NCBI GenBank assembly: GCA_037783545.1 | Contig: JBBELK010000060.1 | Span: forward strand, 3,224,001-3,288,000 | Direction: 5' to 3' | DNA: 64,000 nt | Source: Henricia sp. BOLD:AAB3569 | Taxonomy: Eukaryota; Echinodermata; Asteroidea; Spinulosida; Echinasteridae | In this document: positions 1 to 64,000 of the stretch, piece by piece | Layout: each line of letters opens with the position of its first letter | Numbering within the stretch: the first letter of the stretch is position 1 | The notes under the pieces: generated by a model | Told to the model about the DNA's origin: nothing | Database searches by the model: none | What the model saw: only the letters and a program-made list of their open reading frames with translations | Position numbers and translations under genes: made by a program

Positions 1-103
1 CTTGGCACACAAAGTGAAGTGGCGTCCAGTAGGTTCCTCTCCAGTCGTCCTAAATCGTCCAACTTCAAAAAGCATGCAAGCTAGTTTGCCGGAACCCGGG
101 ATT

Positions 104-153
<50 letters not shown>

Positions 154-222
154 TACGGCACATCTGTTTAACTTTCCAGAGTAAATCGCTGTCAAGAAAC
201 GGTAGAATGAAGACAAAATTGT

Positions 223-295
223 GGTCGGTTAGCTCAGTCGGTAGAGCGTCGTGCTGATAACGCGAAGGTCGTGGGTTCGAGCCCCATACTGACCA
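223..295 (+). tRNA. tRNA-Ile(GAT), reference copy for the array
   Basis: The acceptor stem pairs GGTCGGT with ACTGACC through six standard pairs and one G-U (5-68), with discriminator A73. The D stem is GCTC/GAGC, the anticodon stem TCGTG/CGCGA, the loop CTGATAA with anticodon GAT, and the T arm GTGGG-TTCGAGC-CCCAT. There is no intron and no encoded CCA. The body closely resembles animal tRNA-Ile, whose usual anticodon is AAT (read as IAU). Here position 34 is G in every copy. Internal A and B boxes are intact, so Pol III transcription is plausible. A T5 run lies 10 nt past the 3' end. Confidence 0.93.
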
Positions 296-304
296 GCTAC
301 CACC

Positions 305-309
305 TTTTT
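305..309 (+). terminator. T5 Pol III terminator after tRNA-Ile, reference copy
   Basis: A run of five T begins 10 nt after the Ile 3' end. Other units have four T (Ile 8380, 16112, 16804, 22330, 23022, 24406, 25098) or six T (2514, 3553, 14562), so termination strength may differ among copies. Confidence 0.75.
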
Positions 310-378
310 GGCCTTGGCACACAAAGTGAAGTGGCGTCCAGTAGGTTCCTCTCCAGTCGTCCTAAATCGTCTAACTTC

Positions 379-383
379 AAAAA
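379..383 (-). terminator. T5 Pol III terminator after tRNA-Phe, reference copy
   Basis: AAAAA on the + strand is T5 in the Phe transcript direction, 15 nt past the Phe 3' end. It lies between the two convergent genes, so each transcript should stop before reaching its neighbour. Confidence 0.7.
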
Positions 384-398
384 GCATGCAAGCTAGTT

Positions 399-415
399 TG
401 CCGGAACCCGGGATT

Positions 416-465
<50 letters not shown>

Positions 466-471
466 TACGGC
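399..471 (-). tRNA. tRNA-Phe(GAA), reference copy for the array
   Basis: Read on the - strand, the D stem is GCTC/GAGC, the anticodon stem TCAGA/TCTGA with loop CTGAAGA (anticodon GAA), and the T arm CCTGG-TTCAATC-CCGGG, ending in A73. This is nearly the standard eukaryotic tRNA-Phe. The exception is the acceptor stem GCCGTAA/TTCCGGC, which has an uncompensated U5-C68 mismatch. Eukaryotic tRNA-Phe normally has an A-U pair there. No intron is present. A T5 run (AAAAA on +) begins about 15 nt past the 3' end. Confidence 0.92.
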
Positions 472-568
472 ACATCTGTTTAACTTTCCAGAGTAAATCG
501 CACGGACTTATAAGGTCAGTTTTAGATGTACTCGCTGTCAAGAAACGGTAGAATGACGACAAAATTGT
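472..568. promoter_or_regulatory. Divergent spacer with TTATAA, reference copy
   Basis: This 97-bp spacer separates the 5' end of a Phe gene (471) from the 5' end of the next Ile gene (569). It contains the palindrome TTATAA at 508-513, about 37 nt upstream of Phe and 56 nt upstream of Ile. The spacing and the palindrome would suit a TATA element serving the Phe gene or both genes, as upstream TATA-like boxes help some Pol III genes. Function is inferred. The element is kept in almost every unit apart from two short ones. Confidence 0.5.
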
Positions 569-670
569 GGTCGGTTAGCTCAGTCGGTAGAGCGTCGTGC
601 TGATAACGCGAAGGTCGTGGGTTCGAGCCCCATACTGACCAGCTACCACCTTTTTGGTCTTGGCACACAA

Positions 671-686
671 ACTGAGCTATTACGGC
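671..686 (-). pseudogene. 16-nt tRNA-Phe remnant
   Basis: Only the first 16 nt of the Phe gene survive after a deletion that joins CACACAAA to CTGAGCTA. The same junction occurs at 5302-5317, 6537-6552 and 15999-16014, giving short units in which an Ile gene has no Phe partner. The CAA shared by both ends suggests a microhomology deletion that was later copied. Confidence 0.85.
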
Positions 687-976
687 ACATCTGTTTAACT
701 TTCCAGAGTAAATCGCACGGACTTATAAGGTCAGTTTTAGATGTACTCGCTGTCAAGAAACGGTAGAATGAAGACAAAATTGTGGTCGGTTAGCTCAGTC
801 GGTAGAGCGTCGTGCTGATAACGCGAAGGTCGTGGGTTCGAGCCCCATACTGACCAGCTACCACCTTTTTGGTCTTGGCACACAAAGTGAAGTGGCGTCC
901 AGTAGGTTCCTCTCCAGTCGTCCTAAATCCTCCAACTTCAAAAAGCATCCAAGCTAGTTTGCCGGAACCCGGGATT

Positions 977-1026
<50 letters not shown>

Positions 1027-1305
1027 TACGGCACATCTGTTTAACTTTCCAGAGTAAATCGCACGGACTTATAAGGTCAGTTTTAGATGTACTCGCTGTC
1101 AAGAAACGGTAGAATGAAGACAAAATTGTGGTCGGTTAGCTCAGTCGGTAGAGCGTCGTGCTGATAACGCGAAGGTCGTGGGTTCGAGCCCCATACTGAC
1201 CAGCTACCACCTTTTTGGTCTTGGCACACAAAGTGAAGTGGCGTCCAGTAGGTTCCTCTCCAGTCGTCCTAAATCCTCCAACTTCAAAAAGCATGCAAGC
1301 AAGTT

Positions 1306-1322
1306 TGCTGGAACCCGGGATT

Positions 1323-1372
<50 letters not shown>

Positions 1373-1378
1373 TACGGC
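1306..1378 (-). tRNA. tRNA-Phe variant with a second acceptor mismatch
   Basis: G70 is A, so C3-A70 adds to the U5-C68 mismatch. The same variant, linked to a T-to-A change in the 3' flank, is found at 5937, 7172, 7864, 17672 and 25966. Aminoacylation and 3' processing of these copies are doubtful. Confidence 0.85.
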
Positions 1379-1668
1379 ACATCTGTTTAACTTTCCAGAG
1401 TAAATCGCACGAACTTATAAGGTCAGTTTTAGATGTACTCGCTGTCAAGAAACGGTAGAATGAAGACAAAATTGTGGTCGGTTAGCTCAGTCGGTAGAGC
1501 GTCGTGCTGATAACGCGAAGGTCGTGGGTTCGAGCCCCATACTGACCAGCTACCACCTTTTTGGCCTTGGCACACAAAGTGAAGTGGCGTCCAGTAGGTT
1601 CCTCTCCAGTCGTCCTAAATCCTCCAACTTCAAAAAGCATCCAAGCTAGTTTGCCGGAACCCGGGATT

Positions 1669-1718
<50 letters not shown>

Positions 1719-2014
1719 TACGGCACATCTGTTTAACTTTCCAGAGTAAATCGCACGGACTTATAAGGTCAGTTTTAGATGTACTCGCTGTCAAGAAACG
1801 GTAGAATGAAGACAAAATTTTGGTCGGTTAGCTCAGTCGGTAGAGCGTCGTGCTGATAACGCGAAGGTCGTGGGTTCGAGCCCCATACTGACCAGCTACC
1901 ACCTTTTTGGTCTTGGCACACAAAGTGAAGTGGCGTCCAGTAGGTTCCTCTCCAGTCGTCCTAAATCGTCCAACTTCAAAAAGCATGCAAGCTAGTTTGC
2001 CGGAACCCGGGATT

Positions 2015-2064
<50 letters not shown>

Positions 2065-2360
2065 TACGGCACATCTGTTTAACTTTCCAGAGTAAATCGC
2101 ACGGACTTATAAGGTCAGTTTTAGATGTACTCGCTGTCAAGAAACGGTAGAATGAAGACAAAATTGTGGTCGGTTAGCTCAGTCGGTAGAGCGTCGTGCT
2201 GATAACGCGAAGGTCGTGGGTTCGAGCCCCATACTGACCAGCTACCACCTTTTTGGTCTTGGCACACAAAGTGAAGTGGCGTCCAGTAGGTTCCTCTCCA
2301 GTCGTCCTAAATCCTCCAACTTCAAAAAGCATGCAAGCTAGTTTGCCGGAACCCGGGATT

Positions 2361-2410
<50 letters not shown>

Positions 2411-2707
2411 TACGGCACATCTGTTTAACTTTCCAGAGTAAATCGCACGAACTTATAAGGTCAGTTTTAGATGTACTCGCTGTCAAGAAACGGTAGAATG
2501 AAGACAAAATTGTGGTCGGTTAGCTCAGTCGGTAGAGCGTCGTGCTGATAACGCGAAGGTCGTGGGTTCGAGCCCCATACTGACCAGCTACCACCTTTTT
2601 TGGTCTTGGCACACAAAGTGAAGTGGCGTCCAGTAGGTTCCTCTCCAGTCGTCCTAAATCGTCCAACTTCAAAAAGCATGCAAGCTAGTTTGCCGGAACC
2701 CGGGATT

Positions 2708-2757
<50 letters not shown>

Positions 2758-3053
2758 TACGGCACATCTGTTTAACTTTCCAGAGTAAATCGCACGAACT
2801 TATAAGGTCAGTTTTAGATGTACTCGCTGTCAAGAAACGGTAGAATGAAGACAAAATTGTGGTCGGTTAGCTCAGTCGGTAGAGCGTCGTGCTGATAACG
2901 CGAAGGTCGTGGGTTCGAGCCCCATACTGACCAGCTACCACCTTTTTGGCCTTGGCACACAAAGTGAAGTGGCGTCCAGTAGGTTCCTCTCCAGTCGTCC
3001 TAAATCGTCCAACTTCAAAAAGCATGCAAGCTAGTTTGCCGGAACCCGGGATT

Positions 3054-3103
<50 letters not shown>

Positions 3104-3399
3104 TACGGCACATCTGTTTAACTTTCCAGAGTAAATCGCACGGACTTATAAGGTCAGTTTTAGATGTACTCGCTGTCAAGAAACGGTAGAATGAAGACAA
3201 AATTGTGGTCGGTTAGCTCAGTCGGTAGAGCGTCGTGCTGATAACGCGAAGGTCGTGGGTTCGAGCCCCATACTGACCAGCTACCACCTTTTTGGTCTTG
3301 GCACACAAAGTGAAGTGGCGTCCAGTAGGTTCCTCTCCAGTCGTCCTAAATCCTCCAACTTCAAAAAGCATGCAAGCTAGTTTGCCGGAACCCGGGATT

Positions 3400-3449
<50 letters not shown>

Positions 3450-3746
3450 TACGGCACATCTGTTTAACTTTCCAGAGTAAATCGCACGAACTTATAAGGT
3501 CAGTTTTAGATGTACTCGCTGTCAAGAAACGGTAGAATGAAGACAAAATTGTGGTCGGTTAGCTCAGTCGGTAGAGCGTCGTGCTGATAACGCGAAGGTC
3601 GTGGGTTCGAGCCCCATACTGACCAGCTACCACCTTTTTTGGCCTTGGCACACAAAGTGAAGTGGCGTCCAGTAGGTTCCTCTCCAGTCTTCCTAAATCG
3701 TCCAACTTCAAAAAGCATGCAAGCTAGTTTGCCGGAACCCGGGATT

Positions 3747-3796
<50 letters not shown>

Positions 3797-4092
3797 TACG
3801 GCACATCTGTTTAACTTTCCAGAGTAAATCGCACGGACTTATAAGGTCAGTTTTAGATGTACTCGCTGTCAAGAAACGGTAGAATGAAGACAAAATTGTG
3901 GTCGGTTAGCTCAGTCGGTAGAGCGTCGTGCTGATAACGCGAAGGTCGTGGGTTCGAGCCCCATACTGACCAGCTACCACCTTTTTGGCCTTGGCACACA
4001 AAGTGAAGTGGCGTCCAGTAGGTTCCTCTCCAGTCGTCCTAAATCCTCCAACTTCAAAAAGCATGCAAGCTAGTTTGCCGGAACCCGGGATT

Positions 4093-4142
<50 letters not shown>

Positions 4143-4438
4143 TACGGCACATCTGTTTAACTTTCCAGAGTAAATCGCACGAACTTATAAGGTCAGTTTT
4201 AGATGTACTCGCTGTCAAGAAACGGTAGAATGAAGACAAAATTGTGGTCGGTTAGCTCAGTCGGTAGAGCGTCGTGCTGATAACGCGAAGGTCGTGGGTT
4301 CGAGCCCCATACTGACCAGCTACCACCTTTTTGGCCTTGGCACACAAAGTGAAGTGGCGTCCAGTAGGTTCCTCTCCAGTCGTCCTAAATCGTCCAACTT
4401 CAAAAAGCATGCAAGCTAGTTTGCCGGAACCCGGGATT

Positions 4439-4488
<50 letters not shown>

Positions 4489-4750
4489 TACGGCACATCT
4501 GTTTAACTTTCCAGAGTAAATCGCTGTCAAGAAACGGTAGAATGAAGACAAAATTGTGGTCGGTTAGCTCAGTCGGTAGAGCGTCGTGCTGATAACGCGA
4601 AGGTCGTGGGTTCGAGCCCCATACTGACCAGCTACCACCTTTTTGGCCTTGGCACACAAAGTGAAGTGGCGTCCAGTAGGTTCCTCTCCAGTCGTCCTAA
4701 ATCGTCTAACTTCAAAAAGCATGCAAGCTAGTTTGCCGGAACCCGGGATT

Positions 4751-4800
<50 letters not shown>

Positions 4801-5096
4801 TACGGCACATCTGTTTAACTTTCCAGAGTAAATCGCACGGACTTATAAGGTCAGTTTTAGATGTACTCGCTGTCAAGAAACGGTAGAATGACGACAAAAT
4901 TGTGGTCGGTTAGCTCAGTCGGTAGAGCGTCGTGCTGATAACGCGAAGGTCGTGGGTTCGAGCCCCATACTGACCAGCTACCACCTTTTTGGCCTTGGCA
5001 CACAAAGTGAAGTGGCGTCCAGTAGGTTCCTCTCCAGTCGTCCTAAATCGTCCAACTTCAAAAAGCATGCAAGCTAGTTTGCCGGAACCCGGGATT

Positions 5097-5146
<50 letters not shown>

Positions 5147-5607
5147 TACGGCACATCTGTTTAACTTTCCAGAGTAAATCGCACGGACTTATAAATTGTG
5201 GTCGGTTAGCTCAGTCGGTAGAGCGTCGTGCTGATAACGCGAAGGTCGTGGGTTCGAGCCCCATACTGACCAGCTACCACCTTTTTGGTCTTGGCACACA
5301 AACTGAGCTATTACGGCACATCTGTTTAACTTTCCAGAGTAAATCGCACGGACTTATAAGGTCAGTTTTAGATGTACTCGCTGTCAAGAAACGGTAGAAT
5401 GAAGACAAAATTGTGGTCGGTTAGCTCAGTCGGTAGAGCGTCGTGCTGATAACGCGAAGGTCGTGGGTTCGAGCCCCATACTGACCAGCTACCACCTTTT
5501 TGGTCTTGGCACACAAAGTGAAGTGGCGTCCAGTAGGTTCCTCTCCAGTCGTCCTAAATCCTCCAACTTCAAAAAGCATCCAAGCTAGTTTGCCGGAACC
5601 CGGGATT

Positions 5608-5657
<50 letters not shown>

Positions 5658-5953
5658 TACGGCACATCTGTTTAACTTTCCAGAGTAAATCGCACGGACT
5701 TATAAGGTCAGTTTTAGATGTACTCGCTGTCAAGAAACGGTAGAATGAAGACAAAATTGTGGTCGGTTAGCTCAGTCGGTAGAGCGTCGTGCTGATAACG
5801 CGAAGGTCGTGGGTTCGAGCCCCATACTGACCAGCTACCACCTTTTTGGTCTTGGCACACAAAGTGAAGTGGCGTCCAGTAGGTTCCTCTCCAGTCGTCC
5901 TAAATCCTCCAACTTCAAAAAGCATGCAAGCAAGTTTGCTGGAACCCGGGATT

Positions 5954-6003
<50 letters not shown>

Positions 6004-6299
6004 TACGGCACATCTGTTTAACTTTCCAGAGTAAATCGCACGAACTTATAAGGTCAGTTTTAGATGTACTCGCTGTCAAGAAACGGTAGAATGAAGACAA
6101 AATTGTGGTCGGTTAGCTCAGTCGGTAGAGCGTCGTGCTGATAACGCGAAGGTCGTGGGTTCGAGCCCCATACTGACCAGCTACCACCTTTTTGGTCTTG
6201 GCACACAAAGTGAAGTGGCGTCCAGTAGGTTCCTCTCCAGTCGTCCTAAATCCTCCAACTTCAAAAAGCATCCAAGCTAGTTTGCCGGAACCCGGGATT

Positions 6300-6349
<50 letters not shown>

Positions 6350-6452
6350 TACGGCACATCTGTTTAACTTTCCAGAGTAAATCGCACGGACTTATAAGGT
6401 CAGTTTTAGATGTACTCGCTGTCAAGAAACGGTAGAATGAAGACAAAATTGT

Positions 6453-6517
6453 GGTCGGTTAGCTCAGTCGGTAGAGCGTCGTGCTGATAACGCGAAGGTC
6501 GTGGGTTCGAGCCCCAT
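6453..6517 (+). pseudogene. tRNA-Ile truncated at the 3' end
   Basis: The copy is intact through the T stem. It then breaks off into GGGGGTTC, which replaces the 3' acceptor strand, the terminator and most of the gap. The following Phe gene is reduced to 16 nt. This is the only broken Ile gene in the array. Confidence 0.88.
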
Positions 6518-6842
6518 GGGGGTTCTTGGCACACAAACTGAGCTATTACGGCACATCTGTTTAACTTTCCAGAGTAAATCGCACGGACTTATAAGGTCAG
6601 TTTTAGATGTACTCGCTGTCAAGAAACGGTAGAATGAAGACAAAATTGTGGTCGGTTAGCTCAGTCGGTAGAGCGTCGTGCTGATAACGCGAAGGTCGTG
6701 GGTTCGAGCCCCATACTGACCAGCTACCACCTTTTTGGTCTTGGCACACAAAGTGAAGTGGCGTCCAGTAGGTTCCTCTCCAGTCGTCCTAAATCCTCCA
6801 ACTTCAAAAAGCATCCAAGCTAGTTTGCCGGAACCCGGGATT

Positions 6843-6892
<50 letters not shown>

Positions 6893-7188
6893 TACGGCAC
6901 ATCTGTTTAACTTTCCAGAGTAAATCGCACGGACTTATAAGGTCAGTTTTAGATGTACTCGCTGTCAAGAAACGGTAGAATGAAGACAAAATTGTGGTCG
7001 GTTAGCTCAGTCGGTAGAGCGTCGTGCTGATAACGCGAAGGTCGTGGGTTCGAGCCCCATACTGACCAGCTACCACCTTTTTGGTCTTGGCACACAAAGT
7101 GAAGTGGCGTCCAGTAGGTTCCTCTCCAGTCGTCCTAAATCCTCCAACTTCAAAAAGCATGCAAGCAAGTTTGCTGGAACCCGGGATT

Positions 7189-7238
<50 letters not shown>

Positions 7239-7534
7239 TACGGCACATCTGTTTAACTTTCCAGAGTAAATCGCACGAACTTATAAGGTCAGTTTTAGAT
7301 GTACTCGCTGTCAAGAAACGGTAGAATGAAGACAAAATTGTGGTCGGTTAGCTCAGTCGGTAGAGCGTCGTGCTGATAACGCGAAGGTCGTGGGTTCGAG
7401 CCCCATACTGACCAGCTACCACCTTTTTGGTCTTGGCACACAAAGTGAAGTGGCGTCCAGTAGGTTCCTCTCCAGTCGTCCTAAATCCTCCAACTTCAAA
7501 AAGCATCCAAGCTAGTTTGCCGGAACCCGGGATT

Positions 7535-7584
<50 letters not shown>

Positions 7585-7880
7585 TACGGCACATCTGTTT
7601 AACTTTCCAGAGTAAATCGCACGGACTTATAAGGTCAGTTTTAGATGTACTCGCTGTCAAGAAACGGTAGAATGAAGACAAAATTGTGGTCGGTTAGCTC
7701 AGTCGGTAGAGCGTCGTGCTGATAACGCGAAGGTCGTGGGTTCGAGCCCCATACTGACCAGCTACCACCTTTTTGGTCTTGGCACACAAAGTGAAGTGGC
7801 GTCCAGTAGGTTCCTCTCCAGTCGTCCTAAATCCTCCAACTTCAAAAAGCATGCAAGCAAGTTTGCTGGAACCCGGGATT

Positions 7881-7930
<50 letters not shown>

Positions 7931-8033
7931 TACGGCACATCTGTTTAACTTTCCAGAGTAAATCGCACGAACTTATAAGGTCAGTTTTAGATGTACTCGC
8001 TGTCAAGAAACGGTAGAATGAAGACAAAATTGT

Positions 8034-8106
8034 GGTCGGTTAGCTCAGTCGGTAGAGCGTCGTGCTGATAACGCGAATGTCGTGGGTTCGAGCCCCATAC
8101 TGACCA
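8034..8106 (+). tRNA. tRNA-Ile variant, G45 to T in the variable loop
   Basis: A single change in the variable loop leaves all stems paired. It is unique to this unit, whose Phe partner (8210) is also altered. Confidence 0.85.
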
Positions 8107-8209
8107 GCTACCACCTTTTTGGCCTTGGCACACAAAGTGAAGTGGCGTCCAGTAGGTTCCTCTCCAGTCGTCCTAAATCGTCCAACTTCAAAAAGCATGC
8201 AAGCTAGTT

Positions 8210-8226
8210 TGCCGGAACCCGGGATT

Positions 8227-8270
<44 letters not shown>

Positions 8271-8282
8271 CGCTATTACGGC
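8210..8282 (-). tRNA. tRNA-Phe variant with a D-stem mismatch
   Basis: T12 is G, giving a G12-A23 clash in the D stem and altering the A box. The change is private to this copy. Confidence 0.8.
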
Positions 8283-8572
8283 ACATCTGTTTAACTTTCC
8301 AGAGTAAATCGCACGGACTTATAAGGTCAGTTTTAGATGTACTCGCTGTCAAGAAACGGTAGAATGAAGACAAAATTGTGGTCGGTTAGCTCAGTCGGTA
8401 GAGCGTCGTGCTGATAACGCGAAGGTCGTGGGTTCGAGCCCCATACTGACCAGCTACCACCTTTTAGGCCTTGGCACACAAAGTGAAGTGGCGTCCAGTA
8501 GGTTCCTCTCCAGTCGTCCTAAATCCTCCAACTTCAAAAAGCATGCAAGCTAGTTTGCCGGAACCCGGGATT

Positions 8573-8622
<50 letters not shown>

Positions 8623-8725
8623 TACGGCACATCTGTTTAACTTTCCAGAGTAAATCGCACGGACTTATAAGGTCAGTTTTAGATGTACTCGCTGTCAAGA
8701 AACGGTAGAATGAAGACAAAATTGT

Positions 8726-8798
8726 GGTCGGTTAGCTCAGTCGGTAGAGCGTCGTGCTGATAACGCGAAGGTCGTGGGTTCGAGCACCATACTGACCA
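8726..8798 (+). tRNA. tRNA-Ile variant with a T-stem mismatch
   Basis: C61 is A, which breaks the G53-C61 pair that closes the T loop. This pair is nearly universal, so the product is probably defective. Confidence 0.8.
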
Positions 8799-8918
8799 GC
8801 TACCACCTTTTTGGTCTTGGCACACAAAGTGAAGTGGCGTCCAGTAGGTTCCTCTCCAGTCGTCCTAAATCCTCCAACTTCAAAAAGCATGCAAGCTAGT
8901 TTGCCGGAACCCGGGATT

Positions 8919-8968
<50 letters not shown>

Positions 8969-9264
8969 TACGGCACATCTGTTTAACTTTCCAGAGTAAA
9001 TCGCACGAACTTATAAGGTCAGTTTTAGATGTACTCGCTGTCAAGAAACGGTAGAATGAAGACAAAATTGTGGTCGGTTAGCTCAGTCGGTAGAGCGTCG
9101 TGCTGATAACGCGAAGGTCGTGGGTTCGAGCCCCATACTGACCAGCTACCACCTTTTTGGCCTTGGCACACAAAGTGAAGTGGCGTCCAGTAGGTTCCTC
9201 TCCAGTCGTCCTAAATCGTCCAACTTCAAAAAGCATGCAAGCTAGTTTGCCGGAACCCGGGATT

Positions 9265-9314
<50 letters not shown>

Positions 9315-9610
9315 TACGGCACATCTGTTTAACTTTCCAGAGTAAATCGCACGGACTTATAAGGTCAGTTTTAGATGTACTCGCTGTCAAGAAACGGTAG
9401 AATGAAGACAAAATTGTGGTCGGTTAGCTCAGTCGGTAGAGCGTCGTGCTGATAACGCGAAGGTCGTGGGTTCGAGCCCCATACTGACCAGCTACCACCT
9501 TTTTGGTCTTGGCACACAAAGTGAAGTGGCGTCCAGTAGGTTCCTCTCCAGTCGTCCTAAATCGTCCAACTTCAAAAAGCATGCAAGCTAGTTTGCCGGA
9601 ACCCGGGATT

Positions 9611-9660
<50 letters not shown>

Positions 9661-9956
9661 TACGGCACATCTGTTTAACTTTCCAGAGTAAATCGCACGG
9701 ACTTATAAGGTCAGTTTTAGATGTACTCGCTGTCAAGAAACGGTAGAATGAAGACAAAATTGTGGTCGGTTAGCTCAGTCGGTAGAGCGTCGTGCTGATA
9801 ACGCGAAGGTCGTGGGTTCGAGCCCCATACTGACCAGCTACCACCTTTTTGGTCTTGGCACACAAAGTGAAGTAGCGTCCAGTAGGTTCCTCTCCAGTCG
9901 TCCTAAATCGTCCAACTTCAAAAAGCATGCAAGCTAGTTTGCCGGAACCCGGGATT

Positions 9957-10006
<50 letters not shown>

Positions 10007-10302
10007 TACGGCACATCTGTTTAACTTTCCAGAGTAAATCGCACGAACTTATAAGGTCAGTTTTAGATGTACTCGCTGTCAAGAAACGGTAGAATGAAGA
10101 CAGAATTGTGGTCGGTTAGCTCAGTCGGTAGAGCGTCGTGCTGATAACGCGAAGGTCGTGGGTTCGAGCCCCATACTGACCAGCTACCACCTTTTTGGCC
10201 TTGGCACACAAAGTGAAGTGGCGTCCAGTAGGTTCCTCTCCAGTCGTCCTAAATCGTCCAACTTCAAAAAGCATGCAAGCTAGTTTGCCGGAACCCGGGA
10301 TT

Positions 10303-10352
<50 letters not shown>

Positions 10353-10648
10353 TACGGCACATCTGTTTAACTTTCCAGAGTAAATCGCACGAACTTATAA
10401 GGTCAGTTTTAGATGTACTCGCTGTCAAGAAACGGTAGAATGACGACAAAATTGTGGTCGGTTAGCTCAGTCGGTAGAGCGTCGTGCTGATAACGCGAAG
10501 GTCGTGGGTTCGAGCCCCATACTGACCAGCTACCACCTTTTTGGCCTTGGCACACAAAGTGAAGTGGCGTCCAGTAGGTTCCTCTCCAGTCGTCCTAAAT
10601 CGTCCAACTTCAAAAAGCATGCAAGCTAGTTTGCCGGAACCCGGGATT

Positions 10649-10698
<50 letters not shown>

Positions 10699-10994
10699 TA
10701 CGGCACATCTGTTTAACTTTCCAGAGTAAATCGCACGGACTTATAAGGTCAGTTTTAGATGTACTCGCTGTCAAGAAACGGTAGAATGAAGACAAAATTG
10801 TGGTCGGTTAGCTCAGTCGGTAGAGCGTCGTGCTGATAACGCGAAGGTCGTGGGTTCGAGCCCCATACTGACCAGCTACCACCTTTTTGGTCTTGGCACA
10901 CAAAGTGAAGTGGCGTCCAGTAGGTTCCTCTCCAGTCGTCCTAAATCCTCCAACTTCAAAAAGCATGCAAGCTAGTTTGCCGGAACCCGGGATT

Positions 10995-11044
<50 letters not shown>

Positions 11045-11323
11045 TACGGCACATCTGTTTAACTTTCCAGAGTAAATCGCACGAACTTATAAGGTCAGTT
11101 TTAGATGTACTCGCTGTCAAGAAACGGTAGAATGAAGACAAAATTGTGGTCGGTTAGCTCAGTCGGTAGAGCGTCGTGCTGATAACGCGAAGGTCGTGGG
11201 TTCGAGCCCCATACTGACCAGCTACCACCTTTTTGGCCTTGGCACACAAAGTGAAGTGGCGTCCAGTAGGTTCCTCTCCAGTCGTCCTAAATCGTCCAAC
11301 TTCAAAAAGCATGCAAGCTAGTT

Positions 11324-11340
11324 TGCCGGAACCCGGGATT

Positions 11341-11390
<50 letters not shown>

Positions 11391-11396
11391 TAGGGC
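11324..11396 (-). tRNA. tRNA-Phe variant, G4 to C
   Basis: C4-C69 beside the usual U5-C68 leaves two adjacent mismatches in the middle of the acceptor stem. The copy is probably non-functional. Confidence 0.8.
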
Positions 11397-11691
11397 ACAT
11401 CTGTTTAACTTTCCAGAGTAAATCGCACGGACTTATAAGGTCAGTTTTAGATGTACTCGCTGTCAAGAAACGGTAGAATGAAGACGAAATTGTGGTCGGT
11501 TAGCTCAGTCGGTAGAGCGTCGTGCTGATAACGCGAAGGTCGTGGGTTCGAGCCCCATACTGACCAGCTACCACCTTTTTGGCCTTGGCATTTGCACACA
11601 AAGTGAAGTGGTGTCCAGTAGATTCTCTCCAGTCCTCCTAAATCGTCCAACTTCAAAAAGCATGCAAGCTAGTTTGCCGGAACCCGGGATT

Positions 11692-11741
<50 letters not shown>

Positions 11742-12037
11742 TACGGCACATCTGTTTAACTTTCCAGAGTAAATCGCACGAACTTATAAGGTCAGTTTTA
11801 GATGTACTCGCTGTCAAGAAACGGTAGAATGAAGACAAAATTGTGGTCGGTTAGCTCAGTCGGTAGAGCGTCGTGCTGATAACGCGAAGGTCGTGGGTTC
11901 GAGCCCCATACTGACCAGCTACCACCTTTTTGGCCTTGGCACACAAAGTGAAGTGGCGTCCAGTAGGTTCCTCTCCAGTCGTCCTAAATCGTCCAACTTC
12001 AAAAAGCATGCAAGCTAGTTTGCCGGAACCCGGGATT

Positions 12038-12087
<50 letters not shown>

Positions 12088-12366
12088 TACGGCACATCTG
12101 TTTAACTTTCCAGAGTAAATCGCACGGACTTATAAGGTCAGTTTTAGATGTACTCGCTGTCAAGAAACGGTAGAATGAAGACAAAATTGTGGTCGGTTAG
12201 CTCAGTCGGTAGAGCGTCGTGCTGATAACGCGAAGGTCGTGGGTTCGAGCCCCATACTGACCAGCTACCACCTTTTTGGTCTTGGCACACAAAGTGAAGT
12301 GGCGTCCAGTAGGTTCCTCTCCAGTCGTCCTAAATCCTCCAACTTCAAAAAGCATGCAAGCTAGTT

Positions 12367-12439
12367 TGCCGGAACCCGGGATTGAACCAGGGACCTTCAG
12401 ATCTTTAGTCTGACGCTCTCCCAACTGAGCTATTACGGC
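12367..12439 (-). tRNA. tRNA-Phe variant with anticodon AAA
   Basis: The anticodon loop reads CTAAAGA instead of CTGAAGA, so G34 is A. The stems are otherwise as in the array consensus. Only two copies carry this change (this one and 18364), and they lie in units that match each other, so one was probably copied from the other. Confidence 0.88.
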
Positions 12440-12729
12440 ACATCTGTTTAACTTTCCAGAGTAAATCGCACGAACTTATAAGGTCAGTTTTAGATGTACT
12501 CGCTGTCAAGAAACGGTAGAATGAAGACAAAATTGTGGTCGGTTAGCTCAGTCGGTAGAGCGTCGTGCTGATAACGCGAAGGTCGTGGGTTCGAGCCCCA
12601 TACTGACCAGCTACCACCTTTTTGGCCTTGGCACACAAAGTGAAGTGGCGTCCAGTAGGTTCCTCTCCAGTCGTCCTAAATCGTCCAACTTCAAAAAGCA
12701 TGCAAGCTAGTTTGCCGGAACCCGGGATT

Positions 12730-12779
<50 letters not shown>

Positions 12780-13075
12780 TACGGCACATCTGTTTAACTT
12801 TCCAGAGTAAATCGCACGGACTTATAAGGTCAGTTTTAGATGTACTCGCTGTCAAGAAACGGTAGAATGAAGACAAAATTGTGGTCGGTTAGCTCAGTCG
12901 GTAGAGCGTCGTGCTGATAACGCGAAGGTCGTGGGTTCGAGCCCCATACTGACCAGCTACCACCTTTTTGGCCTTGGCACACAAAGTGAAGTGGCGTCCA
13001 GTAGGTTCCTCTCCAGTCGTCCTAAATCGTCCAACTTCAAAAAGCATGCAAGCTAGTTTGCCGGAACCCGGGATT

Positions 13076-13125
<50 letters not shown>

Positions 13126-13404
13126 TACGGCACATCTGTTTAACTTTCCAGAGTAAATCGCACGAACTTATAAGGTCAGTTTTAGATGTACTCGCTGTCA
13201 AGAAACGGTAGAATGAAGACAAAATTGTGGTCGGTTAGCTCAGTCGGTAGAGCGTCGTGCTGATAACGCGAAGGTCGTGGGTTCGAGCCCCATACTGACC
13301 AGCTACCACCTTTTTGGCCTTGGCACACAAAGTGAAGTGGCGTCCAGTAGGTTCCTCTCCAGTCGTCCTAAATCGTCCAACTTCAAAAAGCATGCAAGCT
13401 AGTT

Positions 13405-13432
13405 TGCCGGAACCCAACTGAGCTATTACGGC
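13405..13432 (-). pseudogene. tRNA-Phe with a 45-bp internal deletion
   Basis: The acceptor 3' strand joins directly to the D-arm region. The CCC shared by the two break points suggests slippage or microhomology repair. Only 28 nt remain. Confidence 0.88.
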
Positions 13433-13529
13433 ACATCTGTTTAACTTTCCAGAGTAAATCGCACGGACTTATAAGGTCAGTTTTAGATGTACTCGCTGTC
13501 AAGAAACGGTAGAATGAAGACAAAATTGT

Positions 13530-13602
13530 GGTCGGTTAGCTCAATCGGTAGAGCGTCTTGCTGATAACGCGAAGGTCGTGGGTTCGAGCCCCATACTGAC
13601 CA
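13530..13602 (+). tRNA. tRNA-Ile variant with an anticodon-stem mismatch
   Basis: G29 is T (opposite C41) and there is a G-to-A change in the D loop. It follows the unit with the deleted Phe gene at 13405. Confidence 0.8.
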
Positions 13603-13722
13603 GCTACCACCTTTTTGGTCTTGGCACACAAAGTGAAGTGGCGTCCAGTAGGTTCCTCTCCAGTCGTCCTAAATCCTCCAACTTCAAAAAGCATGCAAGC
13701 TAGTTTGCCGGAACCCGGGATT

Positions 13723-13772
<50 letters not shown>

Positions 13773-14068
13773 TACGGCACATCTGTTTAACTTTCCAGAG
13801 TAAATCGCACGAACTTATAAGGTCAGTTTTAGATGTACTCGCTGTCAAGAAACGGTAGAATGAAGACAAAATTGTGGTCGGTTAGCTCAGTCGGTAGAGC
13901 GTCGTGCTGATAACGCGAAGGTCGTGGGTTCGAGCCCCATACTGACCAGCTACCACCTTTTTGGTCTTGGCACGCAAAGTGAAGTGGCGTCCAGTAGGTT
14001 CCTCTCCAGTCGTCCTAAATCGTCCAACTTCAAAAAGCATGCAAGCTAGTTTGCCGGAACCCGGGATT

Positions 14069-14118
<50 letters not shown>

Positions 14119-14408
14119 TACGGCACATCTGTTTAACTTTCCAGAGTAAATCGCACGAACTTATAAGGTCAGTTTTAGATGTACTCGCTGTCAAGAAACG
14201 GTAGAATGAAATTGTGGTCGGTTAGCTCAGTCGGTAGAGCGTCGTGCTGATAACGCGAAGGTCGTGGGTTCGAGCCCCATACTGACCAGCTACCACCTTT
14301 TTGGTCTTGGCACACAAAGTGAAGTGACGTCCAGTAGGTTCCTCTCCAGTCGTCCTAAATCCTCCAACTTCAAAAAGCATGCAAGCTAGTTTGCCGGAAC
14401 CCGGGATT

Positions 14409-14458
<50 letters not shown>

Positions 14459-14755
14459 TACGGCACATCTGTTTAACTTTCCAGAGTAAATCGCACGAAC
14501 TTATAAGGTCAGTTTTAGATGTACTCGCTGTCAAGAAACGGTAGAATGAAGACAAAATTGTGGTCGGTTAGCTCAGTCGGTAGAGCGTCGTGCTGATAAC
14601 GCGAAGGTCGTGGGTTCGAGCCCCATACTGACCAGCTACCACCTTTTTTGGTCTTGGCACACAAAGTGAAGTGGCGTCCAGTAGGTTCCTCTCCAGTCGT
14701 CCTAAATCGTCCAACTTCAAAAAGCATGCAAGCTAGTTTGCCGGAACCCGGGATT

Positions 14756-14805
<50 letters not shown>

Positions 14806-15101
14806 TACGGCACATCTGTTTAACTTTCCAGAGTAAATCGCACGAACTTATAAGGTCAGTTTTAGATGTACTCGCTGTCAAGAAACGGTAGAATGAAGAC
14901 AAAATTGTGGTCGGTTAGCTCAGTCGGTAGAGCGTCGTGCTGATAACGCGAAGGTCGTGGGTTCGAGCCCCATACTGACCAGCTACCACCTTTTTGGCCT
15001 TGGCACACAAAGTGAAGTGGCGTCCAGTAGGTTCCTCTCCAGTCGTCCTAAATCGTCCAACTTCAAAAAGCATGCAAGCTAGTTTGCCGGAACCCGGGAT
15101 T

Positions 15102-15151
<50 letters not shown>

Positions 15152-15447
15152 TACGGCACATCTGTTTAACTTTCCAGAGTAAATCGCACGGACTTATAAG
15201 GTCAGTTTTAGATGTACTCGCTGTCAAGAAACGGTAGAATGAAGACAAAATTGTGGTCGGTTAGCTCAGTCGGTAGAGCGTCGTGCTGATAACGCGAAGG
15301 TCGTGGGTTCGAGCCCCATACTGACCAGCTACCACCTTTTTGGTCTTGGCACACAAAGTGAAGTGGCGTCCAGTAGGTTCCTCTCCAGTCGTCCTAAATC
15401 GTCTAACTTCAAAAAGCATGCAAGCTAGTTTGCCGGAACCCGGGATT

Positions 15448-15497
<50 letters not shown>

Positions 15498-15793
15498 TAC
15501 GGCACATCTGTTTAACTTTCCAGAGTAAATCGCACGGACTTATAAGGTCAGTTTTAGATGTACTCGCTGTCAAGAAACGGTAGAATGACGACAAAATTGT
15601 GGTCGGTTAGCTCAGTCGGTAGAGCGTCGTGCTGATAACGCGAAGGTCGTGGGTTCGAGCCCCATACTGACCAGCTACCACCTTTTTGGCCTTGGCACAC
15701 AAAGTGAAGTGGCGTCCAGTAGGTTCCTCTCCAGTCGTCCTAAATCGTCCAACTTCAAAAAGCATGCAAGCTAGTTTGCCGGAACCCGGGATT

Positions 15794-15843
<50 letters not shown>

Positions 15844-16304
15844 TACGGCACATCTGTTTAACTTTCCAGAGTAAATCGCACGGACTTATAAATTGTGGTC
15901 GGTTAGCTCAGTCGGTAGAGCGTCGTGCTGATAACGCGAAGGTCGTGGGTTCGAGCCCCATACTGACCAGCTACCACCTTTTTGGTCTTGGCACACAAAC
16001 TGAGCTATTACGGCACATCTGTTTAACTTTCCAGAGTAAATCGCACGGACTTATAAGGTCAGTTTTAGATGTACTCGCTGTCAAGAAACGGTAGAATGAA
16101 GACAAAATTGTGGTCGGTTAGCTCAGTCGGTAGAGCGTCGTGCTGATAACGCGAAGGTCGTGGGTTCGAGCCCCATACTGACCAGCTACCACCTTTTAGG
16201 TCTTGGCACACAAAGTGAAGTGGCGTCCAGTAGGTTCCTCTCCAGTCGTCCTAAATCCTCCAACTTCAAAAAGCATCCAAGCTAGTTTGCCGGAACCCGG
16301 GATT

Positions 16305-16354
<50 letters not shown>

Positions 16355-16457
16355 TACGGCACATCTGTTTAACTTTCCAGAGTAAATCGCACGGACTTAT
16401 AAGGTCAGTTTTAGATGTACTCGCTGTCAAGAAACGGTAGAATGAAGACAAAATTGT

Positions 16458-16530
16458 GGTCGGTTAGCTCAGTCGGTAGAGCGTCGTGCTGATAACGCGA
16501 AGGTCGTGGGTTCAAGCCCCATACTGACCA
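16458..16530 (+). tRNA. tRNA-Ile variant, T loop TTCAAGC
   Basis: G57 is A, a purine change usually tolerated at this position and in the B box. The same form is at 17150, 22676, 23368, 24752 and 25444. In each case it alternates with a copy that has G57 and a T4 terminator, so it marks one half of the 692-bp dimers. Confidence 0.85.
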
Positions 16531-16633
16531 GCTACCACCTTTTTGGTCTTGGCACACAAAGTGAAGTGGCGTCCAGTAGGTTCCTCTCCAGTCGTCCTAA
16601 ATCCTCCAACTTCAAAAAGCATCCAAGCTAGTT

Positions 16634-16650
16634 TGCCGGAACCCGGGATT

Positions 16651-16700
<50 letters not shown>

Positions 16701-16706
16701 TACGGG
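16634..16706 (-). tRNA. tRNA-Phe variant, G1 to C
   Basis: The first acceptor pair becomes C1-C72. With U5-C68 also present, 5' processing and charging are doubtful. Confidence 0.8.
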
Positions 16707-16996
16707 ACATCTGTTTAACTTTCCAGAGTAAATCGCACGGACTTATAAGGTCAGTTTTAGATGTACTCGCTGTCAAGAAACGGTAGAATGAAGACAAAAT
16801 TGTGGTCGGTTAGCTCAGTCGGTAGAGCGTCGTGCTGATAACGCGAAGGTCGTGGGTTCGAGCCCCATACTGACCAGCTACCACCTTTTAGGTCTTGGCA
16901 CACAAAGTGAAGTGGCGTCCAGTAGGTTCCTCTCCAGTCGTCCTAAATCCTCCAACTTCAAAAAGCATCCAAGCTAGTTTGCCGGAACCCGGGATT

Positions 16997-17046
<50 letters not shown>

Positions 17047-17342
17047 TACGGCACATCTGTTTAACTTTCCAGAGTAAATCGCACGGACTTATAAGGTCAG
17101 TTTTAGATGTACTCGCTGTCAAGAAACGGTAGAATGAAGACAAAATTGTGGTCGGTTAGCTCAGTCGGTAGAGCGTCGTGCTGATAACGCGAAGGTCGTG
17201 GGTTCAAGCCCCATACTGACCAGCTACCACCTTTTTGGTCTTGGCACACAAAGTGAAGTGGCGTCCAGTAGGTTCCTCTCCAGTCGTCCTAAATCCTCCA
17301 ACTTCAAAAAGCATCCAAGCTAGTTTGCCGGAACCCGGGATT

Positions 17343-17392
<50 letters not shown>

Positions 17393-17688
17393 TACGGCAC
17401 ATCTGTTTAACTTTCCAGAGTAAATCGCACGGACTTATAAGGTCAGTTTTAGATGTACTCGCTGTCAAGAAACGGTAGAATGAAGACAAAATTGTGGTCG
17501 GTTAGCTCAGTCGGTAGAGCGTCGTGCTGATAACGCGAAGGTCGTGGGTTCGAGCCCCATACTGACCAGCTACCACCTTTTTGGTCTTGGCACACAAAGT
17601 GAAGTGGCGTCCAGTAGGTTCCTCTCCAGTCGTCCTAAATCCTCCAACTTCAAAAAGCATGCAAGCAAGTTTGCTGGAACCCGGGATT

Positions 17689-17738
<50 letters not shown>

Positions 17739-18034
17739 TACGGCACATCTGTTTAACTTTCCAGAGTAAATCGCACGAACTTATAAGGTCAGTTTTAGAT
17801 GTACTCGCTGTCAAGAAACGGTAGAATGAAGACAAAATTGTGGTCGGTTAGCTCAGTCGGTAGAGCGTCGTGCTGATAACGCGAAGGTCGTGGGTTCGAG
17901 CCCCATACTGACCAGCTACCACCTTTTTGGCTTTGGCACACAAAGTGAAGTGGCGTCCAGTAGGTTCCTCTCCAGTCGTCCTAAATCGTCCAACTTCAAA
18001 AAGCATGCAAGCTAGTTTGCCGGAACCCGGGATT

Positions 18035-18084
<50 letters not shown>

Positions 18085-18363
18085 TACGGCACATCTGTTT
18101 AACTTTCCAGAGTAAATCGCACGGACTTATAAGGTCAGTTTTAGATGTACTCGCTGTCAAGAAACGGTAGAATGAAGACAAAATTGTGGTCGGTTAGCTC
18201 AGTCGGTAGAGCGTCGTGCTGATAACGCGAAGGTCGTGGGTTCGAGCCCCATACTGACCAGCTACCACCTTTTTGGTCTTGGCACACAAAGTGAAGTGGC
18301 GTCCAGTAGGTTCCTCTCCAGTCGTCCTAAATCCTCCAACTTCAAAAAGCATGCAAGCTAGTT

Positions 18364-18436
18364 TGCCGGAACCCGGGATTGAACCAGGGACCTTCAGATC
18401 TTTAGTCTGACGCTCTCCCAACTGAGCTATTACGGC
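18364..18436 (-). tRNA. tRNA-Phe variant with anticodon AAA (second copy)
   Basis: The loop CTAAAGA is the same as at 12367. The neighbouring units at 18188 and 12191 match as well, which indicates block duplication and not independent mutation. Confidence 0.88.
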
Positions 18437-18726
18437 ACATCTGTTTAACTTTCCAGAGTAAATCGCACGAACTTATAAGGTCAGTTTTAGATGTACTCGC
18501 TGTCAAGAAACGGTAGAATGAAGACAAAATTGTGGTCGGTTAGCTCAGTCGGTAGAGCGTCGTGCTGATAACGCGAAGGTCGTGGGTTCGAGCCCCATAC
18601 TGACCAGCTACCACCTTTTTGGCCTTGGCACACAAAGTGAAGTGGCGTCCAGTAGGTTCCTCTCCAGTCGTCCTAAATCGTCCAACTTCAAAAAGCATGC
18701 AAGCTAGTTTGCCGGAACCCGGGATT

Positions 18727-18776
<50 letters not shown>

Positions 18777-18879
18777 TACGGCACATCTGTTTAACTTTCC
18801 AGAGTAAATCGCACGGACTTATAAGGTCAGTTTTAGATGTACTCGCTGTCAAGAAACGGTAGAATGAAGACAAAATTGT

Positions 18880-18952
18880 GGTCGGTTAGCTCAGTCCGTA
18901 GAGCGTCGTGCTGATAACGCGAAGGTCGTGGGTTCGAGCCCCATACTGACCA
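18880..18952 (+). tRNA. tRNA-Ile variant, D-loop GG to CG
   Basis: The D loop AGTCGGTA reads AGTCCGTA, replacing the conserved G18 that contacts the T loop. The same form is at 26828. Tertiary folding is probably weakened. Confidence 0.8.
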
Positions 18953-19072
18953 GCTACCACCTTTTTGGTCTTGGCACACAAAGTGAAGTGGCGTCCAGTA
19001 GGTTCCTCTCCAGTCGTCCTAAATCGTCCAACTTCAAAAAGCATGCAAGCTAGTTTGCCGGAACCCGGGATT

Positions 19073-19122
<50 letters not shown>

Positions 19123-19225
19123 TACGGCACATCTGTTTAACTTTCCAGAGTAAATCGCACGGACTTATAAGGTCAGTTTTAGATGTACTCGCTGTCAAGA
19201 AACGGTAGAATGAAGACAAAATTGT

Positions 19226-19298
19226 GGTCGGTTAGCTCAGTCGGTAGAGCGTCGTGCTGATAACGCGAAGGTCGTGGGTTCCAGCCCCATACTGACCA
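19226..19298 (+). tRNA. tRNA-Ile variant, T loop TTCCAGC
   Basis: G57 is C, which removes the conserved purine of the T loop and weakens the B box. The same form is at 20253, 27174 and 28547. Confidence 0.8.
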
Positions 19299-19418
19299 GC
19301 TACCACCTTTTTGGTCTTGGCACACAAAGTGAAGTGGCGTCCAGTAGGTTCCTCTCCAGTCGTCCTAAATCCTCCAACTTCAAAAAGCATGCAAGCTAGT
19401 TTGCCGGAACCCGGGATT

Positions 19419-19468
<50 letters not shown>

Positions 19469-19747
19469 TACGGCACATCTGTTTAACTTTCCAGAGTAAA
19501 TCGCACGGATTTATAAGGTCAGTTTTAGATGTACTCGCTGTCAAGAAACGGTAGAATGAAGACAAAATTGTGGTCGGTTAGCTCAGTCGGTAGAGCGTCG
19601 TGCTGATAACGCGAAGGTCGTGGGTTCGAGCCCCATACTGACCAGCTACCACCTTTTTGGCCTTGGCACACAAAGTGAAGTGGCGTCCAGTAGGTTCCTC
19701 TCCAGTCGTCCTAAATCGTCCAACTTCAAAAAGCATGCAAGCTAGTT

Positions 19748-19764
19748 TGCCGGAACCCGGGATT

Positions 19765-19809
<45 letters not shown>

Positions 19810-19820
19810 ACTATTACGGC
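19748..19820 (-). tRNA. tRNA-Phe variant, D stem GTTC
   Basis: C11 is T, leaving a U-G wobble with G24. Shared with 27696. This is milder than the other D-stem variant at 8210. Confidence 0.8.
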
Positions 19821-20093
19821 ACATCTGTTTAACTTTCCAGAGTAAATCGCACGGATTTATAAGGTCAGTTTTAGATGTACTCGCTGTCAAGAAACGGTAG
19901 AATGAAGACAAAATTGTGGTCGGTTAGCTCAGTCGGTAGAGCGTCGTGCTGATAACGCGAAGGTCGTGGGTTCGAGCCCCATACTGACCAGCTACCACCT
20001 TTTTGGCCTTGGCACACAAAGTGAAGTGGCGTCCAGTAGGTTCCTCTCCAGTCGTCCTAAATCGTCCAACTTCAAAAAGCATGCAAGCTAGTT

Positions 20094-20110
20094 TGCCGGA
20101 ACCCGGGATT

Positions 20111-20141
<31 letters not shown>

Positions 20142-20155
20142 TGAGCTATTACGGC
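20094..20155 (-). pseudogene. tRNA-Phe with an 11-bp deletion
   Basis: The 3' half of the D arm is lost. CTGA occurs on both sides of the deleted stretch, which fits replication slippage. An identical broken copy is at 28388-28449, 8,294 bp away. Confidence 0.88.
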
Positions 20156-20445
20156 ACATCTGTTTAACTTTCCAGAGTAAATCGCACGGACTTATAAGGT
20201 TAGTTTTAGATGTACTCGCTGTCAAGAAACGGTAGAATGAAGACAAAATTGTGGTCGGTTAGCTCAGTCGGTAGAGCGTCGTGCTGATAACGCGAAGGTC
20301 GTGGGTTCCAGCCCCATACTGACCAGCTACCACCTTTTTGGCCTTGGCACACAAAGTGAAGTGGCGTCCAGTAGGTTCCTCTCCAGTCGTCCTAAATCGT
20401 CCAACTTCAAAAAGCATGCAAGCTAGTTTGCCGGAACCCGGGATT

Positions 20446-20495
<50 letters not shown>

Positions 20496-20791
20496 TACGG
20501 CACATCTGTTTAACTTTCCAGAGTAAATCGCACGGACTTATAAGGTTAGTTTTAGATGTACTCGCTGTCAAGAAACGGTAGAATGAAGACAAAATTGTGG
20601 TCGGTTAGCTCAGTCGGTAGAGCGTCGTGCTGATAACGCGAAGGTCGTGGGTTCGAGCCCCATACTGACCAGCTACCACCTTTTTGGTCTTGGCACACAA
20701 AGTGAAGTGGCGTCCAGTAGGTTCCTCTCCAGTCGTCCTAAATCGTCCAACTTCAAAAAGCATGCAAGCTAGTTTGCCGGAACCCGGGATT

Positions 20792-20841
<50 letters not shown>

Positions 20842-21137
20842 TACGGCACATCTGTTTAACTTTCCAGAGTAAATCGCACGAACTTATAAGGTCAGTTTTA
20901 GATGTACTCGCTGTCAAGAAACGGTAGAATGAAGACAAAATTGTGGTCGGTTAGCTCAGTCGGTAGAGCGTCGTGCTGATAACGCGAAGGTCGTGGGTTC
21001 GAGCCCCATACTGACCAGCTACCACCTTTTTGGCCTTGGCACACAAAGTGAAGTGGCGTCCAGTAGGTTCCTCTCCAGTCGTCCTAAATCGTCCAACTTC
21101 AAAAAGCATGCAAGCTAGTTTGCCGGAACCCGGGATT

Positions 21138-21187
<50 letters not shown>

Positions 21188-21466
21188 TACGGCACATCTG
21201 TTTAACTTTCCAGAGTAAATCGCACGGACTTATAAGGTCAGTTTTAGATGTACTCGCTGTCAAGAAACGGTAGAATGAAGACAAAATTGTGGTCGGTTAG
21301 CTCAGTCGGTAGAGCGTCGTGCTGATAACGCGAAGGTCGTGGGTTCGAGCCCCATACTGACCAGCTACCACCTTTTTGGCCTTGGCACACAAAGTGAAGT
21401 GGCGTCCAGTAGGTTCCTCTCCAGTCGTCCTAAATCGTCCAACTTCAAAAAGCATGCAAGCTAGTT

Positions 21467-21539
21467 TGCCGGAACCCGGGATTGAACCAGGGACCTTCAG
21501 ATCTTCAGTCAGACGCTCTCCCAACTGAGCTATTACGGC
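21467..21539 (-). tRNA. tRNA-Phe variant with an anticodon-stem mismatch
   Basis: A29 is T, giving T29-T41. Shared with 22160, 24236, 30107 and 32535, a useful marker for tracing block copies. Confidence 0.83.
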
Positions 21540-21830
21540 ACATCTGTTTAACTTTCCAGAGTAAATCGCACGGACTTATAAGGTCAGTTTTAGATGTACT
21601 CGCTGTCAAGAAACGGTAGAATGAAGACAAAATTGTGGTCGGTTAGCTCAGTCGGTAGAGCGTCGTGCTGATAACGCGAAGGTCGTGGGTTCGAGCCCCA
21701 TACTGACCAGCTACCACCTTTTTGGTCTTGGCACACAAAGTGAAGTGGCGTCCAGTAGGTTCCCTCTCCAGTCGTCCTAAATCGTCCAACTTCAAAAAGC
21801 ATGCAAGCTAGTTTGCCGGAACCCGGGATT

Positions 21831-21880
<50 letters not shown>

Positions 21881-22522
21881 TACGGCACATCTGTTTAACT
21901 TTCCAGAGTAAATCGCACGAACTTATAAGGTCAGTTTTAGATGTACTCGCTGTCAAGAAACGGTAGAATGAAGACAAAATTGTGGTCGGTTAGCTCAGTC
22001 GGTAGAGCGTCGTGCTGATAACGCGAAGGTCGTGGGTTCGAGCCCCATACTGACCAGCTACCACCTTTTTGGCCTTGGCACACAAAGTGAAGTGGCGTCC
22101 AGTAGGTTCCTCTCCAGTCGTCCTAAATCGTCCAACTTCAAAAAGCATGCAAGCTAGTTTGCCGGAACCCGGGATTGAACCAGGGACCTTCAGATCTTCA
22201 GTCAGACGCTCTCCCAACTGAGCTATTACGGCACATCTGTTTAACTTTCCAGAGTAAATCGCACGGACTTATAAGGTCAGTTTTAGATGTACTCGCTGTC
22301 AAGAAACGGTAGAATGAAGACAAAATTGTGGTCGGTTAGCTCAGTCGGTAGAGCGTCGTGCTGATAACGCGAAGGTCGTGGGTTCGAGCCCCATACTGAC
22401 CAGCTACCACCTTTTAGGTCTTGGCACACAAAGTGAAGTGGCGTCCAGTAGGTTCCTCTCCAGTCGTCCTAAATCCTCCAACTTCAAAAAGCATCCAAGC
22501 TAGTTTGCCGGAACCCGGGATT

Positions 22523-22572
<50 letters not shown>

Positions 22573-22868
22573 TACGGCACATCTGTTTAACTTTCCAGAG
22601 TAAATCGCACGGACTTATAAGGTCAGTTTTAGATGTACTCGCTGTCAAGAAACGGTAGAATGAAGACAAAATTGTGGTCGGTTAGCTCAGTCGGTAGAGC
22701 GTCGTGCTGATAACGCGAAGGTCGTGGGTTCAAGCCCCATACTGACCAGCTACCACCTTTTTGGTCTTGGCACACAAAGTGAAGTGGCGTCCAGTAGGTT
22801 CCTCTCCAGTCGTCCTAAATCCTCCAACTTCAAAAAGCATCCAAGCTAGTTTGCCGGAACCCGGGATT

Positions 22869-22918
<50 letters not shown>

Positions 22919-23214
22919 TACGGCACATCTGTTTAACTTTCCAGAGTAAATCGCACGGACTTATAAGGTCAGTTTTAGATGTACTCGCTGTCAAGAAACG
23001 GTAGAATGAAGACAAAATTGTGGTCGGTTAGCTCAGTCGGTAGAGCGTCGTGCTGATAACGCGAAGGTCGTGGGTTCGAGCCCCATACTGACCAGCTACC
23101 ACCTTTTAGGTCTTGGCACACAAAGTGAAGTGGCGTCCAGTAGGTTCCTCTCCAGTCGTCCTAAATCCTCCAACTTCAAAAAGCATCCAAGCTAGTTTGC
23201 CGGAACCCGGGATT

Positions 23215-23264
<50 letters not shown>

Positions 23265-23560
23265 TACGGCACATCTGTTTAACTTTCCAGAGTAAATCGC
23301 ACGGACTTATAAGGTCAGTTTTAGATGTACTCGCTGTCAAGAAACGGTAGAATGAAGACAAAATTGTGGTCGGTTAGCTCAGTCGGTAGAGCGTCGTGCT
23401 GATAACGCGAAGGTCGTGGGTTCAAGCCCCATACTGACCAGCTACCACCTTTTTGGTCTTGGCACACAAAGTGAAGTGGCGTCCAGTAGGTTCCTCTCCA
23501 GTCGTCCTAAATCCTCCAACTTCAAAAAGCATCCAAGCTAGTTTGCCGGAACCCGGGATT

Positions 23561-23610
<50 letters not shown>

Positions 23611-23906
23611 TACGGCACATCTGTTTAACTTTCCAGAGTAAATCGCACGAACTTATAAGGTCAGTTTTAGATGTACTCGCTGTCAAGAAACGGTAGAATG
23701 AAGACAAAATTGTGGTCGGTTAGCTCAGTCGGTAGAGCGTCGTGCTGATAACGCGAAGGTCGTGGGTTCGAGCCCCATACTGACCAGCTACCACCTTTTT
23801 GGCCTTGGCACACAAAGTGAAGTGGCGTCCAGTAGGTTCCTCTCCAGTCGTCCTAAATCGTCCAACTTCAAAAAGCATGCAAGCTAGTTTGCCGGAACCC
23901 GGGATT

Positions 23907-23956
<50 letters not shown>

Positions 23957-24598
23957 TACGGCACATCTGTTTAACTTTCCAGAGTAAATCGCACGGACTT
24001 ATAAGGTCAGTTTTAGATGTACTCGCTGTCAAGAAACGGTAGAATGAAGACAAAATTGTGGTCGGTTAGCTCAGTCGGTAGAGCGTCGTGCTGATAACGC
24101 GAAGGTCGTGGGTTCGAGCCCCATACTGACCAGCTACCACCTTTTTGGCCTTGGCACACAAAGTGAAGTGGCGTCCAGTAGGTTCCTCTCCAGTCGTCCT
24201 AAATCGTCCAACTTCAAAAAGCATGCAAGCTAGTTTGCCGGAACCCGGGATTGAACCAGGGACCTTCAGATCTTCAGTCAGACGCTCTCCCAACTGAGCT
24301 ATTACGGCACATCTGTTTAACTTTCCAGAGTAAATCGCACGGACTTATAAGGTCAGTTTTAGATGTACTCGCTGTCAAGAAACGGTAGAATGAAGACAAA
24401 ATTGTGGTCGGTTAGCTCAGTCGGTAGAGCGTCGTGCTGATAACGCGAAGGTCGTGGGTTCGAGCCCCATACTGACCAGCTACCACCTTTTAGGTCTTGG
24501 CACACAAAGTGAAGTGGCGTCCAGTAGGTTCCTCTCCAGTCGTCCTAAATCCTCCAACTTCAAAAAGCATCCAAGCTAGTTTGCCGGAACCCGGGATT

Positions 24599-24648
<50 letters not shown>

Positions 24649-24944
24649 TACGGCACATCTGTTTAACTTTCCAGAGTAAATCGCACGGACTTATAAGGTC
24701 AGTTTTAGATGTACTCGCTGTCAAGAAACGGTAGAATGAAGACAAAATTGTGGTCGGTTAGCTCAGTCGGTAGAGCGTCGTGCTGATAACGCGAAGGTCG
24801 TGGGTTCAAGCCCCATACTGACCAGCTACCACCTTTTTGGTCTTGGCACACAAAGTGAAGTGGCGTCCAGTAGGTTCCTCTCCAGTCGTCCTAAATCCTC
24901 CAACTTCAAAAAGCATCCAAGCTAGTTTGCCGGAACCCGGGATT

Positions 24945-24994
<50 letters not shown>

Positions 24995-25290
24995 TACGGC
25001 ACATCTGTTTAACTTTCCAGAGTAAATCGCACGGACTTATAAGGTCAGTTTTAGATGTACTCGCTGTCAAGAAACGGTAGAATGAAGACAAAATTGTGGT
25101 CGGTTAGCTCAGTCGGTAGAGCGTCGTGCTGATAACGCGAAGGTCGTGGGTTCGAGCCCCATACTGACCAGCTACCACCTTTTAGGTCTTGGCACACAAA
25201 GTGAAGTGGCGTCCAGTAGGTTCCTCTCCAGTCGTCCTAAATCCTCCAACTTCAAAAAGCATCCAAGCTAGTTTGCCGGAACCCGGGATT

Positions 25291-25340
<50 letters not shown>

Positions 25341-25636
25341 TACGGCACATCTGTTTAATTTTCCAGAGTAAATCGCACGGACTTATAAGGTCAGTTTTAG
25401 ATGTACTCGCTGTCAAGAAACGGTAGAATGAAGACAAAATTGTGGTCGGTTAGCTCAGTCGGTAGAGCGTCGTGCTGATAACGCGAAGGTCGTGGGTTCA
25501 AGCCCCATACTGACCAGCTACCACCTTTTTGGTCTTGGCACACAAAGTGAAGTGGCGTCCAGTAGGTTCCTCTCCAGTCGTCCTAAATCCTCCAACTTCA
25601 AAAAGCATCCAAGCTAGTTTGCCGGAACCCGGGATT

Positions 25637-25686
<50 letters not shown>

Positions 25687-25982
25687 TACGGCACATCTGT
25701 TTAACTTTCCAGAGTAAATCGCACGGACTTATAAGGTCAGTTTTAGATGTACTCGCTGTCAAGAAACGGTAGAATGAAGACAAAATTGTGGTCGGTTAGC
25801 TCAGTCGGTAGAGCGTCGTGCTGATAACGCGAAGGTCGTGGGTTCGAGCCCCATACTGACCAGCTACCACCTTTTTGGTCTTGGCACACAAAGTGAAGTG
25901 GCGTCCAGTAGGTTCCTCTCCAGTCGTCCTAAATCCTCCAACTTCAAAAAGCATGCAAGCAAGTTTGCTGGAACCCGGGATT

Positions 25983-26032
<50 letters not shown>

Positions 26033-26328
26033 TACGGCACATCTGTTTAACTTTCCAGAGTAAATCGCACGAACTTATAAGGTCAGTTTTAGATGTACTC
26101 GCTGTCAAGAAACGGTAGAATGAAGACAAAATTGTGGTCGGTTAGCTCAGTCGGTAGAGCGTCGTGCTGATAACGCGAAGGTCGTGGGTTCGAGCCCCAT
26201 ACTGACCAGCTACCACCTTTTTGGCTTTGGCACACAAAGTGAAGTGGCGTCCAGTAGGTTCCTCTCCAGTCGTCCTAAATCGTCCAACTTCAAAAAGCAT
26301 GCAAGCTAGTTTGCCGGAACCCGGGATT

Positions 26329-26378
<50 letters not shown>

Positions 26379-26674
26379 TACGGCACATCTGTTTAACTTT
26401 CCAGAGTAAATCGCACGAACTTATAAGGTCAGTTTTAGATGTACTCGCTGTCAAGAAACGGTAGAATGAAGACAAAATTGTGGTCGGTTAGCTCAGTCGG
26501 TAGAGCGTCGTGCTGATAACGCGAAGGTCGTGGGTTCGAGCCCCATACTGACCAGCTACCACCTTTTTGGCCTTGGCACACAAAGTGAAGTGGCGTCCAG
26601 TAGGTTCCTCTCCAGTCGTCCTAAATCGTCCAACTTCAAAAAGCATGCAAGCTAGTTTGCCGGAACCCGGGATT

Positions 26675-26724
<50 letters not shown>

Positions 26725-27020
26725 TACGGCACATCTGTTTAACTTTCCAGAGTAAATCGCACGGACTTATAAGGTCAGTTTTAGATGTACTCGCTGTCAA
26801 GAAACGGTAGAATGAAGACAAAATTGTGGTCGGTTAGCTCAGTCCGTAGAGCGTCGTGCTGATAACGCGAAGGTCGTGGGTTCGAGCCCCATACTGACCA
26901 GCTACCACCTTTTTGGTCTTGGCACACAAAGTGAAGTGGCGTCCAGTAGGTTCCTCTCCAGTCGTCCTAAATCGTCCAACTTCAAAAAGCATGCAAGCTA
27001 GTTTGCCGGAACCCGGGATT

Positions 27021-27070
<50 letters not shown>

Positions 27071-27366
27071 TACGGCACATCTGTTTAACTTTCCAGAGTA
27101 AATCGCACGGACTTATAAGGTCAGTTTTAGATGTACTCGCTGTCAAGAAACGGTAGAATGAAGACAAAATTGTGGTCGGTTAGCTCAGTCGGTAGAGCGT
27201 CGTGCTGATAACGCGAAGGTCGTGGGTTCCAGCCCCATACTGACCAGCTACCACCTTTTTGGTCTTGGCACACAAAGTGAAGTGGCGTCCAGTAGGTTCC
27301 TCTCCAGTCGTCCTAAATCCTCCAACTTCAAAAAGCATGCAAGCTAGTTTGCCGGAACCCGGGATT

Positions 27367-27416
<50 letters not shown>

Positions 27417-27712
27417 TACGGCACATCTGTTTAACTTTCCAGAGTAAATCGCACGGATTTATAAGGTCAGTTTTAGATGTACTCGCTGTCAAGAAACGGT
27501 AGAATGAAGACAAAATTGTGGTCGGTTAGCTCAGTCGGTAGAGCGTCGTGCTGATAACGCGAAGGTCGTGGGTTCGAGCCCCATACTGACCAGCTACCAC
27601 CTTTTTGGCCTTGGCACACAAAGTGAAGTGGCGTCCAGTAGGTTCCTCTCCAGTCGTCCTAAATCGTCCAACTTCAAAAAGCATGCAAGCTAGTTTGCCG
27701 GAACCCGGGATT

Positions 27713-27757
<45 letters not shown>

Positions 27758-28058
27758 ACTATTACGGCACATCTGTTTAACTTTCCAGAGTAAATCGCAC
27801 GGATTTATAAGGTCAGTTTTAGATGTACTCGCTGTCAAGAAACGGTAGAATGAAGACAAAATTGTGGTCGGTTAGCTCAGTCGGTAGAGCGTCGTGCTGA
27901 TAACGCGAAGGTCGTGGGTTCGAGCCCCATACTGACCAGCTACCACCTTTTTGGCCTTGGCACACAAAGTGAAGTGGCGTCCAGTAGGTTCCTCTCCAGT
28001 CGTCCTAAATCGTCCAACTTCAAAAAGCATGCAAGCTAGTTTGCCGGAACCCGGGATT

Positions 28059-28108
<50 letters not shown>

Positions 28109-28387
28109 TACGGCACATCTGTTTAACTTTCCAGAGTAAATCGCACGAACTTATAAGGTCAGTTTTAGATGTACTCGCTGTCAAGAAACGGTAGAATGAA
28201 GACAAAATTGTGGTCGGTTAGCTCAGTCGGTAGAGCGTCGTGCTGATAACGCGAAGGTCGTGGGTTCGAGCCCCATACTGACCAGCTACCACCTTTTTGG
28301 CCTTGGCACACAAAGTGAAGTGGCGTCCAGTAGGTTCCTCTCCAGTCGTCCTAAATCGTCCAACTTCAAAAAGCATGCAAGCTAGTT

Positions 28388-28404
28388 TGCCGGAACCCGG
28401 GATT

Positions 28405-28435
<31 letters not shown>

Positions 28436-28449
28436 TGAGCTATTACGGC
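28388..28449 (-). pseudogene. tRNA-Phe with an 11-bp deletion (second copy)
   Basis: Same CTGA-flanked deletion as at 20094, carried by block duplication. Confidence 0.88.
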
Positions 28450-28739
28450 ACATCTGTTTAACTTTCCAGAGTAAATCGCACGGACTTATAAGGTCAGTTT
28501 TAGATGTACTCGCTGTCAAGAAACGGTAGAATGAAGACAAAATTGTGGTCGGTTAGCTCAGTCGGTAGAGCGTCGTGCTGATAACGCGAAGGTCGTGGGT
28601 TCCAGCCCCATACTGACCAGCTACCACCTTTTTGGTCTTGGCACACAAAGTGAAGTGGCGTCCAGTAGGTTCCTCTCCAGTCGTCCTAAATCCTCCAACT
28701 TCAAAAAGCATGCAAGCTAGTTTGCCGGAACCCGGGATT

Positions 28740-28789
<50 letters not shown>

Positions 28790-29085
28790 TACGGCACATC
28801 TGTTTAACTTTCCAGAGTAAATCGCACGAACTTATAAGGTCAGTTTTAGATGTACTCGCTGTCAAGAAACGGTAGAATGAAGACAAAATTGTGGTCGGTT
28901 AGCTCAGTCGGTAGAGCGTCGTGCTGATAACGCGAAGGTCGTGGGTTCGAGCCCCATACTGACCAGCTACCACCTTTTTGGCCTTGGCACACAAAGTGAA
29001 GTGGCGTCCAGTAGGTTCCTCTCCAGTCGTCCTAAATCGTCCAACTTCAAAAAGCATGCAAGCTAGTTTGCCGGAACCCGGGATT

Positions 29086-29135
<50 letters not shown>

Positions 29136-29431
29136 TACGGCACATCTGTTTAACTTTCCAGAGTAAATCGCACGGACTTATAAGGTTAGTTTTAGATGTA
29201 CTCGCTGTCAAGAAACGGTAGAATGAAGACAAAATTGTGGTCGGTTAGCTCAGTCGGTAGAGCGTCGTGCTGATAACGCGAAGGTCGTGGGTTCGAGCCC
29301 CATACTGACCAGCTACCACCTTTTTGGTCTTGGCACACAAAGTGAAGTGGCGTCCAGTAGGTTCCTCTCCAGTCGTCCTAAATCGTCCAACTTCAAAAAG
29401 CATGCAAGCTAGTTTGCCGGAACCCGGGATT

Positions 29432-29481
<50 letters not shown>

Positions 29482-29777
29482 TACGGCACATCTGTTTAAC
29501 TTTCCAGAGTAAATCGCACGAACTTATAAGGTCAGTTTTAGATGTACTCGCTGTCAAGAAACGGTAGAATGAAGACAAAATTGTGGTCGGTTAGCTCAGT
29601 CGGTAGAGCGTCGTGCTGATAACGCGAAGGTCGTGGGTTCGAGCCCCATACTGACCAGCTACCACCTTTTTGGCCTTGGCACACAAAGTGAAGTGGCGTC
29701 CAGTAGGTTCCTCTCCAGTCGTCCTAAATCGTCCAACTTCAAAAAGCATGCAAGCTAGTTTGCCGGAACCCGGGATT

Positions 29778-29827
<50 letters not shown>

Positions 29828-30470
29828 TACGGCACATCTGTTTAACTTTCCAGAGTAAATCGCACGGACTTATAAGGTCAGTTTTAGATGTACTCGCTGT
29901 CAAGAAACGGTAGAATGAAGACAAAATTGTGGTCGGTTAGCTCAGTCGGTAGAGCGTCGTGCTGATAACGCGAAGGTCGTGGGTTCGAGCCCCATACTGA
30001 CCAGCTACCACCTTTTTGGCCTTGGCACACAAAGTGAAGTGGCGTCCAGTAGGTTCCTCTCCAGTCGTCCTAAATCGTCCAACTTCAAAAAGCATGCAAG
30101 CTAGTTTGCCGGAACCCGGGATTGAACCAGGGACCTTCAGATCTTCAGTCAGACGCTCTCCCAACTGAGCTATTACGGCACATCTGTTTAACTTTCCAGA
30201 GTAAATCGCACGGACTTATAAGGTCAGTTTTAGATGTACTCGCTGTCAAGAAACGGTAGAATGAAGACAAAATTGTGGTCGGTTAGCTCAGTCGGTAGAG
30301 CGTCGTGCTGATAACGCGAAGGTCGTGGGTTCGAGCCCCATACTGACCAGCTACCACCTTTTTGGTCTTGGCACACAAAGTGAAGTGGCGTCCAGTAGGT
30401 TCCCTCTCCAGTCGTCCTAAATCGTCCAACTTCAAAAAGCATGCAAGCTAGTTTGCCGGAACCCGGGATT

Positions 30471-30520
<50 letters not shown>

Positions 30521-30816
30521 TACGGCACATCTGTTTAACTTTCCAGAGTAAATCGCACGAACTTATAAGGTCAGTTTTAGATGTACTCGCTGTCAAGAAA
30601 CGGTAGAATGAAGACAAAATTGTGGTCGGTTAGCTCAGTCGGTAGAGCGTCGTGCTGATAACGCGAAGGTCGTGGGTTCGAGCCCCATACTGACCAGCTA
30701 CCACCTTTTTGGCCTTGGCACACAAAGTGAAGTGGCGTCCAGTAGGTTCCTCTCCAGTCGTCCTAAATCGTCCAACTTCAAAAAGCATGCAAGCTAGTTT
30801 GCCGGAACCCGGGATT

Positions 30817-30866
<50 letters not shown>

Positions 30867-31162
30867 TACGGCACATCTGTTTAACTTTCCAGAGTAAATC
30901 GCACGAACTTATAAGGTCAGTTTTAGATGTACTCGCTGTCAAGAATCGGTAGAATGAAGACAAAATTGTGGTCGGTTAGCTCAGTCGGTAGAGCGTCGTG
31001 CTGATAACGCGAAGGTCGTGGGTTCGAGCCCCATACTGACCAGCTACCACCTTTTTGGTCTTGGCACACAAAGTGAAGTGGCGTCCAGTAGGTTCCTCTC
31101 CAGTCGTCCTAAATCGTCCAACTTCAAAAAGCATGCAAGCTAGTTTGCCGGAACCCGGGATT

Positions 31163-31212
<50 letters not shown>

Positions 31213-31315
31213 TACGGCACATCTGTTTAACTTTCCAGACTAAATCGCACGAACTTATAAGGTCAGTTTTAGATGTACTCGCTGTCAAGAAACGGTAGAA
31301 TGAAGACGAAATTGT

Positions 31316-31388
31316 GGTCGGTTAGCTCAGTCGGTAGAGCGTCGTGCTGATAACGGGAAGGTCGTGGGTTCGAGCCCCATACTGACCA
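31316..31388 (+). tRNA. tRNA-Ile variant, C41 to G
   Basis: The anticodon stem 3' strand is CGGGA, so G29 faces G41. The change is private to this copy. Confidence 0.8.
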
Positions 31389-31496
31389 GCTACCACCTTT
31401 TTGGCCTTGGCATTTGCACACAAAGTGAAGTGGTGTCCAGTAGATTCTCTCCAGTCCTCCTAAATCGTCCAACTTCAAAAAGCATGCAAGCTAGTT

Positions 31497-31518
31497 TGCC
31501 GGAACCCGGGATTGAACA

Positions 31519-31563
<45 letters not shown>

Positions 31564-31569
31564 TACGGC
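31497..31569 (-). tRNA. tRNA-Phe variant with a T-stem mismatch
   Basis: The T stem CCTGG reads CCTTG, leaving T52-C62. Shared with 33925, 35306 and 37038, all in the right-hand part of the array. Confidence 0.83.
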
Positions 31570-31859
31570 ACATCTGTTTAACTTTCCAGAGTAAATCGCA
31601 CGAACTTATAAGGTCAGTTTTAGATGTACTCGCTGTCAAGAAACGGTAGAATGAAGACGAAATTGTGGTCGGTTAGCTCAGTCGGTAGAGCGTCGTGCTG
31701 ATAACGCGAAGGTCGTGGGTTCGAGCCCCATACTGACCAGCTACCACCTTTTTGGCCTTGGCATTTGCACACAAAGTGGTGTCCAGTAGATTCTCTCCAG
31801 TCCTCCTAAATCGTCCAACTTCAAAAAGCATGCAAGCTGGTTTGCCGGAACCCGGGATT

Positions 31860-31909
<50 letters not shown>

Positions 31910-32205
31910 TACGGCACATCTGTTTAACTTTCCAGAGTAAATCGCACGAACTTATAAGGTCAGTTTTAGATGTACTCGCTGTCAAGAAACGGTAGAATGA
32001 AGACAAAATTGTGGTCGGTTAGCTCAGTCGGTAGAGCGTCGTGCTGATAACGCGAAGGTCGTGGGTTCGAGCCCCATACTGACCAGCTACCACCTTTTTG
32101 GCCTTGGCACACAAAGTGAAGTGGCGTCCAGTAGGTTCCTCTCCAGTCGTCCTAAATCGTCCAACTTCAAAAAGCATGCAAGCTAGTTTGCCGGAACCCG
32201 GGATT

Positions 32206-32255
<50 letters not shown>

Positions 32256-32898
32256 TACGGCACATCTGTTTAACTTTCCAGAGTAAATCGCACGGACTTA
32301 TAAGGTCAGTTTTAGATGTACTCGCTGTCAAGAAACGGTAGAATGAAGACAAAATTGTGGTCGGTTAGCTCAGTCGGTAGAGCGTCGTGCTGATAACGCG
32401 AAGGTCGTGGGTTCGAGCCCCATACTGACCAGCTACCACCTTTTTGGCCTTGGCACACAAAGTGAAGTGGCGTCCAGTAGGTTCCTCTCCAGTCGTCCTA
32501 AATCGTCCAACTTCAAAAAGCATGCAAGCTAGTTTGCCGGAACCCGGGATTGAACCAGGGACCTTCAGATCTTCAGTCAGACGCTCTCCCAACTGAGCTA
32601 TTACGGCACATCTGTTTAACTTTCCAGAGTAAATCGCACGGACTTATAAGGTCAGTTTTAGATGTACTCGCTGTCAAGAAACGGTAGAATGAAGACAAAA
32701 TTGTGGTCGGTTAGCTCAGTCGGTAGAGCGTCGTGCTGATAACGCGAAGGTCGTGGGTTCGAGCCCCATACTGACCAGCTACCACCTTTTTGGTCTTGGC
32801 ACACAAAGTGAAGTGGCGTCCAGTAGGTTCCCTCTCCAGTCGTCCTAAATCGTCCAACTTCAAAAAGCATGCAAGCTAGTTTGCCGGAACCCGGGATT

Positions 32899-32948
<50 letters not shown>

Positions 32949-33244
32949 TACGGCACATCTGTTTAACTTTCCAGAGTAAATCGCACGAACTTATAAGGTC
33001 AGTTTTAGATGTACTCGCTGTCAAGAAACGGTAGAATGAAGACAAAATTGTGGTCGGTTAGCTCAGTCGGTAGAGCGTCGTGCTGATAACGCGAAGGTCG
33101 TGGGTTCGAGCCCCATACTGACCAGCTACCACCTTTTTGGCCTTGGCACACAAAGTGAAGTGGCGTCCAGTAGGTTCCTCTCCAGTCGTCCTAAATCGTC
33201 CAACTTCAAAAAGCATGCAAGCTAGTTTGCCGGAACCCGGGATT

Positions 33245-33294
<50 letters not shown>

Positions 33295-33590
33295 TACGGC
33301 ACATCTGTTTAACTTTCCAGAGTAAATCGCACGAACTTATAAGGTCAGTTTTAGATGTACTCGCTGTCAAGAAACGGTAGAATGAAGACAAAATTGTGGT
33401 CGGTTAGCTCAGTCGGTAGAGCGTCGTGCTGATAACGCGAAGGTCGTGGGTTCGAGCCCCATACTGACCAGCTACCACCTTTTTGGTCTTGGCACACAAA
33501 GTGAAGTGGCGTCCAGTAGGTTCCTCTCCAGTCGTCCTAAATCGTCCAACTTCAAAAAGCATGCAAGCTAGTTTGCCGGAACCCGGGATT

Positions 33591-33640
<50 letters not shown>

Positions 33641-33946
33641 TACGGCACATCTGTTTAACTTTCCAGACTAAATCGCACGAACTTATAAGGTCAGTTTTAG
33701 ATGTACTCGCTGTCAAGAAACGGTAGAATGAAGACGAAATTGTGGTCGGTTAGCTCAGTCGGTAGAGCGTCGTGCTGATAACGCGAAGGTCGTGGGTTCG
33801 AGCCCCATACTGACCAGCTACCACCTTTTTGGCCTTGGCATTTGCACACAAAGTGAAGTGGTGTCCAGTAGATTCTCTCCAGTCCTCCTAAATCGTCCAA
33901 CTTCAAAAAGCATGCAAGCTAGTTTGCCGGAACCCGGGATTGAACA

Positions 33947-33991
<45 letters not shown>

Positions 33992-34270
33992 TACGGCACA
34001 TCTGTTTAACTTTCCAGAGTAAATCGCACGAACTTATAAGGTCAGTTTTAGATGTACTCGCTGTCAAGAAACGGTAGAATGAAGACGAAATTGTGGTCGG
34101 TTAGCTCAGTCGGTAGAGCGTCGTGCTGATAACGCGAAGGTCGTGGGTTCGAGCCCCATACTGACCAGCTACCACCTTTTTGGCCTTGGCATTTGCACAC
34201 AAAGTGGTGTCCAGTAGATTCTCTCCAGTCCTCCTAAATCGTCCAACTTCAAAAAGCATGCAAGCTGGTT

Positions 34271-34298
34271 TGCCGGAACCCGGGATTGAACCAGGGAC

Positions 34299-34329
<31 letters not shown>

Positions 34330-34335
34330 TACGGC
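34271..34335 (-). pseudogene. tRNA-Phe lacking 8 nt of the anticodon arm
   Basis: One of two CTTCAG direct repeats on the + strand is lost, together with the 3' strand of the anticodon stem. Identical broken copies are at 35652-35716 and 37384-37448, spread by the 1,381- and 1,732-bp block duplications. Confidence 0.88.
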
Positions 34336-34625
34336 ACATCTGTTTAACTTTCCAGAGTAAATCGCACGAACTTATAAGGTCAGTTTTAGATGTACTCGCT
34401 GTCAAGAAACGGTAGAATGAAGACGAAATTGTGGTCGGTTAGCTCAGTCGGTAGAGCGTCGTGCTGATAACGCGAAGGTCGTGGGTTCGAGCCCCATACT
34501 GACCAGCTACCACCTTTTTGGCCTTGGCACACAAAGTGAAGTGGCGTCCAGTAGGTTCCTCTCCAGTCGTCCTAAATCGTCCAACTTCAAAAAGCATGCA
34601 AGCTAGTTTGCCGGAACCCGGGATT

Positions 34626-34675
<50 letters not shown>

Positions 34676-34971
34676 TACGGCACATCTGTTTAACTTTCCA
34701 GAGTAAATCGCACGAACTTATAAGGTCAGTTTTAGATGTACTCGCTGTCAAGAAACGGTAGAATGAAGACAAAATTGTGGTCGGTTAGCTCAGTCGGTAG
34801 AGCGTCGTGCTGATAACGCGAAGGTCGTGGGTTCGAGCCCCATACTGACCAGCTACCACCTTTTTGGTCTTGGCACACAAAGTGAAGTGGCGTCCAGTAG
34901 GTTCCTCTCCAGTCGTCCTAAATCGTCCAACTTCAAAAAGCATGCAAGCTAGTTTGCCGGAACCCGGGATT

Positions 34972-35021
<50 letters not shown>

Positions 35022-35327
35022 TACGGCACATCTGTTTAACTTTCCAGACTAAATCGCACGAACTTATAAGGTCAGTTTTAGATGTACTCGCTGTCAAGAA
35101 ACGGTAGAATGAAGACGAAATTGTGGTCGGTTAGCTCAGTCGGTAGAGCGTCGTGCTGATAACGCGAAGGTCGTGGGTTCGAGCCCCATACTGACCAGCT
35201 ACCACCTTTTTGGCCTTGGCATTTGCACACAAAGTGAAGTGGTGTCCAGTAGATTCTCTCCAGTCCTCCTAAATCGTCCAACTTCAAAAAGCATGCAAGC
35301 TAGTTTGCCGGAACCCGGGATTGAACA

Positions 35328-35372
<45 letters not shown>

Positions 35373-35651
35373 TACGGCACATCTGTTTAACTTTCCAGAG
35401 TAAATCGCACGAACTTATAAGGTCAGTTTTAGATGTACTCGCTGTCAAGAAACGGTAGAATGAAGACGAAATTGTGGTCGGTTAGCTCAGTCGGTAGAGC
35501 GTCGTGCTGATAACGCGAAGGTCGTGGGTTCGAGCCCCATACTGACCAGCTACCACCTTTTTGGCCTTGGCATTTGCACACAAAGTGGTGTCCAGTAGAT
35601 TCTCTCCAGTCCTCCTAAATCGTCCAACTTCAAAAAGCATGCAAGCTGGTT

Positions 35652-35679
35652 TGCCGGAACCCGGGATTGAACCAGGGAC

Positions 35680-35710
<31 letters not shown>

Positions 35711-35716
35711 TACGGC
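35652..35716 (-). pseudogene. tRNA-Phe lacking 8 nt of the anticodon arm (second copy)
   Basis: Same CTTCAG-mediated deletion as at 34271. Confidence 0.87.
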
Positions 35717-36006
35717 ACATCTGTTTAACTTTCCAGAGTAAATCGCACGAACTTATAAGGTCAGTTTTAGATGTACTCGCTGTCAAGAAACGGTAGAATG
35801 AAGACGAAATTGTGGTCGGTTAGCTCAGTCGGTAGAGCGTCGTGCTGATAACGCGAAGGTCGTGGGTTCGAGCCCCATACTGACCAGCTACCACCTTTTT
35901 GGCCTTGGCACACAAAGTGAAGTGGCGTCCAGTAGGTTCCTCTCCAGTCGTCCTAAATCGTCCAACTTCAAAAAGCATGCAAGCTGGTTTGCCGGAACCC
36001 GGGATT

Positions 36007-36056
<50 letters not shown>

Positions 36057-36357
36057 TACGGCACATCTGTTTAACTTTCCAGAGTAAATCGCACGAACTT
36101 ATAAGGTCAGTTTTAGATGTACTCGCTGTCAAGAAACGGTAGAATGAAGTCGAAATTGTGGTCGGTTAGCTCAGTCGGTAGAGCGTCGTGCTGATAACGC
36201 GAAGGTCGTGGGTTCGAGCCCCATACTGACCAGCTACCACCTTTTTGGCCTTGGCATTTGCACACAAAGTGAAGTGGTGTCCAGTAGATTCTCTCCAGTC
36301 CTCCTAAATCGTCCAACTTCAAAAAGCATGCAAGCTGGTTTGCCGGAACCCGGGATT

Positions 36358-36407
<50 letters not shown>

Positions 36408-36703
36408 TACGGCACATCTGTTTAACTTTCCAGAGTAAATCGCACGAACTTATAAGGTCAGTTTTAGATGTACTCGCTGTCAAGAAACGGTAGAATGAAG
36501 ACAAAATTGTGGTCGGTTAGCTCAGTCGGTAGAGCGTCGTGCTGATAACGCGAAGGTCGTGGGTTCGAGCCCCATACTGACCAGCTACCACCTTTTTGGT
36601 CTTGGCACACAAAGTGAAGTGGCGTCCAGTAGGTTCCTCTCCAGTCGTCCTAAATCGTCCAACTTCAAAAAGCATGCAAGCTAGTTTGCCGGAACCCGGG
36701 ATT

Positions 36704-36753
<50 letters not shown>

Positions 36754-37059
36754 TACGGCACATCTGTTTAACTTTCCAGACTAAATCGCACGAACTTATA
36801 AGGTCAGTTTTAGATGTACTCGCTGTCAAGAAACGGTAGAATGAAGACGAAATTGTGGTCGGTTAGCTCAGTCGGTAGAGCGTCGTGCTGATAACGCGAA
36901 GGTCGTGGGTTCGAGCCCCATACTGACCAGCTACCACCTTTTTGGCCTTGGCATTTGCACACAAAGTGAAGTGGTGTCCAGTAGATTCTCTCCAGTCCTC
37001 CTAAATCGTCCAACTTCAAAAAGCATGCAAGCTAGTTTGCCGGAACCCGGGATTGAACA

Positions 37060-37104
<45 letters not shown>

Positions 37105-37383
37105 TACGGCACATCTGTTTAACTTTCCAGAGTAAATCGCACGAACTTATAAGGTCAGTTTTAGATGTACTCGCTGTCAAGAAACGGTAGAATGAAGACG
37201 AAATTGTGGTCGGTTAGCTCAGTCGGTAGAGCGTCGTGCTGATAACGCGAAGGTCGTGGGTTCGAGCCCCATACTGACCAGCTACCACCTTTTTGGCCTT
37301 GGCATTTGCACACAAAGTGGTGTCCAGTAGATTCTCTCCAGTCCTCCTAAATCGTCCAACTTCAAAAAGCATGCAAGCTGGTT

Positions 37384-37411
37384 TGCCGGAACCCGGGATT
37401 GAACCAGGGAC

Positions 37412-37442
<31 letters not shown>

Positions 37443-37448
37443 TACGGC
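37384..37448 (-). pseudogene. tRNA-Phe lacking 8 nt of the anticodon arm (third copy)
   Basis: Same CTTCAG-mediated deletion as at 34271. Confidence 0.87.
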
Positions 37449-37738
37449 ACATCTGTTTAACTTTCCAGAGTAAATCGCACGAACTTATAAGGTCAGTTTT
37501 AGATGTACTCGCTGTCAAGAAACGGTAGAATGAAGACGAAATTGTGGTCGGTTAGCTCAGTCGGTAGAGCGTCGTGCTGATAACGCGAAGGTCGTGGGTT
37601 CGAGCCCCATACTGACCAGCTACCACCTTTTTGGCCTTGGCACACAAAGTGAAGTGGCGTCCAGTAGGTTCCTCTCCAGTCGTCCTAAATCGTCCAACTT
37701 CAAAAAGCATGCAAGCTGGTTTGCCGGAACCCGGGATT

Positions 37739-37788
<50 letters not shown>

Positions 37789-38089
37789 TACGGCACATCT
37801 GTTTAACTTTCCAGAGTAAATCGCACGAACTTATAAGGTCAGTTTTAGATGTACTCGCTGTCAAGAAACGGTAGAATGAAGTCGAAATTGTGGTCGGTTA
37901 GCTCAGTCGGTAGAGCGTCGTGCTGATAACGCGAAGGTCGTGGGTTCGAGCCCCATACTGACCAGCTACCACCTTTTTGGCCTTGGCATTTGCACACAAA
38001 GTGAAGTGGTGTCCAGTAGATTCTCTCCAGTCCTCCTAAATCGTCCAACTTCAAAAAGCATGCAAGCTGGTTTGCCGGAACCCGGGATT

Positions 38090-38139
<50 letters not shown>

Positions 38140-38242
38140 TACGGCACATCTGTTTAACTTTCCAGAGTAAATCGCACGAACTTATAAGGTCAGTTTTAGA
38201 TGTACTCGCTGTCAAGAAACGGTAGAATGAAGACGAAATTGT

Positions 38243-38315
38243 GGTCGGTTAGCTCAGTCGGTAGAGCGTCGTGCTGATAACGCGAAGGTCGTGGGTTCGA
38301 ACCCCATACTGACCA
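38243..38315 (+). tRNA. tRNA-Ile variant, T loop TTCGAAC
   Basis: G59 is A. This is the second-last Ile gene, in a unit with several private spacer changes. Confidence 0.82.
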
Positions 38316-38435
38316 GCTACCACCTTTTTGGCCTTGTCACACAAAGTGAAGTGGCGTCCAGTAGGTTCCTCTCCAGTCGTCGTAAATCGTCCAACTTCAA
38401 AAAGAATGCAAGCTAGTTTGCCGGAACCCGGGATT

Positions 38436-38485
<50 letters not shown>

Positions 38486-38588
38486 TACGGCACATCTGTT
38501 TAACTTTCCAGAGTAAATCGCACGAACTTATAAGGTCAGTTTTAGATGTACTCGCTGTCAAGAAACGGTAGAATGAAGACGAAATTGT

Positions 38589-38661
38589 GGTCGGTTAGCT
38601 CAGTCGGTAGAGCGTCGTGCTGATAACCCGAAGGTCGTGGGTTCGAGCCCCATACTGACCA
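38589..38661 (+). tRNA. Last tRNA-Ile of the array, G40 to C
   Basis: The anticodon stem 3' strand is CCCGA, giving T30-C40 where the consensus has T-G. No Phe gene follows. The unit ends in the gap near 38,694 where unrelated sequence begins. The terminator is reduced to CCGTTTT. Confidence 0.82.
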
Positions 38662-38694
38662 GCTATCACCGTTTTGGCCTTGGCATTTGCACAC

Positions 38695-39160
38695 ATTCCT
38701 TGGATATTTGAATGAGAATCTGACAAAATTTCTGTCGCTGCTTTCATAACGAAATAGGGCGAATTTCAGCAGGTGCTCGGACGTACGAGTAGAGGAGTGC
38801 GTTAAAGAGGCATGTTGCAAGAAGATGGACGACACTGATTTTATGGCAGAGTAATATCTTTAAATATAGACAAACTAATTTGAAAAATACTTAGGTAATA
38901 TTTCCTACAAACTTAAATCCCTGCAAACAAGAATACGACCAATTCAATAAATTCGCACAAAAATGGAAATATTGTGAAGAAAACTATTACATGGAGTTCA
39001 CACATTCTTATACACCTTGTATATAGCATATTTTCAAAACATTTTCCGAGTTCAGTTCGTGAAAGACTTCGATAAAATGACAACACTTTTTGCATTCAGA
39101 AAAAAAGCAAGTGACGGCAAAGACATGCTAAAGCACTTTTCGACTTGCAATCATGATCTA
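38695..39160. other. Right flank of the array, no gene seen
   Basis: Unique sequence begins after GGCATTTGCACAC at the last unit. No tRNA, protein motif or inverted repeat was recognised. Short open frames here have no family features. Confidence 0.6.
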
Positions 39161-39167
39161 TACACAT

Positions 39168-39450
39168 GCAGCACGATACGTGACAGAGGATACCCGCCCC
39201 CACTACCCCGGCCACTACCTCCCCCACCACCCCACCCCCCTCCCCCCTCTCCCCCCCCCCCCCCCCCCTCCCCCCGCCCCTCCCCCCGCCCCGTCTATCG
39301 TTCCCCCATTGTGTTTCAAACATCCAAGGAACTTTAATATACCCAGCACGATATGTGTCACAGGGACTCCCCATAACATCCAATATATAAGACCGAGTGA
39401 CTGCCCTCCATTGTTCCCTATTGTGTGTAAAACATCAAAAGAATTTCCAT
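39168..39450. repeat. Two copies of an AGCACGATA-type repeat around a C-rich tract
   Basis: Copy A starts at 39,168 with GCAGCACGATACGTGACAG and copy B near 39,345 with CAGCACGATATGTG. Each is followed further on by a segment like ATTGTTCCCTATTGTGT and by CAAACATCCAAGG or a similar sequence. A third copy is at 40,175 and a partial one near 54,017. Copy A has been expanded by a C-rich low-complexity tract at 39,194-39,293. Confidence 0.65.
39194..39293. repeat. C-rich low-complexity tract
   Basis: About 100 bp of almost pure C with some T, A and G. The - strand carries long G runs and could form quadruplexes. Open frames here are proline- or glycine-rich artefacts. Confidence 0.9.
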
Positions 39451-39860
39451 ACCAAATTGTATACTCTACAATGTACTTAAAAACGGCTGCCGATCATGTG
39501 CGGTAAAAAGGCGTGAGACGGACAAAAACTAACCATATACCGACTTGACATCAAGTCTAGGCAATTTTAAAAAGACCTGAATGGTAAACAAATACATTTA
39601 GACTGATTCTTTTCATTGTCATGTAAATAATTATTACACATAGCCTACACACACTAAGAAAAATGACAGGTATTTTGGTTTGAGGTTAAAAGAATGTATC
39701 CCGTTTTCTTTTAAAATATCTTGGGCTACGTCACCTGGGGAATTAAGACCCTACTGGAAAGAGAAGAAAAACAGAGTACAAACCAAAGATGATATAGCGC
39801 CGTACGTAGGCCTATGCGCAAGATAGACCACTCGTGCGAAAACAATTCAATGAGGTGAAG
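39451..39860. other. Intergenic, nothing recognised
   Basis: Mixed-composition sequence without a credible frame, tRNA motif or clear inverted repeat. One copy of the palindrome TAGGCCTA lies at 39,807. Confidence 0.5.
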
Positions 39861-39864
39861 TACG

Positions 39865-39982
39865 AAAAGGCGCCATTCGAGCAAGCAAACTAGACGCGTC
39901 TCGTGTCTGTATTACATGCCGCGAGAGGCATGTCAAACAGGTACGAGTCGCGTCTAGTTTACTTACTCAAGTGGCGCCTTTT
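39865..39982. mobile_element. 118-bp foldback element
   Basis: Arms of about 34 bp (39,865-39,898 and 39,949-39,982) are inverted copies with about five mismatches. Both contain GGCGCC and CTAGACGCG. The centre holds a second perfect stem, ACATGCC/GGCATGT, so the whole piece can fold into a long hairpin. It resembles a MITE or a decayed foldback transposon; the family is unknown. Confidence 0.65.
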
Positions 39983-40087
39983 ATAGACAATCAAAAACAT
40001 TGCAACTACAACATTGCATTACGGGATATTTCTTTGACTAATGTTGCATCACATCTTTGGCATGAATATATAAGTTTACATTGGCAA

Positions 40088-40148
40088 CCCCCCCCCCCCC
40101 CCGCCCCCCCCCCCCCCCCCCCCAACACCCCCCCCCCCCCCTCCCCCC
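40088..40148. repeat. Second C-rich tract
   Basis: About 60 bp of near-pure C, adjacent to another copy of the AGCACAATATGTG repeat. The association of this repeat family with C tracts recurs from 39.2 kb. Confidence 0.9.
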
Positions 40149-40174
40149 AAAGGGCGAATATACTCATAATTATG

Positions 40175-40329
40175 CAGCACAATATGTGACAGAGGGTCCC
40201 CCTCCCTCCTCCCCCTCCCCCAATTCCATTGTTCCCCTATTGTGTCTCAAACATGCAAGGAGTTTCACAGGAATTCCTTTTAGGTTTTAGGGGCAGCAGG
40301 GATGAGTCCCTGTGTCACATATAGTGCTG
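40175..40329. mobile_element. 155-bp element with inverted ends
   Basis: The left end CAGCACAATATGTGACAGAG and the right end (CTGTGTCACATATAGTGCTG on +) are inverted copies of about 20 bp. Inside is the ATTGTTCCCCTATTGTGT segment shared with the 39.2-kb copies. This looks like a complete member of a small non-autonomous family. No clear target duplication was seen. Confidence 0.6.
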
Positions 40330-41140
40330 GGTAAACTATACATGCACTCTTGCTCGTGCGCCGAAGAGTATGTGTGGGTGTTAACACAAGTGCACAACGC
40401 GAACGCAGCCCAAATGCCAGTCATTCTGACAGGTATACCTGTCCTTTTGGAATTATCTTTCATCTTGTGACAGGTAATTAACATAAATTAACCTACAATT
40501 AACATACGCAATTAACTTAAACTTTAGGCATAAATTGAGCATGGTACAGCAGGTACATAGACTAGTAAAGTGTGACGTCGTTGCTTGGGTAACTGCATGG
40601 ATCTAAACAAACGCTGGTAATCTAAAATGTCAATTGATAAAGCGCAGGGAAACAGTTTGCTGGTTTTAGTAACCTTGGCAACACAAAGGGCGACGTTTTC
40701 ACTTAAGTGCTTTATTGGTATCCTCGTTGCACTCGCGCATTCGTATAAAATTACCAACATGTGGGCCAACATGGTCTGCGCTTTTAATACCAAATACACG
40801 TTTCGCTTGCTCTGCAGCGATCAAATTTCAAAAATATCAAAGTGCGTATACACTTCGCAAATGATGCCGCGGTTTCTTTGCTACAAAGCGGCCCTCGAGG
40901 TCGTCCATAACAACAAAAGAGTGAATGTTCTTTGCCCTGAACAGAGACTATACGCGGCCTAAATATTGGGTCTAAGACTATTTTATCACCATACCGTCAG
41001 AAGTATAGTGATGACTACTCACACATCACTTCAATAGGTAAATGAAAATCTACATATTATGTATGCACAGTTTTGCACATTAGTGTCATTACGACCACAA
41101 GAGGCAAACCCTAGTATACTAACTGAAATTCCAGTGTATC
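40330..41140. other. Intergenic, nothing recognised
   Basis: An open frame at 40,627-40,962 (111 residues) shows no family motif. An opposing frame overlaps it, so neither is called as a gene. Confidence 0.45.
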
Positions 41141-41141
41141 G

Positions 41142-41544
41142 GCATTAGTTACTTTTAGGACCACGTTCCACTTAAGAGAATGACACTTTTCTTTTGATTT
41201 ACTTTCATACATGTAATAATGCTCCTAACTTCCTTTTAAATAATTACGAGGTTAGCCTAATTCAATATGGTGTTGTATATATGCTCAGCGTGCCGAGAAA
41301 GGTAATTTCTGATTGGCTGAAAAAACTGCAGGCTAATGTCCTGGCCTCTGATTGGTCAATGAGTGTGTTCACATCATTGAACTGCAGCAGGCCAAACACC
41401 AGTCAAATTCGGGCTAAAGAAGCCGACAGAACAAAACGTTTTCTCCATTATAAGAGTATCGTCCAAACGTGAGAAAACAGTCGATTTGTGTCATGAAATG
41501 TATTTTAGTTTTACAAAAAGAGGTGTCCTAAAAGTAACCAATGC
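41142..41544. mobile_element. Possible 403-bp inverted-repeat element
   Basis: GCATTAGTTACTTTTAGGAC near 41,143 faces its inverted copy near 41,525-41,544, with one mismatch in about 20. The sequence between is not repeated elsewhere in the window. The call rests on the ends alone. Confidence 0.4.
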
Positions 41545-41822
41545 TAGGGTACCTTCAAACACGAATTGCTTCCCAACCTCGTTCAATCAAACAACTCATA
41601 TTTTCCAATAATAATAAATTCTCCTGAGTCTCTATAATGACACATTGTTCCGCCTCAAGATATCCCTCTCGCGTCCCTCGTCCGGAGGATGCGCAAGGCA
41701 GCATCTTTCTTCCCAGATGCCTCTACATGCATCCGCCTGCCTCCAATGCAGTGGGTCCTCCCGGTACATTAAGAAACCGCCACACAATGAGTTGCACACA
41801 ACGCAGGGTTTAATAGAATGGT

Positions 41823-41897
41823 TCAATTTAAGATGTCGTGACCGAAGCCAAGTGACGGTTGTCGGCGATACCACCAGGCCAACATTATGCCTCCTAC
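41823..41897 (-). CDS. Tetraspanin exon d: end of TM4, tail and stop
   Basis: 24 codons and TGA. The acceptor is TTTATGTTGCAG. VGGIMLAWWYRRQ completes TM4 and gives the basic cytoplasmic edge; a short tail ending in HDILN follows. Confidence 0.78.
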   Translation of the reverse strand, partial: VGGIMLAWWYRRQPSLGFGHDILN

Positions 41898-44800
41898 CTG
41901 CAACATAAACAAGCAAGTGAAAATAAGATACCAGAATTAAAGCTCATATATAAGACTTCCACTGTCCCAAAATATCAATCAATCATTTGACCGAAAACAA
42001 ACTTACTCAAATGGAAGAAGATAGAAGAAGTGGTTTATAATGTCCAATGCAATGATTCCACCCGATATATCTTTTTGTATGTCAAATCAATAATGTACAA
42101 ATAGTTTCCCTCGCATCCACATCGGACTATTCTCTCCACAAACGAAATAAGCCAAATGTCCACAAGAAAAACAAAACAAACAACCGAATAAAAACGACAT
42201 TATCGAATACATTCCCGCCAAAACAGTGCTTTCCTTTAAAAATGAATTCCCGAGATGACCGATCAAAAAACAAACTCCCAAATCCCCTGTGCCGCAACTC
42301 CTGGGATGCAACTCAATCAAGCTTTTGAATTGCCTGCAGGTGAGCAGGAAATTTCATTTCTCATCTATTCAAGATGAGTAATCCATCCTGCGGCAAAATA
42401 AAAGCCAATCGCAAATAATAAATTGAGCCCGCTGGTGGCGCTTGCTCGGAAATAATTTAGATTGGGTACAGCATATGCTTTGGCGGGAATCCGGCGTGCA
42501 CGTTTGTTTAGTCCTCTAAAACAACATGGATTTTCCTTTCTTGGTTTAATAGAGCCACGAAATCGGATGGAGTTTGTTTTGAAAAAGCGAAGCAAAAGAT
42601 TTTAAAAGTAATTCTGTCCGAGTCGGGCATCATTTTGTGAGATATAAGACAAACCGACATTGATATAAGATATGACACAATAGTCCAAAAGTAGAATATA
42701 GGATGATTTTCGGAATTATTTTGGAACACTTTTTTTCGTCCCGAAGCTTATATGGCTGGTCTCGCATTAGCTTCTGTGTATAGTGACAGCTTGAATTGCC
42801 TAAACTGTGGCTAAGTTATACGCACATTTCCTGTTCTTACCGGTATTCGTTTTAAAAATCATGGTGATATGCATTTTTTATAATAAAGTTACATTTTGAA
42901 ATGTAACATGACTTCACTTCCTGCATATAGATAAAGGAGAGATGGCCTATCTCTTCACGATAGGCCATCAGTGTAGCTAAATTGGTCGGCATGGATTTTC
43001 CCCACTGCATTGTTCGAAAAAGAGTGGCAAGTACGAGATCGTTGTGATACTCCGACGGGATGCCCAGATAGCTCAGTTGGTAGAGCAGTGGGCCATGTTT
43101 GCCAAGGACCTGGGTTCGAATCCCAGTCAAGCATTACAATTTTCTCGTGTTTCTTAATTCATCTCTAACAAAATATTGTTAGAATAAATACAGGATTTCA
43201 AATTGTCATAAAAAACGAGGGTCTCTGTGCTATCTTATGTGATACAATTTGCAAATGAAAAGACGAGTAACGTAATAGAATGGCTCAGCATCTGAAACGA
43301 GGCTGCCAGAGCTGATTTGAAATTTGTCAATCGGATTTACAATTTCCACATTGAATACATTGTAGCCGTATGAAGTCTAATTATTCACAGTGTCCAAAGC
43401 GATTTCCCTTAATAAAACAAATACTCTAAACTTTATTACCACGTGATGAAGGACTTTTTGTATCATATCACAGACTCCCAGGCCGTATCCGAATTATATG
43501 ACCACATTAAATTGCACATGAGTCAATAGACGTATAGGTAGACGGCTCGATTCCTTTCCAAAGACGCGTGTGCAATTTAAAGATAGACGCAGCCACAGAA
43601 TTCGGACACCACCGTAATCTGTGTTCATGCTTCGTTCCCTTTTCATAATATTATCGTGTCGATGGATCTGCTCCGTCTTGGTGCAACCTTGAGTTTAATT
43701 TAATAGACAACGATTCCAGGACGGTCGAGTACTAAAAGAAGTTAATCAAATTAGTTTTTCCATGGGGAAAATCATGATTTTTGTTTTCGGGAAAAAAACC
43801 CATAATTTGCAAAAATGTAAAGACAGGAGAGGTATGGGTGAAAAGTATTTCTTGAATTAAAGCATCACGTTTGAGTTTATACTGTGAATCTTCAAACAAA
43901 CGATCCATTTATTTAGCCTTGTTTGTGAAGTAAATAGGACTAAATCATCACACACCCTCTGGAATTACGATCGCGCATGCGTAAACACGGCCACCATGGT
44001 CTGAGTGCTGTCCCAAAGAAATTACGCGCCGTTGGTTTTGCGGTGAACTCCTTTTTTATGAAGCTTGCTTAGGATCGATTTTAGGGCTTGCCTTGGGTGT
44101 TTTCCTGTTCCAGATTGTTGGAATTCGACACTTGTTAAAATCATCGATCTATTTTAGTATAGCCTGCTCACTGTGGTTGTCCGCGATATTTTGTGACGCA
44201 CCACATAGACCGTATTAAATAGCTGCCATCTTGTGGGGCAAAGTTTGGTATTTAAATTGGTCAACAATGTACAAGCACAAAATGTGCAACCATGCATCTT
44301 CAACGAACAAAGAAGCTGCCCCACAAAATAGCAGCTATTCAATACGATCTGTTGGTAAAGGCTTTTCTAAACACGGATTGGTTCGTATCTGTATATTCAT
44401 ACTGACTTATTGCTTATTTAAATGGATTCAGTTGAAATTCCATTGGTTTGGGATTCAGGAGGAAAGTAACCAACTACCAACTATTGCATTCTGTACTTGC
44501 CTGTAAGAATCCGAAAAGTAGCCCCACCCCTCCAGTACACCGAACTGCTTGTTTGAATTGGTAGTCGAGTGCATAGATGCAAAAGTTACACGTAGTGCAG
44601 TTGTGAAGACTGCTGCAGCATGTTAGCTGGATACAAAACGACGGAACGTTAACAAGAAATACAGTAAGAAAGCAACCTGTATTAATATAAAGGGACTTCG
44701 GCGTTTTTACGTGTCACTTTGGAAGTTGGCCTCAGAGGTCAATTAATAATTGCCCCGGACCAAAAATTACACGCGAACGCATGGGGAACAACCGTGGAAG

Positions 44801-46378
44801 GTTCCTGTTCTCTCAAAGCTCGAGTACAAATGGGTGCACGTCTTGTCGTGAGTGCCAACCAGTGCTACTCACAAAAAGATAAAATGGAAAGTGGAAGTAA
44901 AAATAAGGGACTTGTCATGTATGTGTGCGCAAAACGATGTGCAGGGAGCAAAATCAAAACTCCGAAGTCGCTCTATTATCTCACTGCAGCACAACCTCAA
45001 ACGCAAGTATATATGGGAGGCTCTAAAGTTAGACCCTGTCTTGAATTCCCTGGATTTTTTGTACCTAACATTAATCACCCTATGCTTTAAAAGGTCGGAG
45101 ACTTTAAACGATTCTGCATACACACAATGGCTTACTGATACGGTGTTTGATACTTTCTAGATTCTATAGAAAAAGCAATTATGTAGAGTGATCCCCCGGT
45201 AGTCACATGGGATTTCCAAGATACAAGCCAAATCCCATGGTGAATAATGCCGATCATATTCGTCAAAATGCTGCTGTTTTCGTGTCATCTTCGTGTATTA
45301 TCCTTTCCATCTCGAGTAACATCTATAGGCCTATCTTTCACACATACTGTACCTGTTGTTCTTCGCAGCATGTGTAATTAACATGGCTCTCATCCAAGCC
45401 ACAACAGTGGAATTTATTCTGGACATCTTGTATAGTAACGTTGCTGGCCTCTTCCCAGCCGCTTAGTAGGACATCGGTTCTCCGAGCTTTGTTGAATGCG
45501 GTTAGGCAGGCTATGGCGACACATAACTGGATGAAGCACGTGACACACATGAAAACTAGGTACTGGACCATAGACACAGCTGGCTAAGGAAAAGATCGAT
45601 ATGTTATGCACATGTACATGCATGTAGTAAAAAGCGCTATTCCATAGGACCTATGCCAATGTGGGCGCCGCCATTTTGGCTTAACGCCATATGGCTGTAA
45701 AAAAAGGCAACACCAACGCTACCGTTTTTAGAGTTCAAATTCTAGTTTTCTAGATCTAGCTCTATGTTTATACAGTTACGGTTTACGTTTTGTGAATATG
45801 TTTTTCACTATGCAAGCAATTCGCTATCTAGTCGAGATTTCACATCCCGATGTTGAGTTTTAATTACTTCTAGGTCCTTCACGTGCACCACTTTTAGCAT
45901 TTGAACATTTTGAACGCAATCCAATTCAGTGCCCAAATGCTATGCCAAATGCTTAGCATTAATCGTAAAACACATTCCTAAACACTTAAAGTGGGCACAA
46001 TGATCCTCATCGCCATCGGGGTTCTAACCTGAGGCATTTGACAAACTGGGCAGGTGCTCTACCAGCTAAGCTATGAAACACAGTGGCACACTTCCTCGGG
46101 TTTTGAACAGTATAACGAATATAAAATTTAGTGATGCCTATATAATCACCACAGAAATGTGATAATCTTAATGTGTATTTTGAAAACAATCCTAACATTT
46201 CAAGGGATACAAAAAACACGAGGGCTTGATTGGCCATGACGACTCCCACGATGCCAAGAATTGCCAGGAGAAGCAAGAAGAGTCCTGTGGCAGCAAAGCC
46301 TCCCACCACCGGTGTGGTGAGGAGTGGGGTTGCTTGCATTGCTACTGCACTGATGCTTATCAAGATAATCCCCAAAAC
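41823..46378 (-). CDS. TSPAN13/31: Tetraspanin, TSPAN13/31-like, four exons found
   Basis: Tetraspanins are four-pass membrane proteins that organise membrane microdomains. Four - strand exons join in phase 0: 46378-46211, 45562-45353, 44626-44501 and 41897-41823. They encode 192 residues and a stop. The order is the end of TM1 and TM2 (exon a), TM3 followed by the large loop with the CCG motif in FHCCGLDES (exon b), further loop cysteines in NCTTCNFC and the first half of TM4 in GGVGLLFGFLQ (exon c), then VGGIMLAWWYRRQ and a short tail (exon d). The motif RRTDV after TM3 and the compact loop match the TSPAN13/31 group, which is about 205-210 residues long. The missing first exon should therefore encode about 20 residues. 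I did not find it upstream; it may lie to the right or outside the window. Confidence 0.85.
41898..44205 (-). other. Left part of the large tetraspanin intron
   Basis: The 2.6-kb intron between exons c and d holds no credible coding exon that I can see. It contains a tRNA-like relic at 43,062 and an inverted-repeat element at 44,206. Short open frames near 42.1-42.7 kb lack motifs. Confidence 0.55.
43062..43136 (+). pseudogene. tRNA-like sequence (SINE head or tRNA relic)
   Basis: It has a good A box (TAGCTCAGTTGGTAGAGC) and B box (GGGTTCGAATCCC), and the T stem CTGGG/CCCAG pairs. The acceptor and anticodon stems do not pair well and U33 is absent. It is therefore a tRNA-derived relic, perhaps the head of a SINE, and not a working tRNA. 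Confidence 0.7.
44206..44351. mobile_element. 146-bp inverted-repeat element in the intron
   Basis: Arms of 35 bp at 44,206-44,240 and 44,317-44,351 are inverted copies with about five mismatches, sharing CGTATT-AATAGCTG and TTGTGGGGCA. The layout is MITE-like. No transposase or clear target duplication was seen. Confidence 0.65.
44501..44626 (-). CDS. Tetraspanin exon c: loop cysteines and start of TM4
   Basis: 42 codons. The acceptor is TTTTGTATCCAG. The exon ends CAG|GCAAGT, a good match to the GC-AG donor consensus. The cysteine pattern and GGVGLLFGF align with the last loop and TM4 of TSPAN31. Phase 0 on both sides agrees with its neighbours. Confidence 0.78.
45353..45562 (-). CDS. Tetraspanin exon b: TM3 and large loop with CCG
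   Basis: 70 codons. The acceptor is TGGTCCAG and the donor CAACAG|GTACAG. TM3 is the segment from YLVFMC to CLTAF. The conserved CCG triplet that defines the tetraspanin large loop is present, and there are two N-glycosylation motifs (NVT and NYT). Confidence 0.88.
45640..45775. repeat. Dispersed repeat with GCGCCGCCATTTTGG
   Basis: TGTGGGCGCCGCCATTTTGG and the later TCTAGTTTTCTAGATCTA segment are both found again, altered, at 51,360-51,535. It lies in the tetraspanin intron between exons a and b. Confidence 0.6.
46003..46080 (-). pseudogene. tRNA-like relic in a tetraspanin intron
   Basis: On the - strand an A-box-like TAGCTTAGCTGGTAGAGCA is followed by a B-box-like GGTTAGAACCC. The stems are decayed. 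It is probably a SINE fragment. Confidence 0.6.
46211..46378 (-). CDS. Tetraspanin exon a: end of TM1 and TM2
   Basis: 56 codons. The acceptor is a TTTTCTTCCAG tract and the donor is TTTTTT|GTATCC. Two hydrophobic segments flank a short loop, as in the first extracellular loop of small tetraspanins. The reading starts VLGIILISIS. Confidence 0.85.
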
Positions 46379-46399
46379 CTGGAAGAAAAGGGACCAAAC

Positions 46400-47127
46400 A
46401 AATAATGAGGTTAAAATTTACCTTATCATTTCCATTTTTCTGGGGTAACAGGGCAGCAGAACGTATATAATTGATCTGTGCCCAATAGAGTTATAAATTA
46501 AAAACGTGAGCCTTTGTGTCTTGCCAAGATTTGTCTACACTAAAACCAGCGTACTGTTTCCCTGCGCTTTAGCAATGGACGTTTTAGATTACCAGCGAGT
46601 GTTAGACCCAGATACCCTAGAAACGTATACGTCGGCCCTATCGGATTTTCCTTGGGTCACACTTCTTGTTCTGTAATGAGGTACATGTACGAGTTAATTG
46701 CGCTTGTTGAGCACAATGCCTTTTGTTTCTTCAGTATATGCATGTATTTCTTTAAGCGAAGTTTCGCGTTAATACGAAAACATATCACAACGCATTGTTG
46801 TGCTTAGCATGTGATTTGAGTGATTGGAAAGCACACTCAGCGTTATATCGTCTGCTACATTCTTGCGCGTTGATCGTTTGCCCCAGCCAAGTCTCTGTAT
46901 GTTTAGAAATCATGGTAAATTATCAATTTTGGTTTAATTATCAGCATCACTTTCAAAGAAAATTCACTCCTGTTTCTGATTGTGTTATTTCTTCGATCCT
47001 TAAAACGGGATTTTTGGCTGGAAATTGTAAAAATGTAGGGGAATACCAAATTAAAGATATAGGCTGGGTTACAAAATCTCGTATTACAAAATATAAGGTA
47101 AATACACATCACAGAAGATTGCATGTA
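46400..47127. other. Upstream of tetraspanin exon a, no exon found
   Basis: The first tetraspanin exon was expected on this side, but no start with the family's N-terminal pattern was recognised. A 135-codon + strand frame at 46,795-47,202 runs into the Tc1-like element and is not credible. Confidence 0.45.
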
Positions 47128-47346
47128 CAGTGTTATAGTCAGAAGTTTACATACAACTGTGTTAAAACTGGTGTGCTTAAACTTGCGTTGTCACCATTTT
47201 AATAAAGTCGTGATTTTATAGAATTCCCCACGTGCTTGCAGTACTTAAAACATAGCTTGCATACCTTGCAATGGTTCGGGTGGTTATGTTTACCATTTTG
47301 GGTGATAATGGTAGTGTATATGTATGTAAACTTCTGACCTCAACTG
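47128..47346. mobile_element. Non-autonomous Tc1-like element, 219 bp
   Basis: Both ends start CAGT and share TCAGAAGTTTACATACA in inverted orientation, with a 2-bp length difference. The element is flanked by TA on both sides (47,126-47,127 and 47,347-47,348), the Tc1/mariner target duplication. The ends closely resemble those of vertebrate Tc1 elements of the Sleeping Beauty type. No transposase is encoded. A poly(A) signal-like AATAAA inside is incidental. Confidence 0.85.
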
Positions 47347-47349
47347 TAT

Positions 47350-48080
47350 ATCCAATGCACAGGTGAATAAACTTGGCATCTGGTTCGCGTGTAATACAAG
47401 TGCAAGTATCTATTTGTTATAAACATATCTATGTTGGGAATGAATTATCTCCATTGCAAATATAGAATTTGCAATGGAGATATATTATTCAGAATTATAT
47501 TGTTAGTGTAAATGTCTATAATTATTCCAATGCTATTGTTCTTTAATCGAGTTATTACAAGTAAAGATATCTCTCAAAATTATCTCTATATTAAGAAAGG
47601 GGTTATCTAGCCTATGTTACATGACCAAATACTGCTCCGTCACCGGAATAAATATTAAATTTGTTCGCTTTTTTTGTTTTTGGGAAATGGGTTTTGGTAT
47701 AGAATATACGCACAGCCCAAGGATGATCAAGTCATGTCACGCATGCACTATAGGAATACCTGTACCTACGTGATCACGCAGAGTATATGAAAGGTGTGCA
47801 AATGCATGCCTGAGCTAGGTGCCAAATTTTCAGAAGTTATTGAACATATTTCTTTTTCGTGGCTACAGTTAAAGGTATCATGCCCGGATATCCCTGGAAA
47901 TTGTGTACCTTAAAGTAATTTATTAAATAAGTAGCATAAATTAGTACAAATTTAAAGACAGATTACATGATTGGAAAACAGGAACAACAGTATAAACTAA
48001 TTGTTAATTCTTGGGTAGGCTATATGCAAGTTTTACTCCCTGTGCAACTTGCGAAATGTAGGAGCCGACTACCTTTCATG
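47350..48080. other. Intergenic, one short hairpin
   Basis: ATCTCCATTGCAAA and its perfect inverted copy (about 47,448-47,482) form a 14-bp stem with a 7-nt loop. Nothing else was recognised. Confidence 0.55.
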
Positions 48081-48379
48081 GGCAAGACCTAGTAGATACA
48101 CAGCCGTGCTCGTGATCAAGGGGTTATGGGTTCGAGCCCACGTGTGCCAACGTGTTTAAAATTAATTGCCTCCTCATCCCAAACGATATTCGGGGAGCTG
48201 TTAGGAGAATGCCACAATCTAACTGCTGATAGGGTTGTGCGCCTTGGCCAGGCAGCGACTTACATGTAGTTGAAGCGAAATGGTTCTGGTGATTTCCTGA
48301 TGGCAGCGGTAATAATGGCAACAGCGCCATATGATCTATATGAAATGGCGCTATATAAAAATATGCTATTGTTATTATT
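48080..48379 (+). mobile_element. tRNA-derived SINE
   Basis: A B box (GGGTTCGAGCCC, 48,128-48,139) is followed by about 240 bp of body and a tail GCGCTATATAAAAATATG with TTATTATT. That tail type is common in marine invertebrate SINEs. The A box is degenerate and no target duplication was resolved. Confidence 0.65.
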
Positions 48380-48493
48380 CCACTCCTAAATGTACGTAAA
48401 GTAGATCGGCCATTGATGACAGAAGTAAAGATACACTTGCTGAAATACTACGTAGTCAGTGTTTTCTTATTCTGAATAAGAGACAGTGCATAA

Positions 48494-48715
48494 TTTTGCA
48501 CTTGTTGATTGACAGAACGAGATCACTACCGCAGTATTGAACTACGAAGTATACAGCTAAACATTGATCATACGTCTCCTTTGTCCCATTCCTTATCCAC
48601 TTAGCAGGTCAGCACGTAGACCAGAAGGAGTCAGTTTGGGTCAGGTCTTTCAATCATAACGACTCGCTGTATAGGCCTACTTTCTTATTTTGTCAAAGAT
48701 TGCCAGAGGTAATTA
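48494..48715. repeat. Segment with a diverged second copy at 49,891-50,035
   Basis: TTGTTGATTGACAGAA, then TCTTTCAATCA and ACGACTCGCT, then TTTTGTCAAAG, recur in the same order at 49,891-50,035. The identity of the repeat family is unknown. Confidence 0.6.
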
Positions 48716-48719
48716 TTCG

Positions 48720-49890
48720 TTAATGGAATTTGTCCTATACATGTTCAATGATTCACTATAGGCCCCTATTGGTGCAGTTCCTCTAAAGGTGCCGAATTAG
48801 AATCTGCCGTTGTCTTATGGGCGATGGTGCTTTATATATTTAGACCTAACTCTACAATAGACCGTGTAAGTCTCGTTTCAGGTCACACTTCCGGAGACCA
48901 GTCAGGGAATGGCAATGGGGTTTTAACGTTGTGACGATATTCTTTGATTTTTTACCTTATCGTACCGCGTTTGTAAGCGCTCAAATGCCAATAAATGGGA
49001 AAAGGAGTTTAAAATCTATCGATTCAATAAATAAAATGAAGAAAATGTTGTCCGAACTTGTCACAAAATAGAAATGTTTGACCTTTTGTTTCCGGTTTGC
49101 ATGTACATTTTCGAAGTACAGGCTCTCAGCCTTGGTGCATCTGAGAAGTATTAATATTAACGAGGCTATATATCTGGTTTGAAGACAACTTGGACGTTCA
49201 CTTCTGTGGAGAGTAGGTCAAACCAACACACACAAAAACCCAAATAAATAAAGTAGGCCCCTATACACATGGTCAGGACGGAGTTGTGGTTTTACATTTA
49301 AGGATATCTAAAATGTATGCATACGTGCATCCGTCTGCTTGCGAAACCTCTCCAATATCCAATATGTTACAGGCTCGGGGTTACTTGGGTTACTCCTTAC
49401 CTTCCCCCAAAGCGAGTTGTGCTCTGTTTGGATACGGCTGTAAAAGGAGTCGCAACGGAAGCCAATGATTATAGCCTACGAGATCAAAGGCACGAGATTG
49501 TCCGGAATGGGCGATTTGCGACGAAACGAAAGGGCCCCAAACTGATGCAGAAGATAAGATGGTCCAACCGTGGGATAGCACGATACATAGAAGTATCTCT
49601 TTAACATTTCTAGTTTAGCCTACTATGTCCGAGGTGCGCTTGTGGTGTTTCGGCGACAAAATGACACATTAGAACACAGTATATTAAGAGGCCATGCAGT
49701 AAGTGACATTAACGTTAGCATTTTGTCTGGTGCCATAAAAGTCGAAACATTTATTGTATGGCCACAATGCTTTGAATGAGATGGATTTCTATATAGTCGC
49801 AAATGGAATTATTTTCATTTTTAATTCAAAGCCTGTAAATAGCTACTAAAACCACACAACCATTTTAGTCTGAGGCAAATGTTCGCCATT
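48720..49890. other. Intergenic, nothing recognised
   Basis: Open frames at 49,286-49,604 overlap in several phases and show no motif. Confidence 0.45.
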
Positions 49891-50312
49891 ATTTGCACAT
49901 GTTGATTGACAGAAAGACATTGAATCCGGTACTTAGCTAATAACTACTTTATAGTAGCCTAAGGATGAATCGGTTTGGTTTAAGCCTTTCAATCACGACT
50001 CGCTATATGCTTTCACATTTCGTCAAAGGTTATACGACATCCCAAATGTACATGCTTTGCTACCACTGCTTTGCTATGACTGACATAATTTTCGAGGAAA
50101 TATAAAGATTGTTTGACTTAAAGGCAAAGGCTCGTCAGCAATGCGCGCGCGCCAATTTCGTGTCGCCAAATTCGCAGCACCGTGCCTTTGCTATGAAGCT
50201 GCGTATTTCGTGGCACGAATGAGCCTGTGCCTTTAATCTAATTGTATTCAACTGCCGAGTTATACTAGGTCTATAAGCAGTAGGACTACTGCTACGTAAA
50301 ACGCACGGATAG

Positions 50313-50542
50313 CAGGGGCGGATCCAGAATTTTGAAAAGGGGGGGGGGGGGGGGCGTGAAATTTTTAAGCATGAAATGCTCATGACAATGAAATAGCGAG
50401 CGCGTAGCGCGAAGCCCTGACGGCTTCTAGATGGATTATAGATGCTGTGGTGCGATCTGAGGCAATATTTTTTGGGTTTTTTTTTTGGAAAAGGGGGGTG
50501 CGTGCGCCCCCCACGACCCCCCCCCCCCTGGATCCGCCCCTG
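50313..50542. mobile_element. 230-bp MITE with GGGGCGGATCC ends
   Basis: The ends CAGGGGCGGATCCAG and CTGGATCCGCCCCTG are perfect 15-bp inverted repeats. GATAG lies on both sides (50,308-50,312 and 50,543-50,547), a likely 5-bp target duplication. Long G and C runs sit just inside the ends, and GAGCGCGTAGCGCGAAG is in the middle. Elements of this look are widespread in marine invertebrates. It has no coding capacity. Confidence 0.82.
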
Positions 50543-50876
50543 GATAGTGCGATAGATACACCAGTATTTTCTGCGGTCTTTTGACGTCATATAGGCCTAC
50601 ACAACGCAATATCCGTTTGCGCGATACGGATCGCTCTGCGAATGTATTAATCGCGTAATTTCGGATTTTTGTTATTTGTACCCATTTTTCTGTTGCGTTT
50701 CCACAGTTAAAGTTGCATTGCCCGTGTTTCGGTGAAAGGATTAAAAAAATTAATTTACACAAGCGAACGAATTTAGAAATCTTACGTGTCTCTGTAACGA
50801 AAAATATCAAAAACTTAAATTTCCGACGTCGGGAATTGGAGATACAAGCCTTTTTTTTGAAACGTGCTTAAAATGT

Positions 50877-50946
50877 TGTACATGTGCGCGTACGCTCATA
50901 TGTACATAGTATGTGTACAATGTACACATGTACGCGCACATGTACA
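50877..50946. repeat. Perfect 17-bp inverted repeat
   Basis: TGTACATGTGCGCGTAC at 50,877-50,893 and its exact inverse at 50,930-50,946 enclose 36 bp that are themselves rich in TGTACA steps. It could extrude as a cruciform; the role is unknown. Confidence 0.75.
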
Positions 50947-51274
50947 TTACGTCATAACCCTGTCGATTAAATGACCTGCCAGCCATTTAATCATTTCTTG
51001 TTTTTAATCGACTGGCATTAATCCTTGACGGATTTTTACGTTCTTGGTACCAAATGAAAGCTGATAACTTTTTCTATTCTAGAAAAATACCTATTTAACT
51101 TTTTAAAAAAAATTTACGCCCAAATCGGCCCAAACACGGGCAGTGCAACTTTAAGGTTTGAAAGTATGAATCATGGAATAGGCCTACGCTAGAACGTTTT
51201 TATTAGTTTTGGGGGCCCTAAAAGAATCCTCACATTATTTGAGGGTAGGCCTATGCAAAAAGTGCGCACTCCTA

Positions 51275-51535
51275 ACACTATGAGCAACTAACAATGGAAA
51301 TTGGGCACACACCATTGTTATTAACAATGGTTTGTGCCCAATTTCCACTAGTTGCTCATAGTGTAATACATGTTGTGCCGATATGGACGCCGCCATTTTG
51401 GCACGGTGGATGCACGGTGGGCAATGGGGGTGTTGCCCACATAGCGTTAAGCAAACATGGCGCCGCCCACATCGACACAGTCCACACAGTCCAATTGAAT
51501 AGCCAGTGCACACTCTAGTTTTCTATATCTAACTC
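51275..51535. mobile_element. Long palindromic hairpin and flanking repeat
   Basis: 51,275-51,320 and 51,321-51,364 form a nearly perfect palindrome of about 45-bp arms with no loop. Beyond it, GTGCCGATATGGACGCC faces a diverged inverted copy near 51,450-51,478, and the right end shares CTAGTTTTCTA with the repeat at 45,640. It looks like a compound foldback element. Confidence 0.65.
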
Positions 51536-51539
51536 TATG

Positions 51540-52290
51540 GATTTGTCGCTGTGATCATCCCTGTGCAATAATCTCACACGTTCAATTCCAAGACATGGGT
51601 ATTATGCACAACCCGATACGTGTGATAAGCACGGAGGGAGCTCCTCACTCGCCCACGGAGGCACGTGTATCTAGTGCATTTTCGGCCCAGCGTGCATGCA
51701 TCACCGCCAATGACTGACAATGCCCGGGGACTGACTCACTGATTGAGATCCATGTCTCAACTTCGGGCCTAATCTCGTATGCAGTGGAGCGACTAATCAT
51801 GCCCATGCATAACGGAGCCAACGATATAATTATTGCAAGATCCTGCAGGTGTATTTGTTTCTATTAACTTGGAATATTTCCCGTCATGAGAAATTTTTGG
51901 GACTTGCATTTTCACATTTGTGAGCCGCTCCACCGAAAGTAGGCGCTTGTCGCACAGGCCAGAACTGAGATAATCGGGCTAATTTATGCGTGTATGTCAA
52001 GTAGGGCATTTTTTAAAATCGATACCAGGAACTCTGCATACTTATTAAGTATCCATCTATCACCTGAAGAAGTTTAAGTGAATAAATACTACCAGAAAAC
52101 AGTTTTTTCAGTGTTTTTCTAAAGCATACCTTCATGAAACTAGGCTAATTGGCTAAAACAATGGAAAAATCACCGATATTCCATGCTTATTTTCATTGCC
52201 TTCGGCAGGGGTTGGCACTATATCCCATACACCAAAAGAACACATGTTTTCCTACTTGGGCTTTTGGAGTCAGAATTTGCATGGTTCACT
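51540..52290. other. Intergenic, nothing recognised
   Basis: No open frame with family features, tRNA motif or strong inverted repeat was found. Confidence 0.45.
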
Positions 52291-52292
52291 GT

Positions 52293-52645
52293 TAAAAATT
52301 TTACGGAATTGTCAGGGTCATTTCCAAAATTACGTATTTCCGTAAAATTTATTCCGTAAATTTACGGAGCAGAAAAACAAAGTTCTGATAATTTTGCTGC
52401 CGGAATTTTTCCGAAAAACCCGTAAAATTTGTTTACGGATTTTAAAACCAAAATTTCCGTATTTTTACGGAATTCACTCTTTTTATTAAAGGACCGAGCT
52501 CCGTATTTTTAGGGACATTGTCGAATAATCGGTATTTTTACGGACAAAACAACGGAATAAACGGAATAATTCCGTAAATTTACGGAGAAAACAAAATGTT
52601 CCGGTAATTTTGCTGCAGGACGTTCCGTAAACAAATCCGGAGAAA
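52293..52645. repeat. Cluster of TTACGGA/TCCGTAA motifs
   Basis: At least a dozen copies of TTACGGA or its inverse occur in about 350 bp. Two related units of about 55 bp start at 52,351 and 52,568, each with ATTCCGTAAATTTACGGAG followed by an AATTTTGCTGC segment. This may be a decayed palindromic element. Confidence 0.65.
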
Positions 52646-52649
52646 TTGT

Positions 52650-53250
52650 TAACAGAAGTACAACCTTCTACGCCATGATTTTTCTCTAAAGCGCTTCTTA
52701 ATTGTGCTCTTGGTCATCACGGAAATGGTCATAACTTGGTCAATTTTTGACGGATTGACACAATGTTTGTAGTTTTGTGAAGCTTATAATATACTCTATC
52801 TGATGAAGTCATTAGCTCCATTTTCATTTTTGGTTTATGCAAGAGCCTACTTTTGGTGGATTGGGTCACATTTTTGTGTCCCGCGATCATGCGTTCGCCT
52901 TTATATGTGTTTATCACATAAACATATTTGTTTCAAAATATTTATAACTTATGGCGACAACAACCAGGTTGTATATATATAATTTCCAACGACAATTTTA
53001 TGCCTACATCTCTTTATTTTTACAGCGAAACTTTTTACAGCTGTAAATACTGCAAAAACGGCTGAGTAATTACTTTAAATTTATGAACCTGCAAAACTGG
53101 TTTTTTGTTATTGTGACACCCGATATATTGTCATCATGACAAATGTTGGAAAACATACTTTGGAAAATGTAAGTATAGGAGTGTTCTAACGTAATTCCAA
53201 GCGGGTTGACATGTGAATTTTGGGTTTTATCCACACTTCAAAAACTGTGC
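52650..53250. other. AT-rich intergenic sequence, nothing recognised
   Basis: A 62-codon - strand frame at 52,729-52,917 has no motif. No repeat was identified. Confidence 0.45.
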
Positions 53251-53252
53251 AG

Positions 53253-53505
53253 GGGCCAATTTCATAAAGCTGTTTAGCAGAAATATTTGCTTAATCCGAA
53301 ATTTCTTTGCTATATAAAAATGGGTTTTTAGTTTTTAAAAAATCTTATATTTTGTGTAGGCCCATTACAATTGACTGGTGTTCTGCTATTCTGGCTAAAA
53401 ACACAAGTTGACATACAATTTTGACCATTTACCCATTTTTATAGAGCAAACAAAATTTGGATTAAGCAAATTTTTCTGCTAAACAGCTTTATGAAATTGG
53501 CACCT
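53253..53505. mobile_element. 253-bp foldback MITE
   Basis: The left arm (53,253-53,326) and right arm (53,431-53,505) are inverted copies of about 73 bp with few mismatches. They share GCCAATTTCATAAAGCTG, TTTAGCAGAAA and TATAAAAATGGGT. The centre is about 105 bp and non-coding. The arms are much longer than typical TIRs, so the single strand folds into one long hairpin. Confidence 0.82.
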
Positions 53506-54016
53506 GATCTTCACTGCCTTATCATCGCGGACAGTGCAAAGAGTACATCCCAGCAATCATTTGGTTTAGTACCAGAAAAAAATAAAATTTGAAAGAATTT
53601 AAAAAAAACTATCTATTCGGTGTACATTAAAAAATAACAGTTTCTGAAACATCCATTTACACAATAATATATATAAATGAAACCAAATATACCGAAAACG
53701 TCGTGTATTTCTCGCGTTATACTAATTGTGTCTGTGTGATTGAAATTACCGAGCAAGGCACAGCCTGTTGATCAATGCCTGTATATGTCCCTTGCGGCCT
53801 CTGCCATACGGAGTTGCCAGTCTAGTGAAATCTTGGTCACGGTAGGGCTATTAATTTCCTCGAACCGCTGTCCTGAGGATATACGTAATGCGCATCCACG
53901 GATCTCGTTGGGCTACCAACGGCGGATGCTGCTTCTGTGTAACGCATCACACGCATCACCAGATGCAATTTTTCACTCTGGCGCGAGACTACAGTTCTTC
54001 CGCTTTTATCTTATAC

Positions 54017-54050
54017 ATAGCACAATTTGTGACAGAGGGATTCCTCCATC
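54017..54050. repeat. Partial copy of the AGCACAATATGTG repeat
   Basis: TAGCACAATTTGTGACAGAGG matches the start of the repeats at 39.2 and 40.2 kb. The rest of the element is missing. Confidence 0.55.
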
Positions 54051-54266
54051 CCAAAATCTCAGGGGCGTAGGCTGGTTGTCCGATGAGGGGGATTCGATTG
54101 CCAAAATGGACAAATTTCTACTCCGCAAGGACCAATTACGTCACGACAAAAAGCTAGGATGACATACTGCAATACTGCAATAGAAGAGATATATGCCGCA
54201 TATTGGCTTCGTTAAACAACAACCTGCTTTTTCGCGTTTAGGTCGACCGGTTATGGGTAAAAAAGG

Positions 54267-54540
54267 CGTATTAGGACGACCGACCGCATTAGGGCGACCG
54301 ATAGCCGGTCGTCCTAACGCCAAGTGCTTCAAAAACCATCTTTATTAGGTCAAAAACCATTTTTATTAGGTTCTTAACCATTTTTATTAGGTCACAAACC
54401 ATTTTCGTCTAGGTCGCAAAACATTTTTTTCAGAGAATTAGGTCGAGAAAATGGGTGTCAATTCATGAGTTTCTTTCCGACAATTTTGTGGTTTTAGTGG
54501 TCTCTGTAAGCACTCTACCCAAAACGGTCGTCCTAATACG
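54267..54540. mobile_element. 274-bp element with perfect 16-bp inverted ends
   Basis: CGTATTAGGACGACCG (54,267-54,282) and its exact inverse (54,525-54,540) bound the element. GGTCGTCCTAA also occurs internally. Inside, about four 21-bp tandem units of the type CAAAAACCATTTTTATTAGGT fill 54,330-54,414. No transposase is present. Confidence 0.75.
54330..54414. repeat. 21-bp minisatellite, about four units
   Basis: Units share ACCATTTTTATTAGGT, and the last unit is diverged. It lies inside the 54,267-54,540 element. Confidence 0.8.
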
Positions 54541-54588
54541 GGAAAAATAGTTATTTAACAACAAAACACAATATAAGGCACTTATATT

Positions 54589-54730
54589 GGAGAGAGGCAG
54601 ATTATTCTGGAGAGAGGCAGATTATGTCAAAATGCCTTGCCCAAGGGCACACGCACCATGGACATACGAACGGAATCGAACCCATGGGTCTTGAGTTCAA
54701 TGCACCATACTCCATAAAGTACACCCAAAA
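54589..54730 (-). mobile_element. Probable SINE fragment
   Basis: On the - strand a B-box-like GGGTTCGATTCCG is followed by GTGCCCTTGGGCAAGGCA, a segment common in tRNA-derived SINEs of marine animals. A 20-bp direct duplication (GGAGAGAGGCAGATTAT twice) follows. Confidence 0.5.
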
Positions 54731-54734
54731 CAAT

Positions 54735-56910
54735 AATGAGTGGACCTGCAGGGCTCCAGTGGGGGAGTGGTAGGCCCTATTTTGAAGGACTGTTGAACTT
54801 GTTTAGCTACTTTTAAATATAAAGAATTATCCAAAGTGTGCATCTATTTACACTTCTGGCGTTGATTGCCAGAAGATCATGTTATTTTATGGCCGTTTGT
54901 GGCCGTTTTGTTCTTGCAATGCATTGTTAATATTTTAATTCTTCCCGACCAAAGTGTATTGCATATTACTGATATTAAAATGTTACAACAAAAATAAAGG
55001 TCCAAAGGTGCTCAAAATGGTTTAACAAATTAAAATTAAAAATTTACTTCATTCAGTAATTAGGCATGCATTTACAATGTAGGCAAACTAACAAGATGCA
55101 CACCGTATATAATGTGCACCATATGGTTTAGGCTGATTACGCTTATTAATAACTTGTCAGAAAATAGTTGTGAAAACGTATGAAGCTATCCCTAATTTCA
55201 GCTGCACGGCCTGTGTCAGGGATTATTACTACGTACAAACTAATGATAGGGTCATGGACATTGCCAACGCCGAGCGAGATTTGTAATTTTGTCACGCTTG
55301 CCGGCACTTTTGAGAGATGGTGAGATTTCTGCGCGAGTTCATTTAAGTCATTTACGTTTAGTGGACGTATAAAGTTAATGAAAATGCCGGGGTGCAGGGT
55401 ATTAAAAACCTCAACTGTTAATATATTTACATTTTAATTATATAAACACCGACTTTCCGCCGTGCCATTTTTACTACGAATTTCCCCCGATTAGGGAAGA
55501 TTTGTTGAGATTATCTAAGATTGTCTAGAGTGTCCATATACAGTCTCTGGTAGTCTTAACAATATTACCTACATAATCCTGGAAAATTTGAAGAAAAAAC
55601 TGCACATCAAGTTGCCGGCTTAAGGCTATAGTGACGAGTGGGTGAACAATAAAATCGATCAACGGGACTAGATTTTCTAATAATGGTGACTATAGAACCA
55701 TGATGTTATATAGAGCTAAAAATAATAGATACATGTATATCTGGATCCCACTGGATCATTTTCAGCCTAATTTTTGAAATAACAAAAACAAACGGGTTTT
55801 GCAAAGCTCCCTGACGAATCGTTTGAAAAATGTATCGAATTGTTTTTAAAATCTAATATACATGTACAAACTGGACACGACAGCTCAGTAAAACGACGTA
55901 TAATGTTATTTCTAATAACATGTATCTTTATTTACACAAATTCATGGTACAATATACCCACAAAAAAAGAAATACATAACAACCTTAACGCATCAATATA
56001 AAAAAGGGGAAAAAACCAACAAATTACAAGATGTATCAATTGACACAGATATCATTGATTATTTCAGAGACATCGGTGTCATTAAAAATTTCACACTGAA
56101 CAATGCCGTATCTAATATTAATCATGTCCCTGTAAGTACAGATATATTTTATTTCAAACAAGGAATCTTATTAATACAATTTTCGCCAATTTGTTTGGCA
56201 AAACCTTATTTTCTACCTTTAAGACTAGATAATGCACGTAGATATTAACGCTAGTTCTATCATCTCCACAGTGCACGGCATTGGTAAGCCCTGGAGACTA
56301 ATGCAGCGATCTGCAATGAGCAACCTCTAAGATCTGCTGTAAATCACACAGGTGTCTGGGTCGATCAATATTGCCCCATTATGCAGGGAATAATGCGCAG
56401 GCGAATACCAGCTGTAGAGAAAACTACCATTGAGATTGTGCAGGCAAGCCTATATATACGTGCATTGAACAAAATATTGTGCTTAATTTTATTATAAATT
56501 TTCCTTTCATGTACACATTTTTCTTTCTTCAATTCTAAAGCGTCATGAGCATCTTTGAAAGTTTAAAAACTGAATGCTAGGTATAAAGACGAAAAAAAAG
56601 AAGTTTTATCAACATCGGTATTATCTGACGATAATACTGATGTATTATGATCTCTATAATGCGGGGCCCTGGGACAGACATAGCGAAAAAAATGTTATCT
56701 CTTTCTCACGACTTATTAGTGAGTTTCGGCATGCGCAGTTTGTGATGACGACTAGCCTACATTCAGCTAAACCCCAAATCTTTACCTTTGGCTATTCGTT
56801 TAATTTAATAGGTTTAATGGATTTAATGAACTTTAATTCGCAGCCCATTCTGCTGAATTGCATGAAGCTTTATACAAGTTAGTTCCACCTAAACATCGAG
56901 ATATACATAT
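54735..56910. other. AT-rich intergenic sequence, nothing recognised
   Basis: About 2.2 kb without a credible gene. A 102-codon + strand frame at 56,574-56,882 has no motif and a composition like its surroundings. Confidence 0.45.
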
Positions 56911-56912
56911 AG

Positions 56913-57163
56913 GTGGGTAGCGCCATTGGCAGCCGACAGCCAGAGACACCGGGTAATCCCCTTACTCTTCATGAGATGCTTTGGGAACTTTTAAATGCGT
57001 TTACACAACACACTGTACCAACGGCTTTACATCCCTTCCGAAGGATGGAGCAGCTTAAGGGCACGGATATACCACGGCCGGGTATCGAACCCGCAACACC
57101 AAGTTTTCATCCTGACTTGTTGTGAGTCAACGACCTAAGCCTCTCCGACACGGTACCACGTTT
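56913..57163 (-). mobile_element. tRNA-derived SINE with a conserved central domain
   Basis: On the - strand a tRNA-like head (B box GGGTTCGATACCC) is followed by TAAAGCCGTTGGTACAGTGT, then CATTTAAAAGTTCCC, then AGAGTAAGGGG-TTACCCGGTGT. This order resembles the central domain shared by several invertebrate SINE families. I assign it to a domain class, not to a named family. Confidence 0.65.
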
Positions 57164-57338
57164 TTCACTAAGGTGTGCATGAGTTGCTACCAGTCTTGCC
57201 GGTGTTGAGAACAAAACTGCACTGAGAGTAGTAAAAACGCCACAAGTATATGCACACACCGATGACGCGAAAGACACATTCAATAAATAGTCGTATAGCT
57301 AACCGTGCATGTGCGACCAAAACCTCAATAGGCCTACT

Positions 57339-57427
57339 ATATCGTGGAAACGACTTATTATATTCATGGAAACGACTTGTTATATTCGTGGAAACGACTT
57401 ATTTATATTCGTGAAAACGATATATTA
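57339..57427. repeat. 22-bp tandem repeat, four units
   Basis: Units of the type ATATTCGTGGAAACGACTTATT with small changes. Confidence 0.8.
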
Positions 57428-57429
57428 AG

Positions 57430-59600
57430 TCATGGGAAGAAAATATAATATTTTTCTACCATGTCCTCTCCTGAGTTCTGTACCGGCTATATAATACTCT
57501 GAAGAATATAATTTGGCATTCAGATATCTGTTATTCAAACATCGATTTGTGCATTAATTTTCAATAAATATTGCTGATAATACAAACGATTAAAATTCAG
57601 TATGTATCTGACATGTTTCTATGACAACTAAATGCAGTTATCACTTATAATCGGACGGAGCAAGGTTAAGACATTTGACTTTGCCCCGCAAGAAAGATAT
57701 GGGTCGAAGAGTGAATTAATTATATAGGCCTTATTTAAAGCCTTTTTTAAACAAGGCTTGTAAATGCGGTCATTTGTTTGCTTTTAACCGGTTACCGTAG
57801 GAACGCACGATACACAGACATGAATTGAAAGACATGAATTTGTCGTATCCTCGCAACTACCACCATTTGCAAACATTCTCTTTTTCCGTGTCTAGTTTTA
57901 GAGTAGGCTTGTCCAGATTTTCTGGAAAATTGATTTCATTCTAACCTAACAATCATATATAAAATACCTCCCCAAAATACTACTCAGGGGAAGAAAACAG
58001 GAGATTTGCAGTCCCCACTTGGATATGGAAGCAGAACGGTTGGTGTATTCACTTTACTGCTTTATGTGGGCCTAACCGGATGAATTAGTTAACAAAACAG
58101 CGGTGGTTTTTTGACGATATCCTTGAAAATATTATGATTGAGAGCGCGAAATTTCAGAATGGTAATGAGGAAAATATGACAAATGATACAGTAGGCAAAA
58201 TTTCAACACCCATGGGAAAAATAGGAGGGATAGAAAATTTATAAGAAACAGGCTGCTTGAGCTTTGAGCATTTGAGTAATGTGCCTGGCAGAAGGGCATA
58301 TAAACGGTCTGGTGTAAAAATTCAGTTAGGCCTATATTAGGTCAGTCGGAATTTCGTCGTCCGTGTAGGACTTTAATACTTAACCAGACCTAAACAAGTT
58401 GAGTCCTTATTTATTGTTGAAAGTAGAAATCGATGTTAAACATAAATTCTGAGGGTCTTTTTCGCGTTTTTGTCGGTTTTTGACGCTGGAACTACTTTGT
58501 TTTTCCCGGATTTACAACGAGTGCGTCGCCATTAAACAGGAAACCGATTGTTACTTCGCGACAGACCATACCATTATTTGTGGGGTGTCTAGTTTATGAA
58601 AATTGAAGCACATTGTCAATGTATACATTATGCAACCATCAGAATTGTAGCTCATAACATTTAAAATGTTTTAACATTATGCTGTAGTAGAATAAATTCT
58701 TCTAGTTTCAAAATTTAAATCGTTGATGTGTTTATTTTTCTTGTGCATTTCCTGCTATAAAATCGACCACTCTGATGATTGGCCTTAAGTCTGGGATCCA
58801 GGCCTGTGAAATATAAATATACGGCATTTTAACGTCATGTCAGAGAGCCAGACTGAAATGTCCTTTTTGTGTATGGCGCGGCGCCGGCCGGCCAGCAACA
58901 ATCATGATTTTCATCGATGGATCGCGAAAGATTGCTGTGTATATGAGCAACAAATTACTCGTAAAAATAAAGTAAGTAATGAAGGTAATATATTATAGTA
59001 AGCTTTATGTTGCTAGCGGTCCGTGTTTGCCAATTCGTGGTTTAAGTGGCATAAATTCACAACTGAAAAACACACTCCAGGCACCAGCGCAGTGTACACG
59101 GTACAGTGAACAAGTGACAGCGACAGTCGTCCCGTTTTAAGACATCTCGACCGGTCACGGTCGAAAAATTCGGAGAGAATTTGGTGGTTGATCATGGAAA
59201 AACTATCATGTACGTTCGCGCGTTGAAACTCCATGCACTAAGTCTGTGGAGCATGACAACAAAAATCCTAAGTGTTTTCAAAGAAAAACTTGATATTTTC
59301 TTATCGTGTTTCCTAACCAAATTTTACACTTTCTGGGGCATTTATGATCATGACATGGTTACTTTTATTAGGAAGAATTAGTGGCGAACGTGCACGGTAT
59401 TTATACCGTTCATCATGTCTTACGACCTTTTGCACAAAACATATGAGACTAAGTGTTTCCTCACAAAAAAAAATTGTCTAACTCAAAAATGTGGGTATCT
59501 CCATTAAATTTGCACTTACCGATGCTTGAGTCATTTCAAAAAAAGGCAAACATTCTGATCAACTTCTCAACCCTCAGTGCCATTTATTATTAATGTTAAC
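57430..59600. other. Intergenic, nothing recognised
   Basis: About 2.2 kb with short motif-free frames only. A small CpG-rich patch lies near 58,876-58,900. Confidence 0.45.
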
Positions 59601-59974
59601 TTGTTATTCATTTTTCAGTTCAACAGTGATGGGGACAAGGCACCAACCACCAGGTGCATTAGGGGTCAGGAAGTGAAGATTTCACTTACCTGAACAGTGA
59701 TTGGATCAAAACTGTCAAGGAGCGAAGACTTCAGATGCAGCACATATTGTCCACACCTGTACCTACATTTGAGGCTCGAGGATAAACAGGATGACACCGG
59801 CGGTGAACCCAAACGTATGAGCAAGCGTCAAATGCCAACCAGGTATTCATCAAGTGATCTACAATTGTATTACACTTGTTTTAACGTCTAAAATTGTTTT
59901 AACGTCTGTATTCTAAGCATCGATTTTGAAGAATGTAGATATGGATATTAAACAATTTTTTTAAAATTAGTTAA

Positions 59975-60169
59975 TTGTTTTTTCCCCTTGATCATTCTCC
60001 CGAAGAGGTGTATTTGGCATTTGGAAGAGAGCAGCCAACCCATGTCCACTCATTCCCATTAGGAGATGGACCCGCGAAGGTGAAAGTCGTTTCCAAATGG
60101 CATGAAGGTGATACCCACCAGCAGCAACTTCAAGACATTATTTACGTGACTGGAAAACTTTTAAAATAA
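59975..60169 (+). CDS. Possible 3' terminal exon, unidentified
   Basis: An open frame reads from DHSPEEVYLAF to IYVTGKLLK and a stop. It looks coding (balanced residues, charged and hydrophobic alternation) and is followed by AATAAA at the stop and again near 60,399. A pyrimidine-rich tract lies just upstream, so it may be the last exon of a + strand gene. No start codon in a good context and no family could be recognised. A second stretch at 59,667-59,789, with SDWIKTVKERR and a stop in frame, might be a related exon. Both may be chance. Confidence 0.3.
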   Translation: MFFPLDHSPEEVYLAFGREQPTHVHSFPLGDGPAKVKVVSKWHEGDTHQQQLQDIIYVTGKLLK

Positions 60170-60419
60170 ATAGGAACAGCAGCATTACATAAGTGTTACA
60201 GTACAAGTAATTAATTGTATTTCCTTGTTATCTACACTACTTGACTCGTATTCTTGTCATTCCATTCCCTCATTGTGTGTATTATGCAATCAGTTCATTT
60301 CTCCATTGTATGTGTTGTGCAATCACCTACAGGTACAATACATTCTAAAGAAATCACTGAATTGTCATAATAATGCTTTGCGGGTTGAAGCTGTTTAATA
60401 AAGTGTTAAATAATTTGGA

Positions 60420-61660
60420 ACATTTTATTTCCCCACAATTACAGTCGTAGTAATATGTTGATAAGGAGCCTTGTATAAATTTAAGCAAATGCATGAAAGG
60501 TAAAAAAAATATTCAAAACTTAAAACACCTTCAGTTAGCAGTTTTCTTCCACAAAGATACCATATAATGTGATTGTTACCTAGCTTTCAACACTTTTAGT
60601 TTTATTTTTCTTGTCTGCTCGTGAAGTAAAATTTTGGGGCTTTAAAGATAATGAAGACTTTGATGACGACTGACATTGCAAAAGATGAGGACAGCAGTGA
60701 TGGTGCAATGAAGTATTGAAAAAAAGGGAAAACATTTCTGAACTCCAGGGGGCCAATTTCATGGCGCTATTGGCACGAAACATTACTTAGCACATAATTT
60801 ATCTGCTTTGTATTTACATGTGCACTAAAATGTTGATACTGTTTTTAAGCACAATTTGAAAATACAAATTTAGCTGGTCCCTCATCTTACAAAGTAATTC
60901 ATTAATAAAATCTCCCAAAACGTCCCAAATTGTTTTGTAAATTTTGAGGTTCAGAATGTTTCAATTTACTGATCTTAATTTTCGGTTTGTGGAAATAAAG
61001 CAAGAAAATCAATTGATCACGTTCAAATGACGTCACTTAATTCCTACAAATCGCCACGTGCATTAGAATTTTGAGCGTAGTTTTTTATGACGCGCATCGG
61101 CTGCGCCGTATTTCGAACAAATTTCGAGCAACACGCGCGCGTGTTTGGAACATGTTACGGCGTGTGCGTGCGCGTACTTGATAGCGTTTAATATGCAGTC
61201 GCATTTCTTCCTACGAAGATGGCTTTCCCATTCAGTGGCACGTCCGTTCCGATTTTTAGATGTGGATCGGAAACCAGTCTAGCGCCGTATTCGAAAGGAC
61301 GGATCACGTAATATATGGACGGGGGCGGCCAATTTTAGCAGGGATTACACACTACGAACAAACGCAACAAATATTAATATTTTCAAACAGGAAGAATTTA
61401 TTCCTCTCCCAACACGGTTTTAAAACATTCAAATGCAGTTTCAATGGGTATATGATGCATTTATTGGCGGCGTACTTGAACTTTCATAAACTGCATACCC
61501 TACAAATAATGGTACGATCCGTCGCGCAATGACACTCGAGAGCCTTGTCAACTGGGCGCGCGGCGAAGCACTCATTTTGCTAATCCGATAGGAAGAAAGT
61601 AGTTTAAAGATACAAAACCAGAAAAAACGTAAAAAAGACCCTTACATTTTCTTTTTAACA
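60420..61660. other. Intergenic with a CpG-rich stretch at 61.0-61.3 kb
   Basis: 61,027-61,260 contains TGACGTCAC, several CGCGCG steps and an ATGGCTTTCCC start context at 61,219, which might be promoter-like. The frame from that ATG closes after about 31 codons. A GGGGGCCAATTTCATGGCGC near 60,749 resembles the end of the 53,253 foldback element. Confidence 0.35.
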
Positions 61661-61667
61661 TCGATAT

Positions 61668-63701
61668 ATGTTTTTACCAATCAATAGGGTAGGATTTATG
61701 GGTAGGGAAGGATTTATGGACATTCTTGAAGCAGCCATCCACGACAGTATACCACGCAAAACACGTTGCCGTAGAAAGATTTCACCCTGGATCTCACAAA
61801 AACTCAAAAAGCTCATTCGCCTCAAAAATAGACTATTTAAAAAAGCAAAACAGTCTGGCTCCACATCTTCATGGAATGAATACAAAATTATCCGGAACAG
61901 AGTGAAAAATGCCACAAAATCAGCCTACTCTGCCTATGTTGACAACCTATTCACAACCCCAGACAACAAGCGTAGCTTCTGGCGCTTCGTAAAAGACCAA
62001 AGAAAATCAGTGTGTCCTCCAGCTTTTCACCATGTCGGCAAGATCATACAGAAACCCACCGACATTGCTGAATCCTTCAATGACTTCTTTACGTCAGTTC
62101 ACTCTCCAGCAGTAAATTGCCCAGCAATTCCCCCTCCATGTGCCCTGCCTATTCCAGAACTCCCACCAATACGAGTAGCCCTTGGTAGCTTAACCAAGTC
62201 ACTACTGAACCTCAACCCCCACAAATCACCTGGTCCTGATGGAATCTCACCCCTCCTCCTGCAAGCCACCGCCGCTTATATCGCACCACCATTGCTACGC
62301 CTGATGAATACCACGCTTATACAAGGAACTGTTCCAACCAGCTGGAAACTCTCTAACATTACTCCTGTCTTTAAGTCTGACAACCGAGCCACTATAACTA
62401 ATTACCGCCCAATAGCCCTGACCTCCATCATCTGCAAAGTAATGGAAAAGGTAATTGCCGATGGAATCACTGACCACGTATCCTCCCTGTGCCTTGCAAA
62501 TAACAACCAGCATGGATTCACACCACGGAAATCCTGCGTGACTCAGCTAACGAATGCCATACACGACTGGGCCACTATTCTAGACAAGACGCGACCACCA
62601 AGGATTGACATTGCTTGCCTTGATTTCAGCAAGGCCTTCGATATGATGCCCCATCACATTTTGCTGGATAAACTCGCACGCAACTTCAATATACGTGACA
62701 AAACCTGGTACTGGATGAAATCATTTCTAACTTGTCGCAAGCAGCGTGTCATGTACCGTGGGGCTTTCTCACCATGGTCACCTGTTGCATCAGGTGTCCC
62801 CCAAGGAAGCGTGCTAGGTCCCCTCTTATTCAACCTATTCATTACCGACATATCCCACAACCTAACGTCAAAGTGCCTTCTCTTTGCGGATGACACCCTG
62901 ATCTACCGACCCATTATCTCGCCAAGTGATGAACTCGCATTCCAGTCCGACCTTGACAACCTCGGCCTTTGGAGCGACACCAACGGAATGAAACTCAATC
63001 ACCGGAAATCAAACATCATGCACATGACACGATCAAAGAAACCAACAGTCCTACCACAGTATACACTCCAAGGAAACCCAATTAGCGCTGTCCATAGCTT
63101 CAAGTATCTCGGAGTCACAGTGAACAACACACTCACATGGAACGACCACGTCAATGCCATTGTCTCCAAGGCAAACAGAACCCTTGGGTTTATATGGCAC
63201 ATTGCAGGTGGGTCGTCATCCCAGGCACTAGCATCACTGTATCGGTCCCTTGTCTTGCCGGTGCTGGAGTATGGACTACCGGCATGGTGCCCACACACAG
63301 CGGCCTTGACAACGAAACTAGAGCGAGTACAAAGGAGAGCATCAAGGATGATCTTGAAGCAGCGCAGGGGTGACATGCCCTACGAGGAGAGACTGAAAAC
63401 AGTTAACTGGATGAGCCTCGAATCCAGAAGACACAAGCTCACTGTCCAGTTTACCGCGAGATGCTTGTTTGGCCTCACTGACTGTCATACTGTACGAGAA
63501 AACACAGTGGTCAATACTCGTCATCTGGACACACTCTCATTTAAGCATCACTATGCCAGAACTCTTAGCCTTAGAAATACACCGGTTCACGTCTTCCCAC
63601 GGTTGTGGACTAATCTCCCAACGCACATTAAGGACAGTATAATCCTCGACACATTTCATAGTTTTAATAAACGATTGTTTGCTCACTTTCTAGATGCTTA
63701 A
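61668..63701 (+). CDS. Reverse transcriptase of a non-LTR retrotransposon, 5'-truncated
   Basis: 677 codons open to a stop. The N-terminal part (about 20-100) is the linker usually found after the AP-type endonuclease. RT follows: SPGPDG near 187, NYRPIALTS near 245, motif A DFSKAFD at about 318-324, GVPQGSVLGPLLF near 376, motif C FADD at 406-409 and KYLG near 479. The C-terminal region (about 490-650) has LEYGLPAWCP and VQRRASR, typical of CR1/Jockey-group ORF2. No endonuclease and no RNase H are present, so the copy is 5'-truncated. The listed ATG is only the first in frame and is probably not a native start. The catalytic aspartates and the frame are intact, which suggests a young insertion. 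Confidence 0.9.
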   Translation: MFLPINRVGFMGREGFMDILEAAIHDSIPRKTRCRRKISPWISQKLKKLIRLKNRLFKKAKQSGSTSSWNEYKIIRNRVKNATKSAYSAYVDNLFTTPDNKRSFWRFVKDQRKSVCPPAFHHVGKIIQKPTDIAESFNDFFTSVHSPAVNCPAIPPPCALPIPELPPIRVALGSLTKSLLNLNPHKSPGPDGISPLLLQATAAYIAPPLLRLMNTTLIQGTVPTSWKLSNITPVFKSDNRATITNYRPIALTSIICKVMEKVIADGITDHVSSLCLANNNQHGFTPRKSCVTQLTNAIHDWATILDKTRPPRIDIACLDFSKAFDMMPHHILLDKLARNFNIRDKTWYWMKSFLTCRKQRVMYRGAFSPWSPVASGVPQGSVLGPLLFNLFITDISHNLTSKCLLFADDTLIYRPIISPSDELAFQSDLDNLGLWSDTNGMKLNHRKSNIMHMTRSKKPTVLPQYTLQGNPISAVHSFKYLGVTVNNTLTWNDHVNAIVSKANRTLGFIWHIAGGSSSQALASLYRSLVLPVLEYGLPAWCPHTAALTTKLERVQRRASRMILKQRRGDMPYEERLKTVNWMSLESRRHKLTVQFTARCLFGLTDCHTVRENTVVNTRHLDTLSFKHHYARTLSLRNTPVHVFPRLWTNLPTHIKDSIILDTFHSFNKRLFAHFLDA

Positions 63702-63931
63702 CATTTTGTTTTTGTTTGTTTTGTTGTTTTTGTTTGTTTGTTTTTTGTTTTTTGTGTTTTTTGTTTGTTTTGTTTTTTGTTTTTAAAAGTAATTATTGTT
63801 TAAACGGAGTGCGATTTGCTCGGCGTGGTGCGAAGTGCACTGTACATATATCATTCTATTGAGAATTTCGCGTCACGAAGGGTATACTGCATTCCGTTTT
63901 AACAAGTATTAATTTATTTATTTATTTATTT
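61690..63931 (+). mobile_element. CR1/Jockey-like LINE copy, 5'-truncated
   Basis: The insertion holds the RT frame, a T/G-rich 3' stretch (63,704-63,785) and about 130 bp of 3' UTR. It seems to end in an ATTT tandem tail (63,910-63,930), as CR1-like elements end in short repeats. The 5' edge lies somewhere in 61,670-61,720 and is not exact. Target duplications were not resolved. Confidence 0.7.
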
Positions 63932-64000
63932 TTTTCTTTTTTTTTCTTAGATACGTTAATATGGTTACATTTGTATTTATCAATGAAAAGGACTTATTAT

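Follow-up and report, generated by a model that had tools for sequence, protein, structure and literature searches.

The window analysed here is a 64,000-bp stretch of a starfish (Henricia sp.) genome assembly of 740.7 Mb, corresponding to C60:3224001-3288000, and it begins inside a tandem array of paired tRNA-Ile and tRNA-Phe genes. The mitochondrial genetic code and mitochondrial gene order of the assembly also indicate a starfish. The features of the array in the window, with one unit taken as an example, are as follows (window positions):

1..38694, no strand assigned: tandem Ile/Phe tRNA array, right-hand portion (ARAGORN, Tandem Repeats Finder)
940..944, minus strand: T5, Pol III terminator-like, of the example tRNA-Phe; 15 nt past the mature Phe end
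959..1033, minus strand: tRNA-Phe (GAA), example gene of one unit, with a U5/C68 acceptor mismatch (ARAGORN)
1034..1128, no strand assigned: example spacer separating the 5' ends of the divergent Phe and Ile genes; consensus length 96 bp, counted from mature end to mature end
1129..1204, plus strand: tRNA-Ile (GAU), example gene of one unit (bounds from ARAGORN)
1212..1216, plus strand: T5, Pol III terminator-like, of the example tRNA-Ile; 9 nt past the mature Ile end
1217..1285, no strand assigned: 3'-to-3' spacer between both terminators, example; 69 bp, varying more than any other part of the unit
28546..38694, no strand assigned: more divergent right edge, i.e., the last bin of 26 units, with a mean of 5.5 differences from the consensus

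ARAGORN called 217 tRNA genes in the window, all within positions 86-38,663, namely 113 Ile-GAT on the plus strand and 102 Phe-GAA as well as 2 Phe-AAA on the minus strand, and Tandem Repeats Finder returned a period of 346 across most of 1-38,694. Strands, period, and the number of Ile genes bear out the original prediction of about 114 mostly 346-bp units with two opposed tRNA genes each, and the right edge at about 38,694 proved correct. The array was also said to pass the left edge of the window, and it continues to C60:3,098,856, about four times the reported stretch, so that the whole array (C60:3098856-3262694) measures 163,839 bp (163.8 kb) and holds 888 ARAGORN tRNA calls. Units (346 bp, 49% GC, 42% mature tRNA) are arranged head-to-tail with intact tRNA genes inside, and the Ile-to-Ile spacing is 344-352 bp in 416 of 448 intervals of the whole array, with a single 8.3-kb spacing caused by one Ty3/gypsy-like insertion in the interior. 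At the right edge, some units are 351 bp long, and one Phe copy (37384-37448) is shortened. Eleven array tRNAs of this edge were scored with Rfam, ten of them full-length (54-70 bits) and one the shortened Phe (46.5 bits); chance matches are excluded because these scores far exceed the cut-off of 29 bits. To the right of the array, two of three open frames had no Pfam match.

Across the whole array, 401 of 452 Ile copies and 364 of 447 Phe copies matched the consensus exactly, and A box, B box, and a T-run of at least 4 were all kept in 435/452 Ile and 435/447 Phe copies, counts that take in partial copies. The distance from mature end to T-run was likewise nearly constant (among end-to-end copies, 9 nt for 440 of 447 Ile and 15 nt for 427 of 434 Phe), and the U5/C68 acceptor mismatch was present in all 423 gap-free full-length Phe copies. 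As Phe and Ile point away from each other over the 96-bp spacer and towards each other where their terminators lie back to back, no readthrough into the partner gene is expected. Among the 449 ARAGORN Ile calls of the array, 447 carried GAU and 2 UAU, and every call in the window was GAU, an anticodon unusual for eukaryotic nuclear tRNA-Ile. The arrayed gene is hence distinct from the eukaryotic A34 (inosine) tRNA-Ile with anticodon AAU, which was the type of the dispersed tRNA-Ile genes found in few copies on two other contigs (C308 and C482). With its many G34 tRNA-Ile genes, this animal offers a natural case that bears on the eukaryotic use of inosine.

Exact-pattern searches of the genome gave 474 matches for Phe (411 in the fetched stretch, 63 elsewhere) and 510 for Ile-GAU (443 in the fetched stretch, 67 elsewhere); by exact pattern, the array thus holds most genome copies of both genes. 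On the opposite strand, 63 Phe and 65 Ile-GAU matches were counted, as expected for a second block of the Ile/Phe unit. The Phe and Ile pattern matches listed were filled by C60 copies, and a pattern designed to exclude the flanks of the known array matched 3 array copies only. A differing form of tRNA-Phe was found nowhere in the genome by exact-pattern searches, two of which were run without a positive control; such patterns can miss genes, as one Ile-AAT called by ARAGORN on C308 was unmatched. The unit is probably the main, perhaps the sole, nuclear source of tRNA-Phe, and probably also the main source of G34 tRNA-Ile, as judged from these gene counts.

The 448 units comprised 154 distinct sequences, the commonest occurring in 66 copies, and the mean number of differences to the consensus per bin of units ranged from 1.1 to 5.5. 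Together with the divergent right edge, this fits unequal exchange. Unit variants were interspersed along the array; local clustering of variants, which would have pointed to short-range duplication, was considered and rejected, as neighbouring units differed at 3.49 positions versus 3.64 in shuffled order, which is only slightly closer (2,000 shuffles, lowest 3.42). Diversity (pi) was 0.0038 in tRNA genes versus 0.0136 in spacers, and minor variants above 1% were seen at 7/146 gene sites versus 24/200 spacer sites (p = 0.02). The contrast is nevertheless weak, as rotating the gene mask matched it in 32 of 345 cases and it was lost when variable sites of any frequency (36 gene versus 65 spacer, p = 0.12), above 0.25% (27 versus 41, p = 0.68), or above 0.5% (18 versus 31, p = 0.44) were counted over the same 146 and 200 sites.

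A second pair type, Lys-UUU/Tyr-GUA, was found in arrays on two further contigs (C109 and C837), and the two pair types represent a case of opposed tRNA pairs amplified independently. A common origin of the Ile/Phe and Lys/Tyr arrays was rejected, as their units align in the tRNA bodies only, besides matches of 9-10 bases. Between the consensus units of the two Lys/Tyr arrays, 1 of 157 tRNA-gene positions differed, located in the Tyr intron, versus 30 of 436 spacer positions (p = 0.001); if the commonest Tyr by place was used instead, 3 of 157 tRNA-gene positions differed (p = 0.02). Individual copies varied in mature tRNA, with the consensus form at 10/15 Lys and 14/14 Tyr places read on C109 and at 7/16 Lys and 4/12 Tyr places read on C837. 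The idea that mature tRNAs are identical between both Lys/Tyr arrays was therefore discarded, since it holds for the consensus of distinct units only and the by-place check gave variants.

Taken together, the Ile/Phe array is likely a functional tRNA supply array comparable to rDNA or 5S clusters and kept uniform by unequal exchange. In each unit, RNA polymerase III would transcribe both genes from their internal A and B boxes, and each transcript would end at the T-run of its gene. One pair would have been multiplied into hundreds of copies by unequal crossing-over and gene conversion, which would also keep the copies alike, and selection would purge damaged tRNA genes. The high copy number may most plausibly provide bulk tRNA for growing oocytes and early embryos, a role also suggested for other clusters of Pol III genes; this is the weakest step of the proposed mechanism.

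Rather unlikely, though the strongest competitor, is a selfish satellite in which a captured tRNA pair was amplified into mostly silent, heterochromatic copies, with a few active ones being sufficient and the copy number having no function. Interspersed variants and homogenised units would suit such a satellite, as would the weakly visible selection within the Ile/Phe array and the varying mature tRNA of single Lys/Tyr copies. In zebrafish, one largely heterochromatic chromosome carries 60% of the predicted tRNA genes, most of them seemingly inaccessible, and the Arabidopsis Ser-Tyr-Tyr (SYY) cluster is silent in most tissues (PMC12308677). However, ordinary satellite DNA consists of repeats without conserved genes, and most units here hold intact tRNA genes with boxes and terminators kept; moreover, exact patterns recovered no other tRNA-Phe form, and between the Lys/Tyr arrays the tRNA genes diverge less than the spacers.

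It is very improbable that the array is a boundary or structural element, in which dense TFIIIC sites would insulate or organise the chromosome as a block and tRNA would be made only incidentally. A B box is present in 886 tRNA copies across 164 kb, and the human 1q23.3 tRNA repeat has been proposed to serve as a boundary (PMC4041453), but intact mature tRNA bodies and terminators would then be unnecessary, and the CTCF motif per unit that marks a repeat of the human type was absent from the starfish unit within 1 mismatch of the single core motif used (one match per strand at 2 mismatches). The unit also lacked a telomere repeat within 2 mismatches. Inflation or misjoining of a short array during assembly is equally far-fetched, for although one contig (C955) is odd in carrying cox1 three times at mitochondrial-genome spacing, the array is embedded in a 4.4-Mb contig with both flanks unlike the unit, contains its many distinct unit sequences, and is accompanied by further tRNA arrays on other contigs.

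Among the roles originally offered, tRNA supply is hence best supported, by intact promoters and terminators and the lack of another Phe form in the searches; no positive evidence emerged for a boundary, and satellite behaviour is real in the way the array evolves, but its copies are mostly intact genes. Extending the supply reading, we tentatively suggest that starfish may maintain entire anticodon families in rDNA-like arrays of opposed pairs (Ile/Phe, Lys/Tyr), with arrays as the sole source of tRNA-Phe and G34 tRNA-Ile returned as the major Ile tRNA alongside the inosine type, perhaps for decoding in oocytes or embryos.

Tandem tRNA arrays are already known, and the Ile/Phe unit is a different form. 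The tandem tDNA of Xenopus laevis, linked to oocyte and embryo supply, has a unit of about 3.2 kb with eight tRNA genes in about a hundred or more copies, compared with two genes in 346 bp in the starfish. That an array of the Ile/Phe pair is not known from elsewhere, as originally stated, agrees with the literature, in which no echinoderm was described with a nuclear tandem tRNA array among the matches listed. On zebrafish chromosome 4, most tRNA genes are likewise gathered in one region, for which a maternal role was hypothesised, but this region is heterochromatic and contains many gene types, with no pure two-gene unit in the parts of the sources considered (PMC11574265, PMC11075544). The human 1q23.3 tRNA VNTR also consists of tandem tRNA units using both strands; its GC-rich unit is 7.3 kb long with five tRNA genes, CTCF binding, and 9-43 copies (PMC4041453), in contrast to the short, 49% GC starfish unit, which has hundreds of copies and no such CTCF-like core. 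Arabidopsis SYY resembles the starfish array in its tandem units with two tRNA species; it grew by tandem duplication, and cell-specific supply was proposed, but it is described among redundant tRNA genes of a plant and is silent in most tissues (PMC12308677), whereas no second tRNA-Phe form was found in the starfish. Entamoeba is similar in that homogeneous tandem arrays, whose units contain up to 5 tRNA genes, account for almost all its tRNA genes, yet it is a protist with 25 unit types and the starfish an animal with two pair types found, and in the tabulated part the Entamoeba Ile genes are AAT or TAT and no Ile/Phe pair is listed (PMC2652664). The function of the Entamoeba arrays was termed obscure by the authors of that study (PMC2652664). 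Tandem tRNA arrays have had no settled function, and the starfish seems to rely on them for essential tRNAs; tests of array deletion, expression, and copy number in this system would therefore bear directly on function.

tRNA genes were called with ARAGORN, which placed all 217 calls of the window within positions 86-38,663, with 113 tRNA-Ile genes (anticodon GAT) on the forward strand and 104 tRNA-Phe genes (102 GAA and 2 AAA) on the reverse strand, and Tandem Repeats Finder reported a period of 346 across most of the array stretch in the window. The window corresponds to C60:3,224,001-3,288,000 in a genome of 2,104 contigs (740.7 Mb), and the 200 kb to its left were added to the analysis. 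The whole Ile/Phe array extends over 163,839 bp (C60:3,098,856-3,262,694) inside one contig of 4.43 Mb and holds 888 tRNA calls, i.e., 447 Ile-GAT and 2 Ile-TAT, and on the Phe strand 428 Phe-GAA, 7 Phe-AAA, and 4 unresolved calls. The Ile-to-Ile spacing was 344-352 bp in 416 of 448 distances, and a single distance of 8,304 bp corresponds to an insertion left of the window (C60:3111067-3119371), whose two 615-bp ends are 100% identical and whose frames suggest a Ty3/gypsy-like element. It lies a few bases past the mature 3' end of one tRNA-Phe copy, which is thereby separated from its own terminator.

In the 346-bp consensus unit, Ile is encoded on the forward and Phe on the reverse strand, mature tRNA makes up 42% of the unit, and the 5' ends of the two genes are separated by a 96-bp spacer. 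On the 3'-to-3' side, a 69-bp spacer lies between T5 (Ile) and A5 (Phe), the latter being T5 on the strand of Phe. The first T-run of at least four starts 9 nt past the mature end in 440/447 end-to-end Ile copies and 15 nt past it in 427/434 end-to-end Phe copies, and one Phe copy has no such run inside 40 nt. With partial copies counted, A box, B box, and T-run were found together in 435/452 Ile and 435/447 Phe copies, and 401/452 and 364/447 copies, respectively, were identical to the consensus.

Diversity was determined on an alignment of 416 units, excluding 32 units of other length, and averaged 0.0038 in the tRNA genes versus 0.0136 in the spacers. Sites with minor variants above 2% numbered 2/146 in the genes versus 13/200 in the spacers (p = 0.03), those above 1% 7/146 versus 24/200 (p = 0.02), those above 0.5% 18/146 versus 31/200 (p = 0.44), those above 0.25% 27/146 versus 41/200 (p = 0.68), and variable sites of any frequency 36/146 versus 65/200 (p = 0.12). 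When the gene mask was rotated along the unit, the observed contrast was reached in 32/345 rotations. As the contrast appeared at some cut-offs only and was reached by these rotations, constraint on the tRNA genes of this array is suggested, not strongly. The 448 array units comprise 154 distinct sequences, the commonest occurring 66 times. Units of the right-edge bin (the last 26) differ from the consensus at a mean of 5.5 positions and those of the other bins at 1.1-2.9, as would be expected where unequal exchange seldom reaches; the left-edge bin (1.1 differences) lacks the divergence expected at an edge.

Genome-wide, the exact Ile-GAU pattern gave 510 matches (445 forward, 65 reverse), of which 443 forward matches fall in the fetched stretch (the window plus 200 kb to its left) and two other forward ones elsewhere. 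The Phe pattern gave 474 matches (63 forward, 411 reverse), with exactly 411 reverse and no forward matches in the fetched stretch. The 63 forward Phe and 65 reverse Ile matches are as expected of a second Ile/Phe block in opposite orientation, in which they would be paired. No tRNA-Phe with a different base at position 5 or at position 28 was found genome-wide by exact patterns run without a positive control. The array sequence is thus the sole tRNA-Phe form detected, within the sensitivity of incomplete exact patterns. All 423 gap-free full-length Phe copies of the array carry an acceptor-stem mismatch (U5/C68); were the array the sole source of tRNA-Phe, this mismatch would have to be tolerated. 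Arrayed Ile differs from dispersed Ile-AAU at 5/73 positions, A34 to G34 among them. With AAU in place of GAU, the exact Ile pattern matched five places (four on contig C308, one on C482), and ARAGORN called five AAU genes in the five fetched loci. One matched place is a truncated copy without a call and one called gene on C308 has no match; the latter shows that the exact patterns are incomplete.

A tRNA family search, in which none of the best 63 places scored lay on C60, led to arrays of a second pair on C109 and C837. Their units measure about 593 and 584 bp and combine Lys-TTT with a Tyr-GTA gene that runs on the other strand and contains a 10-nt intron. At the C837 loci, ARAGORN called Lys only, and Tyr was read from sequence and pattern. 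The Tyr pattern gave 395 matches; those listed lie on C109 (127,628-198,465, with inverted stretches at 151.7-152.3 kb and 196.3-198.5 kb where Tyr is on the other strand), on C837 from 141,775 on, and once on C2. The 900 bases read around the C2 copy contain no further tRNA, and its intron differs from that of the arrayed Tyr. Consensus units built from nine small loci (13 distinct units versus 7, identical units counted once) differ between C109 and C837 in 31/593 columns, 30/436 in spacers versus 1/157 in tRNA genes (p = 0.001), the latter in the Tyr intron. Single copies nevertheless vary when each place is counted: the consensus Lys was present at 10/15 places on C109 and 7/16 on C837, and the C109 Tyr form at 14/14 and 4/12. 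Using the commonest C837 Tyr (6/12 places), which has two changes, the contrast was 3/157 in tRNA genes versus 30/436 in spacers (p = 0.02). At 3/15 Lys places read on C109, the gene has a 75-nt form in which 2 nt are inserted and the acceptor is altered. The spacers of the Ile/Phe and Lys/Tyr units share no similarity longer than 10 bases, which implies two or more separate amplifications of an opposed pair.

Further features of the window lie to the right of the array:
39191-39292 and 40088-40150, two C-rich tracts directly right of the array
43067-43128, a lone, incomplete tRNA-like match scoring 33.7 bits, possibly a tRNA-derived SINE
61659-63701, a LINE-like open frame in which Pfam detected a reverse transcriptase domain (RVT_1)

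Elsewhere in the assembly, contig C955 (48,576 bp) carries cox1 three times at a spacing of 16,221 bp, which is also the length of contig C2104; C955 resembles three mitochondrial genomes joined in tandem and is probably an assembly product. The cox1 stretch is stop-free under translation tables 5, 9, 13, and 14, and under table 9 (echinoderm) or 14, Asn and Ile fall at what we take to be conserved Asn and Ile positions. A gene read as nad1 and nine opposite-strand tRNAs adjoin cox1, followed by Arg, nad4L, cox2, and Lys, which agrees with the starfish order. One mitochondrial gene order is common to starfish according to published papers. The sequence thus probably comes from a starfish.

The Ile/Phe array consists of mostly intact genes in opposed layout, with terminators, in homogenised units. 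Judged from these sequences, the arrayed genes would be transcribed by Pol III, unequal crossing-over may homogenise the units, and the animal may depend on the array. Supply of tRNA to the oocyte or embryo would be the weakest step: a maternal role hypothesised for tRNA genes of a zebrafish chromosome 4 region, per the accessible text (PMC11075544), speaks for it, whereas the poor accessibility and the lack of correlation between gene copy number and tRNA level in zebrafish, as given in the accessible text of PMC11574265, speak against it.

Two annotations of the starfish Asterias amurensis list 14,926 and 6,779 tRNAs, and arrays are not mentioned in the portions of these papers covered here (PMC10625585, PMC11090083). 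Among the literature matches listed, mostly without subscription papers, none described tandemly arrayed nuclear tRNA genes for any echinoderm. The closest described systems in the literature covered, as far as its accessible text goes, are those of Entamoeba, Arabidopsis (SYY), and human 1q23.3. Xenopus provides a further related system.
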